Positions 1-64,000 of a stretch of DNA of 64,000 nt are shown here, one piece after another. Position 1 is the first letter of the stretch. The number at the start of each line of letters is the position of its first letter. A program made the translations under genes and the position numbers. The DNA lies in contig NZ_QGKM01000055.1 of NCBI RefSeq assembly GCF_003172875.1, positions 1-64,000 on the forward strand, written 5' to 3'. The DNA comes from Leucothrix pacifica. Lineage in GTDB: Bacteria; Pseudomonadota; Gammaproteobacteria; Thiotrichales; Thiotrichaceae. Under the pieces are notes generated by a model. The model was not told the origin of the DNA. It made no database searches and saw only the letters and a program-made list of their open reading frames with translations.

Positions 1-84
1 TTTCAAGCGATTGCCCTGGCTCTCTCAACTGGTCTATCATCTGGTACGATTCCAATCGTCCGACATCAAGAGAGCGGTAGCCTT
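1..84 (-). CDS. IS3-family transposase OrfB, N-terminal piece (runs off window)
   Basis: After the A AAA AAG heptamer the -1 frame is open to base 1 and reads as a continuation containing RLESYQMIDQLREPG. OrfB would carry the DDE catalytic domain, which lies outside the window, so this entry rests on position and the open frame only. Confidence 0.45.
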
Positions 85-345
85 TTTTAATATCTCCTTC
101 TCTTGTTCGAGTTGCTTTACTTGCTTTTCAAGTGCTTGGATTTTTTGCTGTTCCGGAGTCATTGCATGGGTGATTGGTGTCACGCCACCTCGCTCACTTT
201 GAAGCTGTTTCATCCATCGTCTAAGTGCAGATTCACCGACATCCAGAGAACGGCAGGCTTGTGCGACTGAATAACCTTGGTCTAATACCAACGCTGCTGC
301 ATCATATTTAAATTCTGTCGTAAAAGTTCGACGCTGTTTTTTCAT
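37..345 (-). CDS. IS3-family transposase OrfA
   Basis: A 102-residue protein of normal OrfA length. The N-terminal half (residues about 5-50) is a helix-turn-helix of the HTH_Tnp_1 type (FTTEFKYDAAALVLDQGYSV, then ALRRWMKQL). The C-terminal half (about 66-95) is a leucine-zipper-like heptad region (IQALEKQVKQLEQEKEILKK). OrfA binds the element ends and is fused to OrfB by frameshifting to make the full transposase. The family call is firm; the subgroup is not assigned. Confidence 0.88.
   Translation of the reverse strand: MKKQRRTFTTEFKYDAAALVLDQGYSVAQACRSLDVGESALRRWMKQLQSERGGVTPITHAMTPEQQKIQALEKQVKQLEQEKEILKKATALLMSDDWNRTR
82..88 (-). other. Programmed -1 frameshift heptamer of the IS
   Basis: On the minus strand the sequence is A AAA AAG, in the correct zero-frame phase (codons TTA AAA AAG). 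This is the canonical slippery site by which IS3 elements make the OrfAB fusion. It lies in the last part of OrfA, just after the zipper. The -1 frame stays open to the window edge. Confidence 0.7.
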
Positions 346-410
346 TTAACACCTCACTGAAGGTGGATTTTACCACCTATGTTGGTGTCCGGTTTTATTA
401 AACCACTACA

Positions 411-1292
411 GACCAAGACTGGTACACACTTAAGTTACCTAAGGAAAACTGGAAGGCCGGGCAGTATTTTGACAAGGTCATACTGTGGCAAGAACTGGCT
501 TTGGTATTGCTGAAAAAGTACTGCGAGCGTTTTTATCTTCTGACCAAACAAGAGCATGAAGCGCCGTTTTTGAGTTACCAAACCGTCCAGTTGAATAGCC
601 CAAAAGACCCTAATTATTTGGCTAAGTACACAGTTGAATTTCCATCAGGTTCTAGCGAGTTTAGAACAGTATTGGAGACTGCTGGGACTTCGCTGAAAGT
701 CGCTAAGAAAACCAATGTAGAACCAGAGTTGCAAGGCTTTGGTGAGCTTGAATTTTTAAGCTGTGCGCATCATTTGTACTTCCCTTTACTGCACATCAGT
801 GCTGATAGTGACCGGGTGAAGGTGAAGCCCGTTGATCTAAATACCGGGGAAAGCAATTTCTTAAAAGATTTACAGGCATGGACTGATAGCAACAATCAGC
901 TCAATGGTTCGGAGTTATTCGTACTTCGGAATCAAGCGAAAACCGGTATTGGGTTCTTTGATGCTGGCAACTTCTATCCTGACTTTATCATTTGGGTTAG
1001 GCGTGATAGTAAACAGTGGATTAGCTTTGTTGATCCAAAAGGTTTACTACACAACACGCAAGGGCTTGAGCACCCCAAGATACAGTTCCACAAGAAGATT
1101 AAGGAGTACCAAGATGCCTATAAAGAGACTGCAGCGGATAAAGAGATTGTTCTGAATTCTTTCATTTTATCGACAACGCAGCAACGTCATCTTAAGACAC
1201 TGGCAAGTGACTATACGTTTGCTGAGCATCATGTTTTGTTTCAGGAAGAGCCAGGTTACGTGGATAAAATGATGAGTACAGTTTTGCTGTGA
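411..1292 (+). pseudogene. 5'-truncated restriction-type helicase/nuclease, C-terminal domain
   Basis: The frame is open from base 411, exactly at the IS end, with no start codon there (first codons DQDWYTLKLPKENW). The first possible start is a TTG at 501. The segment GFFDAGNFYPDFIIWV, followed by ISFVDPKGL, fits the PD-(D/E)XK nuclease pattern found at the C terminus of type III Res-like DEAD/DEAH restriction helicases. The helicase part would have been upstream and has been displaced by the IS. The gene is therefore almost certainly non-functional unless a fusion transcript from the IS rescues it. The family assignment is inferred from the motif; the truncation is seen directly. Confidence 0.65.
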
Positions 1293-1318
1293 AGCGCTTA
1301 CAACAGCAATATCGTATG

Positions 1319-1522
1319 TTATGTATTTTTGGTGTTTACGTAACTTTCTAAGACCTCATGAATCTCCTCAACACTGTCGAATTGCTTTAATAGGTCTAGA
1401 CTGACTTTAATATAGCAATCATTGTCAGTCGTTTTATTAGCGTAGAACCCTCGAGGTTTATCAGTGCGCTTTAGGTCTAAGCGTTCGGTATCCAATGGGT
1501 CGATATCATTTTCAGTATGCAT
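1319..1522 (-). CDS. brnA: BrnA-like antitoxin
   Basis: A small protein of about 67 residues directly downstream of and overlapping brnT, the standard brnT-brnA order. The C-terminal half (GFYANKTTDNDCYIKVSLDLLKQF in part) resembles the ribbon-helix-helix region of BrnA, which neutralises BrnT and represses the operon. The ATG at 1522 is chosen over an in-frame GTG at 1549: it overlaps brnT by 11 bases and has an AAGAG-type site upstream. The identification relies strongly on the partner gene. Confidence 0.6.
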   Translation of the reverse strand: MHTENDIDPLDTERLDLKRTDKPRGFYANKTTDNDCYIKVSLDLLKQFDSVEEIHEVLESYVNTKNT

Positions 1523-1799
1523 AGGTTTGTAACTCTTGTTTAGTTGCACGTCTCGCGCTGATAATTCTAATGGAGCTAATGACTTTCATATTATCACGAA
1601 TGGTATATGCCACCATCAACACACGGCCTTGATTAGAATTACCGAGAAGGATGAAACGGTCTTCATCTGTAGAATGAGCTTCATCATAGAACTCGATGCT
1701 TTGGTTATCGCTGAAACAACTGATAGCTTCTTCAAAACTGACACCATGCTTCTTGAGATTCGATCTGGACTTATTTTCATCAAATTCAAATTTGAACAT
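1512..1799 (-). CDS. brnT: BrnT family toxin (DUF497)
   Basis: A 95-residue protein with the full BrnT layout: the start FEFDENKSRSNLKKHGVSFE, a central EDRFILLGNSNQGRVLMV, and the C-terminal IRIISARRATKQE. BrnT folds like RelE-type ribonucleases and cleaves RNA. The ATG at 1799 has GGAG five bases upstream; the GTG two codons earlier overlaps that site. It forms an operon with the gene at 1319 and reads away from a perfect 15-bp inverted repeat, a likely operator. Confidence 0.85.
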   Translation of the reverse strand: MFKFEFDENKSRSNLKKHGVSFEEAISCFSDNQSIEFYDEAHSTDEDRFILLGNSNQGRVLMVAYTIRDNMKVISSIRIISARRATKQELQTYAY

Positions 1800-1850
1800 C
1801 TTCACTCCGTGAAAAAATAGCCAAACTTCCTGTTTAGCCCTAAATCTTAT

Positions 1851-1886
1851 TATAGCATATGATAACGTCCTTTATCATATGCTATA
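1851..1886. promoter_or_regulatory. 15-bp perfect inverted repeat between brnT and the integrase
   Basis: TATAGCATATGATAA (1851-1865) and its exact complement TTATCATATGCTATA (1872-1886) are separated by 6 bases. It sits 52 bases upstream of the brnT start and 47 upstream of the integrase start, so it can serve either divergent promoter. BrnA is known to bind palindromes in its own promoter. A role as a recombinase core site cannot be excluded. Confidence 0.55.
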
Positions 1887-1933
1887 GTGAGACGCAGGGT
1901 ACTTTCCTGAAAAAGTCAGTCTAGGCGTAAAAA

Positions 1934-2923
1934 ATGAACAAAATCATTCAAAGTAACAAAAAACCACTTCCAACACTGATTAGCGGCAATGCAGGTTTAC
2001 CGATTGTGATTTCAAATGCCGGCGATCGAGCAACTTATCGCTACATTGAATTTTTTACCGCACAGATCCGGAATCCGAACACACGACGAGCTTATCTTGC
2101 ATCAACAACCAAATTTTTCGATTGGTGCCAGGAGCATGAATTGAGTCTAGACAATATTCACTCAATTCATATCGCAACCTATATAGAAGTGCTCCAGCAA
2201 TCTGAGCTATCAGCACCGAGTGTCAAACAACATCTCGCAGGAATTCGAATGCTTTTTGATTGGTTGGTCACCGGGCATATTGTGGAGGTGAATCCAGCAA
2301 CTTCTGTGCGAGGTCCAAAGCATGTGGCCAAACGAGGAAAAACGCCCATCCTCACTCCAGAAGAAACCCGGCAGTTATTTGATAGCATTTCGACAGATAC
2401 TCTGATTGGTTTAAGAGATCGCGCCTTGATTGCGGTAATGGTTTATACCTTCGGCAGAGTGACAGCAGTGACCTCGATGAAGGTGAAAGATTATTACCCT
2501 GTTGGGAAACGTTGGTGGGTAAGGTTGCATGAAAAAGGCGGCAAACGTCATGAAATGCCTGCTCATCATACGTTAGAACAATACCTGGATGAGTATCTGG
2601 ACGCGGCAGGCATTCGTGATCAAGCTAAAACCCCCCTATTCCGAACTTTCAGCGGTGGACGAAAGCATGTTTTAACAGAGAACCCGATGATGCAAACCTA
2701 TGGATGGCAGATGATCCAGCGTCGTGCAGCTGCTGCAGGCATTGCGACAAAGATTTGTAATCATACGTTTCGAGGCACAGGAATTACTACTTATTTAAGT
2801 AACAATGGTACGCTTGAGAAAGCCCAACAAATGGCTGCTCATGAATCTCCGCGTACCACTAAGCTTTACGATCGAACTAATGATGCCCTATCACTAGATG
2901 AAATTGAGAAAATTATTATTTAA
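1934..2923 (+). CDS. Tyrosine recombinase/integrase, full length
   Basis: A 329-residue integrase. The N-terminal core-binding SAM-like domain spans about residues 35-125 and the catalytic domain about 135-320. The catalytic set is complete: R175 (FGRVTAV), K201 (HEKGGK), H277-x-x-R280 (HTFRGTG), H303 (AAHESPR) and nucleophile Y312 (TKLYDRT). It would cut and rejoin DNA at specific sites through a 3'-phosphotyrosine. A second, truncated copy lies in the same orientation at 29539-30132; 317 bp (2330-2646) are nearly identical between them, while the 3' part has diverged. The gene starts 47 bases after a palindrome shared with the brnTA promoter. Confidence 0.92.
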   Translation: MNKIIQSNKKPLPTLISGNAGLPIVISNAGDRATYRYIEFFTAQIRNPNTRRAYLASTTKFFDWCQEHELSLDNIHSIHIATYIEVLQQSELSAPSVKQHLAGIRMLFDWLVTGHIVEVNPATSVRGPKHVAKRGKTPILTPEETRQLFDSISTDTLIGLRDRALIAVMVYTFGRVTAVTSMKVKDYYPVGKRWWVRLHEKGGKRHEMPAHHTLEQYLDEYLDAAGIRDQAKTPLFRTFSGGRKHVLTENPMMQTYGWQMIQRRAAAAGIATKICNHTFRGTGITTYLSNNGTLEKAQQMAAHESPRTTKLYDRTNDALSLDEIEKIII

Positions 2924-3289
2924 ATTCTTATCAGAGAGTACTAAAACGACAAGGTTCAAAGGGCAGTTATCAATATGGGGATATAATCCACTTCTGGTTA
3001 GCTAATAATTTTGACTTTTAGGATAGAGATATCAGTCATTGAGTAGTGATATAAACTTAGTCCGTGATTCTAAAGTCCAATATATAAGTCGCCGCTACCC
3101 CAGCATGCTTATTTTTAAGTCTAATATTCAAGTCCTTACTTAACTGTGGCACAGGACTTACAATTTCATCAAACAATACACTACCTTTGATGTCCCCTTG
3201 AGCCTGTGGCTCCCAATACCAAAAACCCCGCTGAGTGAACAGCAGGGCTTTTAACACGATTACTTCATGTCACTTAATTGACAAAACAA
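2924..3289. other. Intergenic stretch between integrase and boxB
   Basis: This holds the boxB terminator (3221-3252) and otherwise AT-rich DNA. A 66-codon minus-strand frame (3057-3257) begins inside the terminator and resembles nothing I recognise, so I do not call it a gene. No match to the sequence downstream of the second integrase copy was seen. Confidence 0.5.
3221..3252 (-). terminator. Rho-independent terminator after boxB
   Basis: On the minus strand AAAAGCCCTGCTG-TTCACT-CAGCGGGGTTTTT forms an 8-bp stem (one G-U pair) followed by five T. It lies 38 bases beyond the boxB stop and ends the boxC-boxB unit. Confidence 0.8.
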
Positions 3290-4750
3290 TCAATGCAGCT
3301 TTACATACTCATAATCTAACGGCTGGCCATCAACCCCGACACGTGGCTCTGCGATCCAACCCGCATACTTACCCACCTCTTTGCAAGGCACCATCAGTGA
3401 CTTGATGAACGCATCATCAGACTCAGTACATAGCCATTCGTCTTTCTGTGCATTCCACGCTTCTTCTGTGACCACCTGGCCATCAGGGGTGATGAAGTCT
3501 TCGGCGAAAACACCGACTTTACGTGAGAAGCCTTTAAACGGCAGCTTAAATTCAAAGTCAAAACCGGCTTTCTGAATAGACTTATTCCAACGCTTCAAAC
3601 CGCCGATAGCATCTTTATGGTAATCATCCAGCAAGCGTGAATTAATCGCATTGTGTGCAGACTCTGCAACTTCAACGATAGCACCGTCGATCACACGCAG
3701 CACAGGATAAGTATCATTATTCAACTGATGATCATCATCGATCTTAGTTTCGTTATAACGCCCTTTTATACCAGCAATAAAGGCCGCTGCACCATTCGTG
3801 GATACTTCCGCACCAAACAAATCAGAGGTAACAGACACATGGAAATTCATCTTCTTCTGCAAGGTGGGCAGATCAATCACACCCAAAGCACGAACCGCTT
3901 CAACATCATTTGGATCAGTAATCCCTGCTTCAGTCATCGCCTCACAGGTACGTTGAATCACACGACCAATGCCAGTCTCACCAACAAACATATGGTGGGC
4001 TTCTTCAGTCAGCATGAAACGGCAACTACGAGCTAAAGGATCAAAGCCTGATTGCGCCAGCGACTCCAGCTGCATTTTACCGTCACGATCCGTAAAGTAA
4101 GTAAACATAAAGAAGGTCAGCCAATCACCGGTTTCTTCGTTGAAAGCTCCCAAAATCCTTGGCTTATCTTCATCCGCAGAACGACGCTCTAACAACATTT
4201 CTGCCTCTTCACGCCCATCACGACCAAAGTACTTAACCAACAGATAAACCATCGCCCATAAATGACGGCCTTCTTCAACGTTGATCTGGAACAAGTTACG
4301 CATGTCGTACAACGACGGCGCAGTTGCACTCAAAGCGCGTTGCTGCTCAACCGAGGCAGGCTCTGTATCACCTTGAATCACGATCAGACGACGTAATAAT
4401 GCACGGTACTCACCCGGTACTTCCTGCCAGACAGGTTCGCCTTTGTGTTTACCGAATGGGATAGTTCTTCCTTCTTCTTTAGGTGCCAACAGGATGCCCC
4501 AACGGTAATCCGGCATTTTAACGTGACCGAATTTCGCCCAGCCTTTTGGATCAACACCGACCGCAGTACGCAGATAAACTTCTAAATCTTTGGCATCTTC
4601 CGGCCCGGCTTCGTTCCACCACTCAACGTATTTAGGCTGCCAACGCTCAAGTGCCTTCTTTAACTGAGCATCGTTGGAGAGATCCACATTGTTAGGGATC
4701 AGGTCGTCGTAATTTACTTCTACCGCTACTTCATTTATTACTGCACTCAT
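3290..4750 (-). CDS. boxB: Benzoyl-CoA 2,3-epoxidase, oxygenase subunit BoxB
   Basis: A 486-residue diiron oxygenase that converts benzoyl-CoA, O2 and reductant (supplied by BoxA) to 2,3-epoxy-2,3-dihydrobenzoyl-CoA in the cytoplasm. It has the normal family length. The expected iron ligands are visible: E130, E160-x-x-H163 (NVEEGRHLW), D221 (FTYFTDRDGK) and E250-x-x-H253 (TEEAHHMF). The spacing matches the ligand set described for Azoarcus BoxB. It lies 14 bases downstream of boxC with an AGAGGA ribosome site, so the two are co-transcribed. A strong terminator follows. Confidence 0.97.
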   Translation of the reverse strand: MSAVINEVAVEVNYDDLIPNNVDLSNDAQLKKALERWQPKYVEWWNEAGPEDAKDLEVYLRTAVGVDPKGWAKFGHVKMPDYRWGILLAPKEEGRTIPFGKHKGEPVWQEVPGEYRALLRRLIVIQGDTEPASVEQQRALSATAPSLYDMRNLFQINVEEGRHLWAMVYLLVKYFGRDGREEAEMLLERRSADEDKPRILGAFNEETGDWLTFFMFTYFTDRDGKMQLESLAQSGFDPLARSCRFMLTEEAHHMFVGETGIGRVIQRTCEAMTEAGITDPNDVEAVRALGVIDLPTLQKKMNFHVSVTSDLFGAEVSTNGAAAFIAGIKGRYNETKIDDDHQLNNDTYPVLRVIDGAIVEVAESAHNAINSRLLDDYHKDAIGGLKRWNKSIQKAGFDFEFKLPFKGFSRKVGVFAEDFITPDGQVVTEEAWNAQKDEWLCTESDDAFIKSLMVPCKEVGKYAGWIAEPRVGVDGQPLDYEYVKLH

Positions 4751-4764
4751 CTTAATATCCTCTA

Positions 4765-6420
4765 TTACACACGATTAAGGTCGTACTCGGCACGAACACC
4801 CGTGCCATATAATTTTAATGCCCCTTCTTCCCCGACAGCATTCGGGCGCTGGAATATCCAGTTCTGCCAGGCTGTGAGACGCCCAAAAATCTTGGTTTCC
4901 ATGGTTTCAGGGCCAGCGAAGCGTAAGTTGGCTTCCATACCGGTCAGGCAGTCCGGTGAAAAACTCGCACGTTCTTCCAATACCACGCGTAACTCATCCT
5001 GCCAGTCAAGTGAGTCAATAACATAGGTCACCAGACCCAGCTCATCACAAGCATTGGCATCCAGATCTTGGCCGACTTTTTCCTCACAAAGCGCCACTTG
5101 TTCCGGCGTACCTAAGAAACGGGTCTCCAGACGGGTGATGCCATTGGACATGTGGAATGAACCAAAATTAGACTGGGTCAAACGAATGCTTGGCGCAGGA
5201 CGATCATCACCTTCCATCGGATCTTCCAGCATGTAGCTGCGGTCAACCGAAAACAGTAACTCAGCCAACATCCCCGCAAAACAACTGCCTTGTTCGATGA
5301 AGGCAAAGGTAGTCCGTGAAGTCAGATCAATCCGCTTCAAAGTGCGTCGCCAGTATAAGGAAACCTCACGGATGAACCAATTGCTGCCATTTTTATTGAT
5401 GAAATCATCGTAGAATTCGACCGTGTCCAGATCGCCTTCAGTTTTGAAGATAATCGTACCGATCTCAGTTTCATTAGTCCGCAGGTGGAGAATGGCATCA
5501 TCAAGCTGGCGACAGACTGCCAACGGCCAGAATTCTGCACCCTGAGAAAATACTTCATCCATCGTTAAACCAGACTCGGTGGTTTCTACCGGTGCTTTTA
5601 AAACAACTGTTGCGGCCCGACGGGTGCGATCAATGGACACATTGACAAAGTCATAAGTGACCGTTTCACCCTCAATCGTGCGGTTCAGTTCCGTCAACAT
5701 AACACCTGAAGCATTACCTGGACGATCAGAGGTTTCAGTTAGATCTACTGCTCTGTCTTTAACTGCCTGATCAAACTTAGAACCCGGCACAACTTCATCC
5801 ACCAAGCGCCAGTCTACTGCTCTTTTGCCACGCACTCCTTCTTCAATCGAGCAAAACACATCAGCATGATCACGACGTACTTTGCGCTTATCAGACACCC
5901 GCGTCAGGCCACCCGTACCGGGTAATACCGCCAACAAAGGTACCTCTGGCAGTGATACTGCTGAGTTGCCATCATCCGCCAACATAATGTAATCAGTGGC
6001 TAACGCTAACTCATAGCCGCCACCAGCGGCAATGCCCCTCACCGCGCACAAGTAGCGCTGCTTAGAATATTCGCTGGCATCTTCGATCGAGTTGCGGGTT
6101 TCGTTAGTGAATTTACAGAAGTTTACCTTGTGGGCATGAGATGACACGCCGAGCATATTAATATTAGCGCCTGCGCAGAAAATTTTATCTTGACCTGAGG
6201 CGAAAATAACCGTCTTAACTTCCGGATGTTCAAAGCGCAAACGCTGAACGGCATCATAGAGCTCGATGTCCACACCCAAGTCATAGGAGTTCAATTTCAA
6301 CTCATAGCCTTCAGCCAAGGTCTCGTTTGGATTGACATCCATTTCCAACCTCGCGACTGAACCATCGAATGACAGTTTCCAATGTTTGTAATTGGCTGGA
6401 TTTGTTTGAAAGTTAATCAT
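4765..6420 (-). CDS. boxC: 2,3-epoxybenzoyl-CoA dihydrolase BoxC
   Basis: A 551-residue member of the enoyl-CoA hydratase (crotonase) superfamily. It opens the epoxide ring hydrolytically to 3,4-dehydroadipyl-CoA semialdehyde plus formate. The oxyanion-hole segments FCAGANINMLG and GIAAGGGYELALATDY lie in the N-terminal third. The long C-terminal half is the BoxC-specific duplicated crotonase-like domain. The ATG at 6420 is chosen because GAGGAG lies nine bases upstream; the longer frame starting at 6474 would cover that site and the operator region. First gene of the boxCB unit, preceded by two BoxR-type operators. Confidence 0.96.
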   Translation of the reverse strand: MINFQTNPANYKHWKLSFDGSVARLEMDVNPNETLAEGYELKLNSYDLGVDIELYDAVQRLRFEHPEVKTVIFASGQDKIFCAGANINMLGVSSHAHKVNFCKFTNETRNSIEDASEYSKQRYLCAVRGIAAGGGYELALATDYIMLADDGNSAVSLPEVPLLAVLPGTGGLTRVSDKRKVRRDHADVFCSIEEGVRGKRAVDWRLVDEVVPGSKFDQAVKDRAVDLTETSDRPGNASGVMLTELNRTIEGETVTYDFVNVSIDRTRRAATVVLKAPVETTESGLTMDEVFSQGAEFWPLAVCRQLDDAILHLRTNETEIGTIIFKTEGDLDTVEFYDDFINKNGSNWFIREVSLYWRRTLKRIDLTSRTTFAFIEQGSCFAGMLAELLFSVDRSYMLEDPMEGDDRPAPSIRLTQSNFGSFHMSNGITRLETRFLGTPEQVALCEEKVGQDLDANACDELGLVTYVIDSLDWQDELRVVLEERASFSPDCLTGMEANLRFAGPETMETKIFGRLTAWQNWIFQRPNAVGEEGALKLYGTGVRAEYDLNRV

Positions 6421-6469
6421 TAATTGGCTCTCCTCAAGAATTGTGTAAGCAGCTTTACAGCCCTGTAAA

Positions 6470-6483
6470 TGCAATATAGTGCA
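6470..6483 (-). promoter_or_regulatory. BoxR-type operator upstream of boxC (perfect)
   Basis: TGCA-ATATAG-TGCA is an exact match to the TGCA-N6-TGCA operator described for the BoxR/BzdR regulators of Azoarcus. It lies 50 bases before the boxC start, where it could block RNA polymerase. Benzoyl-CoA is the known inducer of that family. Confidence 0.7.
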
Positions 6484-6510
6484 ACTATCTTATCAGCGCA
6501 AGATATTTAA

Positions 6511-6524
6511 TGCATTATTATGCT
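6511..6524 (-). promoter_or_regulatory. Second BoxR-type half-match upstream of boxC
   Basis: TGCA-TTATTA-TGCT has one mismatch to TGCA-N6-TGCA. It starts 41 bases from the perfect site, about four helical turns, so both could be bound on the same face. Confidence 0.5.
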
Positions 6525-6567
6525 ATTTCAGTCTAACATCGGGCTTAACTTACTTTTCAGCTGACAC

Positions 6568-6597
6568 AAAAAAGCCTCCGGCGATGTCGGAGGCTTT
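6568..6597 (-). terminator. Rho-independent terminator after the thiolase
   Basis: On the minus strand GCCTCCG-acatcgc-CGGAGGC is followed by six T. This 7-bp perfect GC-rich stem closes the boxA-to-thiolase operon and insulates the boxC promoter. Confidence 0.88.
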
Positions 6598-6621
6598 CTA
6601 CTGATGCAAAAACTGAAGTAA

Positions 6622-7824
6622 TTAAACTCGCTCAATCACCACCGCAATCCCCTGTCCAACTCCAATACACATCGTACACAGTGCATAACGTCCACTGGTG
6701 CGATGTAGCTGATTCATGGCCGTCGTCACTAAGCGAGCACCACTGGCTCCCAAAGGATGCCCCAGTGCAATCGCCCCGCCATTTGGGTTAACGCGCGGAT
6801 CATCATCTTCCAAACCAAGTTCACGCAATACCGCTAAGCCTTGCGCAGCAAACGCTTCATTCAACTCAATCACATCCATCTGATCCAAAGTCAGACCTGT
6901 TAATGCCAGTACTTTACGCGTAGCTGGTGCTGGCCCGATGCCCATAATACGTGGTTCAACGCCCGCAGTTGCCATACCCAGCACGCGTGCTTTCGGCGTT
7001 AATCCATTCTCAGCGGCGGCCGTTTCCGTTGCCAACAACAATGCACAAGCACCATCGTTCACTCCCGAAGCATTACCCGCTGTGACCGTTCCATCGGGAC
7101 GCACAATCGGGCGCAAACCAGCCAGGGTCTCCAGCGAACTGACACGAGGATGCTCATCCTGATTAAAAATCAAAGGTTCCTGCTTACGCCGTTCAATGGT
7201 AACTGGGGTGATTTCCGCATCAAAGACACCGGCTGCTTGCGCTTGAGCCGTCTTTTGTTGTGAACGAAAGGCCATTAAATCCTGCGCTTCCCGCTCAATA
7301 TTAAAGTCTTCCGCAACGTTTTCAGCGGTTTCCGGCATCGAGTCCACACCGTATTCCGCTTTCATCAGCTTATTAACAAAGCGCCAGCCAATCGTCGTGT
7401 CGTATACCGCGTTACCGCGACTGAATGCCGTCTCTGCCTTCGGCATAACAAACGGCGCACGACTCATGCTTTCCACACCACCGGCAATCATCATTTGTGC
7501 TTCGCCGCTTTTAATCGCCCGTGCCGCTGCACCCACCGCTTCCATCCCTGAACCACACAAACGGTTGATCGTGCCACCCGGCAACTCAATCGGCAAACCC
7601 GCCAGCAATCCGGACATTCTGGCGACATTACGATTATCTTCCCCCGCCTGATTAGCGCAGCCGTACAGCAAATCGCTGACTTGTGCCCAATCCACGCCGG
7701 GGTTTCTTTGCATTAACGCCTTCAGCGGAATCGCACCCAAATCATCGGCACGCACGGTGGCCAAAGCCCCGCCATAGCGGCCAAAAGGGGTACGAATCGC
7801 ATCACAAATATAAGCATGAGTCAT
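6622..7824 (-). CDS. paaJ: 3-oxoadipyl-CoA thiolase (PcaF/PaaJ type)
   Basis: A 400-residue thiolase of usual length that splits 3-oxoadipyl-CoA with CoA into succinyl-CoA and acetyl-CoA, the last step of benzoate degradation here. Seen: nucleophile C90 ([11 protein letters not shown]), the His loop [10 protein letters not shown] near 355, and the second catalytic Cys in [10 protein letters not shown] near the C terminus. The [10 protein letters not shown] terminus is typical of the PcaF/PaaJ group. It is the last gene of the boxA operon, 12 bases after the MaoC gene. The symbol could equally be pcaF; context favours the dehydroadipyl-CoA route. Confidence 0.92.
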
Positions 7825-7836
7825 AGAATAATTTCC

Positions 7837-8271
7837 TTAAGATCGCTCGAAAAAGCTGGTCGCTTCGAGGTCTAACACCTCGACACCTTTGTCATTAAAT
7901 AATTGCCATTGCCACTGTACGATCCCCAAATTCGGGCGACTGCGGGACTGTTTGGTGTCCAGCACAGTAACAACCACAGACAACACATCACCCGCCCGCA
8001 CCGGATTCGGCCACTTCAGATACGCCAACCCCGGCGAACCAATGCTGCCGGAGTCATGCAGCAGCTCATCCGTCACCAGACGCATCGCAATACCACAGGT
8101 ATTCCAGCCGCTGGCAATTAAGCTACCATAAGGACTGGCCTTGGCCTTATCGACATCGGTATGAAACCATTGCGGATCGTAGCGCGTAGCAAACTCAAGA
8201 ATTTCTGCTTCCTCAATTTTGTAGCTGCCAAATTTAAGTACCTGGCCTTTGCTGTATTCTGAAAACTTCAT
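7837..8271 (-). CDS. MaoC-like (hot-dog) dehydratase
   Basis: A 144-residue single hot-dog domain protein with the MaoC hydratase signature (YDPQWFHTD) and the helix start YGSLIASGWNTCGI. Members hydrate enoyl-CoA esters with R stereochemistry. It overlaps the upstream crotonase gene by ATGA and so is translationally coupled in the boxA operon. A second hydratase type is not needed in the textbook box route, where a crotonase does this step. It could act on a side product or an oxepin-like intermediate; that is speculation. Confidence 0.85.
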   Translation of the reverse strand: MKFSEYSKGQVLKFGSYKIEEAEILEFATRYDPQWFHTDVDKAKASPYGSLIASGWNTCGIAMRLVTDELLHDSGSIGSPGLAYLKWPNPVRAGDVLSVVVTVLDTKQSRSRPNLGIVQWQWQLFNDKGVEVLDLEATSFFERS

Positions 8272-9068
8272 CGACCACCAAACTTCGCCAGACGGCGTTC
8301 CTTTGCAGCGGCCATGCCTTCACGGGCGTCAGCTTGTTCAAAGCCAAGAATTTCCAATGCCAGAGAATGCTCAAACGCAGGCCATGCGGCACGTAGCCAA
8401 TGATTCAAACTGCGCTTTGTGAAAGTCATCGCGGTCGGGCTGGATTGCGCCAAAGTGTCCGCTACTTCGCGGGCTTTCTCCAACAACTCAGCATCTGGCA
8501 CGACCAGACTCACCAAACCAATCCGTTCGGCTTCAGTGCCATTAATCGCATTGCACAGTAGCAAATGGTATTTAGCCTTAGCCATTCCGCACAATAACGG
8601 CCAGATAACAGCAGCATGATCACCCGCAGCGACACCAATCTTAGTGTGACCGTCAATGATTTTTGCCCGCTCACCGGCAATCGAAATATCTGCCAATAAT
8701 GCAACCGCTGCACCTGCCCCGACAGCCGCCCCATTAATCGCTGACACAATCGGCAAGTCGCATTCAATCATGCCCTGTACCAAAGCGCGGCCTTCCTGCA
8801 TCACCCGTAATCTGGCGACACCGCTATTCAACATGTCATCCACTAACTCTGGCGTACCACCGGCATGAAAACCTTTTCCCAAGCTCCGTACCAAAATACA
8901 GCGAACGTCTTTTTCAGCCGCCAATGTTGCCCAGACTGTACCCAAGGCTTCGTGCCCGTTGGCATCCGACATTGGCATGCCGTTTTCAGGGCCGAAAATC
9001 AACTCAGCAACACCGTTGTCCTGAATCTCAGCGACCATGTTTTCTGCAAATTCAATACGTCGGTTCAT
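8268..9068 (-). CDS. Enoyl-CoA hydratase/isomerase, PaaG-like
   Basis: A crotonase-fold protein (about 266 residues) with oxyanion-hole segments GKGFHAGGTPE and GAAVGAGAAVALLAD. The pathway needs an isomerase turning 3,4-dehydroadipyl-CoA into the 2,3-isomer and a hydratase; this gene and the one at 10572 are the two candidates. The ATG at 9068 is chosen because it overlaps the upstream dehydrogenase stop as ATGA; the longer frame begins 30 bases further into that gene. The active-site region has Asp-His (AAGDHAAVIW) where classical hydratases carry Glu, which leans towards isomerase. Which step it performs is inferred. Confidence 0.82.
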   Translation of the reverse strand: MNRRIEFAENMVAEIQDNGVAELIFGPENGMPMSDANGHEALGTVWATLAAEKDVRCILVRSLGKGFHAGGTPELVDDMLNSGVARLRVMQEGRALVQGMIECDLPIVSAINGAAVGAGAAVALLADISIAGERAKIIDGHTKIGVAAGDHAAVIWPLLCGMAKAKYHLLLCNAINGTEAERIGLVSLVVPDAELLEKAREVADTLAQSSPTAMTFTKRSLNHWLRAAWPAFEHSLALEILGFEQADAREGMAAAKERRLAKFGGR

Positions 9069-10567
9069 GCTGCCATCCAGTGTTGTTGTTTGAGCCAAGG
9101 GCTGACACGGTAACGCTCACCAGCATAATAATTATCCAGATTGTTTAATAGCTCAACCACAGCACTCGCTGACCAACCTGCCAGCCATTCAAACGGCCCC
9201 GCTGGATAGTTAACACCCATTTTCATCGCATCATCCGCCGCTTTTTCAGTACACACACCTTGCTGCACGGCGTCAGCCGCTTCATTAATCAACATGGCAA
9301 GGGTGCGGGCGACGACTAAACCAGGTGCATCGGCAATCGCTTGTGGCTCAAAGCCAAACACCTGTAACCAATGCGGTACGGCTTGCGCCCATGTCTCAGA
9401 TGCACGACCTGAGATCGCCCATGCCAATACCTGGCCGTCTTCAAAACGCACCGGTAAATCAAACACTGCAACCTCAGCACCTTGCTCAGTCGCAGTGCGG
9501 CCATCGGTTAAGCGCAATATCGCACCATCAACCGCCAAGCCCTGCCAGTCACTATCAGCAAGCTGCTCACAGGCATAATCGTACTTTTTCAGCGCTGTCA
9601 AAATGTGTTCAGCCACTGCACCCGATCCATGCACCTGCAAGGTTTTCGCAGTGGGCAATTTATCCATCGGATCCATTTCGGTTAATACTTCGTTCACAGC
9701 GCCGTCACGGTAATCGTAAAAACCCTGCTTAGACTTGCGACCCAGCAAACCACCGTCCACTAACTCACGTTGCACCAATGACGGCATAAAGCGTTTGTCA
9801 TAAAAATTGGCCTCGTAAACCGAGCTGGTCACCGCAAAATTAGTATCATGACCAATCAAGTCAGTTAGCTGACACGGCCCCATGCGAAAGCCGACAGCGC
9901 GTAGACAGGCATCCAATACCGTGGGACTGCTCGCTTGTTCTTGCAAAAGCGCCAGCGTCTCGGCATAAAACGGTCGGGCAATACGATTAACAATAAAACC
10001 GGGCGTTGAACGTGCATAGACCGGGACTTTCCCCCAACGTCCTGATAATTCAAAAATCCCCTCAGCTACTGCCGGAGACGTTTGCAAACCCGACACCACT
10101 TCCACCAGTTTCATCAACGGGACGGGATTAAAAAAGTGCATACCGACCAGACGTTCAGGGTGCTGCATACCATTGGCAATCGCGGTCACGGAAATAGACG
10201 AGGTATTCGTTGCCAGCACACAATCCTCTGAAACCACGGCTTCCAGATCCCGGAACAGTTTTTGCTTGATGCCAAGGTTTTCGACAATGGCTTCCACCAC
10301 TAAACCGACAGAAGCACAATCCGCTAAACTATTAGCGACACTGATTTTGCTAAGACTCTCTGCGGCTGATTCTGCTGTGATTTTGCCTTTAGCAACTAAC
10401 TTATCGAAAGTGGCCGACAGCTTTGCAATCGCCCCGGCAGCAGCACCTTCACCGACATCGTATAACAACACCTGATGGCCTGCCTGTGCAGCAATTTGCG
10501 TAATACCCGCGCCCATAATACCCGCACCGACGACTAAGACATCCGCTTCATTTAATGCTTGGCTCAT
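9065..10567 (-). CDS. paaH: 3-hydroxyadipyl-CoA dehydrogenase (PaaH type)
   Basis: A 500-residue 3-hydroxyacyl-CoA dehydrogenase that oxidises 3-hydroxyadipyl-CoA to 3-oxoadipyl-CoA with NAD+. The N terminus is a Rossmann fold (VVGAGIMGAGITQIAAQAGH). The catalytic His lies in GMHFFNPVPLMKLVEVV. Two 3HCDH C-terminal domains follow, giving the longer PaaH form rather than the 280-residue FadB2 form. Coupled downstream by ATGA to the PaaG-like gene, and only four bases separate it from the upstream crotonase gene. Confidence 0.93.
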   Translation of the reverse strand: MSQALNEADVLVVGAGIMGAGITQIAAQAGHQVLLYDVGEGAAAGAIAKLSATFDKLVAKGKITAESAAESLSKISVANSLADCASVGLVVEAIVENLGIKQKLFRDLEAVVSEDCVLATNTSSISVTAIANGMQHPERLVGMHFFNPVPLMKLVEVVSGLQTSPAVAEGIFELSGRWGKVPVYARSTPGFIVNRIARPFYAETLALLQEQASSPTVLDACLRAVGFRMGPCQLTDLIGHDTNFAVTSSVYEANFYDKRFMPSLVQRELVDGGLLGRKSKQGFYDYRDGAVNEVLTEMDPMDKLPTAKTLQVHGSGAVAEHILTALKKYDYACEQLADSDWQGLAVDGAILRLTDGRTATEQGAEVAVFDLPVRFEDGQVLAWAISGRASETWAQAVPHWLQVFGFEPQAIADAPGLVVARTLAMLINEAADAVQQGVCTEKAADDAMKMGVNYPAGPFEWLAGWSASAVVELLNNLDNYYAGERYRVSPWLKQQHWMAA

Positions 10568-10571
10568 TGCA

Positions 10572-11369
10572 TTACTCCTCTGGAATCCAGTTAGCAGGTC
10601 GCTTGGCTAAAAAGGCATTAAACCCTTCTTTCGCTTCATCCGTACCACGCACACGGCTAATAGTTTTAGCCGTTAACTCCAATACTTCGTCGGTAACAGG
10701 CCCGACTTCCAGCTGGCCAAACAACAGCTTGATTTCACGTTGTGCATTCGGGCTACCGGCCAGTAATTCTTTTACTGTGGCATCGACCGCTTCATCCAGT
10801 GCCTCAAGACTGGAGACCTCCTGCAGAAAACCGATGCGTAAAGCCTCTTCAGCGCGAATCTGCGTCGTGGTTAATGCCAGCCGTTTTGCCTGCCGTTTGC
10901 CCACAGCATTAGTAACATGCGGGCCAATCACTGACGGCAAAATCCCGAACTTAGCCTCACTCACTGCAAAGCGCGCATTGTCCGCAGCAATGGCAATATC
11001 ACAGGCACAAACCAAACCAACACCACCGCCTAAGGCTGCACCCTGGACACGCGCAATGGTGGGTTTTGCACAACGTTCTATACCCGCCAATACGCCCGCA
11101 AATACACGCGCATCAGCCAGATTCCATTCCTCTGACGCTTCGCTGGCGCGTTGCATCCACTGCAAATCAGCACCGGCGCTAAAATGTTTGCCATCACCGG
11201 CCAACACAATGACCCGCACGGTGTCATCCTGCTCTAAATGACTGAAGACTTCGCCTAACTCTCTGATCATCGTTTCATCAAAAGCATTAAACACATCGGG
11301 GCGCGACATGGTCACCTGCGCTACGCCAGCGGCTCTGGTCGAAAGGGTTAGTGTTGTCCAGCTACTCAT
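10572..11369 (-). CDS. Enoyl-CoA hydratase (2,3-dehydroadipyl-CoA hydratase candidate)
   Basis: A 265-residue crotonase with oxyanion motifs KHFSAGADLQWMQ and GAALGGGVGLVCACDIAIA and a conserved Glu in VSEAKFGILPSVIGP. By sequence it looks closest to methylglutaconyl-CoA hydratase/PaaF-like proteins. In this operon the natural role is hydration of 2,3-dehydroadipyl-CoA to 3-hydroxyadipyl-CoA. Its ATG shares one base with the boxA stop (TGATG), so translation is coupled. Confidence 0.85.
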   Translation of the reverse strand: MSSWTTLTLSTRAAGVAQVTMSRPDVFNAFDETMIRELGEVFSHLEQDDTVRVIVLAGDGKHFSAGADLQWMQRASEASEEWNLADARVFAGVLAGIERCAKPTIARVQGAALGGGVGLVCACDIAIAADNARFAVSEAKFGILPSVIGPHVTNAVGKRQAKRLALTTTQIRAEEALRIGFLQEVSSLEALDEAVDATVKELLAGSPNAQREIKLLFGQLEVGPVTDEVLELTAKTISRVRGTDEAKEGFNAFLAKRPANWIPEE

Positions 11370-12664
11370 CAGTAGGTCTCCAAATGTAAGCGACCTTCTT
11401 GTTTCATCGCTGTACCAAGCTCGGCCCAGTTCAACCCCGCCTGCTCAGCAATCTCACTTAACGCCAACAACACACCCTCTTCCATATCCTTTAAACCACA
11501 GACATAAAAGTAGGTATCAGGGTCTTTCAATAGCTCACTCAAATCAGGCGCACGTTCACGCATCCGATCCTGAACATAGGTTTTAGGTTGGTCTTTCTCA
11601 CGCGAGAAGGCGAAATTAATATCAATAAAATCTTTGGGTAATTTTTGTAACGGACCAAAATAAGGCAGCTCGGCACGGCTTCTCGCACCGAAAAACAGCA
11701 TCAACTTGCCCCCTTCGAATTTACCGGATGCCCGTAAGCGTCTGCGCCACTCAGTCATCGCCCTCATCGGCGCACTGCCGGTGCCGGTACAAATCATCAC
11801 AATATTAGAACGTGGGTGGTTAGGCATCAGGAAGCTCGCACCAAACGGGCCAATCACCTGCACCTCATCACCAGCGTTAAGATCACACATATAATTAGAA
11901 GCAACACCAACCACCGGGTTGCCGTCATGATCTTCCAGTACCCGCTTAACCGTCAGCGAAATATTGTTATAGCCGGGGCGCTCACCGTTGCGGGCGCTGG
12001 CAATCGAGTATTGCCTGGCGTGATGCGGCTTACCTTTGCTGTCTGTTCCGGGTGGCACAATACCAATCGACTGACCTTCCAGCACAGGGAATGGCTTACC
12101 GCCAAAGTCCAGCACAATATGATGGGTGTCGTATTCTTTACCCACCTCAGTGACACGCAGGTTACCGGTAACCGTAGCGTTAATAGAAGGCTGGGCCGAC
12201 TTTGGCGAATATAAATTGGTGTAGGCATGTGCCGCTGACCAGGGCGGAGTTGTAGCATTATACTGAGCATGATTAACGTGGCCTGCAGCACCGGAGGAGG
12301 ATGCAGACGTCGCTACTGAGGCAGACTCAGACGTATCAACTGCACTCTCAGCAATGATTTCACCACCGGCTGCTTCAGCTAGTTCCTCAGCACTTAATTC
12401 ATCGGGCAATTCATCCCAGTCAAACTGTTCTTCAAGGCTATAAGCAGAACTGCGAATCACCTCGCGCCAGTTATCTATAGAGCCGGTCGGACAAGGGCTG
12501 ATGCAATCCATGCAAAAATTACACTTTTCTGCATCCACTACATAATTCATGTCGTCGTGGGTAATAGCATCAACCGGACAGGTTGCCTCACAGGTATTAC
12601 AGCGGATACATATTTCAGGATCAATCAAATGCTGTTTCAGAATAGTAGCGGTTGCTGCGTCCAT
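11369..12664 (-). CDS. boxA: Benzoyl-CoA epoxidase reductase component BoxA
   Basis: A 431-residue NADPH-dependent reductase feeding electrons to BoxB. The N terminus is a two-[4Fe-4S] ferredoxin with C19, C22, C25, C29 and C48, C51, C54, C58. A low-complexity Ser/Ala linker (about residues 110-135) follows. The C terminus is a ferredoxin-NADP reductase module with the FAD motif RQYSIAS and the NADP loop [10 protein letters not shown]. The ATG at 12664 has GGAGGAG seven bases upstream; ten extra upstream codons would cover this site. First gene of a six-gene operon ending with the thiolase, preceded by a BoxR-type operator. Confidence 0.96.
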
Positions 12665-12689
12665 AATAACTCCTCCAAATAAACTATTA

Positions 12690-12703
12690 TGCACTATAGT
12701 TCA
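12690..12703 (-). promoter_or_regulatory. BoxR-type operator upstream of boxA
   Basis: On the plus strand it reads TGCA-CTATAG-TTCA, one mismatch from TGCA-N6-TGCA. It is 26 bases upstream of the boxA start and shares the core TATAG with the perfect boxC site. Confidence 0.6.
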
Positions 12704-12761
12704 TTTTTTAGAGAAGGGTCAAGGGGCATCAGTGTCAGGATGCAACCGCATTTTCGGTTCG

Positions 12762-13688
12762 TTAGCTTATTTTTTGCAGTATCTCCTGCTTCAGGAGTGC
12801 AAACGTTTTTGCTAACGGTTGTGCGCTGGTATCAATGATCAATTGCGCCTTGGAGTAAAAATCTTCGCGTGAAGTCAGAATGTACTTAAGATCTTCCATG
12901 GCCTGCTTTTGATTACCCGCCATCGGGCGCATATCCCCCTGATCCAATACCCGCTGCATATGATCTTTCGGGCTGGCTTGCAGCCAAACTGTGGTGCAGT
13001 GGGCGAGTAAAAGATTGAAGGTGTCAGAGTCTGAAACCAGACCACCGGGCGTACCAATGACCACCTCATGATAAGTCTTAATCACCTCCTCCAGCGCCCG
13101 GCGTTCATAGCGCCGGTAGGCATTAATACCGTATAAATCCTGTATTTCAGCCACACTGCAACCGGCTATTTTTTCAATCTCACTACTCAAATCAATAAAT
13201 GGAAAGCCCAGCGCATCTGCTAGCATTTGCCCCAGCGTCGTCTTACCTGCACCCCGTAAACCAATCAGCGCAATACACGGATTAAGTTTTTTATTGAGAT
13301 TATTGGCGCGCAACATTTCGCTGATATTCACCCTGATGTCTTTTAACGTGTCTTCATCCTGATTCTTTAGTAATGAGCGAATCAGCAACCACTCCGGTGA
13401 GCTGGTGGTTACGTCTCCTGCCAACTCGGCCAGAGACGAGTTCAAGGCATTAGCAACCTGTAACAACACTAGAATGGAGGCGTTACCCTCTCCTGTTTCA
13501 AGGTTCGCCAAATGACGCTCGGACACCCCGGTCATAGCTGACAAGGTTTTACGGGTCACACCTCGTCGTGACCTTAACATGCGTACCTGCTGTCCTAATG
13601 CCACTAAAAAAGGATTTTTTTCCTGTTTTTTTTCCGATTTAATAATCTTCACCCCTACTGTTTGCTTCAGCATTTTCACTTTAGTCAT
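12762..13688 (-). CDS. boxR: Benzoate-pathway regulator BoxR (XRE-shikimate kinase fusion)
   Basis: A two-domain repressor: an XRE helix-turn-helix at about residues 30-85 (TRKTLSAMTGVSERHLANLE) and a shikimate-kinase-like domain from about 140 with Walker A GLRGAGKTTLG, the architecture of Azoarcus BoxR/BzdR. The kinase-like domain is known to bind benzoyl-CoA as inducer. The ATG at 13688 is chosen over a TTG at 13706. An alternative ATG lies at 13673. It faces boxZ/bcl across a shared control region and is followed by the boxA promoter. TGCA-N6-TGCA-like sites occur at each of the three box promoters. Confidence 0.94.
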   Translation of the reverse strand: MTKVKMLKQTVGVKIIKSEKKQEKNPFLVALGQQVRMLRSRRGVTRKTLSAMTGVSERHLANLETGEGNASILVLLQVANALNSSLAELAGDVTTSSPEWLLIRSLLKNQDEDTLKDIRVNISEMLRANNLNKKLNPCIALIGLRGAGKTTLGQMLADALGFPFIDLSSEIEKIAGCSVAEIQDLYGINAYRRYERRALEEVIKTYHEVVIGTPGGLVSDSDTFNLLLAHCTTVWLQASPKDHMQRVLDQGDMRPMAGNQKQAMEDLKYILTSREDFYSKAQLIIDTSAQPLAKTFALLKQEILQKIS

Positions 13689-13718
13689 AAGAATCTGATA
13701 CCGCAAAAAATCACAACA

Positions 13719-13732
13719 TGCAATATATTGCT
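13719..13732. promoter_or_regulatory. BoxR-type operator between boxR and the catabolic operon
   Basis: TGCA-ATATAT-TGCT has one mismatch to TGCA-N6-TGCA. It sits 31 bases before the boxR start and 99 before the divergent DUF4863 gene, so it may serve autoregulation and control of the ligase/transport operon. Confidence 0.58.
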
Positions 13733-13830
13733 TGACAGTTGAAGGGTATCACCAGTACTGTTTGCTCATGCAAGATAATTCATGTTATTGCGATTATCAA
13801 GCTCACCAACTACAGAGGAGGACCCAAAAC

Positions 13831-14295
13831 GTGCAAAACAGTGATCTTCATCAACACATCGCCAGTTTAACGACTCAACTAAAAGGTCGCGCAATAAATG
13901 CAGACCTTGAAGCGTGGCTCAACCAGGAGCACGGCTTCAACAGTGATACTTACAAACAACTTAAAGCGGACTGTGAACGCGGTGTTGCTGAAGGTTCGCT
14001 CTGTCAATATGAAGGAGGCGGTGTGCGTTACGGACGCGCATTTAAACCCAGTGATGATTTAGCCGGGTTTTCAGTTGATGTGGTCGATATGGACAATGTA
14101 GTCGGCCCGCATCACACACATACTAATGGCGAAATTGATTTAATCATGCCCATAGAAGGTGATGCTCTATTTGATGGACATGCTGCCGGATGGATGGTTT
14201 ACCCACCGGGAAGTAGCCACAAACCCACCGTATCCAATGGCCGGGCGTTAGTGCTGTACTTACTTCCTAACGGGGAAATTTCGTTCACAAAATAA
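13831..14295 (+). CDS. DUF4863 family protein (box-cluster associated)
   Basis: A 154-residue protein of the DUF4863 family, a recurrent companion of box genes; the family includes 4-hydroxylaminobenzoate lyase. The C-terminal half has a cupin-like string of metal-binding candidates (GPHHTHTNGEIDLI, then DGHAAGWMVYPPGSSHKP). The GTG at 13831 is chosen because GAGGAGG lies nine bases upstream; an in-frame ATG 33 codons earlier would overlap the promoter. First gene of the plus-strand operon with boxZ and bcl. Its exact reaction in benzoate degradation is unknown to me. Confidence 0.8.
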   Translation: MQNSDLHQHIASLTTQLKGRAINADLEAWLNQEHGFNSDTYKQLKADCERGVAEGSLCQYEGGGVRYGRAFKPSDDLAGFSVDVVDMDNVVGPHHTHTNGEIDLIMPIEGDALFDGHAAGWMVYPPGSSHKPTVSNGRALVLYLLPNGEISFTK

Positions 14296-14337
14296 GCCCC
14301 TGGCTTGCTTCATTAACCCACTAAAAACGACCTGACC

Positions 14338-15882
14338 ATGACAAAACTTCTTGAAAACTATGTTGCCGGACGCTGGCAAGCCGGTAGCGGTAAAGGCACA
14401 ACCTTACATAACCCTGTTACCGGTGAAGCACTGGTGCGTATCGATAATCAGGCTATTGATCTGGCCGAAGGCTTTGCTTTCGCCCGTGAACAAGGCGGCA
14501 AAGCCCTACGTGAGATGACTTATCAGCAGCGTGGGCAGATGTTAGCTGATGTGGTAGCGGTACTTCGGGGCAACCGAGATGCTTATTATGATATCTCCAC
14601 GGCCAACAGCGGCACCGTAAAAAATGACAGTGCTGTTGACATTGAAGGTGGCATTTTTACGCTCAGCTATTATGCCAAGTTAGGTGCAAAACTGGGCGAC
14701 AAACCTTACCTGATGGATGGTGAAGCTAGTTTACTGGGTCAGGACTCCAGCTTTCAGTCGCAACATATTCTGACACCAAGGCGTGGCGTAGCCTTGTTTA
14801 TCAATGCTTTTAATTTTCCGGCCTGGGGACTCTGGGAAAAAGCAGCACCTGCTCTGCTTTCCGGTATTCCTGTGATTGTGAAGCCCGCCTCACCCACCGC
14901 TTGGCTGACTCAACAAATGGTGAATGATGTCGTGTCAGCGGGAGTAATTCCGGAAGGGGCTTTGTCTGTTATCTGTGGCAGCTCTGCAGGATTGCTTGAT
15001 CAGCTACAGACCGCTGACGTGCTTTCTTTTACTGGCTCAGCAGATACGGCGGAAAAAATACGCTCTCACCCTGCAGTAACACGTCATTCCGTACGGGTAA
15101 ACATTGAGGCAGACAGTATCAACTCAGCCTTGCTGCTGCCGGATGAAGAGGCTGACAGCGAGGCTTTTACTTTGCTGGTCAAAGAAGCTGTGCGCGAAAT
15201 GACCGTCAAATCAGGTCAGAAATGTACCGCTATCCGCAGAATATTCGTCCACAAAGAACACTATGCAGCCCTAGCGAAAGCTATTAGTAAAAAATTAGCC
15301 AACATTCGGGTAGGTAACCCACAGGATGAAACTGTGCGCATGGGTTCATTAGTCAGTTGCCAACAGTATGACGCTATTTGTACCGGCCTTGAGCAACTTA
15401 AAACCTGTACTGAAGTACTTTATGACGGCAATCAACACCCATTTCAGGATGTTGATAACACAGTTGCCAGTTGCCTTGCCCCGACGTTGCTGGGTACTGA
15501 ACAACCAGAACACGCGGACTTAGTTCACAACATGGAAGTGTTTGGCCCGGTAGCCACGTTGATCGCTTATCAGGATATGCCTCACGCAGTCAGCATGATA
15601 CGCCAAGGCCAGGGGTCGCTGGTCACGTCGCTGTATGGCAGCGATCCGGTGAATCTGGCACAGACAGCCAGTGAACTGGCTGACAGTAACGGCCGCGTGC
15701 ATGTTATCTCACCCGAAGTAGGCTCACTACATACAGGGCATGGCAATGTGATGCCACAGTCATTACATGGTGGCCCTGGTCGGGCGGGTGGTGGAGAGGA
15801 ACTCGGTGGGCTACGGGCACTGAATTTCTATCACCAACGCAGTGCCATTCAGGCCAGCAGCGCCGTATTGGAAAACCTGTAG
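14338..15882 (+). CDS. boxZ: 3,4-dehydroadipyl-CoA semialdehyde dehydrogenase
   Basis: A 514-residue aldehyde dehydrogenase related to the PaaN/PaaZ ALDH domain. It oxidises the BoxC product to 3,4-dehydroadipyl-CoA using NADP+. Seen: NAFNFPAWGLWEKAAPALL (substrate/cofactor channel), general-base Glu in RVNIEADSIN, and nucleophile Cys in SGQKCTAIRR. The C terminus GGPGRAGGGEELGG is typical of this group. It lies between DUF4863 and the benzoate-CoA ligase. Confidence 0.94.
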   Translation: MTKLLENYVAGRWQAGSGKGTTLHNPVTGEALVRIDNQAIDLAEGFAFAREQGGKALREMTYQQRGQMLADVVAVLRGNRDAYYDISTANSGTVKNDSAVDIEGGIFTLSYYAKLGAKLGDKPYLMDGEASLLGQDSSFQSQHILTPRRGVALFINAFNFPAWGLWEKAAPALLSGIPVIVKPASPTAWLTQQMVNDVVSAGVIPEGALSVICGSSAGLLDQLQTADVLSFTGSADTAEKIRSHPAVTRHSVRVNIEADSINSALLLPDEEADSEAFTLLVKEAVREMTVKSGQKCTAIRRIFVHKEHYAALAKAISKKLANIRVGNPQDETVRMGSLVSCQQYDAICTGLEQLKTCTEVLYDGNQHPFQDVDNTVASCLAPTLLGTEQPEHADLVHNMEVFGPVATLIAYQDMPHAVSMIRQGQGSLVTSLYGSDPVNLAQTASELADSNGRVHVISPEVGSLHTGHGNVMPQSLHGGPGRAGGGEELGGLRALNFYHQRSAIQASSAVLENL

Positions 15883-15914
15883 CGGAACCCGTCAGTAACA
15901 TTAGGAGGATAAGA

Positions 15915-17495
15915 ATGAATATTGAAGAGATTGAAGCGCCAGGTGATTCATTTAATTTTGCCCAACACCTGATTGAACGCAATGCTAACCGTACAGAGAA
16001 CATAGCCTGTATTGATGATTATGGCAGCCTGAGTTATGGCGGATTGTCAGAACGTATCCGCGAAGTGGCCGCCGGACTTAGGCAACTGGGTATACGCAGA
16101 GAAGAGCGTGTGTTGTTGCTGATGCAGGATTGTGCGGACTGGCCGGTGAGTTTTTTAGGTGCGATGTATGCTGGTATCGTTCCGGTCGCCATTAATACCC
16201 TGCTGACCGCAGATGACTATGCTTATATGCTGGAGCATTCCCGCGCTCAGGCTGTATTGGTATCAGGGGCACTGCTGCCGACACTGACAGCCGCCATGAC
16301 ACGCTCTGACCATGAGCTACAAAAAGTTATTGTGTCTCACCCTGAAGCCCCTCTACATCCTTCTGAAATCGAATTTGAAGCATTCCTGGAAAGCTGCCCT
16401 CCGGCACGCAAGGCTGCCCCAACCTGTGGTGATGATCCTGGCTTTTGGCTGTACTCATCTGGCTCCACCGGGCGACCAAAAGGGACGATACATACCCATG
16501 CTAACCCTTACTGGACGGCAGAGCTGTACGGAACGCGTTCGCTGGGCATACAGGAAAATGACATCTGTTTTTCTGCTGCCAAGCTATTTTTTGCTTATGG
16601 GCTGGGGAACGGTCTGAGCTTCCCTTTCAGCGTGGGAGCAACAGCATTACTCATGGCCGAACGCCCAACACCGGATGCTGTTTTCAAACGCTTGACCGAC
16701 CACCAGCCAACCGTCTTCTTTGGCGCACCCACCGGTTATGCCGGCATGTTGGCATCTCCTAACCTACCCGCGCCGGATCAAATAGCACTGCGCCTGGCGT
16801 CATCGGCGGGTGAAGCGCTACCGGCCGATCTGGGACAGCGTTTTACACAGCAATACGGTGTCGAAATTATCGATGGTATTGGCTCCACAGAAATGCTGCA
16901 TATCTTCCTGTCTAACATTCCCGGTGATGTTCGCTATGGCACAACCGGCTGGCCGGTTCCCGGCTACGAGGTTGAATTGCGGGATGAAGATGGTTACACA
17001 ACGATTCCTGATGGTGAACCGGGTGATTTGTATATTAAAGGCCCCAGTGCGGCCACTATGTATTGGAATAACCGCGACAAAACCCGCGACACCTTTCAGG
17101 GAGGCTGGGTAAAAAGCGGTGATAAATACATTCATAATACTGACGGGACGTACACCTATTCCGGGCGCAGTGATGACATGCTTAAAGTCAGTGGTATTTA
17201 TGTATCACCTTTTGAGATCGAAGCCACACTGATTCAGCACCCTGCCGTACTGGAAGCCGCCGTTATTGGCAAAGAGGATGCGGAAGGCCTGACCAAGACT
17301 AAAGCATTCATTGTCCTTAAGGATGCTAGCAATGTTAATGAAGATACCCTGCGTGCGGAACTCAAGACATTCGTCAAAGATCATCTGGCCCCTTATAAAT
17401 ACCCACGCTTTATGGAGTTTGTGGAAGAGCTGCCAAAAACAGCCACCGGCAAAATCCAACGCTTCAAACTGCGTCAGCAGGAACAGTCGGCGTGA
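15915..17495 (+). CDS. bclA: Benzoate-CoA ligase
   Basis: A 526-residue ANL-family acyl-CoA synthetase that forms benzoyl-CoA from benzoate, ATP and CoA, the entry step. Motifs in order: P-loop YSSGSTGRPKGTIHTH, SAKLFFAYGLGN (aromatic substrate region), the A5 region DGIGSTEMLHIF, hinge SGRSDDMLKVSGIYVSPFE, and catalytic Lys in PKTATGKIQR. Length and motifs match known benzoate-CoA ligases. A GGAGGA site precedes the ATG. The stop overlaps the next gene. Confidence 0.96.
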   Translation: MNIEEIEAPGDSFNFAQHLIERNANRTENIACIDDYGSLSYGGLSERIREVAAGLRQLGIRREERVLLLMQDCADWPVSFLGAMYAGIVPVAINTLLTADDYAYMLEHSRAQAVLVSGALLPTLTAAMTRSDHELQKVIVSHPEAPLHPSEIEFEAFLESCPPARKAAPTCGDDPGFWLYSSGSTGRPKGTIHTHANPYWTAELYGTRSLGIQENDICFSAAKLFFAYGLGNGLSFPFSVGATALLMAERPTPDAVFKRLTDHQPTVFFGAPTGYAGMLASPNLPAPDQIALRLASSAGEALPADLGQRFTQQYGVEIIDGIGSTEMLHIFLSNIPGDVRYGTTGWPVPGYEVELRDEDGYTTIPDGEPGDLYIKGPSAATMYWNNRDKTRDTFQGGWVKSGDKYIHNTDGTYTYSGRSDDMLKVSGIYVSPFEIEATLIQHPAVLEAAVIGKEDAEGLTKTKAFIVLKDASNVNEDTLRAELKTFVKDHLAPYKYPRFMEFVEELPKTATGKIQRFKLRQQEQSA

Positions 17496-18307
17496 GTCAG
17501 GCACCACAGCCCACTGCATTCATTGATATCGACTGGGTGGGTCGCCCGATCAGCATTGAGTATCAGTGGATAGACTCAGAAGATCAGCAAGCTCCGCTAA
17601 TGATCTTCCTCCATGAAGGCCTCGGTTCGGTCAGTATGTGGCACGATTTTCCACAGCTGTTGTGCACTGAATTGGGTTATCGCGGTTTAGTCTATTCACG
17701 CCCTGGCTATGGCCAGTCGACACCCCGTGCGCACCAAGAACAATGGGGAATGGATTTTATGCATCGACAGGCTTTGGAGGTACTTCCGGCATTACTGGAT
17801 GCGCTCTATATAGATGCGAACCATCAACCAATCTGGCTTTTCGGGCACAGTGACGGCGGTTCTATCGCTTTATTGCATGCCGCATGTTTTACCGAACAAA
17901 TGGCCGGACTGATTGTGCTGGCTCCGCACATTATGGTGGAAACACTCACTATCGATAGTATTAAGCAAGCGAAGGTGGCTTATGAACAAACCAACCTAAG
18001 GGACAAATTAGGCAGGCATCATAACAATCCGGATTCAGCGTTTTGGGGCTGGAATAAGCGCTGGCTTCACCCTGAGTTTGAGGCTTGGTCTATTGAAGAG
18101 GAAATCAAGGCAATTCAATGCCCTGTGCTCGCGGTTCAAGGGGTGAATGATGAATACGGCACACTAGAACAAATTCGTGGTATTGCCCGCCGGGTTCCAC
18201 AAACACAACTGCTGGAGTTAGCCGATTGCAGGCATTCACCGCATCGCGACCAGCCAGCGGCACTTATACAGCATGTTAAAACTTTTACAGCCCGCCAGTC
18301 AGGCTAA
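17492..18307 (+). CDS. Alpha/beta hydrolase (box-cluster associated)
   Basis: A 271-residue alpha/beta hydrolase with oxyanion segment HEGLGSVSMWHDF, nucleophile elbow GHSDGGS, and likely Asp (GVNDEYG) and His (CRHSPHRDQ). It starts with GTG overlapping the ligase stop as GTGA, so translation is coupled. Such hydrolases recur in box clusters. It may act as a thioesterase on dead-end CoA esters or release benzoate from esters; the substrate is not shown by the sequence. Confidence 0.85.
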   Translation: MSQAPQPTAFIDIDWVGRPISIEYQWIDSEDQQAPLMIFLHEGLGSVSMWHDFPQLLCTELGYRGLVYSRPGYGQSTPRAHQEQWGMDFMHRQALEVLPALLDALYIDANHQPIWLFGHSDGGSIALLHAACFTEQMAGLIVLAPHIMVETLTIDSIKQAKVAYEQTNLRDKLGRHHNNPDSAFWGWNKRWLHPEFEAWSIEEEIKAIQCPVLAVQGVNDEYGTLEQIRGIARRVPQTQLLELADCRHSPHRDQPAALIQHVKTFTARQSG

Positions 18308-18341
18308 TGACTGGAATACATAAACTCTGGAGGAGATAACG

Positions 18342-19499
18342 ATGAAACGACTAACACTGAGCCTGGTGACGGCTACCGCCTTATTCGGCACAACACAACT
18401 GATGGCAGAGGATGCATTGAAAGTAGGTCTGATGCTACCGGCCTCTGGCACTTATGCTCAACTGGGAAACGCTATTGAAAACGGCTTCAAACTCTATATT
18501 GAGAAAGAAGGCGGTAAGCTCGGCGGTCGGGATGTTGAGTATGTCAAACTGGATGATGAGTCAGACCCATCTAAAGCCACCGACAATATCAATAAACTGA
18601 TCAAGAGTGACAAGGTTGATGTTGTCGTCGGCACGGTACATTCCGGCGTAGCAGCAGCGATGGCCAAAGTCGCCAAAAAAACCGGCACACTGATGGTGGT
18701 TCCCAATGCAGGTTCCAAGCTGATTACCGGTCCGATGTGTGCCCCCAATATCTTCCGCAGCTCGTTTTCCAACTGGCAACCCGGTTATGCGATGGGCAAA
18801 GTGGCGGCAGATAAAGGCTACAAAAAAGTAGTGACGATCACTTGGAAATACGGTGCAGGTGAGGAATCAGTGGGTGGCTTTAAAGAGTCGTTTGAAGAAA
18901 ATGGCGGCGAAGTCGTCAAGGAAATGTTTGTACCCTTTCCAAATGTCGAGTTTCAGGCACTGCTTACCGAAATTGCTGCCACTAAACCGGATGCGGTATA
19001 CACCTTTTTTGCCGGTGGTGGCGCGGTTAAATTCGTCAAGGATTATAAAGCCGCCGGTCTGATGAACTCTATCCCACTGCTGGGTGCGGGTTTCCTTACG
19101 GATGGCACGCTGAAAGCTCAGGGCGGTGATGGTGAAGGCCTGCTAACCACCCTCCATTATGCCGATAGCCTGGATAACGAAACAGACAAGACGTTCCGTA
19201 CTGCCTACAACGAAAGCTTTGAAATGAAGCCTGATGTCTATGCCGTACAAGGCTATGATGCTGCTCAGATTCTAAGCATAGGTTTGGCTGCTGTAGATGG
19301 TGATGCGACTAAAACCAAAGAGATTGCTGCAGCGGTGGAATCGGCTGAAATCGATAGTCCACGCGGTAAATTCACCTTATCTAAAGCCCACAACCCGATT
19401 CAGGACATTTATCTGCGCGAAGCAAAAGGTGAAGGTAATCCGGTGATTAGTGTCGCTGCTGCAAAGCTTGATGATCCTGCTAAAGGCTGCCGGATGTAA
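18342..19499 (+). CDS. ABC transporter substrate-binding protein (LivK type, benzoate candidate)
   Basis: A 385-residue periplasmic binding protein of the branched-chain amino acid type (Peripla_BP_6). Signal peptide residues 1-22 (cleavage after LMAED-type junction), then LKVGLMLPASGTYAQLG and a two-lobe fold. GGAGGAG lies upstream of the ATG. First of five linked transporter genes inside the benzoate operon, so the ligand is most likely benzoate or a related aromatic acid rather than an amino acid; this is an inference from position. Confidence 0.9.
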   Translation: MKRLTLSLVTATALFGTTQLMAEDALKVGLMLPASGTYAQLGNAIENGFKLYIEKEGGKLGGRDVEYVKLDDESDPSKATDNINKLIKSDKVDVVVGTVHSGVAAAMAKVAKKTGTLMVVPNAGSKLITGPMCAPNIFRSSFSNWQPGYAMGKVAADKGYKKVVTITWKYGAGEESVGGFKESFEENGGEVVKEMFVPFPNVEFQALLTEIAATKPDAVYTFFAGGGAVKFVKDYKAAGLMNSIPLLGAGFLTDGTLKAQGGDGEGLLTTLHYADSLDNETDKTFRTAYNESFEMKPDVYAVQGYDAAQILSIGLAAVDGDATKTKEIAAAVESAEIDSPRGKFTLSKAHNPIQDIYLREAKGEGNPVISVAAAKLDDPAKGCRM

Positions 19500-19616
19500 T
19501 TGATGCAGTAGCGTGTTAACACAGCACTAACACAAAGCTCATAACCTATTAACACCTCCCTGCTGCTTCTATTCAGAAAACGCAGGGTAGGTTTGGACTT
19601 CCAAAAGGTATACCAC

Positions 19617-20486
19617 ATGGATTTATCCGTTTTCCTGATACAACTCCTGAACTCACTCCAGTACGGCCTGCTGTTGTACTTGGTGGCGATGGGATTGACG
19701 CTGATTTTCGGCATTATGGGAGTGATCAATCTGGCACATGGCAGCTTCTATATGATTGGTGCTTACATGGCCTATGCGCTGGCCCCGCTGGTCGGTGGAA
19801 ACTTCTTTCTCACCCTGCTGGTGGGGTTGGTGCTGGCGGTCATTCTAGGTTATCTGCTGGAATGGGCATTCTTCAGTTTTCTTTATGACCGGGAGCATTT
19901 GCAACAGGTATTAATGACCTATGGCCTGATTCTGGTGTTTGAAGAAGTCCGTAGTTTACTGGTGGGCGATGATGTCTATGGTGTTTCAGTGCCAGATATT
20001 TTATCAGGTTCAATAGCGCTGGGTGATGTCATGACCTATCCGGTCTACCGCCTATTTGTATCTGCGGTTTGTCTGCTATTAGCGTTGGGTATGTATCTCG
20101 TTTTTACCCGTACACGGCTGGGCATGATGATTCGTGCCGGTAGTGTCAACCGGGAAATGGTGCAGTCACTGGGTATCGACATTAAATTTCTGTATCGCGT
20201 GGTGTTTGCTGCCGGTGTCGCCATTGCCGCATTCGCGGGCATGATTTCAGCACCCGTATCCTCCATTTATCCCGGCATGGGTAATCAGGTGCTGATCATC
20301 TGTTTTGTCGTGGTGGTCATAGGTGGTATCGGTTCGATTCGGGGTGCATTTTTCGCAGCGTTATTGATTGGTCTGGTCGACACCTTTGGCAAGGTGTTGT
20401 TACCGGAAGCCTCCGGCGTATTAGTTTACGTGCTAATGGCTTTAATTCTATTGTGGAAACCTAATGGTCTGTTTAAGGCGGGATAA
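19617..20486 (+). CDS. ABC transporter inner-membrane permease, LivH type
   Basis: About 289 residues, eight or so membrane segments, with the family motif GVINLAHGSFYMIGAYMAY. It pairs with the LivM-type protein to form the membrane channel. The ATG at 19617 has AAAGGT upstream; a TTG 24 bases earlier gives a poorer start. The gap of 117 bases after the binding-protein gene contains an imperfect CCCTGC/GCAGGG hairpin, which may lower permease expression relative to the binding protein. Confidence 0.92.
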   Translation: MDLSVFLIQLLNSLQYGLLLYLVAMGLTLIFGIMGVINLAHGSFYMIGAYMAYALAPLVGGNFFLTLLVGLVLAVILGYLLEWAFFSFLYDREHLQQVLMTYGLILVFEEVRSLLVGDDVYGVSVPDILSGSIALGDVMTYPVYRLFVSAVCLLLALGMYLVFTRTRLGMMIRAGSVNREMVQSLGIDIKFLYRVVFAAGVAIAAFAGMISAPVSSIYPGMGNQVLIICFVVVVIGGIGSIRGAFFAALLIGLVDTFGKVLLPEASGVLVYVLMALILLWKPNGLFKAG

Positions 20487-20489
20487 ACG

Positions 20490-21467
20490 ATGATTTATAA
20501 AGAAAAAGGTAAAACGCTGTTTGTCGGTCTGTTCTTTTTGGCGCTGGCACTCTACCCACTTGTAGGCGGCGAATACAGTATCACACTGGTGAACAAAATC
20601 ATGATTTACGCGATTCTGGCCCTTAGTCTTGAACTGTTGGTGGGCAGTACCGGATTGGTCTGTTTTGGTCAGGCGGCTTTTTTTGGCATTGGTGCTTATG
20701 CTGCTATTTTACTGTCACCGGAGGATGGTCCCGCTTCAGTCTGGTTTCTGTTGCCTGCCTGTGTAGTACTAGCTGCAACTTATGCCTTGTTCGTCGGCGC
20801 ACTGTCGCTGCGTACCAAAGGTGTCTATTTTATTATGGTCACGCTGGCCTTTGCACAAATGGCCTATTACGTGGTGCACGATACCTCGCTGGGTGGGGGT
20901 TCGGATGGCATCTATATGTATTTCACACCAGGTGAAGAAACCTGGCTGGATCTCAGTAACCCCGTCATTCTTTACTTTTTCACCCTATTATTTCTGGTCT
21001 GGACTTTTGTGTTTCTCGCCATCCTGCTGCGCTCACATTTAGGCCGCGCATTGGCAGGTATCCGTATTAACGAACAGCGCATGCTGGCTTCAGGTTTTTC
21101 GACCTATCCCTATAAACTGGCCGCTTTTGTTACTTCCGGAGGCATTGCAGGTATGGCCGGATTCCTGTTTGCTGTTCAGGATGGCTTTGTCAATCCGGAA
21201 ATGCTGAGCTGGCACTTATCCGGTGCTTTGCTGGTGATGATTATCCTTGGCGGTCTGGGGCATTTACACGGCGCGATGATTGGTGCATTTGTCTTTGTGT
21301 TTTTACAGGAATTTTTCAAATCTGCGGAAATCTTCGGGGACTTTGCCGAACACTGGCATCTGGGGTTGGGCCTGACCATCATTATTAGCGTAGCCCTGTT
21401 ACCGAAAGGCTTAGTCGGCCTGCCCGAGTTAGTTCAGAAACGTTTGTTTGGCACGCAAGCCGGTTAG
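20490..21467 (+). CDS. ABC transporter inner-membrane permease, LivM type
   Basis: A 325-residue permease with the LivM hallmark segments ILALSLELLVGSTGLVCFGQ and LRTKGVYFIMVTLAFAQM. It starts three bases after the LivH stop, and the ATPase genes follow at once. Second membrane subunit of the aromatic-acid importer. Confidence 0.92.
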   Translation: MIYKEKGKTLFVGLFFLALALYPLVGGEYSITLVNKIMIYAILALSLELLVGSTGLVCFGQAAFFGIGAYAAILLSPEDGPASVWFLLPACVVLAATYALFVGALSLRTKGVYFIMVTLAFAQMAYYVVHDTSLGGGSDGIYMYFTPGEETWLDLSNPVILYFFTLLFLVWTFVFLAILLRSHLGRALAGIRINEQRMLASGFSTYPYKLAAFVTSGGIAGMAGFLFAVQDGFVNPEMLSWHLSGALLVMIILGGLGHLHGAMIGAFVFVFLQEFFKSAEIFGDFAEHWHLGLGLTIIISVALLPKGLVGLPELVQKRLFGTQAG

Positions 21468-21476
21468 GAGAATAAA

Positions 21477-22229
21477 ATGAATCAGCATGAAACCTTATTA
21501 AGCGGACAACATATTACGCAACGCTGGGGAGGCCTCACTGCGCTGGATGATGTCTCACTTGAAATCGAGCGCGGCACAGTCCACGCCGTCATTGGTACCA
21601 ATGGTGCAGGCAAATCGACACTCATCAATATACTCTCCGGTGAACTGAAACCAACTGAAGGTCAGGTGACCTTACTGGGCAATGATGTCACCCGCTGGTC
21701 ACAACCGCGCCGGGCGCGTGGCGGGCTGGGACGCAGTTATCAGCGCAACACCATTTACCCTGATTTCACAGTATCCGAGAATTGTCGCCTGGCCGCTCAG
21801 GCGCAGATACAACGCCCTTGGGTATGGTGGAACAACGCACAACAATGCCAAATAAGTACAACCAATGCCAGTAACGCTATCCTTCAGGCCGGACTGGACG
21901 ATGTAAGTAATAGCATCGCCGGGCCGCTATCGCACGGGCAGAAACGCCAGCTGGAAGTCGCGATGTGTCTGTCGACACATCCTCAAGTATTGCTGTTAGA
22001 TGAGCCACTGGCTGGCATGGGGGCTGAAGAAACGGAACGGATGTTAGCGTTATTGGAACAACTGAAACAGGATCATGCCATTTTGTTGGTGGAGCATGAT
22101 ATGGATGCCGTATTCCGCATTGCGGATCGTATTACGGTGATGGTGAATGGCAAAGTCATTGCCACGGACACACCCGCGAATATCCGCAGCAATCCGGATG
22201 TACAAACAGCCTATCTGGGAGAACATTAA
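21477..22229 (+). CDS. ABC transporter ATPase, LivG type
   Basis: A 250-residue ATPase with Walker A GTNGAGKST, signature LSHGQKRQLEVA (SHGQ in place of SGGQ, as commonly seen in LivG), Walker B VLLLDEPLAGM and H-loop LVEHDMDAV. It energises uptake together with the LivF-type subunit. Confidence 0.92.
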   Translation: MNQHETLLSGQHITQRWGGLTALDDVSLEIERGTVHAVIGTNGAGKSTLINILSGELKPTEGQVTLLGNDVTRWSQPRRARGGLGRSYQRNTIYPDFTVSENCRLAAQAQIQRPWVWWNNAQQCQISTTNASNAILQAGLDDVSNSIAGPLSHGQKRQLEVAMCLSTHPQVLLLDEPLAGMGAEETERMLALLEQLKQDHAILLVEHDMDAVFRIADRITVMVNGKVIATDTPANIRSNPDVQTAYLGEH

Positions 22230-22946
22230 ATGTCGTCATCTGAACACATTATTGATGCCCGCGAAATCCATGCCTGGTATGGTTCCAGCCACATCCTGCA
22301 TGGTATTGATCTACAAATCAACCGGGGTGAAACCGTTGGTTTGCTGGGCCGTAACGGCATGGGCAAAAGTACACTAATCCGCACCCTGCTAGGCCATGTG
22401 AAACAGCGCACTGGCCATATCAGCTTTTTTGGCAAGGATATGTCTAAAGCTAGACCGCATGAAGTAGCCCGCTCAGGCGTGGCCTATGTGCCGGAAGGTC
22501 GGGGCGTATTCCCTAATTTGAGTGTGCGGGAAAATCTGGTAATGGCCGCCCGCCCCAATAAACGCGGTGAACAGGAGTGGAGCTATGAGCGCATTATGCA
22601 GACCTTTCCGCGCCTGAAGGAACGGGAAACCAATCTGGGTGGGCAGCTTTCCGGTGGTGAACAACAGATGCTGTCTATTGGTCGGGCGCTAATGACCCAT
22701 CCGGAACTGGTTATTCTGGATGAAGCGACTGAGGGTTTGGCACCGATGATTGTGAATGAGATCTGGCGGGTGGTCGGTGAAATCCGTTCCAGCGGGATGG
22801 CTACGCTGATTGTGGATCGCAATTATCATAAAGTGCTGGCCAATAGCGACCGGGCAGTGGTGATGCAAAAAGGACAGCTAGTGTTACAGGGTGAGGCAGA
22901 CAAGATTACCAATGACCCTGAGCTGACTGGTTATTTGGGTGTTTGA
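22230..22946 (+). CDS. ABC transporter ATPase, LivF type
   Basis: A 238-residue ATPase with Walker A GRNGMGKST, signature LSGGEQQMLSIGRALM and Walker B LVILDEATEGL. The ATG follows directly on the LivG stop. The switch His found in most ABC ATPases is replaced: the segment reads LIVDRNYHKVL. Confidence 0.92.
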   Translation: MSSSEHIIDAREIHAWYGSSHILHGIDLQINRGETVGLLGRNGMGKSTLIRTLLGHVKQRTGHISFFGKDMSKARPHEVARSGVAYVPEGRGVFPNLSVRENLVMAARPNKRGEQEWSYERIMQTFPRLKERETNLGGQLSGGEQQMLSIGRALMTHPELVILDEATEGLAPMIVNEIWRVVGEIRSSGMATLIVDRNYHKVLANSDRAVVMQKGQLVLQGEADKITNDPELTGYLGV

Positions 22947-23001
22947 TTCATCCTGTTAAGCAATAAACAACTTATCATCCAGAGAAGACCGTAAAGCACT
23001 G

Positions 23002-24180
23002 ATGACCGTTAATAAAACAAACTGGTCGCTCGTTCTGATTATCGTTTTTGCGGGCATCACAGCAGCGACGAATATTGGTAAGGTGGCTCCGGTTATACCG
23101 CTGATTCAGCAGGAATTAGGACTAAGCCTAGTCAATGTCGGCTGGGTCGTTTCGGGTTTTAGTCTGGCCGCGATGTTCCTGTGTTTATTAATGTCGGTAC
23201 TGGCGACTCAGGTCGGTAATTACCGCTTAGCAGTACTGGCTTTATTAATGATGGGAGCCGGCGGCCTGATCAGTGCGAATGCCGGGTCCTTTCCGGCTTT
23301 ACTCTCAGGGCGGGTGACTGAAAGTTTAGGCTTTGTCATGATCGCAGTCACCGGCCCTGCCCTGTTAGCTAAAGTCGCCTTACCTGAAGACATGGCCATT
23401 GCCATTACACTCTGGACAATCTGGTTGCCGGTAGGGGTAATATTGATGTTATTACTGTCACCCTTACTGGTTAGCTTGTCCGGTTGGCGCTTGGTTTGGT
23501 CGGTAACCTCATGGCTGTCATTAGCCTGGGCACTGGTATTAGGCATCGCCGTATTCAAGATAGGGACTGCAGGTGACCGTGCCCCGCGTATCAGCCGGGC
23601 TGAATTCCGGGGTCTATTCCATCGTAATTCATGGCTACTGACCTTAAGCATGACCTGTTTTTCCATGGCTTATCTGGCAGCCACTTCATTTGCACCCACA
23701 TTCTGGTATGAAACCCACGACATTAGTTTACGTCAGGGAGCCTATTTCTTAACATTCGCTATGTTCGGCACGATGATCGGTAATCTTAGCAGTGGTCTAT
23801 TGGTTAAGCGGGGTTATGCGACACGCAAATTGCTGTTAATGGCTTTCGTCATCCCCACCCTGATTGGCGGATGTTCATTTCTCACCAGCCTGCCTTTTTG
23901 GGTGCAATACATTGGCTTTGTCATTTTCACCACCTTGGCAGGGGCAGTGCCCACTGTGCTCATGGCCGTTGCACCGACTTACACCTCCAGCCCGGTACAA
24001 ATCGGTCCCAGCGTTGCCATGGTCTTTCAGGGCGCAACCACCGGCCAGGTATTAGGCCCGATACTCCTCAGTCAACTCATCGAATATCACCAGCATAACT
24101 GGAGTTGGGCCTTACTATTTTTTAGTGTGCTGGCGGTTATGGGTAGTTTACTAATGTCGCAGGTTCGGCCACCGGAATAA
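23002..24180 (+). CDS. MFS transporter (CynX/NimT-like)
   Basis: A 392-residue major facilitator with twelve predicted membrane helices, similar in layout to CynX/NimT-type anion permeases. Same strand and only 55 bases after the LivF gene, so likely the last gene of the benzoate operon. It could be a second aromatic-acid importer or an exporter of pathway intermediates. Substrate not deducible. Confidence 0.82.
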   Translation: MTVNKTNWSLVLIIVFAGITAATNIGKVAPVIPLIQQELGLSLVNVGWVVSGFSLAAMFLCLLMSVLATQVGNYRLAVLALLMMGAGGLISANAGSFPALLSGRVTESLGFVMIAVTGPALLAKVALPEDMAIAITLWTIWLPVGVILMLLLSPLLVSLSGWRLVWSVTSWLSLAWALVLGIAVFKIGTAGDRAPRISRAEFRGLFHRNSWLLTLSMTCFSMAYLAATSFAPTFWYETHDISLRQGAYFLTFAMFGTMIGNLSSGLLVKRGYATRKLLLMAFVIPTLIGGCSFLTSLPFWVQYIGFVIFTTLAGAVPTVLMAVAPTYTSSPVQIGPSVAMVFQGATTGQVLGPILLSQLIEYHQHNWSWALLFFSVLAVMGSLLMSQVRPPE

Positions 24181-24211
24181 CCTCCAGCTTGTTATTGCTT
24201 CCATTCAAACC

Positions 24212-25372
24212 CTACACCAGATAACCCTCAGCCAGCGCCACCCAATAAGCAGCACCCATCGGCAAGATTTCTTTATTGAATATATACTTCGGGTGGTGAA
24301 CAAACTGGCCATCACCATTACCGAGGAAGCAATACGTGCCCCGCACCTTTTGCAGCATAAAGGCGAAGTCCTCAGAACCAAGATAAGAAGGGCCACCCTC
24401 AAACACATGATCATCACCGAAGGCTTCGCGGGCAATTTGAGCAGCTCTGCGTGTTTCAGTTGGGTCATTGGTCAATACAGCACCCGGCACACCTTCGCGA
24501 ATTTCGGAGGTGCAACCGAAAGACTCGCACTGTTGCCGGATCAAACGACGAATATTGTGATTGACCATTTCACGGTCTTCAGGTGTCGTGGTGCGTATTG
24601 AAAGACGTAGGATTGCAGTATGGGCAATCACGTTCGCCGCCTGACCAGATTGAAATGCTCCGACCGTAACGACTGCTTTATGTTCCGGGGCAATATTTCG
24701 TGACACGATCGTCTGTAATGCCATGACTAGTGATGAACCGGCAACGATTGGATCAATAGTATGTTCGGGGGTCGAACCGTGACCACCCTTACCGGTGATT
24801 TCAACTTCCCAGTTGTCCACGGCGGCCATCGTATCGCCTTCGGTGAAGTAGAGTTTGCCTGCCTCTAACCCCGGCATATTGTGCATACCGAAGATAGCAT
24901 CGACCGGGAACCGCTCAAACAGGCCGTCCTCGATCATCGCCGGAGCACCTTGCATCGTTTCTTCTGCCGGTTGGAAAATCAGCCGTACCGTACCATTAAA
25001 ACTTTTCTTCTCAGCGAGGTATTTAGCCGCCGCCAACAGCATGGTGGAGTGTGCATCGTGGCCGCACAGATGCGCGACCTTTGGAGTTTCCGATGCATAA
25101 TCGAGATCATTATCTTCCTGGATCGGCAGCGCATCAAAATCAGCACGTAATCCGATCACTTTATCGCTGTCGCCTACTTTCAGTGACGCAACAATGCCGT
25201 ATTCACCAATATCAGTTTCGACCTCATACTCACCAAAGCTACGTAATATTTCAGCGATGTATTGTGCGGATTTTGCTTCCTGCATTGATAGTTCAGGATG
25301 ACGGTGTAAATGTTCGAACCAGCTTTTCATCAGGTCGAAGTCACCCTGTAGTTGGGTAACGATGTTGTTCAT
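24212..25372 (-). CDS. M20 amidohydrolase (hippurate hydrolase-like candidate)
   Basis: A 386-residue M20D metallopeptidase. Metal/catalytic segments seen: LCGHDAHST, FQPAEETMQGAP (EE), FGMHNMPGLEAG, and GSEDFAFML near the C terminus. Dimerisation insert in the middle (GGHGSTPEHTIDPI). These enzymes hydrolyse N-acyl amino acids such as hippurate (N-benzoylglycine) or IAA conjugates. It is the last gene of a four-gene TRAP operon beside a benzoate pathway, which makes benzoyl-amino acid hydrolysis attractive. Enzyme class is firm; substrate is inferred. Confidence 0.88.
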   Translation of the reverse strand: MNNIVTQLQGDFDLMKSWFEHLHRHPELSMQEAKSAQYIAEILRSFGEYEVETDIGEYGIVASLKVGDSDKVIGLRADFDALPIQEDNDLDYASETPKVAHLCGHDAHSTMLLAAAKYLAEKKSFNGTVRLIFQPAEETMQGAPAMIEDGLFERFPVDAIFGMHNMPGLEAGKLYFTEGDTMAAVDNWEVEITGKGGHGSTPEHTIDPIVAGSSLVMALQTIVSRNIAPEHKAVVTVGAFQSGQAANVIAHTAILRLSIRTTTPEDREMVNHNIRRLIRQQCESFGCTSEIREGVPGAVLTNDPTETRRAAQIAREAFGDDHVFEGGPSYLGSEDFAFMLQKVRGTYCFLGNGDGQFVHHPKYIFNKEILPMGAAYWVALAEGYLV

Positions 25373-25427
25373 GGTTTAACTATTCCTTTATTATTGATTG
25401 TACTGGTCTATGTAAACAACGTTATGC

Positions 25428-26723
25428 CTACCCCGACGATAGTTTCACTAACCACAGCGTAATAGCCGGAAAGGTCGTCAGAAGCGCCAACCGCAGCAGA
25501 TCCATGCCAATAAAAGGCACAAGCCCTTTAAAGATTGTCGTCAGCTGAACTTCCGGCAGGGTCGCCCGCAGGACAAATACATTCATCCCCAGAGGCGGTG
25601 TAATCAACGCAATTTCGGTGGCCACCACCACGACAATCCCGAACCAGACCAAGTCATAGCCTTGTGCGTCAATCAGGGGAGCAAACAACGGTACGAAGAT
25701 CAGGATAATGGCCAGTGAATCCATCACGCAGCCCAACAGCAGGAACACCATAATAATCATCAGCATCAACATCAGACCGGAAATACCCTGTGCAGACACC
25801 ATTTCCAGAATGCCGTCAGCCAGCCCGGAGTAAGAAATCAGCTTTGAAAATAGCAAAGCACCGAAAAGCACTGTGTACAAGATAATCGAGGTACGTGCGG
25901 TATCCAGCAGAACGTCCTTCAGCACCGGGATACTCATTTTTCCGGACAGGGTCGCGATAGTTAAGGCAATACCCGCACCAATACCAGCGGCCTCAGTCGG
26001 TGAAAACCACTTCATGTACAGGCCGCCAATAATCAGCGCGAAGATAAAAAGAAAAGACCATACGCCTTTCAGTGATGCCAGACGACCTTTCCAGTCGGTA
26101 CGTTCACCCGCCGGAGCACTGTCCGGCCGCGACAGACTCACCAGATAAATAGCCAGCATGTACATCACTAAGCCGAGAATGCCGGGAACAACGCCTGCGA
26201 TAAATAAATCACCAATATTGGTCTGGGTAAGAATGCCGTAAATCACCAGAATAATAGAAGGTGGAATCAGAATGCCGAGAGTTCCACCGGCTGCAATGGT
26301 TGCAGTCGATAGCTCTTCTGAATAACCGTGCTCGCGCATACTGGGGTAAGCGACTTTCGACATCGTGGCGGCAGTCGCATAGCTGGAACCACACACCGCG
26401 CTAAAACCCGCACAGGCCACCATTGTCGATAGCGCAAGACCGCCCCGCACATGACCGAAAAAGGCGTTTGCTGAGCGAAACAAATCGTGGGAAATACCAG
26501 TGCGTGAAATTACATTACCCATCAGAATGAACATCGGCACCACCGCCAACTCATAGGACAGCACCGCTTCGGAAATGGTCATCGGTAGCAGTGTCAGCGC
26601 CACATCGAAGCCCATCAACATGGTCAGACCGGCCAGTGATACTGTTAATAATGCAAAACCTAAAGGGATACGCAGGAATGCCAGAATCAGCACCGCAATA
26701 ATTGCCATTACGCCGATAGTCAT
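25428..26723 (-). CDS. dctM: TRAP transporter large permease DctM
   Basis: A 431-residue DctM subunit with about twelve membrane helices, including family segments LGILIPPSIILVIYGILTQ and FLLLGCVMDSLAIILIFVP. It forms the Na+-driven channel for a carboxylate-type substrate. Overlaps dctQ by four bases. Confidence 0.93.
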   Translation of the reverse strand: MTIGVMAIIAVLILAFLRIPLGFALLTVSLAGLTMLMGFDVALTLLPMTISEAVLSYELAVVPMFILMGNVISRTGISHDLFRSANAFFGHVRGGLALSTMVACAGFSAVCGSSYATAATMSKVAYPSMREHGYSEELSTATIAAGGTLGILIPPSIILVIYGILTQTNIGDLFIAGVVPGILGLVMYMLAIYLVSLSRPDSAPAGERTDWKGRLASLKGVWSFLFIFALIIGGLYMKWFSPTEAAGIGAGIALTIATLSGKMSIPVLKDVLLDTARTSIILYTVLFGALLFSKLISYSGLADGILEMVSAQGISGLMLMLMIIMVFLLLGCVMDSLAIILIFVPLFAPLIDAQGYDLVWFGIVVVVATEIALITPPLGMNVFVLRATLPEVQLTTIFKGLVPFIGMDLLRLALLTTFPAITLWLVKLSSG

Positions 26724-27223
26724 AGTGCGCCCTCTTCGTCAGGTTTCTCAATCAATGGCTCAGCTGCCATGTAATGTTGGTAAAAAAGTCCCAGCGCACT
26801 CAGTAAGGCTGAGATAGCGATAAACAGGTACAATGGCCCTCGCGGTAAGCGCAGTTCATTACTGACATCACTAATATCAGCCGCTTCCAGAGCCGATTGC
26901 AGGAACGTCCACGCCACCAGTAATAAGATGACCACCATCAGCAGGATGACAATATGCCGCCACCATTGCATGGAGGGCTTATCCAGAAAGGCATCTAATA
27001 TATCAATGGTGAGGTGCATACCCGCGATAGTCACCAATGGCAGGCCACAAAATACGACCAGCGCCATTAAATGTTCGGTCAGATCATGGATGCCATAAAT
27101 GGGGTGATTAAACAGGTGTCTGCCCATGACATCGGCGAAGTTGATTGCCACCATAACCAGCAGGAAAAACATCAGCAAATATTCAAGAAAAGGTACAATA
27201 ATGTTCAAAAAACGTTTGGCCAT
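26720..27223 (-). CDS. dctQ: TRAP transporter small permease DctQ
   Basis: A 167-residue four-helix membrane protein (LEYLLMFFLLVMVAINFADV at the start, VFCGLPLVTIAGMHLTID centrally), the standard small subunit. The ATG at 27223 has GGAGGG eight bases upstream; a GTG three codons earlier would sit on that site. Separated from dctP by 166 bases containing a perfect palindrome. Confidence 0.9.
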   Translation of the reverse strand: MAKRFLNIIVPFLEYLLMFFLLVMVAINFADVMGRHLFNHPIYGIHDLTEHLMALVVFCGLPLVTIAGMHLTIDILDAFLDKPSMQWWRHIVILLMVVILLLVAWTFLQSALEAADISDVSNELRLPRGPLYLFIAISALLSALGLFYQHYMAAEPLIEKPDEEGAL

Positions 27224-27295
27224 GAGTGGCACCCTCCAAAAGAAAAATCCTCCCCCCCAACCTCTCCTGTAACAAGAAGGGAAAGGAGTTTAACT

Positions 27296-27316
27296 GGCAA
27301 GGTTAATAACCTTGCC
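27296..27316. promoter_or_regulatory. 21-base hairpin between dctP and dctQ
   Basis: GGCAAGGTTA-A-TAACCTTGCC is a perfect 10-bp inverted repeat with one central base. A hairpin here in the mRNA would protect the dctP message or slow entry into dctQM, giving the usual excess of binding protein. No T run follows on the minus strand, so a full terminator is unlikely. Confidence 0.55.
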
Positions 27317-27389
27317 GACAAAGTGTCCCCTTTTATACTCTGCCTCTTTGGAAAGCAGCAAAAGGAAACGAGGGAGGGATTTAGTTTGT

Positions 27390-28430
27390 TTACTTGCCTT
27401 TCAGCGCTTCATAATCAGCTTCAAAGTCAGCTAATAAGGCTTTTGGATCAGCAATGCCGTTTTCTTTAGCAACCACTTCCCAGTCAGCAATCATTTTCTC
27501 GCGGATTGCTGCTACTTTTGCAACCAAGGCTTCTGAAGGTTCGCTAAAAGTATGGCCTTCATCACGCAGCTTCTTTTCAGCATCAATGTGCTGCTGATTG
27601 AACACTTCACCCCAACGTGCCGCAAATGCTGCACCGGAAATTTCTTCGATGGCTTTCTGATCTGTCTCGCTGAGCTTATTCCATTTCTTTTGGTTCATAA
27701 TCAAGAAGAAACTGGCATCATAGAGGCCTTTTTCGAAAATGGTGTGATGCTTGAGTACGCCGTCCAGACGGAAATTAACCACCGACTCAATGGGGTGCAG
27801 AGAGCCATCAATGACCTTACTCTCTAACATCTCATAAGCCTTGGTCGCTGGTGCCGAAACAGGTATACCGCCCAGATCTTCAATCAGCACTTGCTGGATA
27901 GGCCCACCCATGCGGAATTTCTGACCTTCCATGTCAGCCGGCTCAACAATATCTTTGCTGCCATGATGCATGTGTCCACCACCAAACAAAGAAACACCCA
28001 GCATTTTGACACCGCCATATGCTTTATCAGCCTTTAAATGTTTTTCATAGCTGTTCCACAAAGCGATGGATTGCGCTTTAACATCACGCCCGGAAGATGG
28101 AAACTCAGAAAACCAAATTGATTTAAAACGATCCGGTTCATAGGTAAAATTACCCCAAGTAATATCCGCAACCCCTTTACGCGCTAATTCCCAATGCTTA
28201 GGCGGCGAACCAACGGCTTTTGGTAAGATTCTAACCTCAACACGGCCATCCGTTACCTTTGCAATATCATCTGCCCAGGGCTTCAGAATGTCTTTATAAA
28301 CGAAGTGTGTCGGTGGCACCCAAATTGACATATTCAGTGTTTCAGCGGCCTGTAACGTGGTAGTCAGCAAGCTGCCTGCCAGTAGTGCCGTAGATAATAC
28401 GGTTTGTTTAAACGTGACGCGCATGTTCAT
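27390..28430 (-). CDS. dctP: TRAP transporter substrate-binding protein DctP
   Basis: A 346-residue periplasmic receptor with signal peptide residues 1-28 (TALLAGSLLTTTLQAAE). The conserved Arg region and dimer helix are of DctP type (KFRMGGPIQQVLIEDLGGIP). The ATG at 28430 has AGGAGG five bases upstream; the longer frame adds 23 unlikely residues. Its substrate is probably a carboxylate processed by the co-transcribed M20 enzyme. Confidence 0.92.
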   Translation of the reverse strand: MNMRVTFKQTVLSTALLAGSLLTTTLQAAETLNMSIWVPPTHFVYKDILKPWADDIAKVTDGRVEVRILPKAVGSPPKHWELARKGVADITWGNFTYEPDRFKSIWFSEFPSSGRDVKAQSIALWNSYEKHLKADKAYGGVKMLGVSLFGGGHMHHGSKDIVEPADMEGQKFRMGGPIQQVLIEDLGGIPVSAPATKAYEMLESKVIDGSLHPIESVVNFRLDGVLKHHTIFEKGLYDASFFLIMNQKKWNKLSETDQKAIEEISGAAFAARWGEVFNQQHIDAEKKLRDEGHTFSEPSEALVAKVAAIREKMIADWEVVAKENGIADPKALLADFEADYEALKGK

Positions 28431-28530
28431 AATTCCTCCTAAGGAAATAAGACTAAACGGTGTACTAAACGGCAATACGTTGACGAATAAGCTTTGCAAT
28501 CACCGACGCATTTCCTTTCCCATAAAGTTT

Positions 28531-28569
28531 CTATTAAATACATTCTCATAATGAGACTATATTTAATAG
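28531..28569. promoter_or_regulatory. 39-bp nested palindrome between dctP and marR
   Basis: The outer arms CTATTAAATA (28531-28540) and TATTTAATAG (28560-28569) are exact complements. The inner CTCAT-A-ATGAG (28545-28555) shares the same centre, 28550. This is the expected look of a MarR dimer operator and lies between the divergent dctP and marR genes. Confidence 0.62.
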
Positions 28570-28633
28570 CACATTTTTTTGTGATTTGATACAATTGATG
28601 TAATTAAACTTATTGGTAGAAGTCACAATCAGT

Positions 28634-29143
28634 ATGAGTATGGATCTCAACACCATTTTTCAAAACAGTGCTATGACTCATCGTCTGGATGTACTGGTCG
28701 GCGAGTCCATCCGTCTCAATGACCCCCTGTTTGTAGAGAGCATCGGCTGCACCATTCGTGAGTATCGGGTGCTGCGCATGATCGATGAGCACGGTGGTAT
28801 TGCCTTCAATGAGATTAACCGTATTACCGGGCTGGATCGCAGCTTGGTATCACGCCAAATTCGTACTTTAATCAAACGGGAACTCATCTACCGGGTGAAC
28901 AGTGCAACTGATGCCCGTCGATTTGGCTTGTTTACAACAGAAACAGGTAAGGCTGCTTGCGAACACGGTCGAAAGCTATCGGCTGAAGCTGAAAAAGCCC
29001 TGTTTGAACCGTTGCAGGATAGCGAGCTGGAGCTGCTAAATGGCTTACTGGACAAACTAGTATTTTGGATACGTGATCCGAGCTATAGTGCCCGGGTACA
29101 AACTCTACAACATGCGCAAGAAGAACAACTTACACACGGTTAA
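28634..29143 (+). CDS. MarR family transcriptional regulator
   Basis: About 169 residues with a winged helix: IREYRVLRMIDEHGGIAFNE, recognition region TGLDRSLVSRQIRTLIKREL and wing NSATDARRFGLFTTETG. Divergent from the TRAP-M20 operon, so likely its regulator, responding to the imported acid. The ATG at 28634 is chosen over a TTG at 28613; six bases later there is another ATG. No strong ribosome site is seen. Confidence 0.88.
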   Translation: MSMDLNTIFQNSAMTHRLDVLVGESIRLNDPLFVESIGCTIREYRVLRMIDEHGGIAFNEINRITGLDRSLVSRQIRTLIKRELIYRVNSATDARRFGLFTTETGKAACEHGRKLSAEAEKALFEPLQDSELELLNGLLDKLVFWIRDPSYSARVQTLQHAQEEQLTHG

Positions 29144-29460
29144 GTACTGGAAGCCTCAAAGCCCTCAAAATTAAGGAAAGCCTCATCGATAGAATAGGCT
29201 TCGATACGTGGCGCAAAGGTAGAGAGCACATCCATGACGCGCTGGGATAAGTCACCATATAACGGGTCGTTAGACGAAAACACCGTGACATCGTGCTGCT
29301 TTAATTGTTTTTTGGCTTTGGAATAGGTCTGCCAAGCGCTTTGGTTTCGTTGCTAAGGGCGATAACACAGCCGTCGTTATTCGAAAACACCACAACTGGT
29401 ACCCCGCGGCTCCGGACGAAACATGCGCTCACAGCTGGTATAGGGAAGTTCAGCACAAAG
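29143..29460 (-). pseudogene. umuC/rulB (DNA polymerase V) remnant, frameshifted
   Basis: Minus-strand fragments in shifting frames match the N-terminal part of UmuC in order: YTSCERMFRPEPRG, then VPVVVFSNNDGCVIALSNET, then VTVFSSNDPLYGDLSQRV, then APRIEAYSIDEAFLNF. At least two or three frameshifts separate these pieces, and the remnant ends with a stop just after the catalytic SIDE motif, overlapping the marR end. It begins about 80 bases before the truncated integrase. Related rulB genes are reported integration hot spots for such integrases. Non-functional. Confidence 0.82.
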
Positions 29461-29538
29461 GTACTTAATGCGACATAGAGCAGAGATCGAAAATACCTGA
29501 TAAGTGAAAGAACCAAGTAAGGATTGGTTAATACTAAA

Positions 29539-30132
29539 AAACGAGGAAAAACGCCCATTCTGACTCCAGAAGAAACCCGGCAGTTATTTGATAGCATTCC
29601 GACAGATACTCTGATTGGTTTAAGAGATCGTGCCTTGATTGCTGTGATGGTTTATACCTTCGGCAGAGTGACAGCAGTGACCTCGATGAAGGTGAAAGAT
29701 TATCACCCTGTTGGGAAACGTTGGTGGGTAAGGTTGCATGAAAAAGGCGGCAAACGTCATGAAATGCCTGCTCATCATACATTAGAACAATACTTGGATG
29801 AGTATCTGGACGCGGCAGGCATTCGTGATCAAGCTAAAACCCCCCTATTCCGAACCTTTCAAGGTGGGCGTAAAAGAATAATGACAGCGAACCCAATGCT
29901 ACAAACCTATGGCTGGCAGATGGTTCAACGTAGAGCAACAGCAGCAGGTATCAGAACTAAAATATGTAACCACACGTTTAGAGGTACGGGGATAACTACT
30001 TACTTGAGTAACAACGGTACACTTGAGAAAGCACAACAAATGGCAGCCCATGAGTCACCGAGAACAACCAAACTTTATGACCGCACGAATGATGCTATGT
30101 CACTGGATGAAGTCGAGAAAATTATTATTTAG
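29539..30132 (+). pseudogene. Truncated tyrosine recombinase (second copy)
   Basis: Only the catalytic domain remains: homology to the integrase at 1934 begins at its residue 133 (KRGKTPILTPEETRQLF) and runs to the end. All catalytic residues (Arg, Lys, HxxR, His, Tyr) are present, but the DNA-binding N domain is missing. The frame could start at a TTG at 29524. Bases 29539-29855 are almost identical to 2330-2646, including silent sites, whereas the remainder differs at many third positions. It is in direct orientation with the first copy. Probably inactive alone. Confidence 0.88.
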
Positions 30133-30552
30133 CTGGTGAGGCGTCAACACCACCTTAGCCTATATAAAAGGCCAAATGGGTACTGAGAACCACAGAATCG
30201 CCGCTAAGGTTGTTTTAAGAGAGGGGTTGGTGCTTTGGATTCCTTCCGCACAATGGCAAAGCGTTACTCGAAGCCAAGATTGCTAGCTTCCGGGTGTTGT
30301 AGTTCCCCTGAAAAGGAATTGTGTTCTGATGCCTGATTTGGGTCTATCCCAACAAAGGTAAGAAATAAAGGTTTGTTCTCTCAGCAAATCGGCTTTTGCT
30401 ACTATTTTTTATTATTTGACGACATGTGGCTCTCACGGTATAAAGCAATTTCCTTTAATAATTTTTCATTATATCGGAGCGAGTCTTCGGTCAAGTGCAT
30501 ATTAATCAGATGCTTGTTGACAATAAAAATAAAAATATACACTATTCTTCTT
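30133..30552. other. Non-coding stretch before the copper island
   Basis: No convincing gene. One minus-strand frame interrupted by stops contains FVGIDPNQASEHNS, faintly like the conserved GLDP region of IS110-type transposases, too weak to call. The plus strand near 30430-30550 is AT-rich and should hold the promoter of the small exported protein gene. Confidence 0.4.
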
Positions 30553-30933
30553 ATGAAATATTACTGTCTCATTTTCCTATTACTTATTTCCTTCAATGTA
30601 AACGCCATTGCAGGATCAGTAGTAATGTTAGACATGTCCGTAATGGCGTCTAGCATGATGGAAGAAACGACAATGCAGAAAGAACACATGTCTGTTAGCA
30701 GTGGCCATGCAGAAATACTAAGTATATCGTCAGAGCACGGCCAATCACAAAACTCGCCAAATGATATTTGTGATGAACATCACAACTGTAGTGTTAACTG
30801 TAGTTCAGCAGCACTAATGACGGATATTTCCACTTTCAATGCCCCTCACCGACTCACCTTTGAATCGGATTATCATTTATGGCGTGCACCTAGTACCTAT
30901 TCACGCCTTTTAAGACCCCCCACCTTTGCCTGA
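30553..30933 (+). CDS. Small exported Met/His/Cys-rich protein, copper-island type (copy 1)
   Basis: About 126 residues. The signal peptide is MKYYCLIFLLLISFNVNAIA; the mature part is rich in Met, His and Cys (MLDMSVMASSMMEE, DEHHNCSVNCSSAALMTDI) and ends SRLLRPP. The ATG at 30553 starts the signal peptide; upstream in-frame codons look like non-coding DNA. A clear paralogue lies at 50594 in front of copA, with matching signal peptide, NCSSAAL/HCSAAL segment and C terminus. Its composition suggests periplasmic copper binding. No known function is assigned. Confidence 0.72.
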   Translation: MKYYCLIFLLLISFNVNAIAGSVVMLDMSVMASSMMEETTMQKEHMSVSSGHAEILSISSEHGQSQNSPNDICDEHHNCSVNCSSAALMTDISTFNAPHRLTFESDYHLWRAPSTYSRLLRPPTFA

Positions 30934-31096
30934 ATCTTCTAAGCACATTACGTCTATTTAAAAAACACGTTTTGGCTGCTTAAACTCGGTTACTCCTTAA
31001 TTTATGGCGCTTAAAAAAGCGTTAACACTAGGCACTATTTCGCCCTAAGTGTTTAATGAATTCACTGCCAATCTCAATAAAATATTTGAGTTCACT

Positions 31097-33148
31097 ATGA
31101 GAAACAAATCAACAGATAAATGTGTTGAAAATCCAAAACACCTTCAGTTTATACAAGACTTCGCTTCGGTTTTTAGATGGAGCCAAGTTCTTCTGCTGCT
31201 AGTGTTGTTGACCGTGGGTGTTTCTCATGCCCAATCATCGCCGGACAATCCATCACTCAACACTCTTCAATCTGTGTTAGGAGAAACACAACCTAATATT
31301 TCTAGCTCTTCACTGATAGCTAATGACACCGCTGGTTCTATGGGGCTTTTACAATCTGCCGGTTTTTTAGGATTTGGAGGAGGTTCGGATGATCAGGGAA
31401 TACTTCCACCCGATAAAGCCTATAGCGGAAGCGTTTCTTTGATCGGTGGGGAGCTGATAGAGGTCTTTTTTGCCATCAGGGATTGTTGTTATCTCTACAA
31501 GGATAAATTTACATTTGCGACTGATTCGGTTGGCCTGACGCTCGGGCAACCCAACTTTCCAGAAGGTAGCGACTATTCTGATGCTTTCTATGGCGACATG
31601 AAAATCTATCGGAAACAGGTGAGGATTACGATTCCAGTCTTTATCGAAAAAGGTCAAACGTCTCCGTTAATGCTTCGTGTTGGGTATCAAGGTTGTGCGG
31701 ATGTAGGTGTGTGTTATCCCCCCCAAAATAAAGTGTTCTCTGTTGATATTTCACCAAGTGGAATTAGCGATGAATCGGCGGCAAACAATCAAGCTGATGG
31801 TAAAAACTCTCCGTTAGGTTACGTGAGCGAACAAGATCGCCTGGCCAACTTTCTGGCGGCAAACGGCGTCTGGTCGTTACCACTTTTTTTCGTCTTAGGT
31901 GTGCTATTGGCTTTTACTCCGTGTGTTCTCCCCATGATCCCTATTCTATCCGGAATTATCACCGCCGATAAAGCCATTACCCAGGGAAAGGCATTTTCAT
32001 TATCCCTTGCTTATGTGTTGGCGATGGCGCTGACGTATTCGTTAATCGGTGTGTTAGCGGTTGCATCAGGTGCAAACCTGCAGGCAGTGTTCCAGCACCC
32101 TGCAGTACTGATAACGTTTAGTGCGTTGTTTGTGTTCTTATCACTTCCCATGTTCGGTGTTTTCGAGCTCCAGCTTCCTGTAGCTTGGCAGAACTGGCTG
32201 ACAAACATAAGTCAGCGCCAGCGGGGAGGTCAATTTATTGGCGTTTCTGTAATGGGCGGTTTGTCGGCACTGATTGTCGGGCCCTGTGTAGCTGCCCCCC
32301 TGATTGGCATATTGACCTACATCACACTGACAGGTGATATGGTTTTTGGAGGATTAACGTTATTTGTACTGGGATTGGGCATGGGCTTGCCATTGCTGGT
32401 TATCGGCACAACAGCGGGTCGATGGGTTCCCCGCGCTGGCCCTTGGATGCAGGTTGTAAAAGCTGGGTTCGGTGTTGGTCTTTTGGCGGTTGCTATTTGG
32501 TTACTAAGCCGAATTTTGCCGACCACTGTAAATATGTTGCTTTGGGCACTGTTGTTGTTAGGTGTAGCTTTCGCGCTAATGTATTTTGGACGAGCCACTA
32601 ACCGAAGCGTGATGCTTATCAGTAGCGCTACGAGCCTAATATCAATGTCTTTAGGAATAGCGCTAATTTGGAGTACGGCTTCAGGTGTGAATGATATCAA
32701 TCAACTCCTGTCATCCCTACCATTTAGAGCTGCGCCTCAAAACTCTCCAGGCTTCGTTGAAAAGCCTGCGTTTACACGGATTAAGTCCTCAGAAGAGCTT
32801 GATGCAAAGTTAAAAGCAGCAGGGCGGCTGAAAAAGCCTGTAATTTTGGACTTCTACGCAGATTGGTGTGTCAGTTGTATAGAAATGGAGCAAAGTACAT
32901 TTCACGATCCAGGCGTTGCCAAGTTGATGTCTCGTTTCACCCTGCTCCAAGCAGATGTGACCAAGAATGATGTAACAGACCAGGCACTGTTGAAACGTTT
33001 TGGCATATTTGGGCCACCAGCGATTCTCTTCTTTCCACCACAAGAAAATGAGATGCGACAATATCGCGCTGTTGGCTTCATGAACGCTAACGATTTCTCA
33101 GCACTGCTTACTACCGTTTTAAACACCAAAAGCATTTCAAATTTGTAG
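31097..33148 (+). CDS. dsbD: Thiol:disulfide interchange protein DsbD
   Basis: About 683 residues. Order: leader (1-54), periplasmic DsbD-alpha domain with the Cys pair in YQGCADVGVCYPP, an eight-helix membrane domain with active cysteines in FTPCVLPMIPILSG and VGPCVAAPLIGIL, and a C-terminal thioredoxin domain with CVSC in FYADWCVSCIEM. It carries electrons from cytoplasmic thioredoxin to the periplasm, keeping copper-handling thiols reduced. The first 25 residues resemble the Tat leader of the CopA oxidase at 51151, and the DNA upstream matches too, so the 5' end looks borrowed. The ATG at 31097 is used for this reason. Confidence 0.93.
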   Translation: MRNKSTDKCVENPKHLQFIQDFASVFRWSQVLLLLVLLTVGVSHAQSSPDNPSLNTLQSVLGETQPNISSSSLIANDTAGSMGLLQSAGFLGFGGGSDDQGILPPDKAYSGSVSLIGGELIEVFFAIRDCCYLYKDKFTFATDSVGLTLGQPNFPEGSDYSDAFYGDMKIYRKQVRITIPVFIEKGQTSPLMLRVGYQGCADVGVCYPPQNKVFSVDISPSGISDESAANNQADGKNSPLGYVSEQDRLANFLAANGVWSLPLFFVLGVLLAFTPCVLPMIPILSGIITADKAITQGKAFSLSLAYVLAMALTYSLIGVLAVASGANLQAVFQHPAVLITFSALFVFLSLPMFGVFELQLPVAWQNWLTNISQRQRGGQFIGVSVMGGLSALIVGPCVAAPLIGILTYITLTGDMVFGGLTLFVLGLGMGLPLLVIGTTAGRWVPRAGPWMQVVKAGFGVGLLAVAIWLLSRILPTTVNMLLWALLLLGVAFALMYFGRATNRSVMLISSATSLISMSLGIALIWSTASGVNDINQLLSSLPFRAAPQNSPGFVEKPAFTRIKSSEELDAKLKAAGRLKKPVILDFYADWCVSCIEMEQSTFHDPGVAKLMSRFTLLQADVTKNDVTDQALLKRFGIFGPPAILFFPPQENEMRQYRAVGFMNANDFSALLTTVLNTKSISNL

Positions 33149-33245
33149 ATATCTTTCAGGAAACTACTATGTTCTGCCAAGCCATTGTCAATCTAAATTA
33201 AAACTGATTAATGAGATTGAGGTGTTTTAACTAAGGAATAATTTT

Positions 33246-33824
33246 ATGATTAACACTTTATACAAACGATACCTATTAGCATTTTCAATACTGTCAATCC
33301 TATTACTTTCAGGCTGTTCAGTCAGGTATGACAATGTGAAACTAGATCCAGATACTAAGCGGACTATATTTACTAAAATGGACACTAAGTCCGCTAAAGA
33401 AATAGCGGACGTTACCAAAGCTCTAATGAAACTGGGATCAAATATCGATCCTGCTGAAGCCAAACTATTGGCACATGAATCTGTAGGCTATCCTAAGGTT
33501 CTGGCCAATAAATACAAGTTGGTTAAACCGCCTTACTTACATAATGTACTGGTTAACTATGGTTATCGAGAAGATGGATTATGCTGGCAATGGACACGAG
33601 ATATGGCCAAACATATCCAGGCCCGAAATTGGAAAAGTTTTGATTTCTTTCATGGAACGGCTAATCGCAGACGCTTCAACGAGCACAATTCACTGGTTGT
33701 TACTGCCAAAGGAAAAGGCGTCCGAGAGGGTATGTTGCTAGATCCATGGAGAAATTCTGGCGAGCTTTATTGGAAAATGACTAAAGATGATCCTAAGTAC
33801 TATTGGACACGTTTCACGAACTAG
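33246..33824 (+). CDS. Lipoprotein of unknown function with a Cys-His-Asp pattern
   Basis: A 192-residue protein with a lipobox LLSG-C24, so probably lipid-anchored. The mature part has C113 (DGLCWQWTRDM), H147 (NEHNSLVVTAKG) and D166 (LLDPWRNSGELYW) in the order and spacing of papain-like/NlpC-P60 folds. I do not recognise a named family. It lies 97 bases after dsbD on the same strand. Its Cys would need a reducing supply such as DsbD. A peptidase or amidase activity is a guess from the pattern. Confidence 0.7.
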   Translation: MINTLYKRYLLAFSILSILLLSGCSVRYDNVKLDPDTKRTIFTKMDTKSAKEIADVTKALMKLGSNIDPAEAKLLAHESVGYPKVLANKYKLVKPPYLHNVLVNYGYREDGLCWQWTRDMAKHIQARNWKSFDFFHGTANRRRFNEHNSLVVTAKGKGVREGMLLDPWRNSGELYWKMTKDDPKYYWTRFTN

Positions 33825-33866
33825 TCTTCTATTGCCTCTAATCAACAGAACATCAAAGGGTATTTT

Positions 33867-34301
33867 ATGTTTTCTATTGGTTCACTCTCCAAAAAAACCG
33901 GTGTAAAAGTACCAACTATTCGATACTACGAACAAATCGGGTTGATTGATCCGGTGGTTCGCACCGAAGGAAATCAAAGACGCTACAGCAATACTGAGCT
34001 GGATCGACTATGTTTCATCCGACATGCACGAGATTTGGGGTTCTCAATTGAAGCGATTAGGAAATTAATTGAGCTTAGTCAGCTACCAGACAAAGTTTGT
34101 GCTGATGCAAATAAGATTGCTCACAAACAACTAATTCGAACCCAAGCTAGAATTGCCAGTTTACAGGGATTAGAAGCTGAATTGATAAGAATTACTAACC
34201 ACTGTAATGGTGATGGTCACATAAGCGAATGTTATGTTTTAAGTTCGTTAGCTGATCATGGGAAGTGCATTTCTGAGCATCGGGAAATGATAATTGAGTA
34301 A
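33867..34301 (+). CDS. MerR family metal-responsive regulator
   Basis: A 144-residue protein. The N-terminal MerR helix-turn-helix is SIGSLSKKTGVKVPTIRYYE, followed by a dimer coiled coil and a Cys/His-rich tail: C near 88 (KVCADANKIAHK), HCNGDGHISECYVLSSLADHGKC. It resembles the regulator at 38596 throughout (same Cys positions). The arrangement fits HmrR/PbrR-like sensors; the metal is not determined. The downstream target is probably the lspA gene, 145 bases on. Confidence 0.85.
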   Translation: MFSIGSLSKKTGVKVPTIRYYEQIGLIDPVVRTEGNQRRYSNTELDRLCFIRHARDLGFSIEAIRKLIELSQLPDKVCADANKIAHKQLIRTQARIASLQGLEAELIRITNHCNGDGHISECYVLSSLADHGKCISEHREMIIE

Positions 34302-34446
34302 GCCTCATCATCAGGTTTAATGTTGCAACAATTTGCATTGTGCGGTTATTGATTTGCCTGTTTTTTACTTTTTAAATAATTCTTTAGAGGTCACATGAAT
34401 AGTCACTTAAGAGAAAGGATAATTATCACTAAAGAGACACATCAGC

Positions 34447-34944
34447 ATGCTTAAGTGGATATGGGTTTCCATCGTAGTGCTTATACTGGACCAGCTCAGT
34501 AAGTGGATGGCTGTCGCTCATCTTGATGAGAGAGTACCTGAGGCTATTTTACCTCATCTAAATTTTACACTAGCCTACAATTATGGTGCAGCATTTAGCT
34601 TTCTAGGGGACCAAAGTGGCTGGCAACGTTGGTTTTTAGTTGTCATATCTTTTGTAGTCAGTGGTTACATCATTTACTGGCTAAGAAAACTGGATAAAAA
34701 CGAGTTTTGGACTGCTATTTCTCTGGCTTTAGTCTTGGGTGGCGCTCTTGGTAATGGGCTTGACAGATTAGTTAGTGGCAGAGTGACTGATTTTATTGAT
34801 CTTTACACCAATTTAGACGTGTTTTTCCTGAGCGATGGTCACTTTGCAATATTTAATGGTGCAGATATTGCGATTACCTTAGGCGCTATACTGCTAGTGG
34901 TTAACAGCTTTGCAACACCTGACGGCGCAGAACTGAGCAAGTAA
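34447..34944 (+). CDS. lspA: Lipoprotein signal peptidase II (copy 1)
   Basis: A 165-residue four-helix inner-membrane aspartic protease that removes prolipoprotein signal peptides. Catalytic Asp residues lie in GNGLDRLVSGRVTDFIDL; YNYGAAFSFLGD is also typical. It is very similar to the second copy at 41487. Housekeeping LspA normally lies in ileS-lspA operons, so both copies here are accessory. LspA homologues (PbrC) also occur in lead-resistance operons next to MerR genes. Confidence 0.93.
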   Translation: MLKWIWVSIVVLILDQLSKWMAVAHLDERVPEAILPHLNFTLAYNYGAAFSFLGDQSGWQRWFLVVISFVVSGYIIYWLRKLDKNEFWTAISLALVLGGALGNGLDRLVSGRVTDFIDLYTNLDVFFLSDGHFAIFNGADIAITLGAILLVVNSFATPDGAELSK

Positions 34945-34982
34945 CAAAGCGGTAAGCTTAACCACAAAAAAGGTATTCAAAC

Positions 34983-35546
34983 ATCGAAACGTTTCTAGAT
35001 TTTATACGTGATTATGGCGTACTCAGCTATAGCCTTCTTTTTGCTTATTGTGCTTTGAAAAGTGGTGCACTTCCTTTGTTTGCGGGTTATGCAGCTCAAG
35101 CTGGCGCATTAGATGTGAGCTGGGTTGCAGCCTCAGTCTTTGCCGGTGGATATTTGGGGGATGAAGCACGCTTTTTCGCTATACGCCATTACGGAGCTGT
35201 TGCCATTGAATCACGACCTCGTTTTTCAAACGCTTTTAAAAAAGCGAAGAAGCTGTTTGATCGTTATGGTGTGGCCTATATTTTTTTGTATCGATACCCT
35301 AAAGGCTTACGCACTGTCGGTGCTTTGCCGATTGGCTTGACGAACATTTCCTGGCGTCGCTTCACGGCACTAAACGCAGCTTCTGCAGCACTTTGGACTT
35401 CTATATTGGTTGGTTCAGGGTATTTATTTGGTGAAAGCATAGGTTATGTTGTTAATGACAATTGGGGAGTGTTTAGCGTTGCCCTTCTGGGTATATTTCT
35501 ACTTCTATCTTTCATCGTTTGGCGACGTTTAGCAAAAATAGAATAA
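34983..35546 (+). CDS. DedA/SNARE-associated family membrane protein, start codon unclear
   Basis: The frame is open from 34962 and reads NIETFLDFIRDYGVLSYSLL before the first conventional start (TTG at 35055). Those residues look like a genuine DedA N-terminal helix, so the true start may be a rare ATC at 34983, which has AAAAAGGT eight bases upstream, or the start has been lost. The rest has the DedA signatures GGYLGDEARFFAIRHYG and YRYPKGLRTVGALPIG. The family moves phospholipids and is linked to membrane stress resistance. Confidence 0.72.
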   Translation: METFLDFIRDYGVLSYSLLFAYCALKSGALPLFAGYAAQAGALDVSWVAASVFAGGYLGDEARFFAIRHYGAVAIESRPRFSNAFKKAKKLFDRYGVAYIFLYRYPKGLRTVGALPIGLTNISWRRFTALNAASAALWTSILVGSGYLFGESIGYVVNDNWGVFSVALLGIFLLLSFIVWRRLAKIE

Positions 35547-35594
35547 TCTCCTTCCTCTGATGATTAACATGCCTAATATTTTACGAGTATCCTC

Positions 35595-36194
35595 ATGAAT
35601 AAATTACCCCATATCATCTCGATCATCGCCTTTATTGGCGGATTGGTTTTTGCTCAGCAATACTTCAGCAAGCACAAGCTGCCAGCTGGAAAACAAACCC
35701 CCATTGCTGGCAAAGAGTTTGGCGGCGAATTCACACTTCAACGCGAAGGTGGTAAACCCGTATCATTAAGTGATTTTAAAGATAATGTCGTGGTGCTGTA
35801 TTTTGGTTTTGCATCTTGCCCCGATGTCTGCCCGACCTCACTTGCAATTATTGGTTCGGCGATGAAAAGTTTATCCGCAGAAGAAGTTGCTGATGTGAAA
35901 GGGCTTTTTATCAGTCTGGACCCAGAGCGTGATACTGATGAGAATCTCAAGCAGTACGCTGAATATTTTCATGAAAACTTCAGTGGAATAACAGGAACGC
36001 TTGAACAAGTCGAAAGAGTAGCCAGACGCTATGGAACTTACTTTATTAAGGTTGCAGGTAGCTCCGAATCAAGTTACACAATTGATCACACTTCGGCAAC
36101 GTTCATTATAGGTAGAGACGGTAAATTTGTGGTTTCAAAAGCGCATGGTACACCAGCCGAAGAAATCACAGAAGCTATCCGAAGTGCCTTGTAA
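35595..36194 (+). CDS. SCO1/SenC family copper chaperone
   Basis: A 199-residue membrane-anchored thioredoxin-fold protein: N-terminal helix (IISIIAFIGGLVFA), copper site C75-x-x-x-C79 (FASCPDVCPTS) and H165 (IDHTSATF), plus DPERDT. SCO proteins deliver Cu to the CuA site of cytochrome oxidase or act as thiol reductases. A decayed copy lies at 38291-38573. Confidence 0.92.
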   Translation: MNKLPHIISIIAFIGGLVFAQQYFSKHKLPAGKQTPIAGKEFGGEFTLQREGGKPVSLSDFKDNVVVLYFGFASCPDVCPTSLAIIGSAMKSLSAEEVADVKGLFISLDPERDTDENLKQYAEYFHENFSGITGTLEQVERVARRYGTYFIKVAGSSESSYTIDHTSATFIIGRDGKFVVSKAHGTPAEEITEAIRSAL

Positions 36195-36413
36195 TCGATG
36201 AAAGCAATAAGCCTCCAAGACCTAAGGAGCTGATTAATTCAGCGCACGATAAGTCAGATCTGATTATAGTTGACACATAATCGGTGATGCTTGTGATAAC
36301 CATAAATCTAACCACTCATTTCACTCTGAATAACCGAACACAATAATCTAGGTGTGGGCATGAGGAACCAAGGGTAGCGAAAAGGGGAACCTGAAAAATC
36401 GCTAAGGAAATAA
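36195..36413. other. Intergenic leader of the DUF1287 gene
   Basis: 219 bases without a gene. Just before the start an inverted repeat TAGCGA...TCGCTA (about 36375-36406) encloses a GGGGAACC segment and ends near the AAGGA ribosome site, so the mRNA could fold over its own start. No known riboswitch was recognised. Confidence 0.35.
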
Positions 36414-37298
36414 ATGAAAATATTAATAAGTTTTAATAACGTTACAATCTCTGTCGTTGCCATTCTTGTTCTAGCTGTTTATTCAGCAAAATCAGCGCAT
36501 GCTTCCCCTGTAAGCAGCTTGACTAGCTTTGCGAATCAAACCGCTTATTTTTCACCAACACAACCAACGATTGGCAATGTAAGCTACCAACAACCTAGTG
36601 CTGAAAGAGCCTCACTTGAGAGACTGATTCAAAATCTTGACCTTGATAATTCCTTTGGATATGCCCTCTCAAGCGCAGCGATTGAACGCACCACGCAAGG
36701 CGTTCGATACGATGGGAAATATATTAAAATTGCTTATCCTTGGGGGGATGTACCCGCATCTATTGGTGTGTGTACCGATGTTGTAATTCGTTCGTATCGT
36801 AGCTTAGGAATTGATCTGCAATCTGAAGTCTATAATGATATTAGTAAGGACTTTTATGCCTACCCTAGCTTCGCTGAGTGGGGGCTGAAACAGCCCGATC
36901 CAAACATCGATCATCGCCGTGTTTATAATTTGCAGGCGTTTTTTACACGTCATAAGGCTGAGTTGCCGCGCTCACTAGACCCACTTGATTATAAACCGGG
37001 TGATTTAGTAACTTGGATGGTAGGTCCAAATTTTCCGCATATTGGTGTTGTAGTAAATATACCCTCAGCATCTGATCCAAATCGTTTTATGATTTCCCAT
37101 AACATCGGTGAGGGTCCTAAAATTGAAGACATTTTATTCCGATTCCCGATAACAGGGCACTATCGTTATACACCTGAGCATCGTAAAGTAAACCCAGCAC
37201 TATATTTTGCTAAAACACCTCCTCCTGAAAAGAGAAGGTATCGGGAAATGAGCGATGAGGAGCTCGTCCTCGCAAGTCAATACCTTGAAGGATTGTAA
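36414..37298 (+). CDS. Exported DUF1287 protein (YijF-like)
   Basis: A 294-residue protein with an N-terminal signal/anchor (ISVVAILVLAVYSAKSAHAS). The DUF1287 core spans about residues 85-265: YPWGDVPASIGVCTDVVIR, PNIDHRRVYNLQAFF, YKPGDLVTWMV, FPHIGVVV, ISHNIGEGPKIED, ITGHYRY. The conserved Cys in GVCTDVV and the His residues suggest an NlpC/P60-like hydrolase; activity is unproven. A 45-residue N-terminal linker and a charged C-terminal tail (PPPEKRRYREMSDEE) extend beyond the domain. Confidence 0.85.
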   Translation: MKILISFNNVTISVVAILVLAVYSAKSAHASPVSSLTSFANQTAYFSPTQPTIGNVSYQQPSAERASLERLIQNLDLDNSFGYALSSAAIERTTQGVRYDGKYIKIAYPWGDVPASIGVCTDVVIRSYRSLGIDLQSEVYNDISKDFYAYPSFAEWGLKQPDPNIDHRRVYNLQAFFTRHKAELPRSLDPLDYKPGDLVTWMVGPNFPHIGVVVNIPSASDPNRFMISHNIGEGPKIEDILFRFPITGHYRYTPEHRKVNPALYFAKTPPPEKRRYREMSDEELVLASQYLEGL

Positions 37299-37608
37299 GC
37301 CTTCCTCTACTGCTTTTACTCTTTGACAGACCAATAATTAAAGTTAAACCGGACTTTTTTATTGGCCAAGGAATGCCTCAATGATCTTTAACCTTTATCG
37401 GTAGTTATTCATGCTATGAATTTGAGGTGTTTTTAACGAATTTACATACCACAAACGGTATAACAAAAAACAGTATGATCACAAACAGAGTTGTGGCACC
37501 GAGCACCGGCTGTTGAGTAGATATCAAAAAATGTTGAAAACGAGTGTCAATTACATGGCGCTAGCAAGTTGGTAGAATCGCTTCGAAATTTAAACTTAGG
37601 AAACAACA
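37299..37608. other. Intergenic stretch with a possible tiny membrane peptide on the minus strand
   Basis: Mostly AT-rich and non-coding. On the minus strand, 37414-37527, a TTG-started 37-codon frame reads QPVLGATTLFVIILFF followed by VIPFVVCKFV, a single strong membrane helix with a basic end. It may be a real small protein or the tail of a lost gene. The plus strand near 37540-37600 should hold the PCuAC promoter. Confidence 0.35.
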
Positions 37609-38067
37609 ATGAAATACTACTTAACGTGTCTATTTTTCGTGCTTCTGAACAATACTGTATTAGCAGAGCCCTATAAGGTTGGAGATTTAATCGTAGACTC
37701 GCCATACGCCCGAAGTACCCCCCCTTTAGCATCTGTCGGCGGCGGTTTTATGACAATTATTAATAATGGTTCAGAAGATGATACCCTCATATCGGGAGAG
37801 ACCACATTTTCAGAAGCATTTGAAATACATGAGGTGTCAATGGCTGATGGGGTGATGAAAATGGCTGAATTGGACGGGGGTCTACTTGTTCCAGCAGGGG
37901 AAACAGTAGAGCTTAAGCCAGGTTCCTACCACCTGATGTTTGTTACGTTAACTGAGCAGCTAAAGCCTGAAGAACGTCGTAAAGCAACTTTAGTGTTTAA
38001 GAAAGCGGGCGAAGTAGAAGTTGAATTTGTAGTGAGGGATATTTTGAAAATGAATCATTCAGAATAA
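37609..38067 (+). CDS. PCuAC-type periplasmic copper chaperone
   Basis: A 152-residue protein with signal peptide 1-19 (CLFFVLLNNTVLAEP) and a cupredoxin-like PCuAC fold. The Cu(I) motif H-M...H-x-M is represented by EIHEVSMADGVMKM and YHLMF. It hands copper to SCO and cytochrome oxidase in other bacteria. Lies between two SCO-type loci, one functional and one decayed. Confidence 0.9.
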   Translation: MKYYLTCLFFVLLNNTVLAEPYKVGDLIVDSPYARSTPPLASVGGGFMTIINNGSEDDTLISGETTFSEAFEIHEVSMADGVMKMAELDGGLLVPAGETVELKPGSYHLMFVTLTEQLKPEERRKATLVFKKAGEVEVEFVVRDILKMNHSE

Positions 38068-38290
38068 TAAAAAAGAACGGATCTATGTCTGAGACACTCT
38101 TGTCCCGCTAACTACTATATAAAATGCCTGACTCGCAACGTCTTTTGATAAAATGGGTTATCTACAAGTTATTTAAAATAAGAATCAAGTTATTTTTAAT
38201 ACAATTTAATCAAAAACTAGAAAGTTATCCCAAGCCATGACTTTGAACAACTACTCTAAGCGAAAGCGCTAATCCCCCCTTATCGTGGAA

Positions 38291-38573
38291 AAGTAGTACT
38301 ATGTTTGGGATGCGCTTCTTGCCTGGATGCCTGTCATACTTCATTAGCGATAATAGGCTCCGCAATTAAGAGTTTATCTCCATCAGAAATCAAGGATGTT
38401 CAAGGTATTTTTGTGCGACCCTGAACGAGGTAATGGCGAGAAATGCGCTTAGCTATTTAATGGATCATACCTCTACCACATTTACCATAGGTAAGGATGC
38501 AGAATTTGTTGGGTCTCAGCCTCATGGCTCAACTGCTACAGAAGTTACCAAAGCAATTCGTAAAGCCTTATAA
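38291..38573 (+). pseudogene. Decayed SCO1/SenC gene
   Basis: The first part reads CLGCASCLDACHTSLAIIGS in one frame, matching the copper-site region of the intact SCO at 35595; DPERGNG follows in a shifted frame. The middle is missing, and the C-terminal MDHTSTTFTIGKDAEFV...KAIRKAL ends at a TAA at 38573. At least one frameshift plus an internal deletion and a lost N terminus make this a pseudogene. It stands next to PCuAC, mirroring the intact pair, and fits a duplication followed by decay. Confidence 0.85.
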
Positions 38574-38595
38574 GCAAGCGTGTATACGGTTCTAG

Positions 38596-39012
38596 TCAAT
38601 GGTCTTTTTCGCATAATTCATGATCTGCCAAAGCTGCTAACACATAGCAGCTTTGGCTCGTTCCCTCCCCGCTACACCCCTTAACAATCCTCGCTAACTC
38701 TTTCTCCAATGAACGCAACTGTTTAATTCTTCTTCGTACATCTAATAGCTGTTCATTAGCGATATCAGTTGCTTCTTTGCAAGACTTCTCCGGAGACTCT
38801 TGTAGCTGAATCAATGACTCAATCGCTTGAATCGTAAACCCCAGATCACGTGCATGCTTAACAAACCGGAGCCTTTCAAGCGCAGCAACATCGTATCGTC
38901 GTTGATGACCTTGAGTTCGCTCAGGTTCAGTTAGCACTCCGATCTCTTCGTAATAGCGAATGGTTGTTACTTTCACTCCCGTGTTTTTTGATAATTGCCC
39001 TATCGAGTACAT
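38596..39012 (-). CDS. MerR family metal-responsive regulator (divergent from CDF exporter)
   Basis: A 138-residue protein with helix-turn-helix SIGQLSKNTGVKVTTIRYYE and metal-site candidates KSCKEATDIAN and GCSGEGTSQSCYVLAALADHELC. Same Cys layout as the regulator at 33867. It faces the cation exporter gene across 69 bases holding a MerR-type promoter, so it most likely activates that gene when metal is bound. Confidence 0.87.
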   Translation of the reverse strand: MYSIGQLSKNTGVKVTTIRYYEEIGVLTEPERTQGHQRRYDVAALERLRFVKHARDLGFTIQAIESLIQLQESPEKSCKEATDIANEQLLDVRRRIKQLRSLEKELARIVKGCSGEGTSQSCYVLAALADHELCEKDH

Positions 39013-39018
39013 TTCTTC

Positions 39019-39049
39019 TTGAACCTCTAGTTACTGAAGATATTACACT
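39019..39049 (+). promoter_or_regulatory. MerR-type promoter of the cation exporter
   Basis: TTGAAC and TACACT are separated by 19 bases (CTCTAGTTACTGAAGATAT), the over-long spacing of MerR-controlled promoters. A partial dyad, ACCTCTAG...CTGAAGAT, lies within it. It points towards the exporter at 39082. Confidence 0.55.
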
Positions 39050-39081
39050 ACGACAATTGATCGTTTTTTCAAGGAGTCTTT

Positions 39082-39714
39082 ATGAGCGGTTGTTGTGGAA
39101 GTGAGGCAAAGTTCGATGGGATATCGGACGATTACAAAAAGCGCCTCTGGATTGTCATAGCCCTGAATGCTCTCATGTTCTTTGTGGAAGTTTCAGCTGG
39201 TTACCTATCAAAATCACAAGCACTTCAGGCTGACGCTTTAGATTTTTTGGGTGATGCAATGACATACGGTTTATCGTTGGCAGTCATCGGGCATTCGATT
39301 CGTATGCGCACTAATGTTGCTTTAATCAAAGGCGTTAGTTTATTAATAATGGGCTTATGGGTGCTTGGGTCGACAGTTTATCGCGTTTTTGCCATGGATG
39401 TACCCCAAGCTGAGGTCATGGGAATTATCGGCTTTATGGCCTTACTCGTAAACCTGACAAGTGTATTGATTTTAGTTCGATATAAAGACGGTGATGCCAA
39501 CGTGAGATCGGTTTGGCTTTGCTCACGTAATGACGCCATCGGCAATGTTGCCGTCATGCTGGCAGCAGTGGGCGTATGGGGCACAGCTAGTGGCTGGCCA
39601 GACTTAATCGTTGCAGCCATAATGGCTGGATTGTTTTTGTCATCATCAGTACAAATTATTAAGCAAGCGTTGCAGGAGCGCGCTCATCTTACAGGAGACA
39701 AGCAACATGGATAA
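39082..39714 (+). CDS. Cation diffusion facilitator-like exporter
   Basis: A 210-residue protein with an N-terminal Cys pair (MSGCCGSEAKF), about six membrane helices, and metal-site helices DALDFLGDAMTYG and RNDAIGNVAV replacing the HxxxD pairs of classic CDF proteins. It lacks the long cytoplasmic CDF domain. Likely proton-driven export of a divalent metal under control of the divergent MerR. Overlaps dsbB by eight bases. Confidence 0.85.
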   Translation: MSGCCGSEAKFDGISDDYKKRLWIVIALNALMFFVEVSAGYLSKSQALQADALDFLGDAMTYGLSLAVIGHSIRMRTNVALIKGVSLLIMGLWVLGSTVYRVFAMDVPQAEVMGIIGFMALLVNLTSVLILVRYKDGDANVRSVWLCSRNDAIGNVAVMLAAVGVWGTASGWPDLIVAAIMAGLFLSSSVQIIKQALQERAHLTGDKQHG

Positions 39715-40141
39715 ACAAGTCATGACTTGGCAATACCGTTTACTGACTTTAGCGTGGGTGATTTCTCTATGCGCCACATTAGGAGCACTCTTTATTGGCG
39801 AAGTCATGGGACAAACGCCATGCACATTGTGTTGGTATCAACGTATTGCGATGTTTCCCCTCGCGCTTATATTAGGAATTGCCTGCATTAACGCAGATTT
39901 TCAAATTTGGAAATACGCACTACCACTAGCACTAATTGGCGCCCTGATCGCCTTATGGCACAGCATGTTATATGCAGGGATCATCCCTGAACCGATTGTT
40001 CCTTGCAGCCGCTCAGGCCCATCATGCACTGACGAAAACATGTTGTTATTAGGCATTATACCGCTGCCTTATATTTCTCTATTAAGCTTTGCCAGCTTAT
40101 CGGCTTTATTTATCACTATTGCACGAGGAAAAAATTCATGA
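39707..40141 (+). CDS. dsbB: Disulfide bond formation protein DsbB
   Basis: A 144-residue four-helix quinone-coupled oxidase with the two required Cys pairs, TPCTLCWYQR and VPCSRSGPSC. It re-oxidises its DsbA partner, which follows with an ATGA overlap. The short form resembles BdbC. AGGAG precedes the ATG within the exporter gene. Confidence 0.92.
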   Translation: MDKQVMTWQYRLLTLAWVISLCATLGALFIGEVMGQTPCTLCWYQRIAMFPLALILGIACINADFQIWKYALPLALIGALIALWHSMLYAGIIPEPIVPCSRSGPSCTDENMLLLGIIPLPYISLLSFASLSALFITIARGKNS

Positions 40142-40836
40142 AACCAAGCTATGTTGTTGCAGGTATCTCTGTTGTTGCCATTCTAATATTCGCTGGAGGG
40201 TACCTTGTTTACAAGCCTCAACAAGCGGCTGATAGTAATCTGAAAAATGTCAATGCCACATCAGAACCACAAACAAGTAGTCCGAGTGAAAGTGAAAGTA
40301 ATAACGGCACTGCATTGATTCGACCGTATTCTCCAATTATTGGACCAGAGGATGCGCCAGTTACGATTGTGGAGTTTTTTGATCCCGGATGTGAAGCGTG
40401 TCGCGCGTTTTACCCCATTGTTAAAGAGGTTTTGGCAAACAATCCCGATAAGGTGCGGTTAGTGCTTCGCTATGCTGCTTTTCATGATGGTTCAGACACC
40501 GTCGTTAAAATGTTGGAAAGCGCAAGAAGACAAGACAAGTTTATTCCTGTGTTAGAGGCTTTATTAGAAGCCCAACCGCAGTGGGCAAGCCATCACCGAG
40601 CACAGCTTGAATTTGCATGGCAGGCCGCTGAGAGTGCTGGTTTGGATCGGTCACTTGCTGAGCAACAAATGAAAGACCCTGCGATGGCGGCAATACTCAA
40701 ACAAGAGGCTGACGACGTTGAAGCGGTTAAGGTTAATCAAACCCCAACCTTTTTTGTCAATGGCATGCCTTTAATGGACTTTAGTGCCCGAGGCTTGGAA
40801 GAGATGGTTAGCGCACGTGTTGGAGATAGTCAATAA
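40138..40836 (+). CDS. DsbA family thioredoxin-like protein
   Basis: A 232-residue membrane-anchored (residues 4-24) DsbA-like oxidoreductase with C85-E-A-C88 (FFDPGCEACRAF) and cis-Pro loop VNQTPTFFVNG. Together with DsbB it forms a private disulfide-forming pair for proteins of this island. A Ser/Asn-rich linker lies between anchor and domain. Confidence 0.9.
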   Translation: MKPSYVVAGISVVAILIFAGGYLVYKPQQAADSNLKNVNATSEPQTSSPSESESNNGTALIRPYSPIIGPEDAPVTIVEFFDPGCEACRAFYPIVKEVLANNPDKVRLVLRYAAFHDGSDTVVKMLESARRQDKFIPVLEALLEAQPQWASHHRAQLEFAWQAAESAGLDRSLAEQQMKDPAMAAILKQEADDVEAVKVNQTPTFFVNGMPLMDFSARGLEEMVSARVGDSQ

Positions 40837-40851
40837 ACAGGAGAAGTTAGA

Positions 40852-41409
40852 GTGGTGTTGTTAAGCATTACTTTGTTGATAGCAGGATTGGCAATATCAG
40901 GGATAACCCTAATTGCCATCGTGCTCTCAATAGCAAATCCAGAAAAACGGCTTTGGCCACCTCATCACTACACACGTATCACACCAATGATAGTTTGGAT
41001 TCCAACATTCACTCTTGCCTTGATATTAATCTGTTTAGGCATTTTAGGATGGGGGACACTTCCCTTGCCGACATGGTTGCGCTATGGCATTGGTATCCCA
41101 GTTATTGTGCTCAGTAATGCCGCGGTTTGGTACGAGGCTCTTCAATTTGGTATGGCTCAAACAGGTGGGGCAAAAGGAACCCTCCGAACAACAGGCTTCT
41201 ACCGTTATTCCAGAAATCCACAGTATGTGGCCGACAGTATGATGGTTGCTGGGTGGTCTATCCTATCTGCGGCCCCTTTAACGATGGTCCTGGGAGCCTT
41301 AGCTATTATCGTACTGATCGCTGCTCCATTTGCAGAAGAGCCTTGGCTTCGCCAACAGTATGGCACTGACTATGAGAGGTATTTTCTTAAAGTAAGACGT
41401 TTTTTTTGA
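40852..41409 (+). CDS. Isoprenylcysteine carboxyl methyltransferase-like membrane protein
   Basis: A 185-residue protein with about five membrane helices and the ICMT/PEMT C-terminal signature GFYRYSRNPQYVADS...EEPWLRQQYGTDYERY that binds S-adenosylmethionine. GTG start with AGGAGAAG upstream. In the Dsb/LspA context a membrane lipid or protein methylation is possible; the substrate is unknown. Confidence 0.82.
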   Translation: MVLLSITLLIAGLAISGITLIAIVLSIANPEKRLWPPHHYTRITPMIVWIPTFTLALILICLGILGWGTLPLPTWLRYGIGIPVIVLSNAAVWYEALQFGMAQTGGAKGTLRTTGFYRYSRNPQYVADSMMVAGWSILSAAPLTMVLGALAIIVLIAAPFAEEPWLRQQYGTDYERYFLKVRRFF

Positions 41410-41486
41410 TAATAGATGCTTGATTATGAAGGAAATAAAGATGATGCGATTTTCTAAAAATATTGTTTACGGTGAGGGTAGTTCTT
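41410..41486 (+). pseudogene. Remnant of a DUF3703 gene start
   Basis: The stretch TGATAATAGAT, a GGAA ribosome site, then ATGATGCGATTTTCTAAAAA (41441-41460) matches the start of the intact DUF3703 gene at 44052-44117 (ATGACACGATTTTCTAAAAC). After about 12 codons the match stops and lspA copy 2 begins. It reads as the scar of a local duplication. Confidence 0.65.
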
Positions 41487-41987
41487 ATGCTTAAGTGGGT
41501 TTGGGTTTCCATCGTTACGGTCATGCTTGATCAACTAAGTAAGTGGGTAGCGGTAGCAAACCTTGAACAAGGCATCCCGCAGGCGGTGATGCCACACTTA
41601 AACTGGACGCTTGCATACAACTACGGTGCTGCATTTAGCTTTCTTGGTGATCAGGAAGGCTGGCAGCGATGGTTCTTTGTTGTTATTTCCTTTGTAGTAA
41701 GCGCCTACATTTTGTACTGGCTGAGAAAACTAGATCGGAGTGAGCACTGGGCTGCAATTTCGCTTGCTTTAGTGCTTGGTGGTGCTTTAGGTAATGGTAT
41801 TGACCGATTAATTAGTGGAAGGGTAACCGATTTCATTGATCTTTACGTCAATTTTGATCTTTTCTTCCTATACAACGGCCACTTTGCAACATTCAATTTT
41901 GCCGATATAGCGATTACCACCGGTGCTGTACTTCTTGTAATCCTCAGTTTTTTTCCGGACACAGAAGAGGCGCCGCAAACCAGTTAA
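41487..41987 (+). CDS. lspA: Lipoprotein signal peptidase II (copy 2)
   Basis: A 166-residue protein nearly colinear with copy 1 (LKWVWVSIVTVMLDQLSKW; catalytic GNGIDRLISGRVTDFIDL). The ATG at 41487 matches copy 1; the longer frame runs back into the DUF3703 remnant. Last gene after the exporter-dsbB-dsbA-methyltransferase run. A metal island carrying two signal peptidase II genes is unusual. Confidence 0.93.
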   Translation: MLKWVWVSIVTVMLDQLSKWVAVANLEQGIPQAVMPHLNWTLAYNYGAAFSFLGDQEGWQRWFFVVISFVVSAYILYWLRKLDRSEHWAAISLALVLGGALGNGIDRLISGRVTDFIDLYVNFDLFFLYNGHFATFNFADIAITTGAVLLVILSFFPDTEEAPQTS

Positions 41988-42124
41988 ACAATCAAATACA
42001 TCACACTTAATACAACAGAAACATGTTTAATGCAGGTGCACACTTATGCAGCATAATTCTAGTAGGGTTAGGAACTTGATGATGTAATATTTTTATTACC
42101 AATAGTTACTTATATGGTGTTTTT

Positions 42125-42718
42125 ATGAATGTTTTTATTAAATACATTTGCTTAGCATTACCACTTTTTTTGGTTATCAATAACTCTGTATTTGCTCATA
42201 CTGGAGAAGGTGTTACAGGTGGGCTGGTAAGTGGTTTTTTACACCCACTTCTTGGCTTAGATCACGTATCAGCTATGGTTGCTGTCGGAATCCTAGGCGC
42301 ATTTTTAGGTCGTCCGGCTCTTTGGGTATTACCTGTTGTTTTCCCTTTGGTAATGGCGTTTGGAGGGGTACTGGGAATTATGGGCGTACCAATTCCATTT
42401 ATTGAAACAGGTATTGCAGCTTCCTCTATTGTATTAGGACTCTTAATAGTCTTTGCACTTAAAATGCCATTATGGATAGCCGCTGTATTGGTGGCCGCTT
42501 TCGCTATTTTCCATGGTCACGCACACGGTACAGAATTACCTAGCTCTGTCGTCCCATTGGCTTACAGTATTGGCTTTATTGTTTCTACAGGTTTATTGCA
42601 CCTAGGGGGTATTGCTATTGGGGAACTGATTCGTTGGCCTATTGGTAAAATTATTGCTCGTGCGATGGGTGGCGTTATTGCATTAGCAGGTGTTGGCTTT
42701 TTGACAGGTTTACTATGA
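42125..42718 (+). CDS. HupE/UreJ family permease
   Basis: A 197-residue protein with signal sequence 1-24 ending VFAHTGEG, six membrane helices, and metal-site motifs HPLLGLDHVSAM and FHGHAHG. The family imports nickel or cobalt or accompanies urease/hydrogenase; no such enzymes are here. Coupled by ATGA to the next membrane gene. Confidence 0.9.
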   Translation: MNVFIKYICLALPLFLVINNSVFAHTGEGVTGGLVSGFLHPLLGLDHVSAMVAVGILGAFLGRPALWVLPVVFPLVMAFGGVLGIMGVPIPFIETGIAASSIVLGLLIVFALKMPLWIAAVLVAAFAIFHGHAHGTELPSSVVPLAYSIGFIVSTGLLHLGGIAIGELIRWPIGKIIARAMGGVIALAGVGFLTGLL

Positions 42719-43317
42719 GGCTGGCTACGCTATTTAGCATTGCCCTAGTTTGCTTATTTTACCCCTTTATTGCATATGCAGCAGGGGTGAATTTTTTCGC
42801 AAAAGGTCTGATGCATCCAATAGTAGTACCAACGCAACTGATCTCTGTTTTTGCCTTGGGTTTATTATTAGGTCAACAAGGTTGGAAACATATTCGTATT
42901 GTACTGCCAGTATTTTTAGTTGGTATTGGTGCTGCTTTAATTATGACTCGTTACCAGTCGGTAAGCTGGAACCCTGAAATGATTTTACTCCCAGTTGCTG
43001 CGGTAACTGGGCTACTATTAACATTGAAGTCTCAATGGCATATGGCACTCACTCTTTTGACTGCACTAGTTGTAGCTTTGGTGATAGGAATGGACTCAAG
43101 TGTACCTATGATCCCCGGCTTACAGACGCGTAAAATTTATGCTCATTTGGCAGGAACAGGCATCAGTATTTTTAGTTTACTAGTATTTATTACCTTAATT
43201 TCTCACGCACTTCGTAACCTAGTATCTGGCATTATTCTACGTGTTTTGGGTGCTTGGTCAGCTGCTGGAGCAGTTTTGGTTTTAACCTTACTCTTAGCAA
43301 ATGCTGCTAGAACTTAA
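42715..43317 (+). CDS. HupE-related membrane protein
   Basis: A 200-residue protein with an N-terminal signal-like helix and about six membrane segments. MHPIVVPTQLISVFALGLLLGQQ sits where HupE has HPxxGxDH, and AAG-x5-AKGLMHP resembles the HupE start, so it may be a diverged partner subunit. Overlaps its neighbours on both sides (ATGA upstream; the next frame's longest start lies inside it). Function unproven. Confidence 0.65.
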   Translation: MRLATLFSIALVCLFYPFIAYAAGVNFFAKGLMHPIVVPTQLISVFALGLLLGQQGWKHIRIVLPVFLVGIGAALIMTRYQSVSWNPEMILLPVAAVTGLLLTLKSQWHMALTLLTALVVALVIGMDSSVPMIPGLQTRKIYAHLAGTGISIFSLLVFITLISHALRNLVSGIILRVLGAWSAAGAVLVLTLLLANAART

Positions 43318-43336
43318 AAATGGAGAATATCGTCTT

Positions 43337-43951
43337 ATGCTAAAAAAACAATTCAACAAGCTACTAAGTACTCTAGTGCTCGGTCTATTATTTATTACAA
43401 GCATTCAAGCTAATGCCGGAGGCTTTCATTATCAACTTGAGTTAACTGCTCGTTTGGATGCTACGCCAAATGGCCAGCTTGATTCCATTGAAATGAGTTG
43501 GATATTTGACCCTCAGCTTTCAATCACACTCATGGATGGTGAAGATCTGTCAGAGGCCAATCGCGCCGAGACACTGCAGCGACGGGCATCGAATGTCCTT
43601 AGCAGTTTTGCAGAAATGGGGTATTTTACAAAGGTACTTTTGAATCGAAGTACATTGATGACGCTTGAGGTTGAAGATTATAACTTAGATTATACGGATA
43701 CTTCTCAGTTGCAGCTGAGCCTGAAACTCCCTTTAGCAAAGCCTGTAAATCTAAATCTGAAAGGGCAGCGGCTACAAATCGTTATCTCAGACCCCACTGC
43801 AGCAGGTTTAGCGACTTTCGTAACTACTGATCACCTTTTACTAGGGGAGCTGTTGGCTACTACTTGCAATAAACCCTCATTAGCAAAAGAGCAAGCTGAG
43901 TCTGATGATGGCCACATTCTAGTATCTGAAACCATGACGATTGATTGTTAG
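43337..43951 (+). CDS. DUF1007 family periplasmic protein
   Basis: About 204 residues with signal peptide ending SIQANAGG and DUF1007 features LTARLDATPNGQLDSIEMSW, IFDPQ and a two-Cys C terminus. DUF1007 proteins are found with nickel/zinc permeases. The ATG at 43337 is chosen with GGAGAAT upstream; the longer frame starts inside the previous gene. Forms an operon with the two HupE-type genes. Confidence 0.78.
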   Translation: MLKKQFNKLLSTLVLGLLFITSIQANAGGFHYQLELTARLDATPNGQLDSIEMSWIFDPQLSITLMDGEDLSEANRAETLQRRASNVLSSFAEMGYFTKVLLNRSTLMTLEVEDYNLDYTDTSQLQLSLKLPLAKPVNLNLKGQRLQIVISDPTAAGLATFVTTDHLLLGELLATTCNKPSLAKEQAESDDGHILVSETMTIDC

Positions 43952-44083
43952 GCTAAATTAAAGAAAGTTATTTAAGCGAGATGTTGGCCTCACTTAATAT
44001 AGTAACCTCTGTTCAGTTTGGCAGTACCTAATCTTGGTATTGACAGCCATTTTGATAATAGATAACTGACTATCTGGGAAGCA

Positions 44084-44467
44084 ATGATGACACGATTTTC
44101 TAAAACTATTGGTGCTTACGTTGAAAAAGAGTTTGAGGAATCTCTACATTATCGGGAAAAAGGAGACGTTTATAAAGAGTTTGAGTACCTTGAAAACGCA
44201 CACGTAATCGGCCAGGAATCAACCTTTTACCATGTGTATGTGCATTGGAAAATGCTTCTGTGGGGTATAAGGCAACGAAGTATCAAAGAAGTAATAGGTC
44301 AACTATTTCGCATTTTGGGAGCTGCAACCAAAACAGCTATTGGACTGGTTCCTCAAGGCAATACAGGAGGCAGTAATGTCAGCCCATTTCAACGTATGCC
44401 TATTCAACCGAGATTGGCTAAGATTATTGATCATGCAAAAAGCCAATCTGGAAACTCATCACTTTAA
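44084..44467 (+). CDS. DUF3703 family protein
   Basis: A 127-residue cytoplasmic protein with the DUF3703 core: EYLENAHVIGQESTFYHVYV, HWKMLLWGIRQRSIKEVIGQ, GLVPQGNTGGSNVSPF, MPI. Function unknown. Its 5' end and upstream DNA are duplicated at 41410-41486. Either ATG (44084 or the next codon) fits. Confidence 0.8.
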   Translation: MMTRFSKTIGAYVEKEFEESLHYREKGDVYKEFEYLENAHVIGQESTFYHVYVHWKMLLWGIRQRSIKEVIGQLFRILGAATKTAIGLVPQGNTGGSNVSPFQRMPIQPRLAKIIDHAKSQSGNSSL

Positions 44468-44515
44468 CCGGCCTCTTTACTCATGAATATGCCCCCCACT
44501 AGCTATGGTATTTGC

Positions 44516-44539
44516 TTGACAATTACAATAAATTTGTCA
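44516..44539 (+). promoter_or_regulatory. Promoter with dyad before the M23-lnt genes
   Basis: TTGACA at 44516-44521 is a consensus -35; CATTAT at 44538-44543 is a fair -10 with 16-base spacing. TGACAA (44517-44522) and TTGTCA (44534-44539) form a perfect 6-bp inverted repeat across the spacer, so a dimeric regulator could sit on the promoter. Confidence 0.5.
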
Positions 44540-44568
44540 TTATGGCTGTCGTTTAATTTCCTGAAGTT

Positions 44569-46098
44569 TTGAGTAGTAAAACTGGCATGCCATCACGAAA
44601 TAGTAAAAGCTGGGAGGACGTGCTTTCGCACTATCAGATTGAAAATCAGTCCTCTTTAGCATTAGATTTCACTCAAAACAGTGCTAGCACTGAACCCCAC
44701 AAAGAAAGTGAGCAGCCTGTATCGCGTTGGTCAACCAAATTGTTACTGTTATTGAGCTGTTCGACTGCTCCCGCGAGCATCACCATACAATCCTACTTTC
44801 CCAGCAGTTTAGCTAGTGATTCACAAAACGTCACTTTGATAATGGAAAATAATAGCAATGAAAAATTACCAAAAACATTAACCAGTGGTTCAACGAATCC
44901 CACACAAACGATTTATAAACTTAGCCTACCTAATGAAGCTTTAGCTACCTATAGTGGTTATGGCTTAATCAACACAGAAAGTACTTGGGATACTTATAAG
45001 GTTGAGCGTTATGACAAGTTGACTGATGTTTTCAGTCAAATAAATTTCCCCGAAGTCCTTCAGAATCTTCAGAAAATTAAACCAATCAACGATGCTTTAG
45101 GTGACATCAAGCCGAAGACTATTGTTCGTGTAAAATCTTATAAAGGTAACCTTGAAAGGTTAGTTTTCACGTCTGATTATGAAAAAAGCTTTGAGATAAA
45201 ACCCACTCAGACAGGTAGCTATGAGGGTGCATGGAGAAGGAATCAGTTTGAGGTTCGTCAGACAAGATCTACTTTCTTTGTAAAGAGTGGGATATTTGCT
45301 GATGCTAAGAAAAACGGTATACCGCAGGACATCATGCGTCAACTAATGGCAGTCTTTGACTGGGAAGTTGATTTCTCAAGAGACGTGAAGGCTGGTGATC
45401 ATGCAACTGTTATATTTGAAAATATTTATCATGAAGGTGATCTAATCTCCAGTTTGGATTTATTGGCTGCTGGTTTTACGAATAGTGGCAATATGTATCG
45501 CAGCATTAGACATACCACTGCGCAGGGATTAACCGATTATTTCACCCCCGAAGGCAGGGAAATGAAACGTGCTTTTATTCGTACACCCATTACTCAAGCC
45601 CGCGTTTCTTCACATTTTAACCCTAAGCGACGTCACCCAATATTAAAAAAAGTACGTGCTCACACTGGAACTGATTTTGCTGCTCCTCATGGAACCCCTA
45701 TCATTGCTACTGGCGATGGTAAGGTGGTGCATATAACCAGAAAAGGGGGGTACGGTAAAACAATCATACTCAAGCACCGCGAGGGCTATAGTACTCTGTA
45801 CTCTCATCTATCTAAGTACAAAAAAGGCTTAAAAAAAGGTCACTTCGTTGCTCAGGGTGACGTAATCGGCTATGTCGGCTCCACGGGGTTAGCAACCGGA
45901 CCTAACTTACATTATGAATTTCGTAAAAATAATGTCCCCACTAATCCTATTACCGCCAAGCTGCCTAACAGCATGTCGTTAACAAAAAGAGAATTAGAAT
46001 CATTTAAAAATGACTCAATCAATATGAGATTACAACTGGGTGTATTGCACCGCCTAACGATGGAAAGGTTAGATAGCAACAGTGATATAGGTGGTTAA
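44569..46098 (+). CDS. M23 family peptidoglycan endopeptidase (MepM/YebA-like), altered active site
   Basis: About 509 residues from a TTG start (an ATG lies at 44587). A membrane segment near residues 60-75 anchors it; a LysM-like/OapA region (TYKVERYDKLTDVFSQINF) is followed by the M23 domain. Zinc ligands H365 and D369 (HTGTDFAAPHG) and H448 (LHYEF) are present. The catalytic His two residues before H448 is Asn446 (ATGPNLHYEF instead of GPHLHYEF), so hydrolysis may be weak or lost. A broken paralogue lies at 58185-58325. Confidence 0.87.
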   Translation: MSSKTGMPSRNSKSWEDVLSHYQIENQSSLALDFTQNSASTEPHKESEQPVSRWSTKLLLLLSCSTAPASITIQSYFPSSLASDSQNVTLIMENNSNEKLPKTLTSGSTNPTQTIYKLSLPNEALATYSGYGLINTESTWDTYKVERYDKLTDVFSQINFPEVLQNLQKIKPINDALGDIKPKTIVRVKSYKGNLERLVFTSDYEKSFEIKPTQTGSYEGAWRRNQFEVRQTRSTFFVKSGIFADAKKNGIPQDIMRQLMAVFDWEVDFSRDVKAGDHATVIFENIYHEGDLISSLDLLAAGFTNSGNMYRSIRHTTAQGLTDYFTPEGREMKRAFIRTPITQARVSSHFNPKRRHPILKKVRAHTGTDFAAPHGTPIIATGDGKVVHITRKGGYGKTIILKHREGYSTLYSHLSKYKKGLKKGHFVAQGDVIGYVGSTGLATGPNLHYEFRKNNVPTNPITAKLPNSMSLTKRELESFKNDSINMRLQLGVLHRLTMERLDSNSDIGG

Positions 46099-46179
46099 CA
46101 CCCCAGTATAAAACCATCGCCAAGTAGTATTATCTAAACACTTGTTTCCACAACGTTAACAGACATTATCGGTATTATT

Positions 46180-47727
46180 ATGAACAGCTTTCTCCAGAAG
46201 CATGTGTATCTATGTGCTTTGATTGCTGGCACAGGCATAGTGTTTTCCCTCTCCCCTTTTGACTTTTTTCCCATCGCCTATATTTCACTCGCCGTTCTTT
46301 TTTATTTACTCTCACACTGTAACCATCGATCCCGTGCAATCAAGCTGGGTTGGACTTTCGGCGTAGGTTTGTTTGGTGCGGGCACTTCTTGGGTATTCCA
46401 AAGTGTCTATGAGTTTGCTCAGGCGCCCCTGATACTTGCTATTTGCTTGACCTCAGTATTCGTGCTTTTACTCGCCTTACAGATAGCATTATTTAGTGTA
46501 GTGGTGTCTATTTTCCGAAACTGTTCCACTATCATTAAGTTTTTAATCGTATATCCAGCTGCTTGGGTATTGATCGAATGGGTGCGAGGTTGGCTGTTCA
46601 CCGGGTTTCCTTGGTTGTACGTAGGTTACTCGCAAATAGATACTTGGTTCGCCAATTTTGCTCCGGTCGGCGGGGTCTTGATAGTTAGCTGGGTAACAGC
46701 AATTATTTCCGGCTCATTAGTCGTTTTATTTGCTACCAGCAACGCTAACTCTAGCCCCCAACGAAACAGAACAATAGCAGCTACCACTGTTGTTGTACTG
46801 ATAGCTACGGCATGGTCTTTATCAATGAAAAATTGGGTGGTACCTCAGGGTGAACCTCTAAAAATAAGCTTGATTCAGGCGAATATTGAACAAGATAAGA
46901 AGTGGTTACCAGAAAATCGCGTTCCCTCAGTTGAACGTTATATGGCCATGACTAGAGCTCATTGGAATAGTGACTTGATTGTTTGGCCAGAGACAGCCAT
47001 CCCTGGCACCTTTGCAGAATTCAATGACCTTGTCGTCACCCCAATGCGGCAGGAGGCTCTTGGTAACCAAACAAACCTCTTAATTGGTGGGTTTAGTCAA
47101 ACAACATCTGGGCAAGTAAAGAATACCGCTATGATTCTGGGGAACGAATCGGGAGAAGTAGATTCCTATTCGAAACGCCATCTTGTTCCACTGGGTGAGT
47201 ATATTCCTTTATTAGAATACCTTCGGTGGCTGGATAAGTGGGTCAAAATTCCTTTCAATAATTTGGCTAAAGGTGATGGAGACGGGCTACTAACTATTGG
47301 AGAGCATCAAGCCCAGGTAAGCATTTGTTATGAAGATGCATTTGGTGAGGAGATAATTGAAGATTTACCTGAAGCGGATTACCTAGTAAATCTCACCAAT
47401 GATGGTTGGTTTAGCCATTCTTTACAGCCTTATCAACATATGCAAATTGCTCGTTTTCGTGCACTAGAATCTGGTCGGTATTTACTGAGGGCAACCAATA
47501 CAGGAGTATCGGGAATTATCAACCAGTACGGCAAAGTGGTGTACACCATACCCGCTTATGAGCAAGGGGTAGTGAAAGGTACGATCTCCGCTCTATCTGG
47601 AACTACGCCATATGTAAAATACGGGAACTATCTTGTGGTGATATCGGCTTCTTTATTGCTGATATTTCTATTGATGAGAAAATCATATTTTCAAACAAGG
47701 CATAAAGACTTTGAACTCATGTCTTGA
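46180..47727 (+). CDS. lnt: Apolipoprotein N-acyltransferase
   Basis: A 515-residue protein of normal Lnt length: about six to eight membrane helices plus a nitrilase-fold periplasmic domain with Glu (VWPETAIPG), Lys (YSKRHLVPLGEY) and nucleophile Cys (VSICYEDAFG). It adds the third acyl chain to lipoproteins. Lnt is normally a single housekeeping gene near ybeX/miaB; here it follows an M23 gene inside a copper island and ends three bases from the copper ATPase gene reading the other way. Confidence 0.93.
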   Translation: MNSFLQKHVYLCALIAGTGIVFSLSPFDFFPIAYISLAVLFYLLSHCNHRSRAIKLGWTFGVGLFGAGTSWVFQSVYEFAQAPLILAICLTSVFVLLLALQIALFSVVVSIFRNCSTIIKFLIVYPAAWVLIEWVRGWLFTGFPWLYVGYSQIDTWFANFAPVGGVLIVSWVTAIISGSLVVLFATSNANSSPQRNRTIAATTVVVLIATAWSLSMKNWVVPQGEPLKISLIQANIEQDKKWLPENRVPSVERYMAMTRAHWNSDLIVWPETAIPGTFAEFNDLVVTPMRQEALGNQTNLLIGGFSQTTSGQVKNTAMILGNESGEVDSYSKRHLVPLGEYIPLLEYLRWLDKWVKIPFNNLAKGDGDGLLTIGEHQAQVSICYEDAFGEEIIEDLPEADYLVNLTNDGWFSHSLQPYQHMQIARFRALESGRYLLRATNTGVSGIINQYGKVVYTIPAYEQGVVKGTISALSGTTPYVKYGNYLVVISASLLLIFLLMRKSYFQTRHKDFELMS

Positions 47728-47730
47728 TCA

Positions 47731-49977
47731 CTATTTTATATCCAGCAACATTAATCGGTTAGCATTCATGACAACGGTTACCGAGGATAAAGCCATTGCT
47801 GCACCAGCGATCATTGGATTTAATAAAATGCCAGTGAACGGATATAAAAGCCCAGCAGCTACCGGAATTCCCAGAGAGTTATAGATAAATGCGCCAAATA
47901 AATTTTGCCTGATATTCCGTGTGGTTGCTTTAGAGATACCAATAGCCTTCTTCACCCCACTAAACGAGGAGCCAATCAGTGTGATATCTGAAGCAGCAAT
48001 TGCCACATCCGTTCCGGCACCGATAGCTACTCCAACATCGGCCAATGCCAAGGCTGGTGCATCGTTGATACCATCACCAACCATAGCGACTTTATGGCCA
48101 GATTCCTGCAAGCCAGCAATCACTTCTGACTTTCCTGCTGGTAATACTTCGGCATAAACCTTCTTAATTCCAACTTGCTGAGCAATATGCTCCGCGACTT
48201 GCTGACGATCACCCGTTAGCATAATGACTTCCAGGCCTTGCTGCTGTAAGGCCCGAATACAGGTCTTTGCATCTTCTTTTATAGCATCAGCAACACCAAA
48301 TAAGGCGTGAATAGAATGCTCATCCGCTAAAAATACAGGAGTTTGTCCATGCTGATCTAGCTCGCTCAATGCAGACTCCCAGCTCTCAAGTGATAAGCCT
48401 ATCTGTGCCATCATTCGGGTATTACCTAAATACCAAGTACTGCCTTCCAGTTCAGCTTGCACACCGTGACCAGCGATAGCCTCAAATCCACTACAGGCCA
48501 ACTCTTTCAACCCTCTTTCTGATGATGCTTCACGAATAGCCAACCCTAAGGGGTGCTCTGAGCCTTGCTCCAAACTAGCGGCGATTTGCAAGCAACGGTT
48601 TTCAGTAGTCGTGTCCGCGGCATGGGTCACATTTAAAGTGGATTTGCCTTGGGTAATGGTGCCTGTTTTGTCCAACACGATGATATCCACATCAGCAATG
48701 CTCTGTAACGATTCACCATTACGTACCAAAATACCGGACTGTGCAGCTTTTCCGACACCTGTAATAATTGAGATGGGAGTCGCCAACCCTAAGGCACAAG
48801 GACAAGCAATCACTAATACAGTCATTGCCGTCACAACGGCATAACTCAAGCTTGGCTCTGGCCCAAGCCAATACCATAGGACAAAGGTAAAAAGTGCGAT
48901 CACGACTACGACAGGCACAAAGACCGAAGCCACTTTGTCTACGAGTCGGGCGATAGGAGGTTTAGAGCTTTGTGCCTGACGAATCATCTCAATAATTTGC
49001 GCCAATACGGTGTCGGCACCAATATGACCCACTTGCATCAAAAAGCTACCTGAACCATTCAATGTGCCTCCTGTAACCGAATCGCCTTCACTTTTTTCAA
49101 TCGAGACAGACTCCCCTGTCAGCATGGACTCATCTACTCGCGATTGCCCTTCCAGGATTATTCCATCCAATGGTATCGTCTCACCACTGCGTACTCTCAA
49201 GGTTTCTTCCAACCCCACTTCTTCCAGAGAAATTTCTAGCTCTTGTCCATTGCGAATAACGTGTGCAGTTGGAGGTTGCCTGTTCATTAAGCTTTTAATG
49301 GCTTCAGACGTTCGGCTTCGGGCTCGCATCTCCAAGGCATGGCCAAAGCTAACCAATGCAATAATTATAAGCGCTGCTTCAAAGTATGCATGACGGGCAA
49401 GCGATGGCAGAGTGTCAGGAATCAAGACAACTAACATAGAGTAGAACCATGCCGTTCCAGTCCCTAAAGAAATTAGAGTGTCCATGTTGCTACTGCCGCG
49501 CTTTAATTGTTGCCAAGCTCCGCGATAAAAATGCCCGCCGGAATAAATAAGTACTATAAACGTGATGACTCCAACGAATAGCCAAAACCATCGCCCGGAG
49601 CCATCCACGTCAGGCAAGATATCCAGAACCATGCCGCAAAGAAACAGTAAAGCACCTGGAATACCTGCAACCCAAACCCGTTTCCACAACTGCTTAGCCT
49701 GTGCTTGCTCATGCGCTTCTTTCTCATCTTCCGCTGCCCTACCCTGCATGACAGCAGCATTAAATCCTACCTTCTGCACAGCTTGTTTTAGTAAACCTGC
49801 ATTAACTTCACCCTGAACCATTGCCGTGCGTTCAGCCAAGTTCACACTAGCCTGCGTAACCCCTGGAACAGACGCCAAAGCTGTTTCAACCGCACTAACA
49901 CAGCCTGCGCATGTCATTCCAGTGATAGATAAACGAGTTGACGGAGTATCTATAATTTTCTCTGCCTTAAAATCCAT
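47731..49977 (-). CDS. copA: Copper-exporting P1B-type ATPase
   Basis: About 748 residues. One N-terminal heavy-metal domain with Cys pair [12 protein letters not shown], eight membrane helices, transport motif [10 protein letters not shown], phosphorylation site [13 protein letters not shown], and hinge [12 protein letters not shown]. It pumps Cu(I) to the periplasm. The ATG at 49977 has GGAGGT six bases upstream and overlaps the regulator stop by 11 bases, so regulator and pump form one operon. Confidence 0.95.
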
Positions 49978-50395
49978 TACTACCTCCGGTTTCACTCATT
50001 GATTCAATCAAGTGACAAATACTGTGGCCATCAGGCGTACCATCAGGCATTGCTTCCCATTTAACGACCGCCCTCTCCATCCTTTGCTGTAATTGCTGCA
50101 ATTCCTCGATACGACGACGATTCTCCAAAATATGTTGCTGAATAATTTCTCGAACGTCCGTGCACGGTGACTCCCCCATTTGAGCGTTTTCCAGAATTTG
50201 GCGGATTTCATTTAGGGTGAATCCCAGCATCTTGGCGGTTCTTATGAACCGTAATCGGGATACTTCTGTTGAAGAAAATAAGCTATAACTATTTTCGGGC
50301 TGCTTATTGGGGACTAACAAGCCTTCACGAACGTAATAACGCACGGTATGTGCGCTAACTCCAGTCTTCTTAGCTATCTCGCCGACGGTCAGCAT
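49967..50395 (-). CDS. cueR: MerR family copper-type regulator (CueR/HmrR-like)
   Basis: A 142-residue protein with helix-turn-helix [20 protein letters not shown] and a dimer helix carrying [13 protein letters not shown], then [15 protein letters not shown]. The C-terminal Cys pattern differs from the E. coli CueR loop; this group accompanies copper ATPases. It precedes and overlaps the ATPase gene, so it activates its own operon from the promoter at 50429-50460. Confidence 0.85.
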
Positions 50396-50428
50396 AAGTC
50401 GCCTCTATCGTTAAATTCAGTATCAACA

Positions 50429-50460
50429 GTCTACAACCTTAGAGTTACTCACAGGTCAAA
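50429..50460 (-). promoter_or_regulatory. MerR-type operator/promoter of cueR-copA
   Basis: On the minus strand TTGACC and TAGACT are 20 bases apart, the extended spacing that MerR-family activators require. The spacer holds the dyad ACCTTAGAGT-T-ACTCACAGGT (8 of 10 positions paired). It lies 34 bases upstream of the regulator start. Confidence 0.72.
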
Positions 50461-50593
50461 CTACTTTTTTGAAATGATGGATACGAGAGCTTTCTTGGTG
50501 ATTGATGATGATTATTTATCCATCGCTAGTCTGAATAATTATTAACTCCGTCTGCTCTGATAATTGTTGACAGAGCATATTTTTTTACTCAGT

Positions 50594-50992
50594 ATGTGCC
50601 GCATGATACGTCAATTACTTATTTTTCTATTGCTGATCTCCTTCAATGCGAACGCCATTGCAGGGTCAGTCATGATGCTCAACATGTCTTCAATGACATC
50701 GGGCATGATGGATAATAAGTCTGAAATGACAAGTCACCCTATGTCTGAAAGTAAATCTCAAACGTTCATGTCAGACATGCCGATGAATCACTGCGAACCC
50801 CAAAAATCAGCAGACTCCAATTGTGGAGACGATAACGACTGCGGATTTTGTATGGTGCATTGTAGTGCTGCGCTCATCAGCGATATCGAAGTACTTGGTG
50901 ATACTTCTCAGTTTAGCTTTAAACCGAGATACCAGGTGGAAGATATAATCAGCAAACAGTCCCGCCTGCTAAGACCGCCCAAACTCACCTGA
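50594..50992 (+). CDS. Small exported Met/His/Cys-rich protein, copper-island type (copy 2)
   Basis: About 132 residues. The hydrophobic signal IRQLLIFLLLISFNANAIA is followed by a Met-rich stretch (MMLNMSSMTSGMMDN) and a Cys cluster (NCGDDNDCGFCMVHCSAAL), ending SRLLRPP. Paralogue of the protein at 30553. The ATG at 50594 or 50603 gives the best signal peptide. Directly upstream of copA, so probably a periplasmic copper-binding peptide in the same transcript. Confidence 0.72.
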   Translation: MCRMIRQLLIFLLLISFNANAIAGSVMMLNMSSMTSGMMDNKSEMTSHPMSESKSQTFMSDMPMNHCEPQKSADSNCGDDNDCGFCMVHCSAALISDIEVLGDTSQFSFKPRYQVEDIISKQSRLLRPPKLT

Positions 50993-51150
50993 ATCCCCTC
51001 TGGCACATCACGTTTATCTAATCGTGTACTGCTGCCCTATTGATTACCTCTATATGAACGATGCTGCTTGCAGTATTAGGCACCACTCTATTTAACGTTT
51101 GGTCTGCCACTCTATGGGTAATCTCGATAAAAATTTTATTTGGATTCAGT

Positions 51151-52875
51151 ATGAAAAATCACTCAAGTAATGACCGTGTTGCTAACCCAACACGCCGTCA
51201 ATTTGTGCAAGGACTAACAGCCTCTGCTTTTCTGGCAGGTCTTGCACCTTCTAACTTATTTGCAGCGGCTGGCAATCAACAAGTGCTCAGTGGAAATACT
51301 TTCGAGTTAACACTGGGAGAGACCGTCGTCAATTTCACAGGAAGGCGTCGCATGGCGACGACTATCAACGGCTCACTACCCGGGCCAACTTTGCGAATGA
51401 AAGAAGGTGAAGAAATCACCATACGGGTGACTAACACAATGTCAGTCACCTCATCTATTCATTGGCATGGATTGATTTTACCCGCCAACATGGACGGTGT
51501 TCCTGGCCTTAGTTTTGCAGGCATTAAGCCTGGTGAAACTTTCACCTACCAGTTCAAAGCCGTACAAAGTGGCACCTATTGGTACCACAGTCACTCTGGT
51601 TATCAAGAACAAACCGGTCTCTATGGGTCGATTGTCATTGAACCGCGTGAAACAGATGTAGTGAGCTATGACCGTGATTACGTTGTGTTGTTATCTGATT
51701 GGTCTGATGAGAAGCCTGAACAAATTTACGCCAAGCTCAAAAAGCTCAGTCATTACTACAACACCAAAGAGCGTACTCTAGGCGATCTCGCAAAAGAGGC
51801 ATCCGCAAAGGGATTTACTAAAGCCATTGATGACCGGGAAATGTGGAATCGAATGCGCATGAGTGACCGCGATATCTCCGATGTCACGGGTTGGACATAC
51901 ACATTCCTTGCCAACGGAAAAACACCTGCCGAAGGGTGGACAGGTGTATTCAAACCGGGGGAAAAAGTGCGCCTACGCTTTGTCAATGCTGCTGCGATGA
52001 CCTTCTTTGATGTACGTATTCCCGGGTTAAAAATGCAAGTAGTCGCAACAGATGGCCAAGATATTCAACCTGTTAACGATATTGACGAATTCCGGATTGG
52101 TGTCGCAGAAACATATGATGTGATCGTTGAACCACGTGCGGGGGCTTACACTATTTTCTCTCAGGCCATTGATCGGTCAGGCTACGCCAGAGGTACATTA
52201 ACAAGCAACACTGCTTTACCGACAGATATTCCGAAGATGGATCCAGTGCCTGTTTTGACCCACACCGATATGGGCATGGGGAGCATGGATGGGATGGATC
52301 ACTCCTCCATGGGAGGAATGGCTCATGACATGGCTGGTATGGATCATGGATCAATGGAAAGTACTGGAGGAGTACAGGTGAAACGTGGGCCTCAGGTAGA
52401 TATGGTCGCCATGAACCCTCAGGTGAGACTCGATGACCCTGGTGTTGGTCTGAGAAATAATGGTCGCAGGGTACTTACTTATGCAGATATAAAAAACCGT
52501 TACCCAACCAAAGATACTCGTCCACCTAGTCGGGAAATCGAGCTTCATTTAACCGGCAATATGAGCCGCTACATGTGGTCATTCAATGGTGTTAAATATG
52601 CTGATTCTAAACCAATCGGATTACGTTTCGGCGAACGTGTTCGCTTTACGCTGATCAACGATACGATGATGAACCATCCAGTGCACCTACATGGCATGTG
52701 GAGTGAATTAGAGTCAGGCGATAATAATTATCTCCCCAGAAAGCACACGATAGTCGTTCAGCCTGGCGCCAAAATTAGTTACTTAGTCACCGCTGACGCT
52801 ATGGGGCAATGGGCTTACCACTGCCATTTGATATATCACATGGACGGCATGTTCCGTCGAGTTATTGTGGCTTAA
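51151..52875 (+). CDS. copA: CopA-type multicopper oxidase, Tat-exported
   Basis: A 574-residue periplasmic oxidase. Tat motif R15-R16-Q-F (TRRQFVQ), three cupredoxin domains, and copper motifs HWHG (104-107), HSHSG, HPVHLHG and HCHLIYHMDGM. A Met/His-rich insert (MGMGSMDGMDHSSMGGMAHD) typical of PcoA/CopA precedes domain 3. It oxidises Cu(I) and sequesters copper. The ATG at 51151 begins the Tat leader; 30 upstream in-frame codons are probably untranslated. Carries the same family symbol as, but is unrelated to, the ATPase. Confidence 0.95.
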   Translation: MKNHSSNDRVANPTRRQFVQGLTASAFLAGLAPSNLFAAAGNQQVLSGNTFELTLGETVVNFTGRRRMATTINGSLPGPTLRMKEGEEITIRVTNTMSVTSSIHWHGLILPANMDGVPGLSFAGIKPGETFTYQFKAVQSGTYWYHSHSGYQEQTGLYGSIVIEPRETDVVSYDRDYVVLLSDWSDEKPEQIYAKLKKLSHYYNTKERTLGDLAKEASAKGFTKAIDDREMWNRMRMSDRDISDVTGWTYTFLANGKTPAEGWTGVFKPGEKVRLRFVNAAAMTFFDVRIPGLKMQVVATDGQDIQPVNDIDEFRIGVAETYDVIVEPRAGAYTIFSQAIDRSGYARGTLTSNTALPTDIPKMDPVPVLTHTDMGMGSMDGMDHSSMGGMAHDMAGMDHGSMESTGGVQVKRGPQVDMVAMNPQVRLDDPGVGLRNNGRRVLTYADIKNRYPTKDTRPPSREIELHLTGNMSRYMWSFNGVKYADSKPIGLRFGERVRFTLINDTMMNHPVHLHGMWSELESGDNNYLPRKHTIVVQPGAKISYLVTADAMGQWAYHCHLIYHMDGMFRRVIVA

Positions 52876-52889
52876 AGGGAGACTTAGCG

Positions 52890-53924
52890 ATGAAAAAAAC
52901 AATATCTGTCATGGTACTGGGTTTATGCATTTCACCTGCAGCCTTTGCCAAACACAAACCGATGACCATGGACTGTTCGCAGCCGATGCACGCAAAAATG
53001 ACCTTTTGCAAGGACTTGGCTGCAAAAGAAGCTAAGAAAAAACCGATGGCAATGGATCACTCATCGATGCCCACACCCGTCAAAAAAGAGACTGTTGGCA
53101 AAATGGATCACTCAAAGATGGATCATTCAAGGATGAACCATGCCACTGCAGCAACTAAGAAAAAAGCAGCAGCTAAAGTTGATCATTCCAAAATGAACCA
53201 TGCCGCTATGCCTGAGATGAAAATTCCGGTCAGTGATGGCTCATTGTCTGAGGATGTACCAATGCCATTTCCCGGTGCAATGCACATGGAGGATGACCCG
53301 ACTCTCTTCAAGTTAATGGTTGATTCACTAGAGTATCAATACACCGATAGCAGTAACGACTCACTAGCGCTAGATGCGGAGGCGTGGGTAGGCAAGGATC
53401 TTCATAAACTTTGGTTTAAAACAGACGTAGAGTCATCAGATGGCAAGCTTGAAGAGGCCGAACTCCAAGCGCTGTATAGCCGGGGAATAGATCCTTATTG
53501 GGACTTTCAGGTTGGTATTCGTAAAGATTTTGAGCCGGTAGGAAGAGAGTGGGCCGTCGTCGGTCTTAAAGGAACAGCACCGTATATGTTTGATGTAGAC
53601 GCGGCCTTATTTTTTGGAAAAGGAGGACAGGTAGGCGCCCGTTTAAAAGCAGAGTACGAAATGATGCTCACCCAAAAAACGGTCCTAGCACCATCATTAG
53701 GCGTCAACTTATATACCAAAGATGACCTTGAAGCAGGTATCGGTTCGGGAATGTCTGATCTCGGCTTATCACTGCGATTAAAGCATGAATTCAAACGAGA
53801 GTTTGCACCCTACATTGGAGTTAGCTGGTCCAAGTCTTTTGGAGGTACCGCCGACATTTTAGAAGAAGAAGGAGAAGAAACATCTGATACAAAACTACTA
53901 CTAGGCTTTGAGGCTTGGTTTTAA
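52890..53924 (+). CDS. copB: Outer-membrane copper resistance protein CopB
   Basis: A 344-residue protein with a signal peptide ending ISPAAFAKH, then a periplasmic tail with repeated Met-Asp-His-Ser units (MDHSSM, KMDHSKMDHSRMNH, VDHSKMNH) that bind copper, then a CopB beta-barrel of about 210 residues ending in a terminal aromatic (FEAWF). The ATG at 52890 has GGGAGA upstream, 14 bases past the copA stop; the longer frame starts inside copA. Confidence 0.94.
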   Translation: MKKTISVMVLGLCISPAAFAKHKPMTMDCSQPMHAKMTFCKDLAAKEAKKKPMAMDHSSMPTPVKKETVGKMDHSKMDHSRMNHATAATKKKAAAKVDHSKMNHAAMPEMKIPVSDGSLSEDVPMPFPGAMHMEDDPTLFKLMVDSLEYQYTDSSNDSLALDAEAWVGKDLHKLWFKTDVESSDGKLEEAELQALYSRGIDPYWDFQVGIRKDFEPVGREWAVVGLKGTAPYMFDVDAALFFGKGGQVGARLKAEYEMMLTQKTVLAPSLGVNLYTKDDLEAGIGSGMSDLGLSLRLKHEFKREFAPYIGVSWSKSFGGTADILEEEGEETSDTKLLLGFEAWF

Positions 53925-53958
53925 TCACACTTAATACAAAATAGAAAGGATATACACA

Positions 53959-54354
53959 ATGAAACTCTTAAAGACAATCATGATTGCTGGTTTGCTAACA
54001 GTGAGTACTGCTGCACTTGCTCATACCGGAATAAAATCGACCTACCCTGCTAATGAGCAAATGCTGGAAGCAGCTCCACAGCAGTTAACTCTTAACTTTG
54101 GCGCACCTGTACGATTGATGAAAGTGATCTTGATGGATGGTGATCACAAAGACCTGAAGATTGGTTTCAAACCTGGTGCAGAGGCAGGCACATCTTTCAA
54201 AATTGCCGTACCAGAAATCGAAGTTGGCGAATACATGGTGAGTTGGGTATCTATGGGTAAAGATGGTCACAAAATGTCTGGCGACTTCAGTTTCATGGTC
54301 CACGGTGAAGGCATGAGCCATGATGACGGGCACGATGATGATCACGCCACCTAA
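53959..54354 (+). CDS. copC: Periplasmic copper-binding protein CopC
   Basis: A 131-residue protein with signal peptide 1-21 (TVSTAALA-HTG), so the mature protein begins with the Cu(II)-binding His, as in CopC. Cupredoxin-like fold with HKMSGDFSFMV. It ends in a His/Asp-rich tail (SHDDGHDDDHAT). The DNA after the stop keeps coding for similar His/Asp triplets, suggesting the tail has been shortened by a recent mutation. Confidence 0.92.
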   Translation: MKLLKTIMIAGLLTVSTAALAHTGIKSTYPANEQMLEAAPQQLTLNFGAPVRLMKVILMDGDHKDLKIGFKPGAEAGTSFKIAVPEIEVGEYMVSWVSMGKDGHKMSGDFSFMVHGEGMSHDDGHDDDHAT

Positions 54355-54444
54355 CACAAAGGTGAGCACAAAGACGATGGTCACTAACAATTAATGCTGC
54401 GCGCGGAGCTGTTTCGACACTCCGCGCTTTATAAGGATGAAATA

Positions 54445-55329
54445 ATGACCGACCTATCACCTTGGTTAATCGCAACTTTTAGTAGCAAGCTACTGCTTTA
54501 TATCGCTTATGCCATGTCTATTGGTGGTATCGCGGCGACCTTTATGATTCAGCGGTACAAGCCCCAGCATTTACCTTTTCTTAGTTACACCCAATGGGGA
54601 GTCTTACTTGGTTTGTGCTTTTCAAGCTTAGATTTTTTTGTGCAGGTGGGCTCGTTTTCAGAGTCGGGCTTAGCTGGTATGTGGGATCCGATGTACATTG
54701 ACATTCTCTGGCAGTCCAGTGCTGGCTTAAGCTACAAACTTCGACTTGCCGGCTGGTTTGGGCTACTGTTTCTAGTACTGGCCATGCGGTTAAATGCCAC
54801 TCATGCAAAACCACTCTCCCTAATGGCGCTGCTCGTATCCCTTCTAATCGCAGCGTCATTTAGTATGGTCGGGCATACCGCAGAACAAGCGATCTGGGTC
54901 AGGCTAGCGCTTGTCTTACACATATTTATCGCAATGTGGTGGATTGGCTTACTACTCCCACTAACTCATTGGTGTAAAGAATTTCCGGCTAATACCTTGC
55001 AACAACTCATGCATGAATTTGGAAAACAGGCGTCAATATTAGTGTCATTGCTGCTGATGGCAGGTGTTGGTATTTCTTATGCGCTGGAAGGCGACTTCAA
55101 GACACTATTTAACAGTGTGCATGGCAATACTTTATTACTAAAACTCGGTGTGGTTGCCTTAATCTTATCACTGGCAGCACTCCACAAATTTAGACTAGTT
55201 CCTAACATAAAAAATCAGCAGTCCGCTTTAGCATTACGTGCTTCCATTCAGATAGAAATGAGAATCGCATTGTTAATTTTAATCATTACCGCGGTGCTCA
55301 GTACATTAGTTGGGCCATCACATCTTTAA
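54445..55329 (+). CDS. copD: Inner-membrane copper protein CopD
   Basis: About 294 residues and eight membrane helices with the CopD pattern; His residues occur in helices (SMVGHTAEQAIW, LVLHIFIAMWWIGLLLP). Partner of CopC in moving copper into or across the inner membrane. The ATG at 54445 has AAGGATG upstream. Confidence 0.9.
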   Translation: MTDLSPWLIATFSSKLLLYIAYAMSIGGIAATFMIQRYKPQHLPFLSYTQWGVLLGLCFSSLDFFVQVGSFSESGLAGMWDPMYIDILWQSSAGLSYKLRLAGWFGLLFLVLAMRLNATHAKPLSLMALLVSLLIAASFSMVGHTAEQAIWVRLALVLHIFIAMWWIGLLLPLTHWCKEFPANTLQQLMHEFGKQASILVSLLLMAGVGISYALEGDFKTLFNSVHGNTLLLKLGVVALILSLAALHKFRLVPNIKNQQSALALRASIQIEMRIALLILIITAVLSTLVGPSHL

Positions 55330-55340
55330 AGGAAAATATT

Positions 55341-55895
55341 ATGGAAAATAAAACATACATAACAACTATTTCAGTGCTACTAATCAGTATCGCTGTTAGT
55401 GCTTTTATTTTAGCTAAGTTAGTTAATGCCGATACCGGAAAACTTGCAGATATGGCAGCTATTCAAACTGACGATGCTGTTAAAACTGAAAAAACACCCG
55501 CAGCAGAAATACCCAAAACCCTACCATTAGTCACTGTTTATAAAAGCGCTACTTGTGGCTGTTGCTCAGCATGGATTGATCACATGAAAGATAACGGATT
55601 CCCTGTTGAAGCACATAATTCTGAAAACCTTAAAGAGTACAAAGTCAAAGCAAAACTAGGTGCTGGCTTAGGGTCATGTCATACCGCATTTGTCGGTGAC
55701 TACGCGATCGAGGGACATGTCCCTGCCGATGATGTAAAGCGACTACTCACCGAGAAACCTGATATTTCAGGTTTGACGGCTCCCGGTATGCCGATGAATT
55801 CACCTGGAATGGCCGTTAAAGGCAGTAAACCCTCGGCCTATGATGTGATTAGCTTTAAAGATGGGAACACGGTTGGTGTATTTAGCCAATATTAA
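55341..55895 (+). CDS. DUF411 metal-binding protein
   Basis: A 184-residue exported or anchored protein (hydrophobic residues 8-27). The DUF411 domain has a Cys cluster SATCGCCSAWIDHM and GSCHTAFVGDYAIEGHVPADDV. An added Met/Pro-rich loop (GMPMNSPGMAVKG) follows. DUF411 proteins are frequent in copper operons and are thought to bind copper in the periplasm. Eleven bases after copD. Confidence 0.88.
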   Translation: MENKTYITTISVLLISIAVSAFILAKLVNADTGKLADMAAIQTDDAVKTEKTPAAEIPKTLPLVTVYKSATCGCCSAWIDHMKDNGFPVEAHNSENLKEYKVKAKLGAGLGSCHTAFVGDYAIEGHVPADDVKRLLTEKPDISGLTAPGMPMNSPGMAVKGSKPSAYDVISFKDGNTVGVFSQY

Positions 55896-55925
55896 TCTCA
55901 AGTACTTATAATTAGCGCCCTTATT

Positions 55926-56372
55926 ATGAACAAAACATTACCTAACTTCTTATTGATAAGCTCGTTGGCTTTGATCTTTTTAGCAGGTTGTTCTCAAGAC
56001 AAATCAAATGAACCCGTTTCAGGTCGTTGGTATACGCCAAACCAACTAGCCTTAGGAAAAACTATCTTTGCCGACAACTGTGCAGCCTGTCATGGCACCA
56101 ACGCACAAAGCATACCGAATTGGCAGCAGTCTCTTGCTGATGGTAGCTACCCGCCACCGCCACTAAATGGTTCTGCCCATGCATGGCATCACCCACTGAA
56201 CCTATTAGTGAGGACTATCGAAGAAGGCGGCGCTGCGGTGGGAGGAAAGATGCCAGCCTTCAAAAATGTGCTTAATAAACAAGAACAGCTTGCCGCTATT
56301 GCATTCTTCCAAAGCTATTGGGACGACCGTATATATCAAATCTGGAAAGAAAATGGCGGTTTGACTAAGTAA
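55926..56372 (+). CDS. Lipoprotein c-type cytochrome
   Basis: A 148-residue protein with lipobox FLAG-C22 and one heme site CAACH; the likely Met ligand is in GKMPAFKNVL. Located between DUF411 and a multicopper oxidase, it could pass electrons to or from the oxidase during Cu(I) oxidation. The role is an inference; family assignment is clear. Confidence 0.88.
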   Translation: MNKTLPNFLLISSLALIFLAGCSQDKSNEPVSGRWYTPNQLALGKTIFADNCAACHGTNAQSIPNWQQSLADGSYPPPPLNGSAHAWHHPLNLLVRTIEEGGAAVGGKMPAFKNVLNKQEQLAAIAFFQSYWDDRIYQIWKENGGLTK

Positions 56373-56463
56373 TGTGTACTTATATTTAGTTCACTTCATT
56401 GATGGATAAGCTTACCCTTAATCAGCGTTAAGGATAAATCAGGCAACCCGTGGGAAAGAAATT

Positions 56464-57957
56464 ATGAAAAACAAAACAAACTTCGCAAAGAGCAAAGTAA
56501 GTAGTCGTCGTCGATTTATTAAATCCCTGACTGCAATCAACTTGCTTCCTTTCATTATGTCAACGACAGTTAATGCTGATAGTACCAAGCCTGTTAGGAG
56601 TACAAATACTTTTGCAGTACCACCTCTGGCCTCAGGTAAGCGTAGTGGCAAGACTGTTAATTTTAATTTGAAACTTGGCGTGTCTCAGACTCAGTTCTTC
56701 AAGGGTGTTAATACCGCAACACTTGGGATCAACCAAAGCTATCTCGGTCCAGTGCTTAGAGCCAAACGAGGTGACAAGGTTCGTATCACTGTTGAGAATC
56801 AAATTGGTGTCGGCTCAACCTTGCATTGGCACGGCATGATGCTCCCCGCCAGCATGGATGGAGGACCTCATCAGGAAATCAAGAATGGTGAAAGCTGGGT
56901 ATCAGAATATGAAATCAAGCAAGAAGCCAGTACATTGTGGTATCACTCTCACCAAATGCATCAAACTGGTGCACAGGTCTACTATGGATTAGCCGGACTT
57001 TTTATTCTTGATGACGACGACAGTCATCAACTGGGATTACCACACGAATACGGTGTCGATGATATTCCTTGTACCATTCAGGATCGTCGCTTTAAACGGG
57101 ATGGTAACCTAAGTTACATAGACTCAATGCACGATCGAATGATGGGTATGGAGGGGAACACTATTTTAGTCAATGGCGTTGTAACTCCAGTACTAAAAGC
57201 CCAGCGTTCGTTGCTACGGTTAAGATTACACAATGGCTCAAATGCACGAACTTATCAGCTAGCCTTTAGTGATGAGCGCAGTTTTCAGGTTATTGCGAGT
57301 GATGGTGGTTTTTTAGCAGCGCCAGTAACCGTCAAGTCATTACGACTTGCAGTTGGAGAACGTATAGAAGTACTCGTAGATGTATCTGATAGAAAAGTCG
57401 TTCAACTACAAAGCCAACAGTCTTCCGGTGGTGGCATGATGAGAATGATGAGTGGTGGAAGTGAACCCTTTACAGTAATGACAATTGATGCCAAACAGGT
57501 AAAAGAATCAGCTCATACTATACCCAAGACATTACGGGCCATGAAGGCTATCCCTGATCCTAAAGACGCCATTAAAACTCGTCAATTTGACCTACAGATG
57601 GGTATGGGAATGATGGGAGGCGGTTTTCGTATTAACGGTAAAAGCATGGATATTTCCCGTATCGATTTCGAAGTAAAGCGCAATAGTACTGAAATTTGGG
57701 AGGTCCGAAACGACTCACCAATGGCACACCCGTTTCATGTGCATAATGTACAGTTTCACATCCTAGATCGAAATGGAAAGAAGCCAACACAAATTGAGTC
57801 AGGCCTGAAAGATACGGTATTAGTGCAGAGAGGTGAAGTGGTTCGAATCATTATGACCTTCCCTGAGTACTCCGATTCCAAAATTCCTTATATGTACCAC
57901 TGTCATATTCTGGAACACGAAGATCAAGGAATGATGGGGCAATTTGTTGTGGTGTGA
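56464..57957 (+). CDS. Multicopper oxidase (CueO/bilirubin-oxidase-like), Tat-exported
   Basis: A 497-residue protein. Tat motif SRRRFIKS (14-21). Copper motifs HWHGMM, HSHQMH, HPFHVHNVQF and HCHILEHEDQGMM. Two Met-rich stretches (GGGMMRMMSGG and MGMGMMGGGF) may form a cuprous site as in CueO. Different subfamily from the CopA oxidase at 51151. AAGAAA-type site before the ATG; last plus-strand gene of the copper operon. Confidence 0.93.
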   Translation: MKNKTNFAKSKVSSRRRFIKSLTAINLLPFIMSTTVNADSTKPVRSTNTFAVPPLASGKRSGKTVNFNLKLGVSQTQFFKGVNTATLGINQSYLGPVLRAKRGDKVRITVENQIGVGSTLHWHGMMLPASMDGGPHQEIKNGESWVSEYEIKQEASTLWYHSHQMHQTGAQVYYGLAGLFILDDDDSHQLGLPHEYGVDDIPCTIQDRRFKRDGNLSYIDSMHDRMMGMEGNTILVNGVVTPVLKAQRSLLRLRLHNGSNARTYQLAFSDERSFQVIASDGGFLAAPVTVKSLRLAVGERIEVLVDVSDRKVVQLQSQQSSGGGMMRMMSGGSEPFTVMTIDAKQVKESAHTIPKTLRAMKAIPDPKDAIKTRQFDLQMGMGMMGGGFRINGKSMDISRIDFEVKRNSTEIWEVRNDSPMAHPFHVHNVQFHILDRNGKKPTQIESGLKDTVLVQRGEVVRIIMTFPEYSDSKIPYMYHCHILEHEDQGMMGQFVVV

Positions 57958-58184
57958 GCGACTTACCACTGGTGGATATAGCTTGTTTCTCATAATTTAC
58001 CCACTATGAAACATTTTATTAAAACACTAGCAGAGGGAGTAATTGTAGTATCGGTTCTTTTTACCCCGCTCTGAGTTGTACGCGAATGACAATATTTAGA
58101 ACTACGAGTGCTTTCTTCCTGTTTTCGCTTTGTAAATGATTGCTTGGTAAGCTGAATCTATTGTCATGGTTTTAAACGGGCTAA
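57958..58184. other. Intergenic stretch after the second oxidase
   Basis: No intact gene. A frame at 58006 begins like a secreted protein (MKHFIKTLAEGVIVVSVLFT) but stops after 22 codons. Otherwise AT-rich DNA. Confidence 0.35.
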
Positions 58185-58325
58185 TTATTTTTTTTCAATG
58201 GTAGGACATTAGTCCGTTTAACAATTAATGGATGAGCAGAGGTATTGTGTTTGCGGAACTCATGATGAAAGTTGGAGCCAATCGATCCGATGTAACCAAT
58301 GACATTTCCTTGTGCATCACCAAGT
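58185..58325 (-). pseudogene. C-terminal fragment of an M23 peptidase
   Basis: The minus-strand frame reads GDAQGNVIGYIGSIGS, then NFHHEFRKHNTSAHPL, and aligns with the end of the M23 protein at 44569 (AQGDVIGYVGSTGLATGPNLHYEFRKNN). The ATG-P part is missing and the rest of the gene is gone. It joins the end of the HlyD-like gene directly, so it marks a deletion or recombination scar. Confidence 0.78.
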
Positions 58326-59468
58326 AATTCTCCCATTCATGCCAACCGGTAACTTACTTTGCTCTATAAAGCTTAGTCTGACTTCTTGTGTTCTTGCTTT
58401 CCCAGTGACAATACCAATCACTGAACGCAGGGATAATTTGTATCGCGCTTTGCCAGCTTGAAAATAGATGTCATTAGCTGTTTTCAGGCTGGTTAATTCA
58501 TGACTTGATAGCGCTGCAGAAACCTCAATATCACTCACCGAGATTAATTGAAATGCCCTCTCACCCGGTCCTATTCTTTGGCCTTGTTGTACTTCACGGT
58601 GAACGATTTGTCCATCAAATGGTGCTACGAGCGTACAACGAGAAACCATTATTTTTTCTGTTTCCAAGCTTGCAAGACTAGCTGTTAACTTAGCCTCAAT
58701 CGCCTTTATATCTGTTCTTGCCGCGTCTAAATTACTTTCTGCCGCTAACGTCAGAGACTGACGTGCCTTGACCCTCGCCATAGCAGCATCCGTTTTCGCC
58801 TGAGTGGTTGCAATATCTGATTGCACACCGATAAGTGCTGATTGGACAGCGTCACACTCAGCTTGTGCTGCTTGGTACTCTGTCAGTGCTTTATCCAGTT
58901 CTTGTTGCGAAATGAGTCGTTGCTGACGAAGATTACGACTTCTCTGAAGTTCAATGTTAGCAAGATGGCATTTAGCAGTATCTGCTTTCACTCTTGATTT
59001 AGCTGCTAAGTATTTTGCTTTGGCAAGTGCAATACCTGAGCGTTGAGCTGTTGCTTCTGCTTCAAGTAATTCCTCATTGGCTTTACTAGATGCGATATCA
59101 CTTTTGCGAGATTGGATCAAAGATTTTGCTGACAAAAGTTGTGCCCTAACAGTTTCAACATCCGCTTTTGCTTTATCCAACTTTGCGTCATATTCCCGAC
59201 AATCCAATTCGACAAGTTTATCACCCCGAATCACTGTATCACCAACTTCGGTATAAATAACGCCTACATTTGCTGCTATTTCAGCACTCACTAGTGCATC
59301 TTTCAGACTCAGAATACTAGCGGGCACACTCCGTTGCAAAACCTGTTCTTCTTGCACTTTATCAGTGTCAACTTCATTTGCCAGTGAAGTGCTTTGTATC
59401 AGGATAGAATAAAATATAACCCCGAAACAAACTCTAATAGCGGCAACCTGCTTTGTAGGTAAACTCAT
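58317..59468 (-). CDS. HlyD-like periplasmic adaptor protein
   Basis: A 383-residue membrane-fusion protein: signal peptide (residues about 10-30), a split lipoyl domain (VGVIYTEVGDTVIRGDKLVEL and VSRCTLVAPFDGQIVHREV), a very long coiled coil between them (about 85-270), and a beta-barrel end. The frame stops soon after GMNGRITW, at the junction with an M23 fragment, so the C terminus may be trimmed. No cognate inner-membrane pump is adjacent except CusA, which already has CusB. It may be a second adaptor. Confidence 0.85.
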   Translation of the reverse strand: MSLPTKQVAAIRVCFGVIFYSILIQSTSLANEVDTDKVQEEQVLQRSVPASILSLKDALVSAEIAANVGVIYTEVGDTVIRGDKLVELDCREYDAKLDKAKADVETVRAQLLSAKSLIQSRKSDIASSKANEELLEAEATAQRSGIALAKAKYLAAKSRVKADTAKCHLANIELQRSRNLRQQRLISQQELDKALTEYQAAQAECDAVQSALIGVQSDIATTQAKTDAAMARVKARQSLTLAAESNLDAARTDIKAIEAKLTASLASLETEKIMVSRCTLVAPFDGQIVHREVQQGQRIGPGERAFQLISVSDIEVSAALSSHELTSLKTANDIYFQAGKARYKLSLRSVIGIVTGKARTQEVRLSFIEQSKLPVGMNGRITW

Positions 59469-59496
59469 GATGACTCCATCTTGTTTTTCTTAATAA

Positions 59497-59520
59497 CATC
59501 ACTAGTAAGGCGTAGTGATG
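59497..59520 (-). terminator. Hairpin between the bufferin-like gene and hlyD
   Basis: CATCACTA (59497-59504) and TAGTGATG (59513-59520) form a perfect 8-bp stem with an 8-base loop. No T run follows on the minus strand, so it may be a partial terminator or an mRNA-stabilising end for the small gene. Confidence 0.45.
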
Positions 59521-59573
59521 CTTTAAAAATACTACACAGTTATGTATTGCTTGCCTTACCTGCGCAGAGAACC

Positions 59574-59852
59574 TCACATTTTCATGCCGTCATCTTCCAT
59601 TACCGTACCACCAGCAATTTTGTCGCAAGTACCTTTGGGTAATGTAATCCACTCTTCAGGGCCATAGTCTTCTTCAGACATTCCAGCACACGCATGTTCA
59701 CTGGTACCACAATCATTCATACCAGCTTTGACAATACCAGCACAACGCTCTGTTTCAGGCTTCTTTTCTTCATCAGCATTTGTTACGCCCACTGTACCTA
59801 GTGCTAGCACACCGCTAATTGCGGCACTGATTAATAACTTGTTTTGAGACAT
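59574..59852 (-). CDS. DUF2282 protein (BufA1-like bufferin precursor), orphan
   Basis: A 92-residue protein with Sec signal peptide (SAAISGVLALGTVGVTNADE) and four cysteines, C37, C48, C55, C76, in the DUF2282 pattern: ERCAGIVKAGMNDCGTSEHACAG and EEWITLPKGTCDKIAGG. DUF2282 peptides are BufA1 bufferins, copper-chelating RiPPs whose Cys are modified by a DUF692 enzyme (BufB) with BufC. No such partners are in this window. The ATG at 59852 has GAGG upstream. It lies between cusA and hlyD on the same strand. Confidence 0.88.
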   Translation of the reverse strand: MSQNKLLISAAISGVLALGTVGVTNADEEKKPETERCAGIVKAGMNDCGTSEHACAGMSEEDYGPEEWITLPKGTCDKIAGGTVMEDDGMKM

Positions 59853-59888
59853 TTTATTTTCCTCGTTAGTCAATAAATTTTCACAGCA

Positions 59889-62800
59889 TTAAAGGCTTCG
59901 ACGTTTCCAGATTAAGTAAATAGCTGGTATCACCAAAAGCGAAAGCAATGGCGCTGTAACCATTCCCCCTATCATCGGTGCTGCAATACGCTGCATCACC
60001 TCAGAACCCGTTCCACTACCCAACATAATTGGGACTAATCCCGCAATGATGACTGCTACAGTCATTGCTTTTGGGCGAACCCGCATGACCGCACCTTCCA
60101 TAATTGCTTCTCGTAAATCTGACTCTTTTTGTATCCCCCCTTTGTAGTCTTTTAACGCATTATCTAAATACACCAACATGATGACACCAAACTCCGCAGC
60201 AACACCTGCGAGAGCAATAAAGCCAACCATAACAGCTACTGAGACATTGAAATCCAGCAACCACAGGTACCAAACGCCTCCAGCTAACGCAAAAGGCAAT
60301 GACAACATAACAACTAAGGCAGACACCATGTTGTTAAAGGTTAAATAGAGGAGAATGAAGATAATCACGAGTGTCATTGGAACCAAGAGTTTTAACTTTT
60401 CTTCCACACGTAGCATGTACTCATACTGCCCTGCCCACGTAATAGAATAACCGGGAGGTAATTTGACTTTCTCTGCGACTCTTGCTTGTGCGTTGCTGAG
60501 ATAACTACCGAGATCTACCCCGCGAATATCAACAAATGTCCACCCATTAAGACGTGCGTTCTCAGTCTTAATCATTGGCGGCCCTTCGGTAAATTGCAGG
60601 CTAGCAACACGCGACAATGGGATGTGTTCACCCGTTGGGGTCACAATGGGTAACTCTAGTAACTTATCAATGTTATCTCTGGTATGACGGGGATACCTTA
60701 AATTAACGGGATAACGCTCAAGACCCTCGACGGTGCTGGTAACATTAGCCCCACCCACCGCTGAACCAACAACATTTTGTATATCCTCTATACTCAAACC
60801 GAGCCTTGCCGCAGCTTGTCGGTCTGGAATAACTTCGATATATCGTCCACCAGATACCCGTTCAGAAAACACTGAGGCGGTTCCTTCAAGATCACCTAAT
60901 GCTGACTCAATATCTTTACCTATATCCTCGATAACTTTGAGGTCTTGACCAGCTACCTTGATACCTACCGGTGTCTTTATCCCGGTCGCTAACATATCGA
61001 TTCGCGTTTTTATCGGTTGCACCCATGCATTGGTTAAACCGGGAAAGTCGACGGTATTATTTAACTCAGCAATCAACTTTTTAAGCGTCATGCCTTCCCG
61101 CCACTCGGACTTATCCTTCAAAAGAATCGTGGTTTCAATCATGGTCAAAGGAGCTGGGTCAGTGGCTGTTTCTGCACGTCCTATTTTTCCAAAAACACGC
61201 TCAACTTCCGGTAGTGTCTTGATCAAACGATCTGTTTGTATCAGCATTTCCTGAGCCTTACCGATGGATACACCCGGTAAGGTTGTTGGCATATACAGTA
61301 AGTCGCCTTCTTCCAGTTCTGGCATAAACTCTGAGCCGAGCTGCTTGTAAGGAATAACAAGAGACGCCATCCCCACAAGTGCAAAAATAATGGTTAGCTT
61401 TGGCCAGTTTAAACACGCTTTGAGTAATGGCTTATACAGTGCAATGAGAAACCTAGAGATCGGGTTTTTCTGTTCATTGGGGATATGCCCCCGTATAAAA
61501 TACCCCATTAGCACAGGGATCAAAGTCACTGACAAGCCTGCTGATGCTGCCATCGCATACGTTTTTGTATAAGCAAGCGGGGAAAACATCCTGCCTTCCT
61601 GTGCTTCCAACATGAACACGGGTACAAAGCTCAAGGTGATAATCAGCAATGAGAAAAACAATGCTGGCCCAACTTCGGATGCAGCCCGCTCAATGACCTC
61701 CCAACGATCTTCTTGCTGCCCGTTTTCCTGCCAGTGCTCTAAGTGTTTATGTGCGTTTTCGATCATGACGATAGCGGCATCGACCATCGCACCAATGGCG
61801 ATAGCGATACCGCCTAAAGACATGATATTGGCATTAATCCCCTGTTGCTGCATCACAATGAACGCAATCAATACGCCAAGCGGTAAGCTAATAATGGCCA
61901 CAAATGCAGAACGCAAATGGAATAAGAACAGCACGCAGACCACTGCAACCGCAATAAACTCCTCACCCAGCTTAAAGGTCAAGTTATCAACTGCGCTTTC
62001 GATTAACTCCGAGCGGTCATAAGTCGGGACTATCTCAACACCATCGGGTAAACCGGCTTTGAGTGTCTCCAGTTTTTCCTTAACTCGGTTGATGACATCC
62101 AGAGCATTCTCGCCAAAACGCATCACGACAATGCCGCCTACGACTTCGCCCTCACCGTCAAGGTCAACAATGCCACGACGCATTTGCGGCCCTAGCTGAA
62201 TACTGGCGACGTCCCGTAGTAGTATTGGCGTGCCGGTTTCAGCATTCACCCCAACCGGAATCAACTCAATATCCTGTAAGTTACTAAGATAACCTTTTGC
62301 CCGAATCATGTATTCGGCCTCAGCAACCTCCATCACTGAACCGCTGGTTTCTTTATTGCCAGCCTGAATAGCACGTTTCAGGTTTTCCAGAGTCAGGTTG
62401 TAGGCTCTTAATCGTTGTGGATCTGCAGTGATTTGATACTGCTTAACCATCCCGCCAACCGTCGCTACCTCAGAAACCCCCGGCACTGTTTGCAATTCAA
62501 ACTTTAAAAACCAGTCCTGCAGACTTCGCAACTGCGATAAATCATGAGAGTTTGTTCTATCAACCAAGGCGTATTCATACACCCAACCGACACCGGTTGC
62601 ATCCGGCCCCAAACGCGGTTGAACATCGGCAGGTAACTGACTGGCTGCTTGACTTAAATACTCCAGCACCCGCGCCCTTGCCCAGTAGATATCCGTATTA
62701 TCCTCAAAAATGACATAAACGAATGAGTCACCAAAAAAAGAATAGCCACGAACAGCGGTTGCTTTAGGCACTGAAAGCATGGTGGTCGTAATTGGGTAAG

Positions 62801-62996
62801 TGACTTGATCTTCAACGACCTGTGGCGCCTGCCCCGCATAACTGGTTTTGATAATAACCTGAACATCAGAGAGATCAGGAATCGCATCTAATGGCGTCAT
62901 TTTGACCGAGATGATGCCCCAAACAGTCAGCAATCCGGACAGCATTAGCACCAAAAACCGTTGCTTTATAGAGAACGCAATGAGTTGTTTTAACAT
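59889..62996 (-). CDS. cusA: Heavy-metal RND efflux pump CusA
   Basis: A 1035-residue HME-RND transporter with twelve helices and two large periplasmic loops. The N terminus [16 protein letters not shown] and TM4 segment [21 protein letters not shown] carry the proton-relay Asp and Glu of CusA/CzcA. PDLSDVQV and the [15 protein letters not shown] form favour the Cu/Ag branch. Expels copper across the outer membrane with CusB and an outer-membrane channel (not in the window). Starts 10 bases after cusB. Confidence 0.94.
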
Positions 62997-63006
62997 GATG
63001 CTGTCT

Positions 63007-64000
63007 CTACTGACTCATCCTCTGAAAGCTTGCTTGTAAATTACTTTCAGAGTCTATTAAGAACTGCCCAGACAGCACAATTTCATCACCGGCTTCTAAA
63101 CCTTGGGTGATTTCAACGTATTTAGCCGTTTTTGTACCGACCTTTACTTTTACGGGTTTGTAATGATTTTTTTCAGTTACTTTAACCACCCGAAACCCTT
63201 CAGAGCTTGGAATTAGTGCCTCACGAGGAATAGCAATTGCTCCGGGTAGTGGTCGATTATTAATTTTTACGCTGGCAAACATATTCGGTTTTAACAGTCC
63301 TTCTTTGTTTTTAAACTTTAACCGGACTTGTAATGTTCGCGTCTTTGGGTCTAGTTCTGGATAAATATAATCCACACGCCCACGCCACTGCTCCCCTGGC
63401 AAAGCATCAATTTTCATCGTCGCCAGAGCACCTTTTTGAATCCAACTGAGCTGATCAGGAAAAACATCCACAATTACCCAGACATCGCTTAAATCGGCAA
63501 TGGAGTAAAGTAAAGTCGAGGGAGTGACATACATACCATCTCGGACACCAATTTCTGTGACCACACCGCTAATAGGCGAGATGATTGGAACATGCGATGT
63601 AATTTCTGCGTTTTGCTCAAGTCCTTGTATGACAGAGCCGGAGACTTCCATTACACGTAAGCGGGTTAATACATCAACTTGCTTTTGTCGTTCGCTTGGG
63701 CTGCGTAATGCAGTTAGGTAATCTTCCTGAGCCGTGAAAATTTCAGGCGAGTAATAGCTGGCTAAACGCTGCCCTTTTTCTGCTTTATCCCCTAGTACCT
63801 TGACGATAGGATCTTTTATCCAACCACTAGCTCTTGCATGAACGTGATACAACTGACTTTCATCATATCGTACATAGCCGACCGTATTGATGGCACGTGA
63901 TAACGTACGCTTTTTTACTTTACCTATCCGCACCCCCATACTCTGTGCTGTACTAGATGAAACGCTGATAACTGGCATACCTTGACTGGAGTTGGGGTTA
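63007..64000 (-). CDS. cusB: Cus-type RND periplasmic adaptor CusB (partial)
   Basis: The frame is open to the window edge, upstream of the first ATG in view (63978; NPNSSQG precedes it in frame), so the N terminus is missing. Visible: a beta-barrel/lipoyl start ([22 protein letters not shown]), short helical hairpin ([15 protein letters not shown]), lipoyl second half ([19 protein letters not shown]), barrel and the membrane-proximal domain ending [18 protein letters not shown]. Typical CusB/CzcB layout. First visible gene of cusB-cusA-bufferin-hlyD. Confidence 0.92.

Follow-up and report, generated by a model that had tools for sequence, protein, structure and literature searches.

Extra copies of ordinary envelope enzymes on a mobile-looking metal island of Leucothrix pacifica

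Lipoprotein and thiol enzymes in described metal systems

Signal peptidase II (LspA) and apolipoprotein N-acyltransferase (Lnt) belong to the lipoprotein pathway, and each usually has just one housekeeping gene; DsbD/DsbA-type proteins are tied to copper tolerance in the Scs (suppressor of copper sensitivity) system, which to our knowledge does not include lipoprotein-maturation genes. We describe here an island, in a 64,000-nucleotide stretch of the Leucothrix pacifica genome (hereafter the window), that shares DsbD/DsbA-type thiol proteins with Scs, though its DsbD scores as an ordinary DsbD, exceeding the cut-off of the DsbD model and without the ScsB model among its matches. In E. coli, copper impairs lipoprotein maturation and acylation and the cut loci, among them cutE (= lnt) and nlpE (of the nlpE/Cpx system), matter for copper resistance; lipoprotein maturation is a copper target there (PMC6538781). 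Unlike the island, these loci represent chromosomal housekeeping and stress sensing, with no acquired extra copy. Copper is also reported to inhibit LD-transpeptidases along with lipoprotein maturation and to cause non-native disulfides (PMC9302775), and under zinc a signal peptidase II gene rose more than 3-fold in two Mesorhizobium isolates (PMC3668242).

Second copies of such enzymes are known from the lit2-lgt2 copper elements of Listeria and Enterococcus, which are mobile and combine copper-resistance genes with second lipoprotein-modification enzymes, copper inducing lit2, which shares a transcript with lgt2 and copper-resistance genes (PMC8275575); the Listeria parallel drawn in a first-pass annotation of this DNA is thus apt. 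Like them, the island has a second lipoprotein-modification enzyme besides the housekeeping copy, with accessory lspA and lnt genes among copper-resistance genes on a mobile-looking element (copper genes plus an integrase). It differs in being Gram-negative, in having LspA and Lnt where those elements have Lit and Lgt2, in its added Dsb, M23, and SCO genes, and in that enzymes of its type are ordinary housekeeping ones captured several times. Lit was not among the names that general family scans gave to the scanned island proteins. The pbr operon with its PbrC likewise has a MerR-family regulator, a promoter with a 19-bp spacer, and an exporter followed by an LspA homologue (PMC3431237, PMC1526738); the island has the 19-bp-spacer promoter, whereas a CDF transporter rather than a P-type ATPase like PbrA lies by it, its LspA is not part of a PbrB-PbrC fusion, and lnt, dsb, and M23 genes are added. 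Tn6018-type units also resemble the island in joining cadR and lspA within a mobile cadmium/zinc unit, though the description in PMC6863613 has them without lnt or Dsb. Against this background we propose, with a probability of about 0.58, that a mixed-metal island carries metal-controlled extra copies of ordinary envelope enzymes, by which capacity is restored through dosage.

Layout of the island and the CDF-to-lnt run

Profile searches and the sequence itself located all genes of the first-pass annotation where it had placed them, within the following set (model scores in brackets).

29524..30132, +, tyrosine recombinase of the phage integrase family, at the island's left edge (PF00589 E=6e-18)
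30553..30933, +, small exported Met/His/Cys peptide ending LLRPPTFA, directly 5' of dsbD (sequence)
31049..33148, +, dsbD, full-length protein-disulfide reductase, CVSC (PRK00293 604 bits, cut-off 330)
33246..33824, +, lipoprotein, lipobox LSGC, no Pfam family
33867..34301, +, MerR-family metal regulator 1 (best CadR-PbrR 106 bits, below cut-off 151)
34447..34944, +, lspA1, accessory signal peptidase II (TIGR00077 123.6 bits)
35055..35546, +, DedA/VTT membrane protein (PF09335 44.7 bits)
35595..36194, +, SCO1/SenC copper chaperone-like protein (PF02630 E=1e-40)
36414..37298, +, DUF1287 exported protein (PF06940 E=1e-59)
37609..38067, +, PCu(A)C copper chaperone (PF04314 E=2.6e-34)
38596..39012, -, MerR-family metal regulator 2, divergent from the CDF gene (MerR and CadR-PbrR models match, all below cut-off)
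39019..39049, +, MerR-type promoter: TTGAAC, 19-bp spacer with imperfect dyad, TACACT (sequence)
39082..39714, +, CDF cation exporter (TIGR01297 84.3 bits, cut-off 82.35)
39707..40141, +, DsbB-like disulfide oxidoreductase, CTLC (NF002849 102 bits, below cut-off 124)
40138..40836, +, DsbA-like thioredoxin, CEAC (PF13462, Thioredoxin_4/DSBA, E=8.4e-22)
40852..41409, +, ICMT/PEMT-like membrane methyltransferase (PF04191, PEMT, 52.3 bits, cut-off 25; ICMT model 22 bits, below cut-off 160)
41463..41987, +, lspA2, accessory signal peptidase II (TIGR00077 127.4 bits)
42125..43317, +, HupE/UreJ-like pair (second gene weak PF04955, below cut-off; first gene no NCBIfam family, name inferred)
43301..43951, +, DUF1007 protein (PF06226)
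44084..44467, +, DUF3703 protein (PF12487 E=8e-37)
44569..46098, +, M23 peptidoglycan endopeptidase, Shy/MepM-like (PF01551 E=4.5e-33; ShyC model 246 bits, below cut-off 700)
46180..47727, +, lnt, accessory apolipoprotein N-acyltransferase, triad E271-K332-C383 (TIGR00546 301.8 bits)
47731..49995, -, CopA-type copper P-type ATPase (TIGR01511 605 bits, cut-off 397)
49967..50395, -, MerR-family regulator 3, overlapping the ATPase gene (family models)
50594..50992, +, second small Met/His/Cys peptide ending LLRPPKLT, 5' of the multicopper oxidase (weak DUF2946 E=0.033, below cut-off)
51061..52875, +, CopA multicopper oxidase (TIGR01480 830 bits, cut-off 479)
52809..57957, +, CopB, CopC-like, CopD, DUF411-like, cytochrome c lipoprotein, and CueO-like oxidase (CopB, CopD, and cytochrome c by Pfam; CopC and DUF411 named from sequence; best CueO model 462 bits, below cut-off 525)
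58317..62996, -, membrane-fusion protein and RND pump, DUF2282 peptide between (fusion protein and DUF2282 by Pfam; pump named from sequence)

The DedA/VTT, DUF1287, M23, PCuAC, and SCO proteins all exceed their Pfam cut-offs, and the copper genes are genuine, namely the CopA-type P-type ATPase, the CopA multicopper oxidase, the CueO-like oxidase, CopB, and CopD. The label "copper island" needs correcting: genes for a MerR-family regulator and a CDF transporter open the lnt-bearing run, and the island is therefore better described as one of mixed copper and divalent metal. It is mobile-looking, with a predicted CadR/PbrR-type divalent-metal part; none of its regulators, MerR 2 included, passed a metal-specific cut-off among the family models, and MerR 1 matches at 80% the MerR protein adjoining the same CDF in Cocleimonas. 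GC content is 0.47-0.52 across 4-28 kb and 0.40-0.48 beyond 28 kb, and a search for the empty integration site in six other genomes of the genus, made with the left-flank TRAP protein, gave a best match of 38% and no close relative. The peptide at 30553, which had no significant Pfam family, is a possible CopL/DUF2946-like copper leader; locus L013 holds a peptide resembling it.

From the CDF gene through lnt all genes lie on one strand, with intergenic gaps of -17 to 137 bp, and the nearest promoter to the lnt run is the MerR-type one ahead of the CDF exporter, whose layout recurs in L012 and L013 and is thus conserved in three loci; the window holds no further MerR-pattern promoter site besides that at 39019. 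This arrangement suggests co-transcription from CDF to lnt, although a promoter-like site at 44516-44543 and the gaps of 101-137 bp within the run leave room for a separate lnt promoter. A terminator scan returned 17 sites versus 17.5 in shuffles, i.e., no excess. In Cocleimonas, lnt lies on the strand opposite the CDF gene, so that the CDF-lnt operon is not conserved there.

Copy number, motifs, and ancestry of the accessory enzymes

The L. pacifica genome encodes three lspA (two in the island) and two lnt genes (one in the island), the others being at their normal sites, together with four DsbD_TM loci and a single lgt on another contig, the island lacking one. That the island copies are the sole lspA and lnt of the genome is thereby ruled out. 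Extra copies are rare among 370 genomes of the same class, with two or more lspA matches in 19/370 (including G312, where both lie beside ileS, and G344, where the second copy is partial) and two or more lnt matches in 16/370 (including G307 and G360, each apparently one gene split over contigs, and G212, where the second match is below cut-off).

LspA1 (165 aa) and LspA2 (174 aa) both exceed the TIGR00077 cut-off of 73.95, match the housekeeping LspA at 75.6% and 79.4%, and keep the catalytic Asp motifs. Both are stand-alone proteins with no PbrB part, which argues against a PbrC-like role in Pb/Cd resistance, wherein the signal peptidase would aid a phosphatase or other partner in trapping periplasmic metal and lnt merely came along. 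PbrC is discussed in this way in PMC3431237 and PMC3668242, and lspA does accompany CadR/PbrR-type regulators and exporters; with lnt, lgt, Dsb, and M23 left unexplained, we give this reading a slim chance.

The island Lnt is full length (profile 1-394/395), exceeds the TIGR00546 cut-off of 132.9, and has an intact Glu-Lys-Cys triad, which, like the LspA Asp motifs, we take to be catalytic; every one of the 21 Lnts from islands or plasmids that were retained in the tree has this triad. CxxC is kept in the island DsbA, DsbB, and DsbD. LspA1, LspA2, and the housekeeping LspA have no Cys residues, and direct thiol poisoning of LspA is therefore unlikely. Cysteine-free or cysteine-poor island enzymes were ruled out by the five Cys of the island Lnt versus three in its housekeeping counterpart.

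The accessory copies do sit on metal islands, and copper does block lipoprotein maturation (PMC6538781), as expected if metal-resistant isoenzymes replaced copper-poisoned housekeeping Lnt and Dsb, the idea with which the first-pass annotation ended. With triads and CxxC motifs unchanged, no cysteines lost from the window Lnt, and LspA Cys-free in all copies, we consider such replacement distinctly improbable, and ancestry weighs against it as well, the island Lnts not forming one specialised clade. The window Lnt nests within the housekeeping Lnts of its genus, beside two other metal-associated Lnts; the window lnt was captured from a housekeeping gene of Leucothrix type. The same Lnt clade also occurs in an island of another genus. 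Judged by the starred branches, the tree needs at least five changes of label between housekeeping (32 rows, including L017, L018, L148, L150, L204, and L205, whose retrieved context showed no phoH/ybeY/corC) and metal-associated (including L186, from a contig of 3.3 kb, where a CDF gene is the sole ground for the label), L097, L137, L142, and L187 having been dropped for unclear role, long branch, or fragment. A single metal-specific Lnt clade or origin was rejected for the rows used (AU p=6.2e-7). LspA1 and LspA2 fall separately, both inside the other LspA of the genus and outside a cluster of 22 rows labelled metal-island (88/66 support, not starred; metal markers were absent for two of the rows, L233 and L253); rows from L206-L220 were labelled housekeeping solely as the single lspA match of their genome.

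Our preferred reading, that capacity is restored by dosage, builds on gene content, accessory status, motifs, recurrence, repeated capture, and the conserved promoter, and from these we infer metal induction and a dosage role for the island genes. Thiophilic metals reaching the periplasm would bind lipobox, Dsb, and other thiols, and bound metal would slow lipoprotein maturation and disulfide handling; a MerR-type regulator would then raise expression of CDF-DsbB-DsbA-(ICMT)-LspA2-...-M23-Lnt, and these normal enzymes would restore capacity by dosage while pumps lower metal. The extra set would comprise LspA twice, Lnt, DsbD, DsbB, DsbA, the M23 endopeptidase, and copper-chaperone/oxidase-assembly factors. 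Against dosage, copper in E. coli resembles loss of Lgt rather than of Lnt (PMC6538781), yet this genome has no second lgt, and the pbr model in PMC3431237 gives PbrC no part in lead resistance.

Recurrence beside metal genes and on plasmids

Co-occurrence with metal genes outside housekeeping loci, which the first-pass annotation had put forward as a check, was found in other genomes. Defining metal linkage as at least two metal marker classes within a stretch of at most 20 kb, 10/49 lnt/lspA loci without housekeeping neighbours were metal-linked versus 0/58 with them (Fisher p=2.3e-4, loci not independent), the 49 excluding the window's own island and including several loci from one genome or near-copies and probable housekeeping copies in altered context (e.g., L172, L259, L260). 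None of 12 random windows was metal-linked, the counts were unchanged using markers from the window alone, and per-genome counts were 4/14 and 7/19 including the window's own genome, or 3/13 and 6/18 without it. Since 39/49 loci had no metal linkage, extra lnt/lspA genes serve other ends too; under the two-class rule, no metal linkage was seen for divergent extra lnt genes in other genomes, whose products match the window Lnt at about 23-29%. Accessory copies beside metal genes lack their housekeeping neighbours and are often accompanied by Dsb, SCO, PCuAC, M23, and DUF411 genes.

On plasmids, 14 of 18 lnt regions viewed were metal-linked, these being hand-picked for variety from 293 plasmid records with an Lnt match (leaving out records >1 Mb, Rhodococcus, Streptomyces, Deinococcus, and most repeated Pseudosulfitobacter records), and linkage being read from annotation, in one region from metal chaperones and a ZIP transporter with no exporter in view. 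Ordinary chromosomal blocks made up 3/18, as might be expected were housekeeping genes passively swept onto mobile elements without benefit; this has a slimmer chance still, because the same functions were captured repeatedly beside metal genes with motifs intact and housekeeping neighbours absent. All three genes, lgt, lspA, and lnt, occur on one plasmid of 30 kb. Starting in reverse from DsbB, 5/5 plasmid regions (5 viewed of 273 records) were metal-linked, and 3/5 also had lgt or lspA.

The plasmids also bear on whether extra LspA and Lnt merely supply capacity for the island's own lipoproteins, abundant under metal stress. Two lipobox proteins of the window island map to 33246 and 55926 (the latter the cytochrome c lipoprotein), and PCuAC and DUF1287 of the Cocleimonas island start like lipoproteins; however, the two lipoboxes are the only convincing ones in 32 island proteins scanned, and compact CadR-CDF-lspA-lnt units contain no annotated lipoprotein, leaving this explanation rather unlikely.

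Other bacteria gathered the same kinds of genes independently, a sign that metal resistance includes keeping envelope-building steps going. More broadly, and at even odds, Gram-negative metal elements may repeatedly assemble a mobile "envelope maintenance" module switched on by metal-sensing MerR regulators, with extra enzymes for lipoproteins (Lgt/LspA/Lnt), for peptidoglycan (M23, L,D-transpeptidase, CHAP), and for cytochrome c/oxidase assembly, as well as extra Dsb proteins. If so, Cu/Cd-type metals would have failed lipoprotein maturation and thiol handling as a main target in vivo, and resistance would evolve through spare ordinary enzymes, not pumps alone. Repeated capture supports, by way of natural selection, the view that lipoprotein maturation, LD-transpeptidases, and disulfide handling are all disturbed by metals like copper, and these natural gene sets make the first envelope step hit by metals directly testable. 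Extra LspA copies could also matter for drugs aimed at LspA: one metal-unit LspA used as query matched 1168/72,556 plasmid records (E<=1e-5), including pbr-type genes, Gram-positive records, and whole-chromosome records.

The island and its accessory lipoprotein-maturation genes

GC content falls from 0.47–0.52 over the chromosomal stretch at 4–28 kb to 0.40–0.48 in the region beyond, with the border at ~28–29.5 kb, and within this mobile-looking, mixed copper and divalent-metal resistance island two gene runs matter.

Landmarks of the island in the window
29.5 kb, tyrosine recombinase at the entry to the lower-GC region
30.5–38.1 kb, forward strand, first gene run
39.1–47.7 kb, forward strand, second gene run

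The first run opens with a small exported Met/His/Cys peptide; dsbD comes next, then a lipoprotein, a MerR regulator, lspA1 (signal peptidase II), DedA, SCO, DUF1287, and PCu(A)C. The second extends from a CDF cation exporter through dsbB and dsbA, an ICMT-like gene, lspA2, a HupE-like pair, DUF1007, DUF3703, and M23 to lnt (apolipoprotein N-acyltransferase). Beyond it lie a CopA-type ATPase accompanied by a MerR regulator, then CopA oxidase, CopB, CopD, a CueO-like oxidase, and, last, an RND pump. The first-pass annotation had listed copper genes alongside two lspA genes, lnt, dsbD, dsbB, and DsbA-like, ICMT-like, DedA, M23, and DUF1287 genes, and all are in the window. The small exported Met/His/Cys peptide upstream of dsbD (30553–30933) resembles a second one at 50594–50992, upstream of the multicopper oxidase; both have LLRPP close to the C-terminus and may be CopL/DUF2946-type leader peptides that sense copper. 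A DUF2282 peptide (PF10048; 59574–59873, reverse strand) has in its vicinity, in a stretch outside the window (L158, 14727–16396), genes for an MbnB/TglH-type RiPP enzyme (PF05114) and for a DUF2063 protein; together they resemble a copper-binding “bufferin” set that the RND pump genes divide.

The island lspA and lnt copies are accessory, not housekeeping. The strain's own genome holds three lspA copies (one adjoining ileS on contig C113, two in the island), two lnt copies (one behind phoH-ybeY-corC on C67, one in the island), and a single lgt, which excludes the contrary case, raised in the first-pass annotation, that these are the only lspA and lnt genes present. Among 370 same-class genomes, at least two lspA matches occurred in 19, not all true extras (both G312 matches lie by ileS; the second in G344 is partial), and at least two lnt matches in 16, where the pair in G307 and the pair in G360 each look like a single gene broken between contigs and, in G212, one of the two matches, the second, falls below the family cut-off.

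Metal linkage on chromosomes and plasmids

Neighbourhoods were fetched for copies with and without housekeeping neighbours, and loci were called metal-linked when at least two metal marker classes (from the window, the Cocleimonas island L012, L094, and L096; tblastn E ≤ 1e-6) fell in a stretch of ≤20 kb. By this rule, 10/49 loci without housekeeping neighbours were metal-linked versus 0/58 with them (Fisher p = 2.3e-4, the loci not being independent, as the islands of G153 and G247 are almost identical, and so are the CDFs of G187, G141, and G133), and 0/12 random windows; counts were unchanged with markers from the window alone. The proposed co-occurrence with metal genes elsewhere is seen at these 10 loci; the other 39 gave no sign of it. 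Among the 14 multi-lnt genomes, four (own, G153, G241, G247) carry a metal-linked extra copy, as do seven (own, G091, G133, G141, G153, G187, G247) of the 19 multi-lspA genomes; a MerR-CDF-DUF3703-LspA-DsbB-DsbA-SCO cassette is present twice in G091 (L257, L258). Divergent second Lnt genes (~23–29% to the window Lnt; L127–L129, L145, L147, L151, L155, L192, L193, L195, L196) did not count as metal-linked under the two-class rule, with a single RND match at L128 and a single DUF411 match at L129. A further Lnt fragment (L187, G423 contig C60) is very close to the G423 housekeeping Lnt, possibly through assembly redundancy.

Lnt matches occurred in 293 plasmid records, and 14 of the 18 regions viewed were metal-linked by annotation. 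These regions include CadR-CDF accompanied by lnt and lspA (Pseudomonas, Halomonas, Vibrio, and Stutzerimonas); SCO-DsbB-DsbA-PCuAC-SCO-M23-DUF411-ZIP-lspA-lnt in the Roseobacter group; rearranged sets in Tabrizicola and Microvirga, the latter with an ICMT-like gene and M23; a metal-linked region in Psychrobacter P11G5; and a 29.8-kb Psychrobacter sp. M13 plasmid (L093, L284) carrying lgt, lspA, and lnt together, plus a Ccm/DsbE cytochrome c maturation block, CHAP, DUF411, CadR, and a heavy-metal ATPase. Three of the 18 were ordinary chromosomal blocks, and one, from Sphingobium (L097), has DsbA and ArsR with no clear metal exporter; there, lnt adjoins the DsbA gene in a sulfur-metabolism/ArsR region. 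Starting instead from island DsbB (273 plasmid records), all five regions viewed were metal-linked, three with lgt or lspA, and a Pseudomonas shirazica plasmid carries the window's CDF-DsbB-DsbA-ICMT core, with neither lspA nor lnt in the part viewed.

Across the recurring modules there are additional genes for LD-transpeptidation, lipoprotein maturation, and disulfide handling, with no L,D-transpeptidase among the named genes of the window. Parts of this picture are already known, since LD-transpeptidases and the maturation of lipoproteins are inhibited by copper, which also gives rise to non-native disulfides (PMC9302775), cutE (lnt), nlpE, and copper are linked and the copper effect resembles Lgt depletion (PMC6538781), a signal peptidase II gene is zinc-induced >3-fold in two Mesorhizobium isolates (PMC3668242), and lit2, with lgt2, is copper-induced (PMC8275575). 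Among the open-access papers listed, no title or start of an abstract set out the combined Gram-negative module.

Origin, probable regulation, and catalytic motifs

Window Lnt clusters (100/99) with the Cocleimonas island Lnt and a G423 Lnt beside a CDF, and this cluster nests among the housekeeping Lnts of the genus to which the window belongs. Surrounded by DsbB, DsbA, HupE, DUF1007, DUF3703, CDF, and MerR, the Cocleimonas island Lnt is 70% identical to window Lnt, versus just 43% for the Cocleimonas housekeeping Lnt; nesting and identities show that an lnt of the window's genus was captured and carried across genera. The remaining metal-island Lnts scatter elsewhere in the tree, where well-supported branches force at least five changes between metal-associated and housekeeping labels. 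LspA1 and LspA2 both fall inside the genus's LspA, yet apart from each other, and the majority of the remaining metal-island LspA form one group, modestly supported. A single clade of metal-island Lnts was rejected (p = 6.2e-7).

The stretch separating CDF, which heads the lnt-bearing run, from its divergent MerR-family regulator carries TTGAAC-19 bp-TACACT, the dyad here being imperfect; the counterparts are TTGAAG-19 bp-TATACT in Cocleimonas and TTGAAG-19 bp-TAGACT in G423, the latter with a perfect dyad (CTCTAG-TGA-CTAGAG). The pattern has one match in the window versus 0.01 expected, and as it was built from these same sites, only their likeness to one another counts. The same layout is described for metal MerR regulators in PMC1526738 and PMC3431237. 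Gaps from CDF to lnt span -17 to 137 bp (start codons assigned mechanically), and lnt would, we infer, share a transcript with CDF.

Island Lnt keeps its triad (E271-K332-C383) and has five cysteines versus three in housekeeping Lnt; the island LspA keep their Asp motifs, with no cysteine in LspA1, LspA2, or housekeeping LspA; and CxxC is kept in island DsbD, DsbB, and DsbA. The earlier proposal of a system that replaces copper-sensitive enzymes, taken to mean resistant variants, is not borne out by these features, and the kept catalytic motifs and cysteines argue for extra dosage rather than metal-proof variants.
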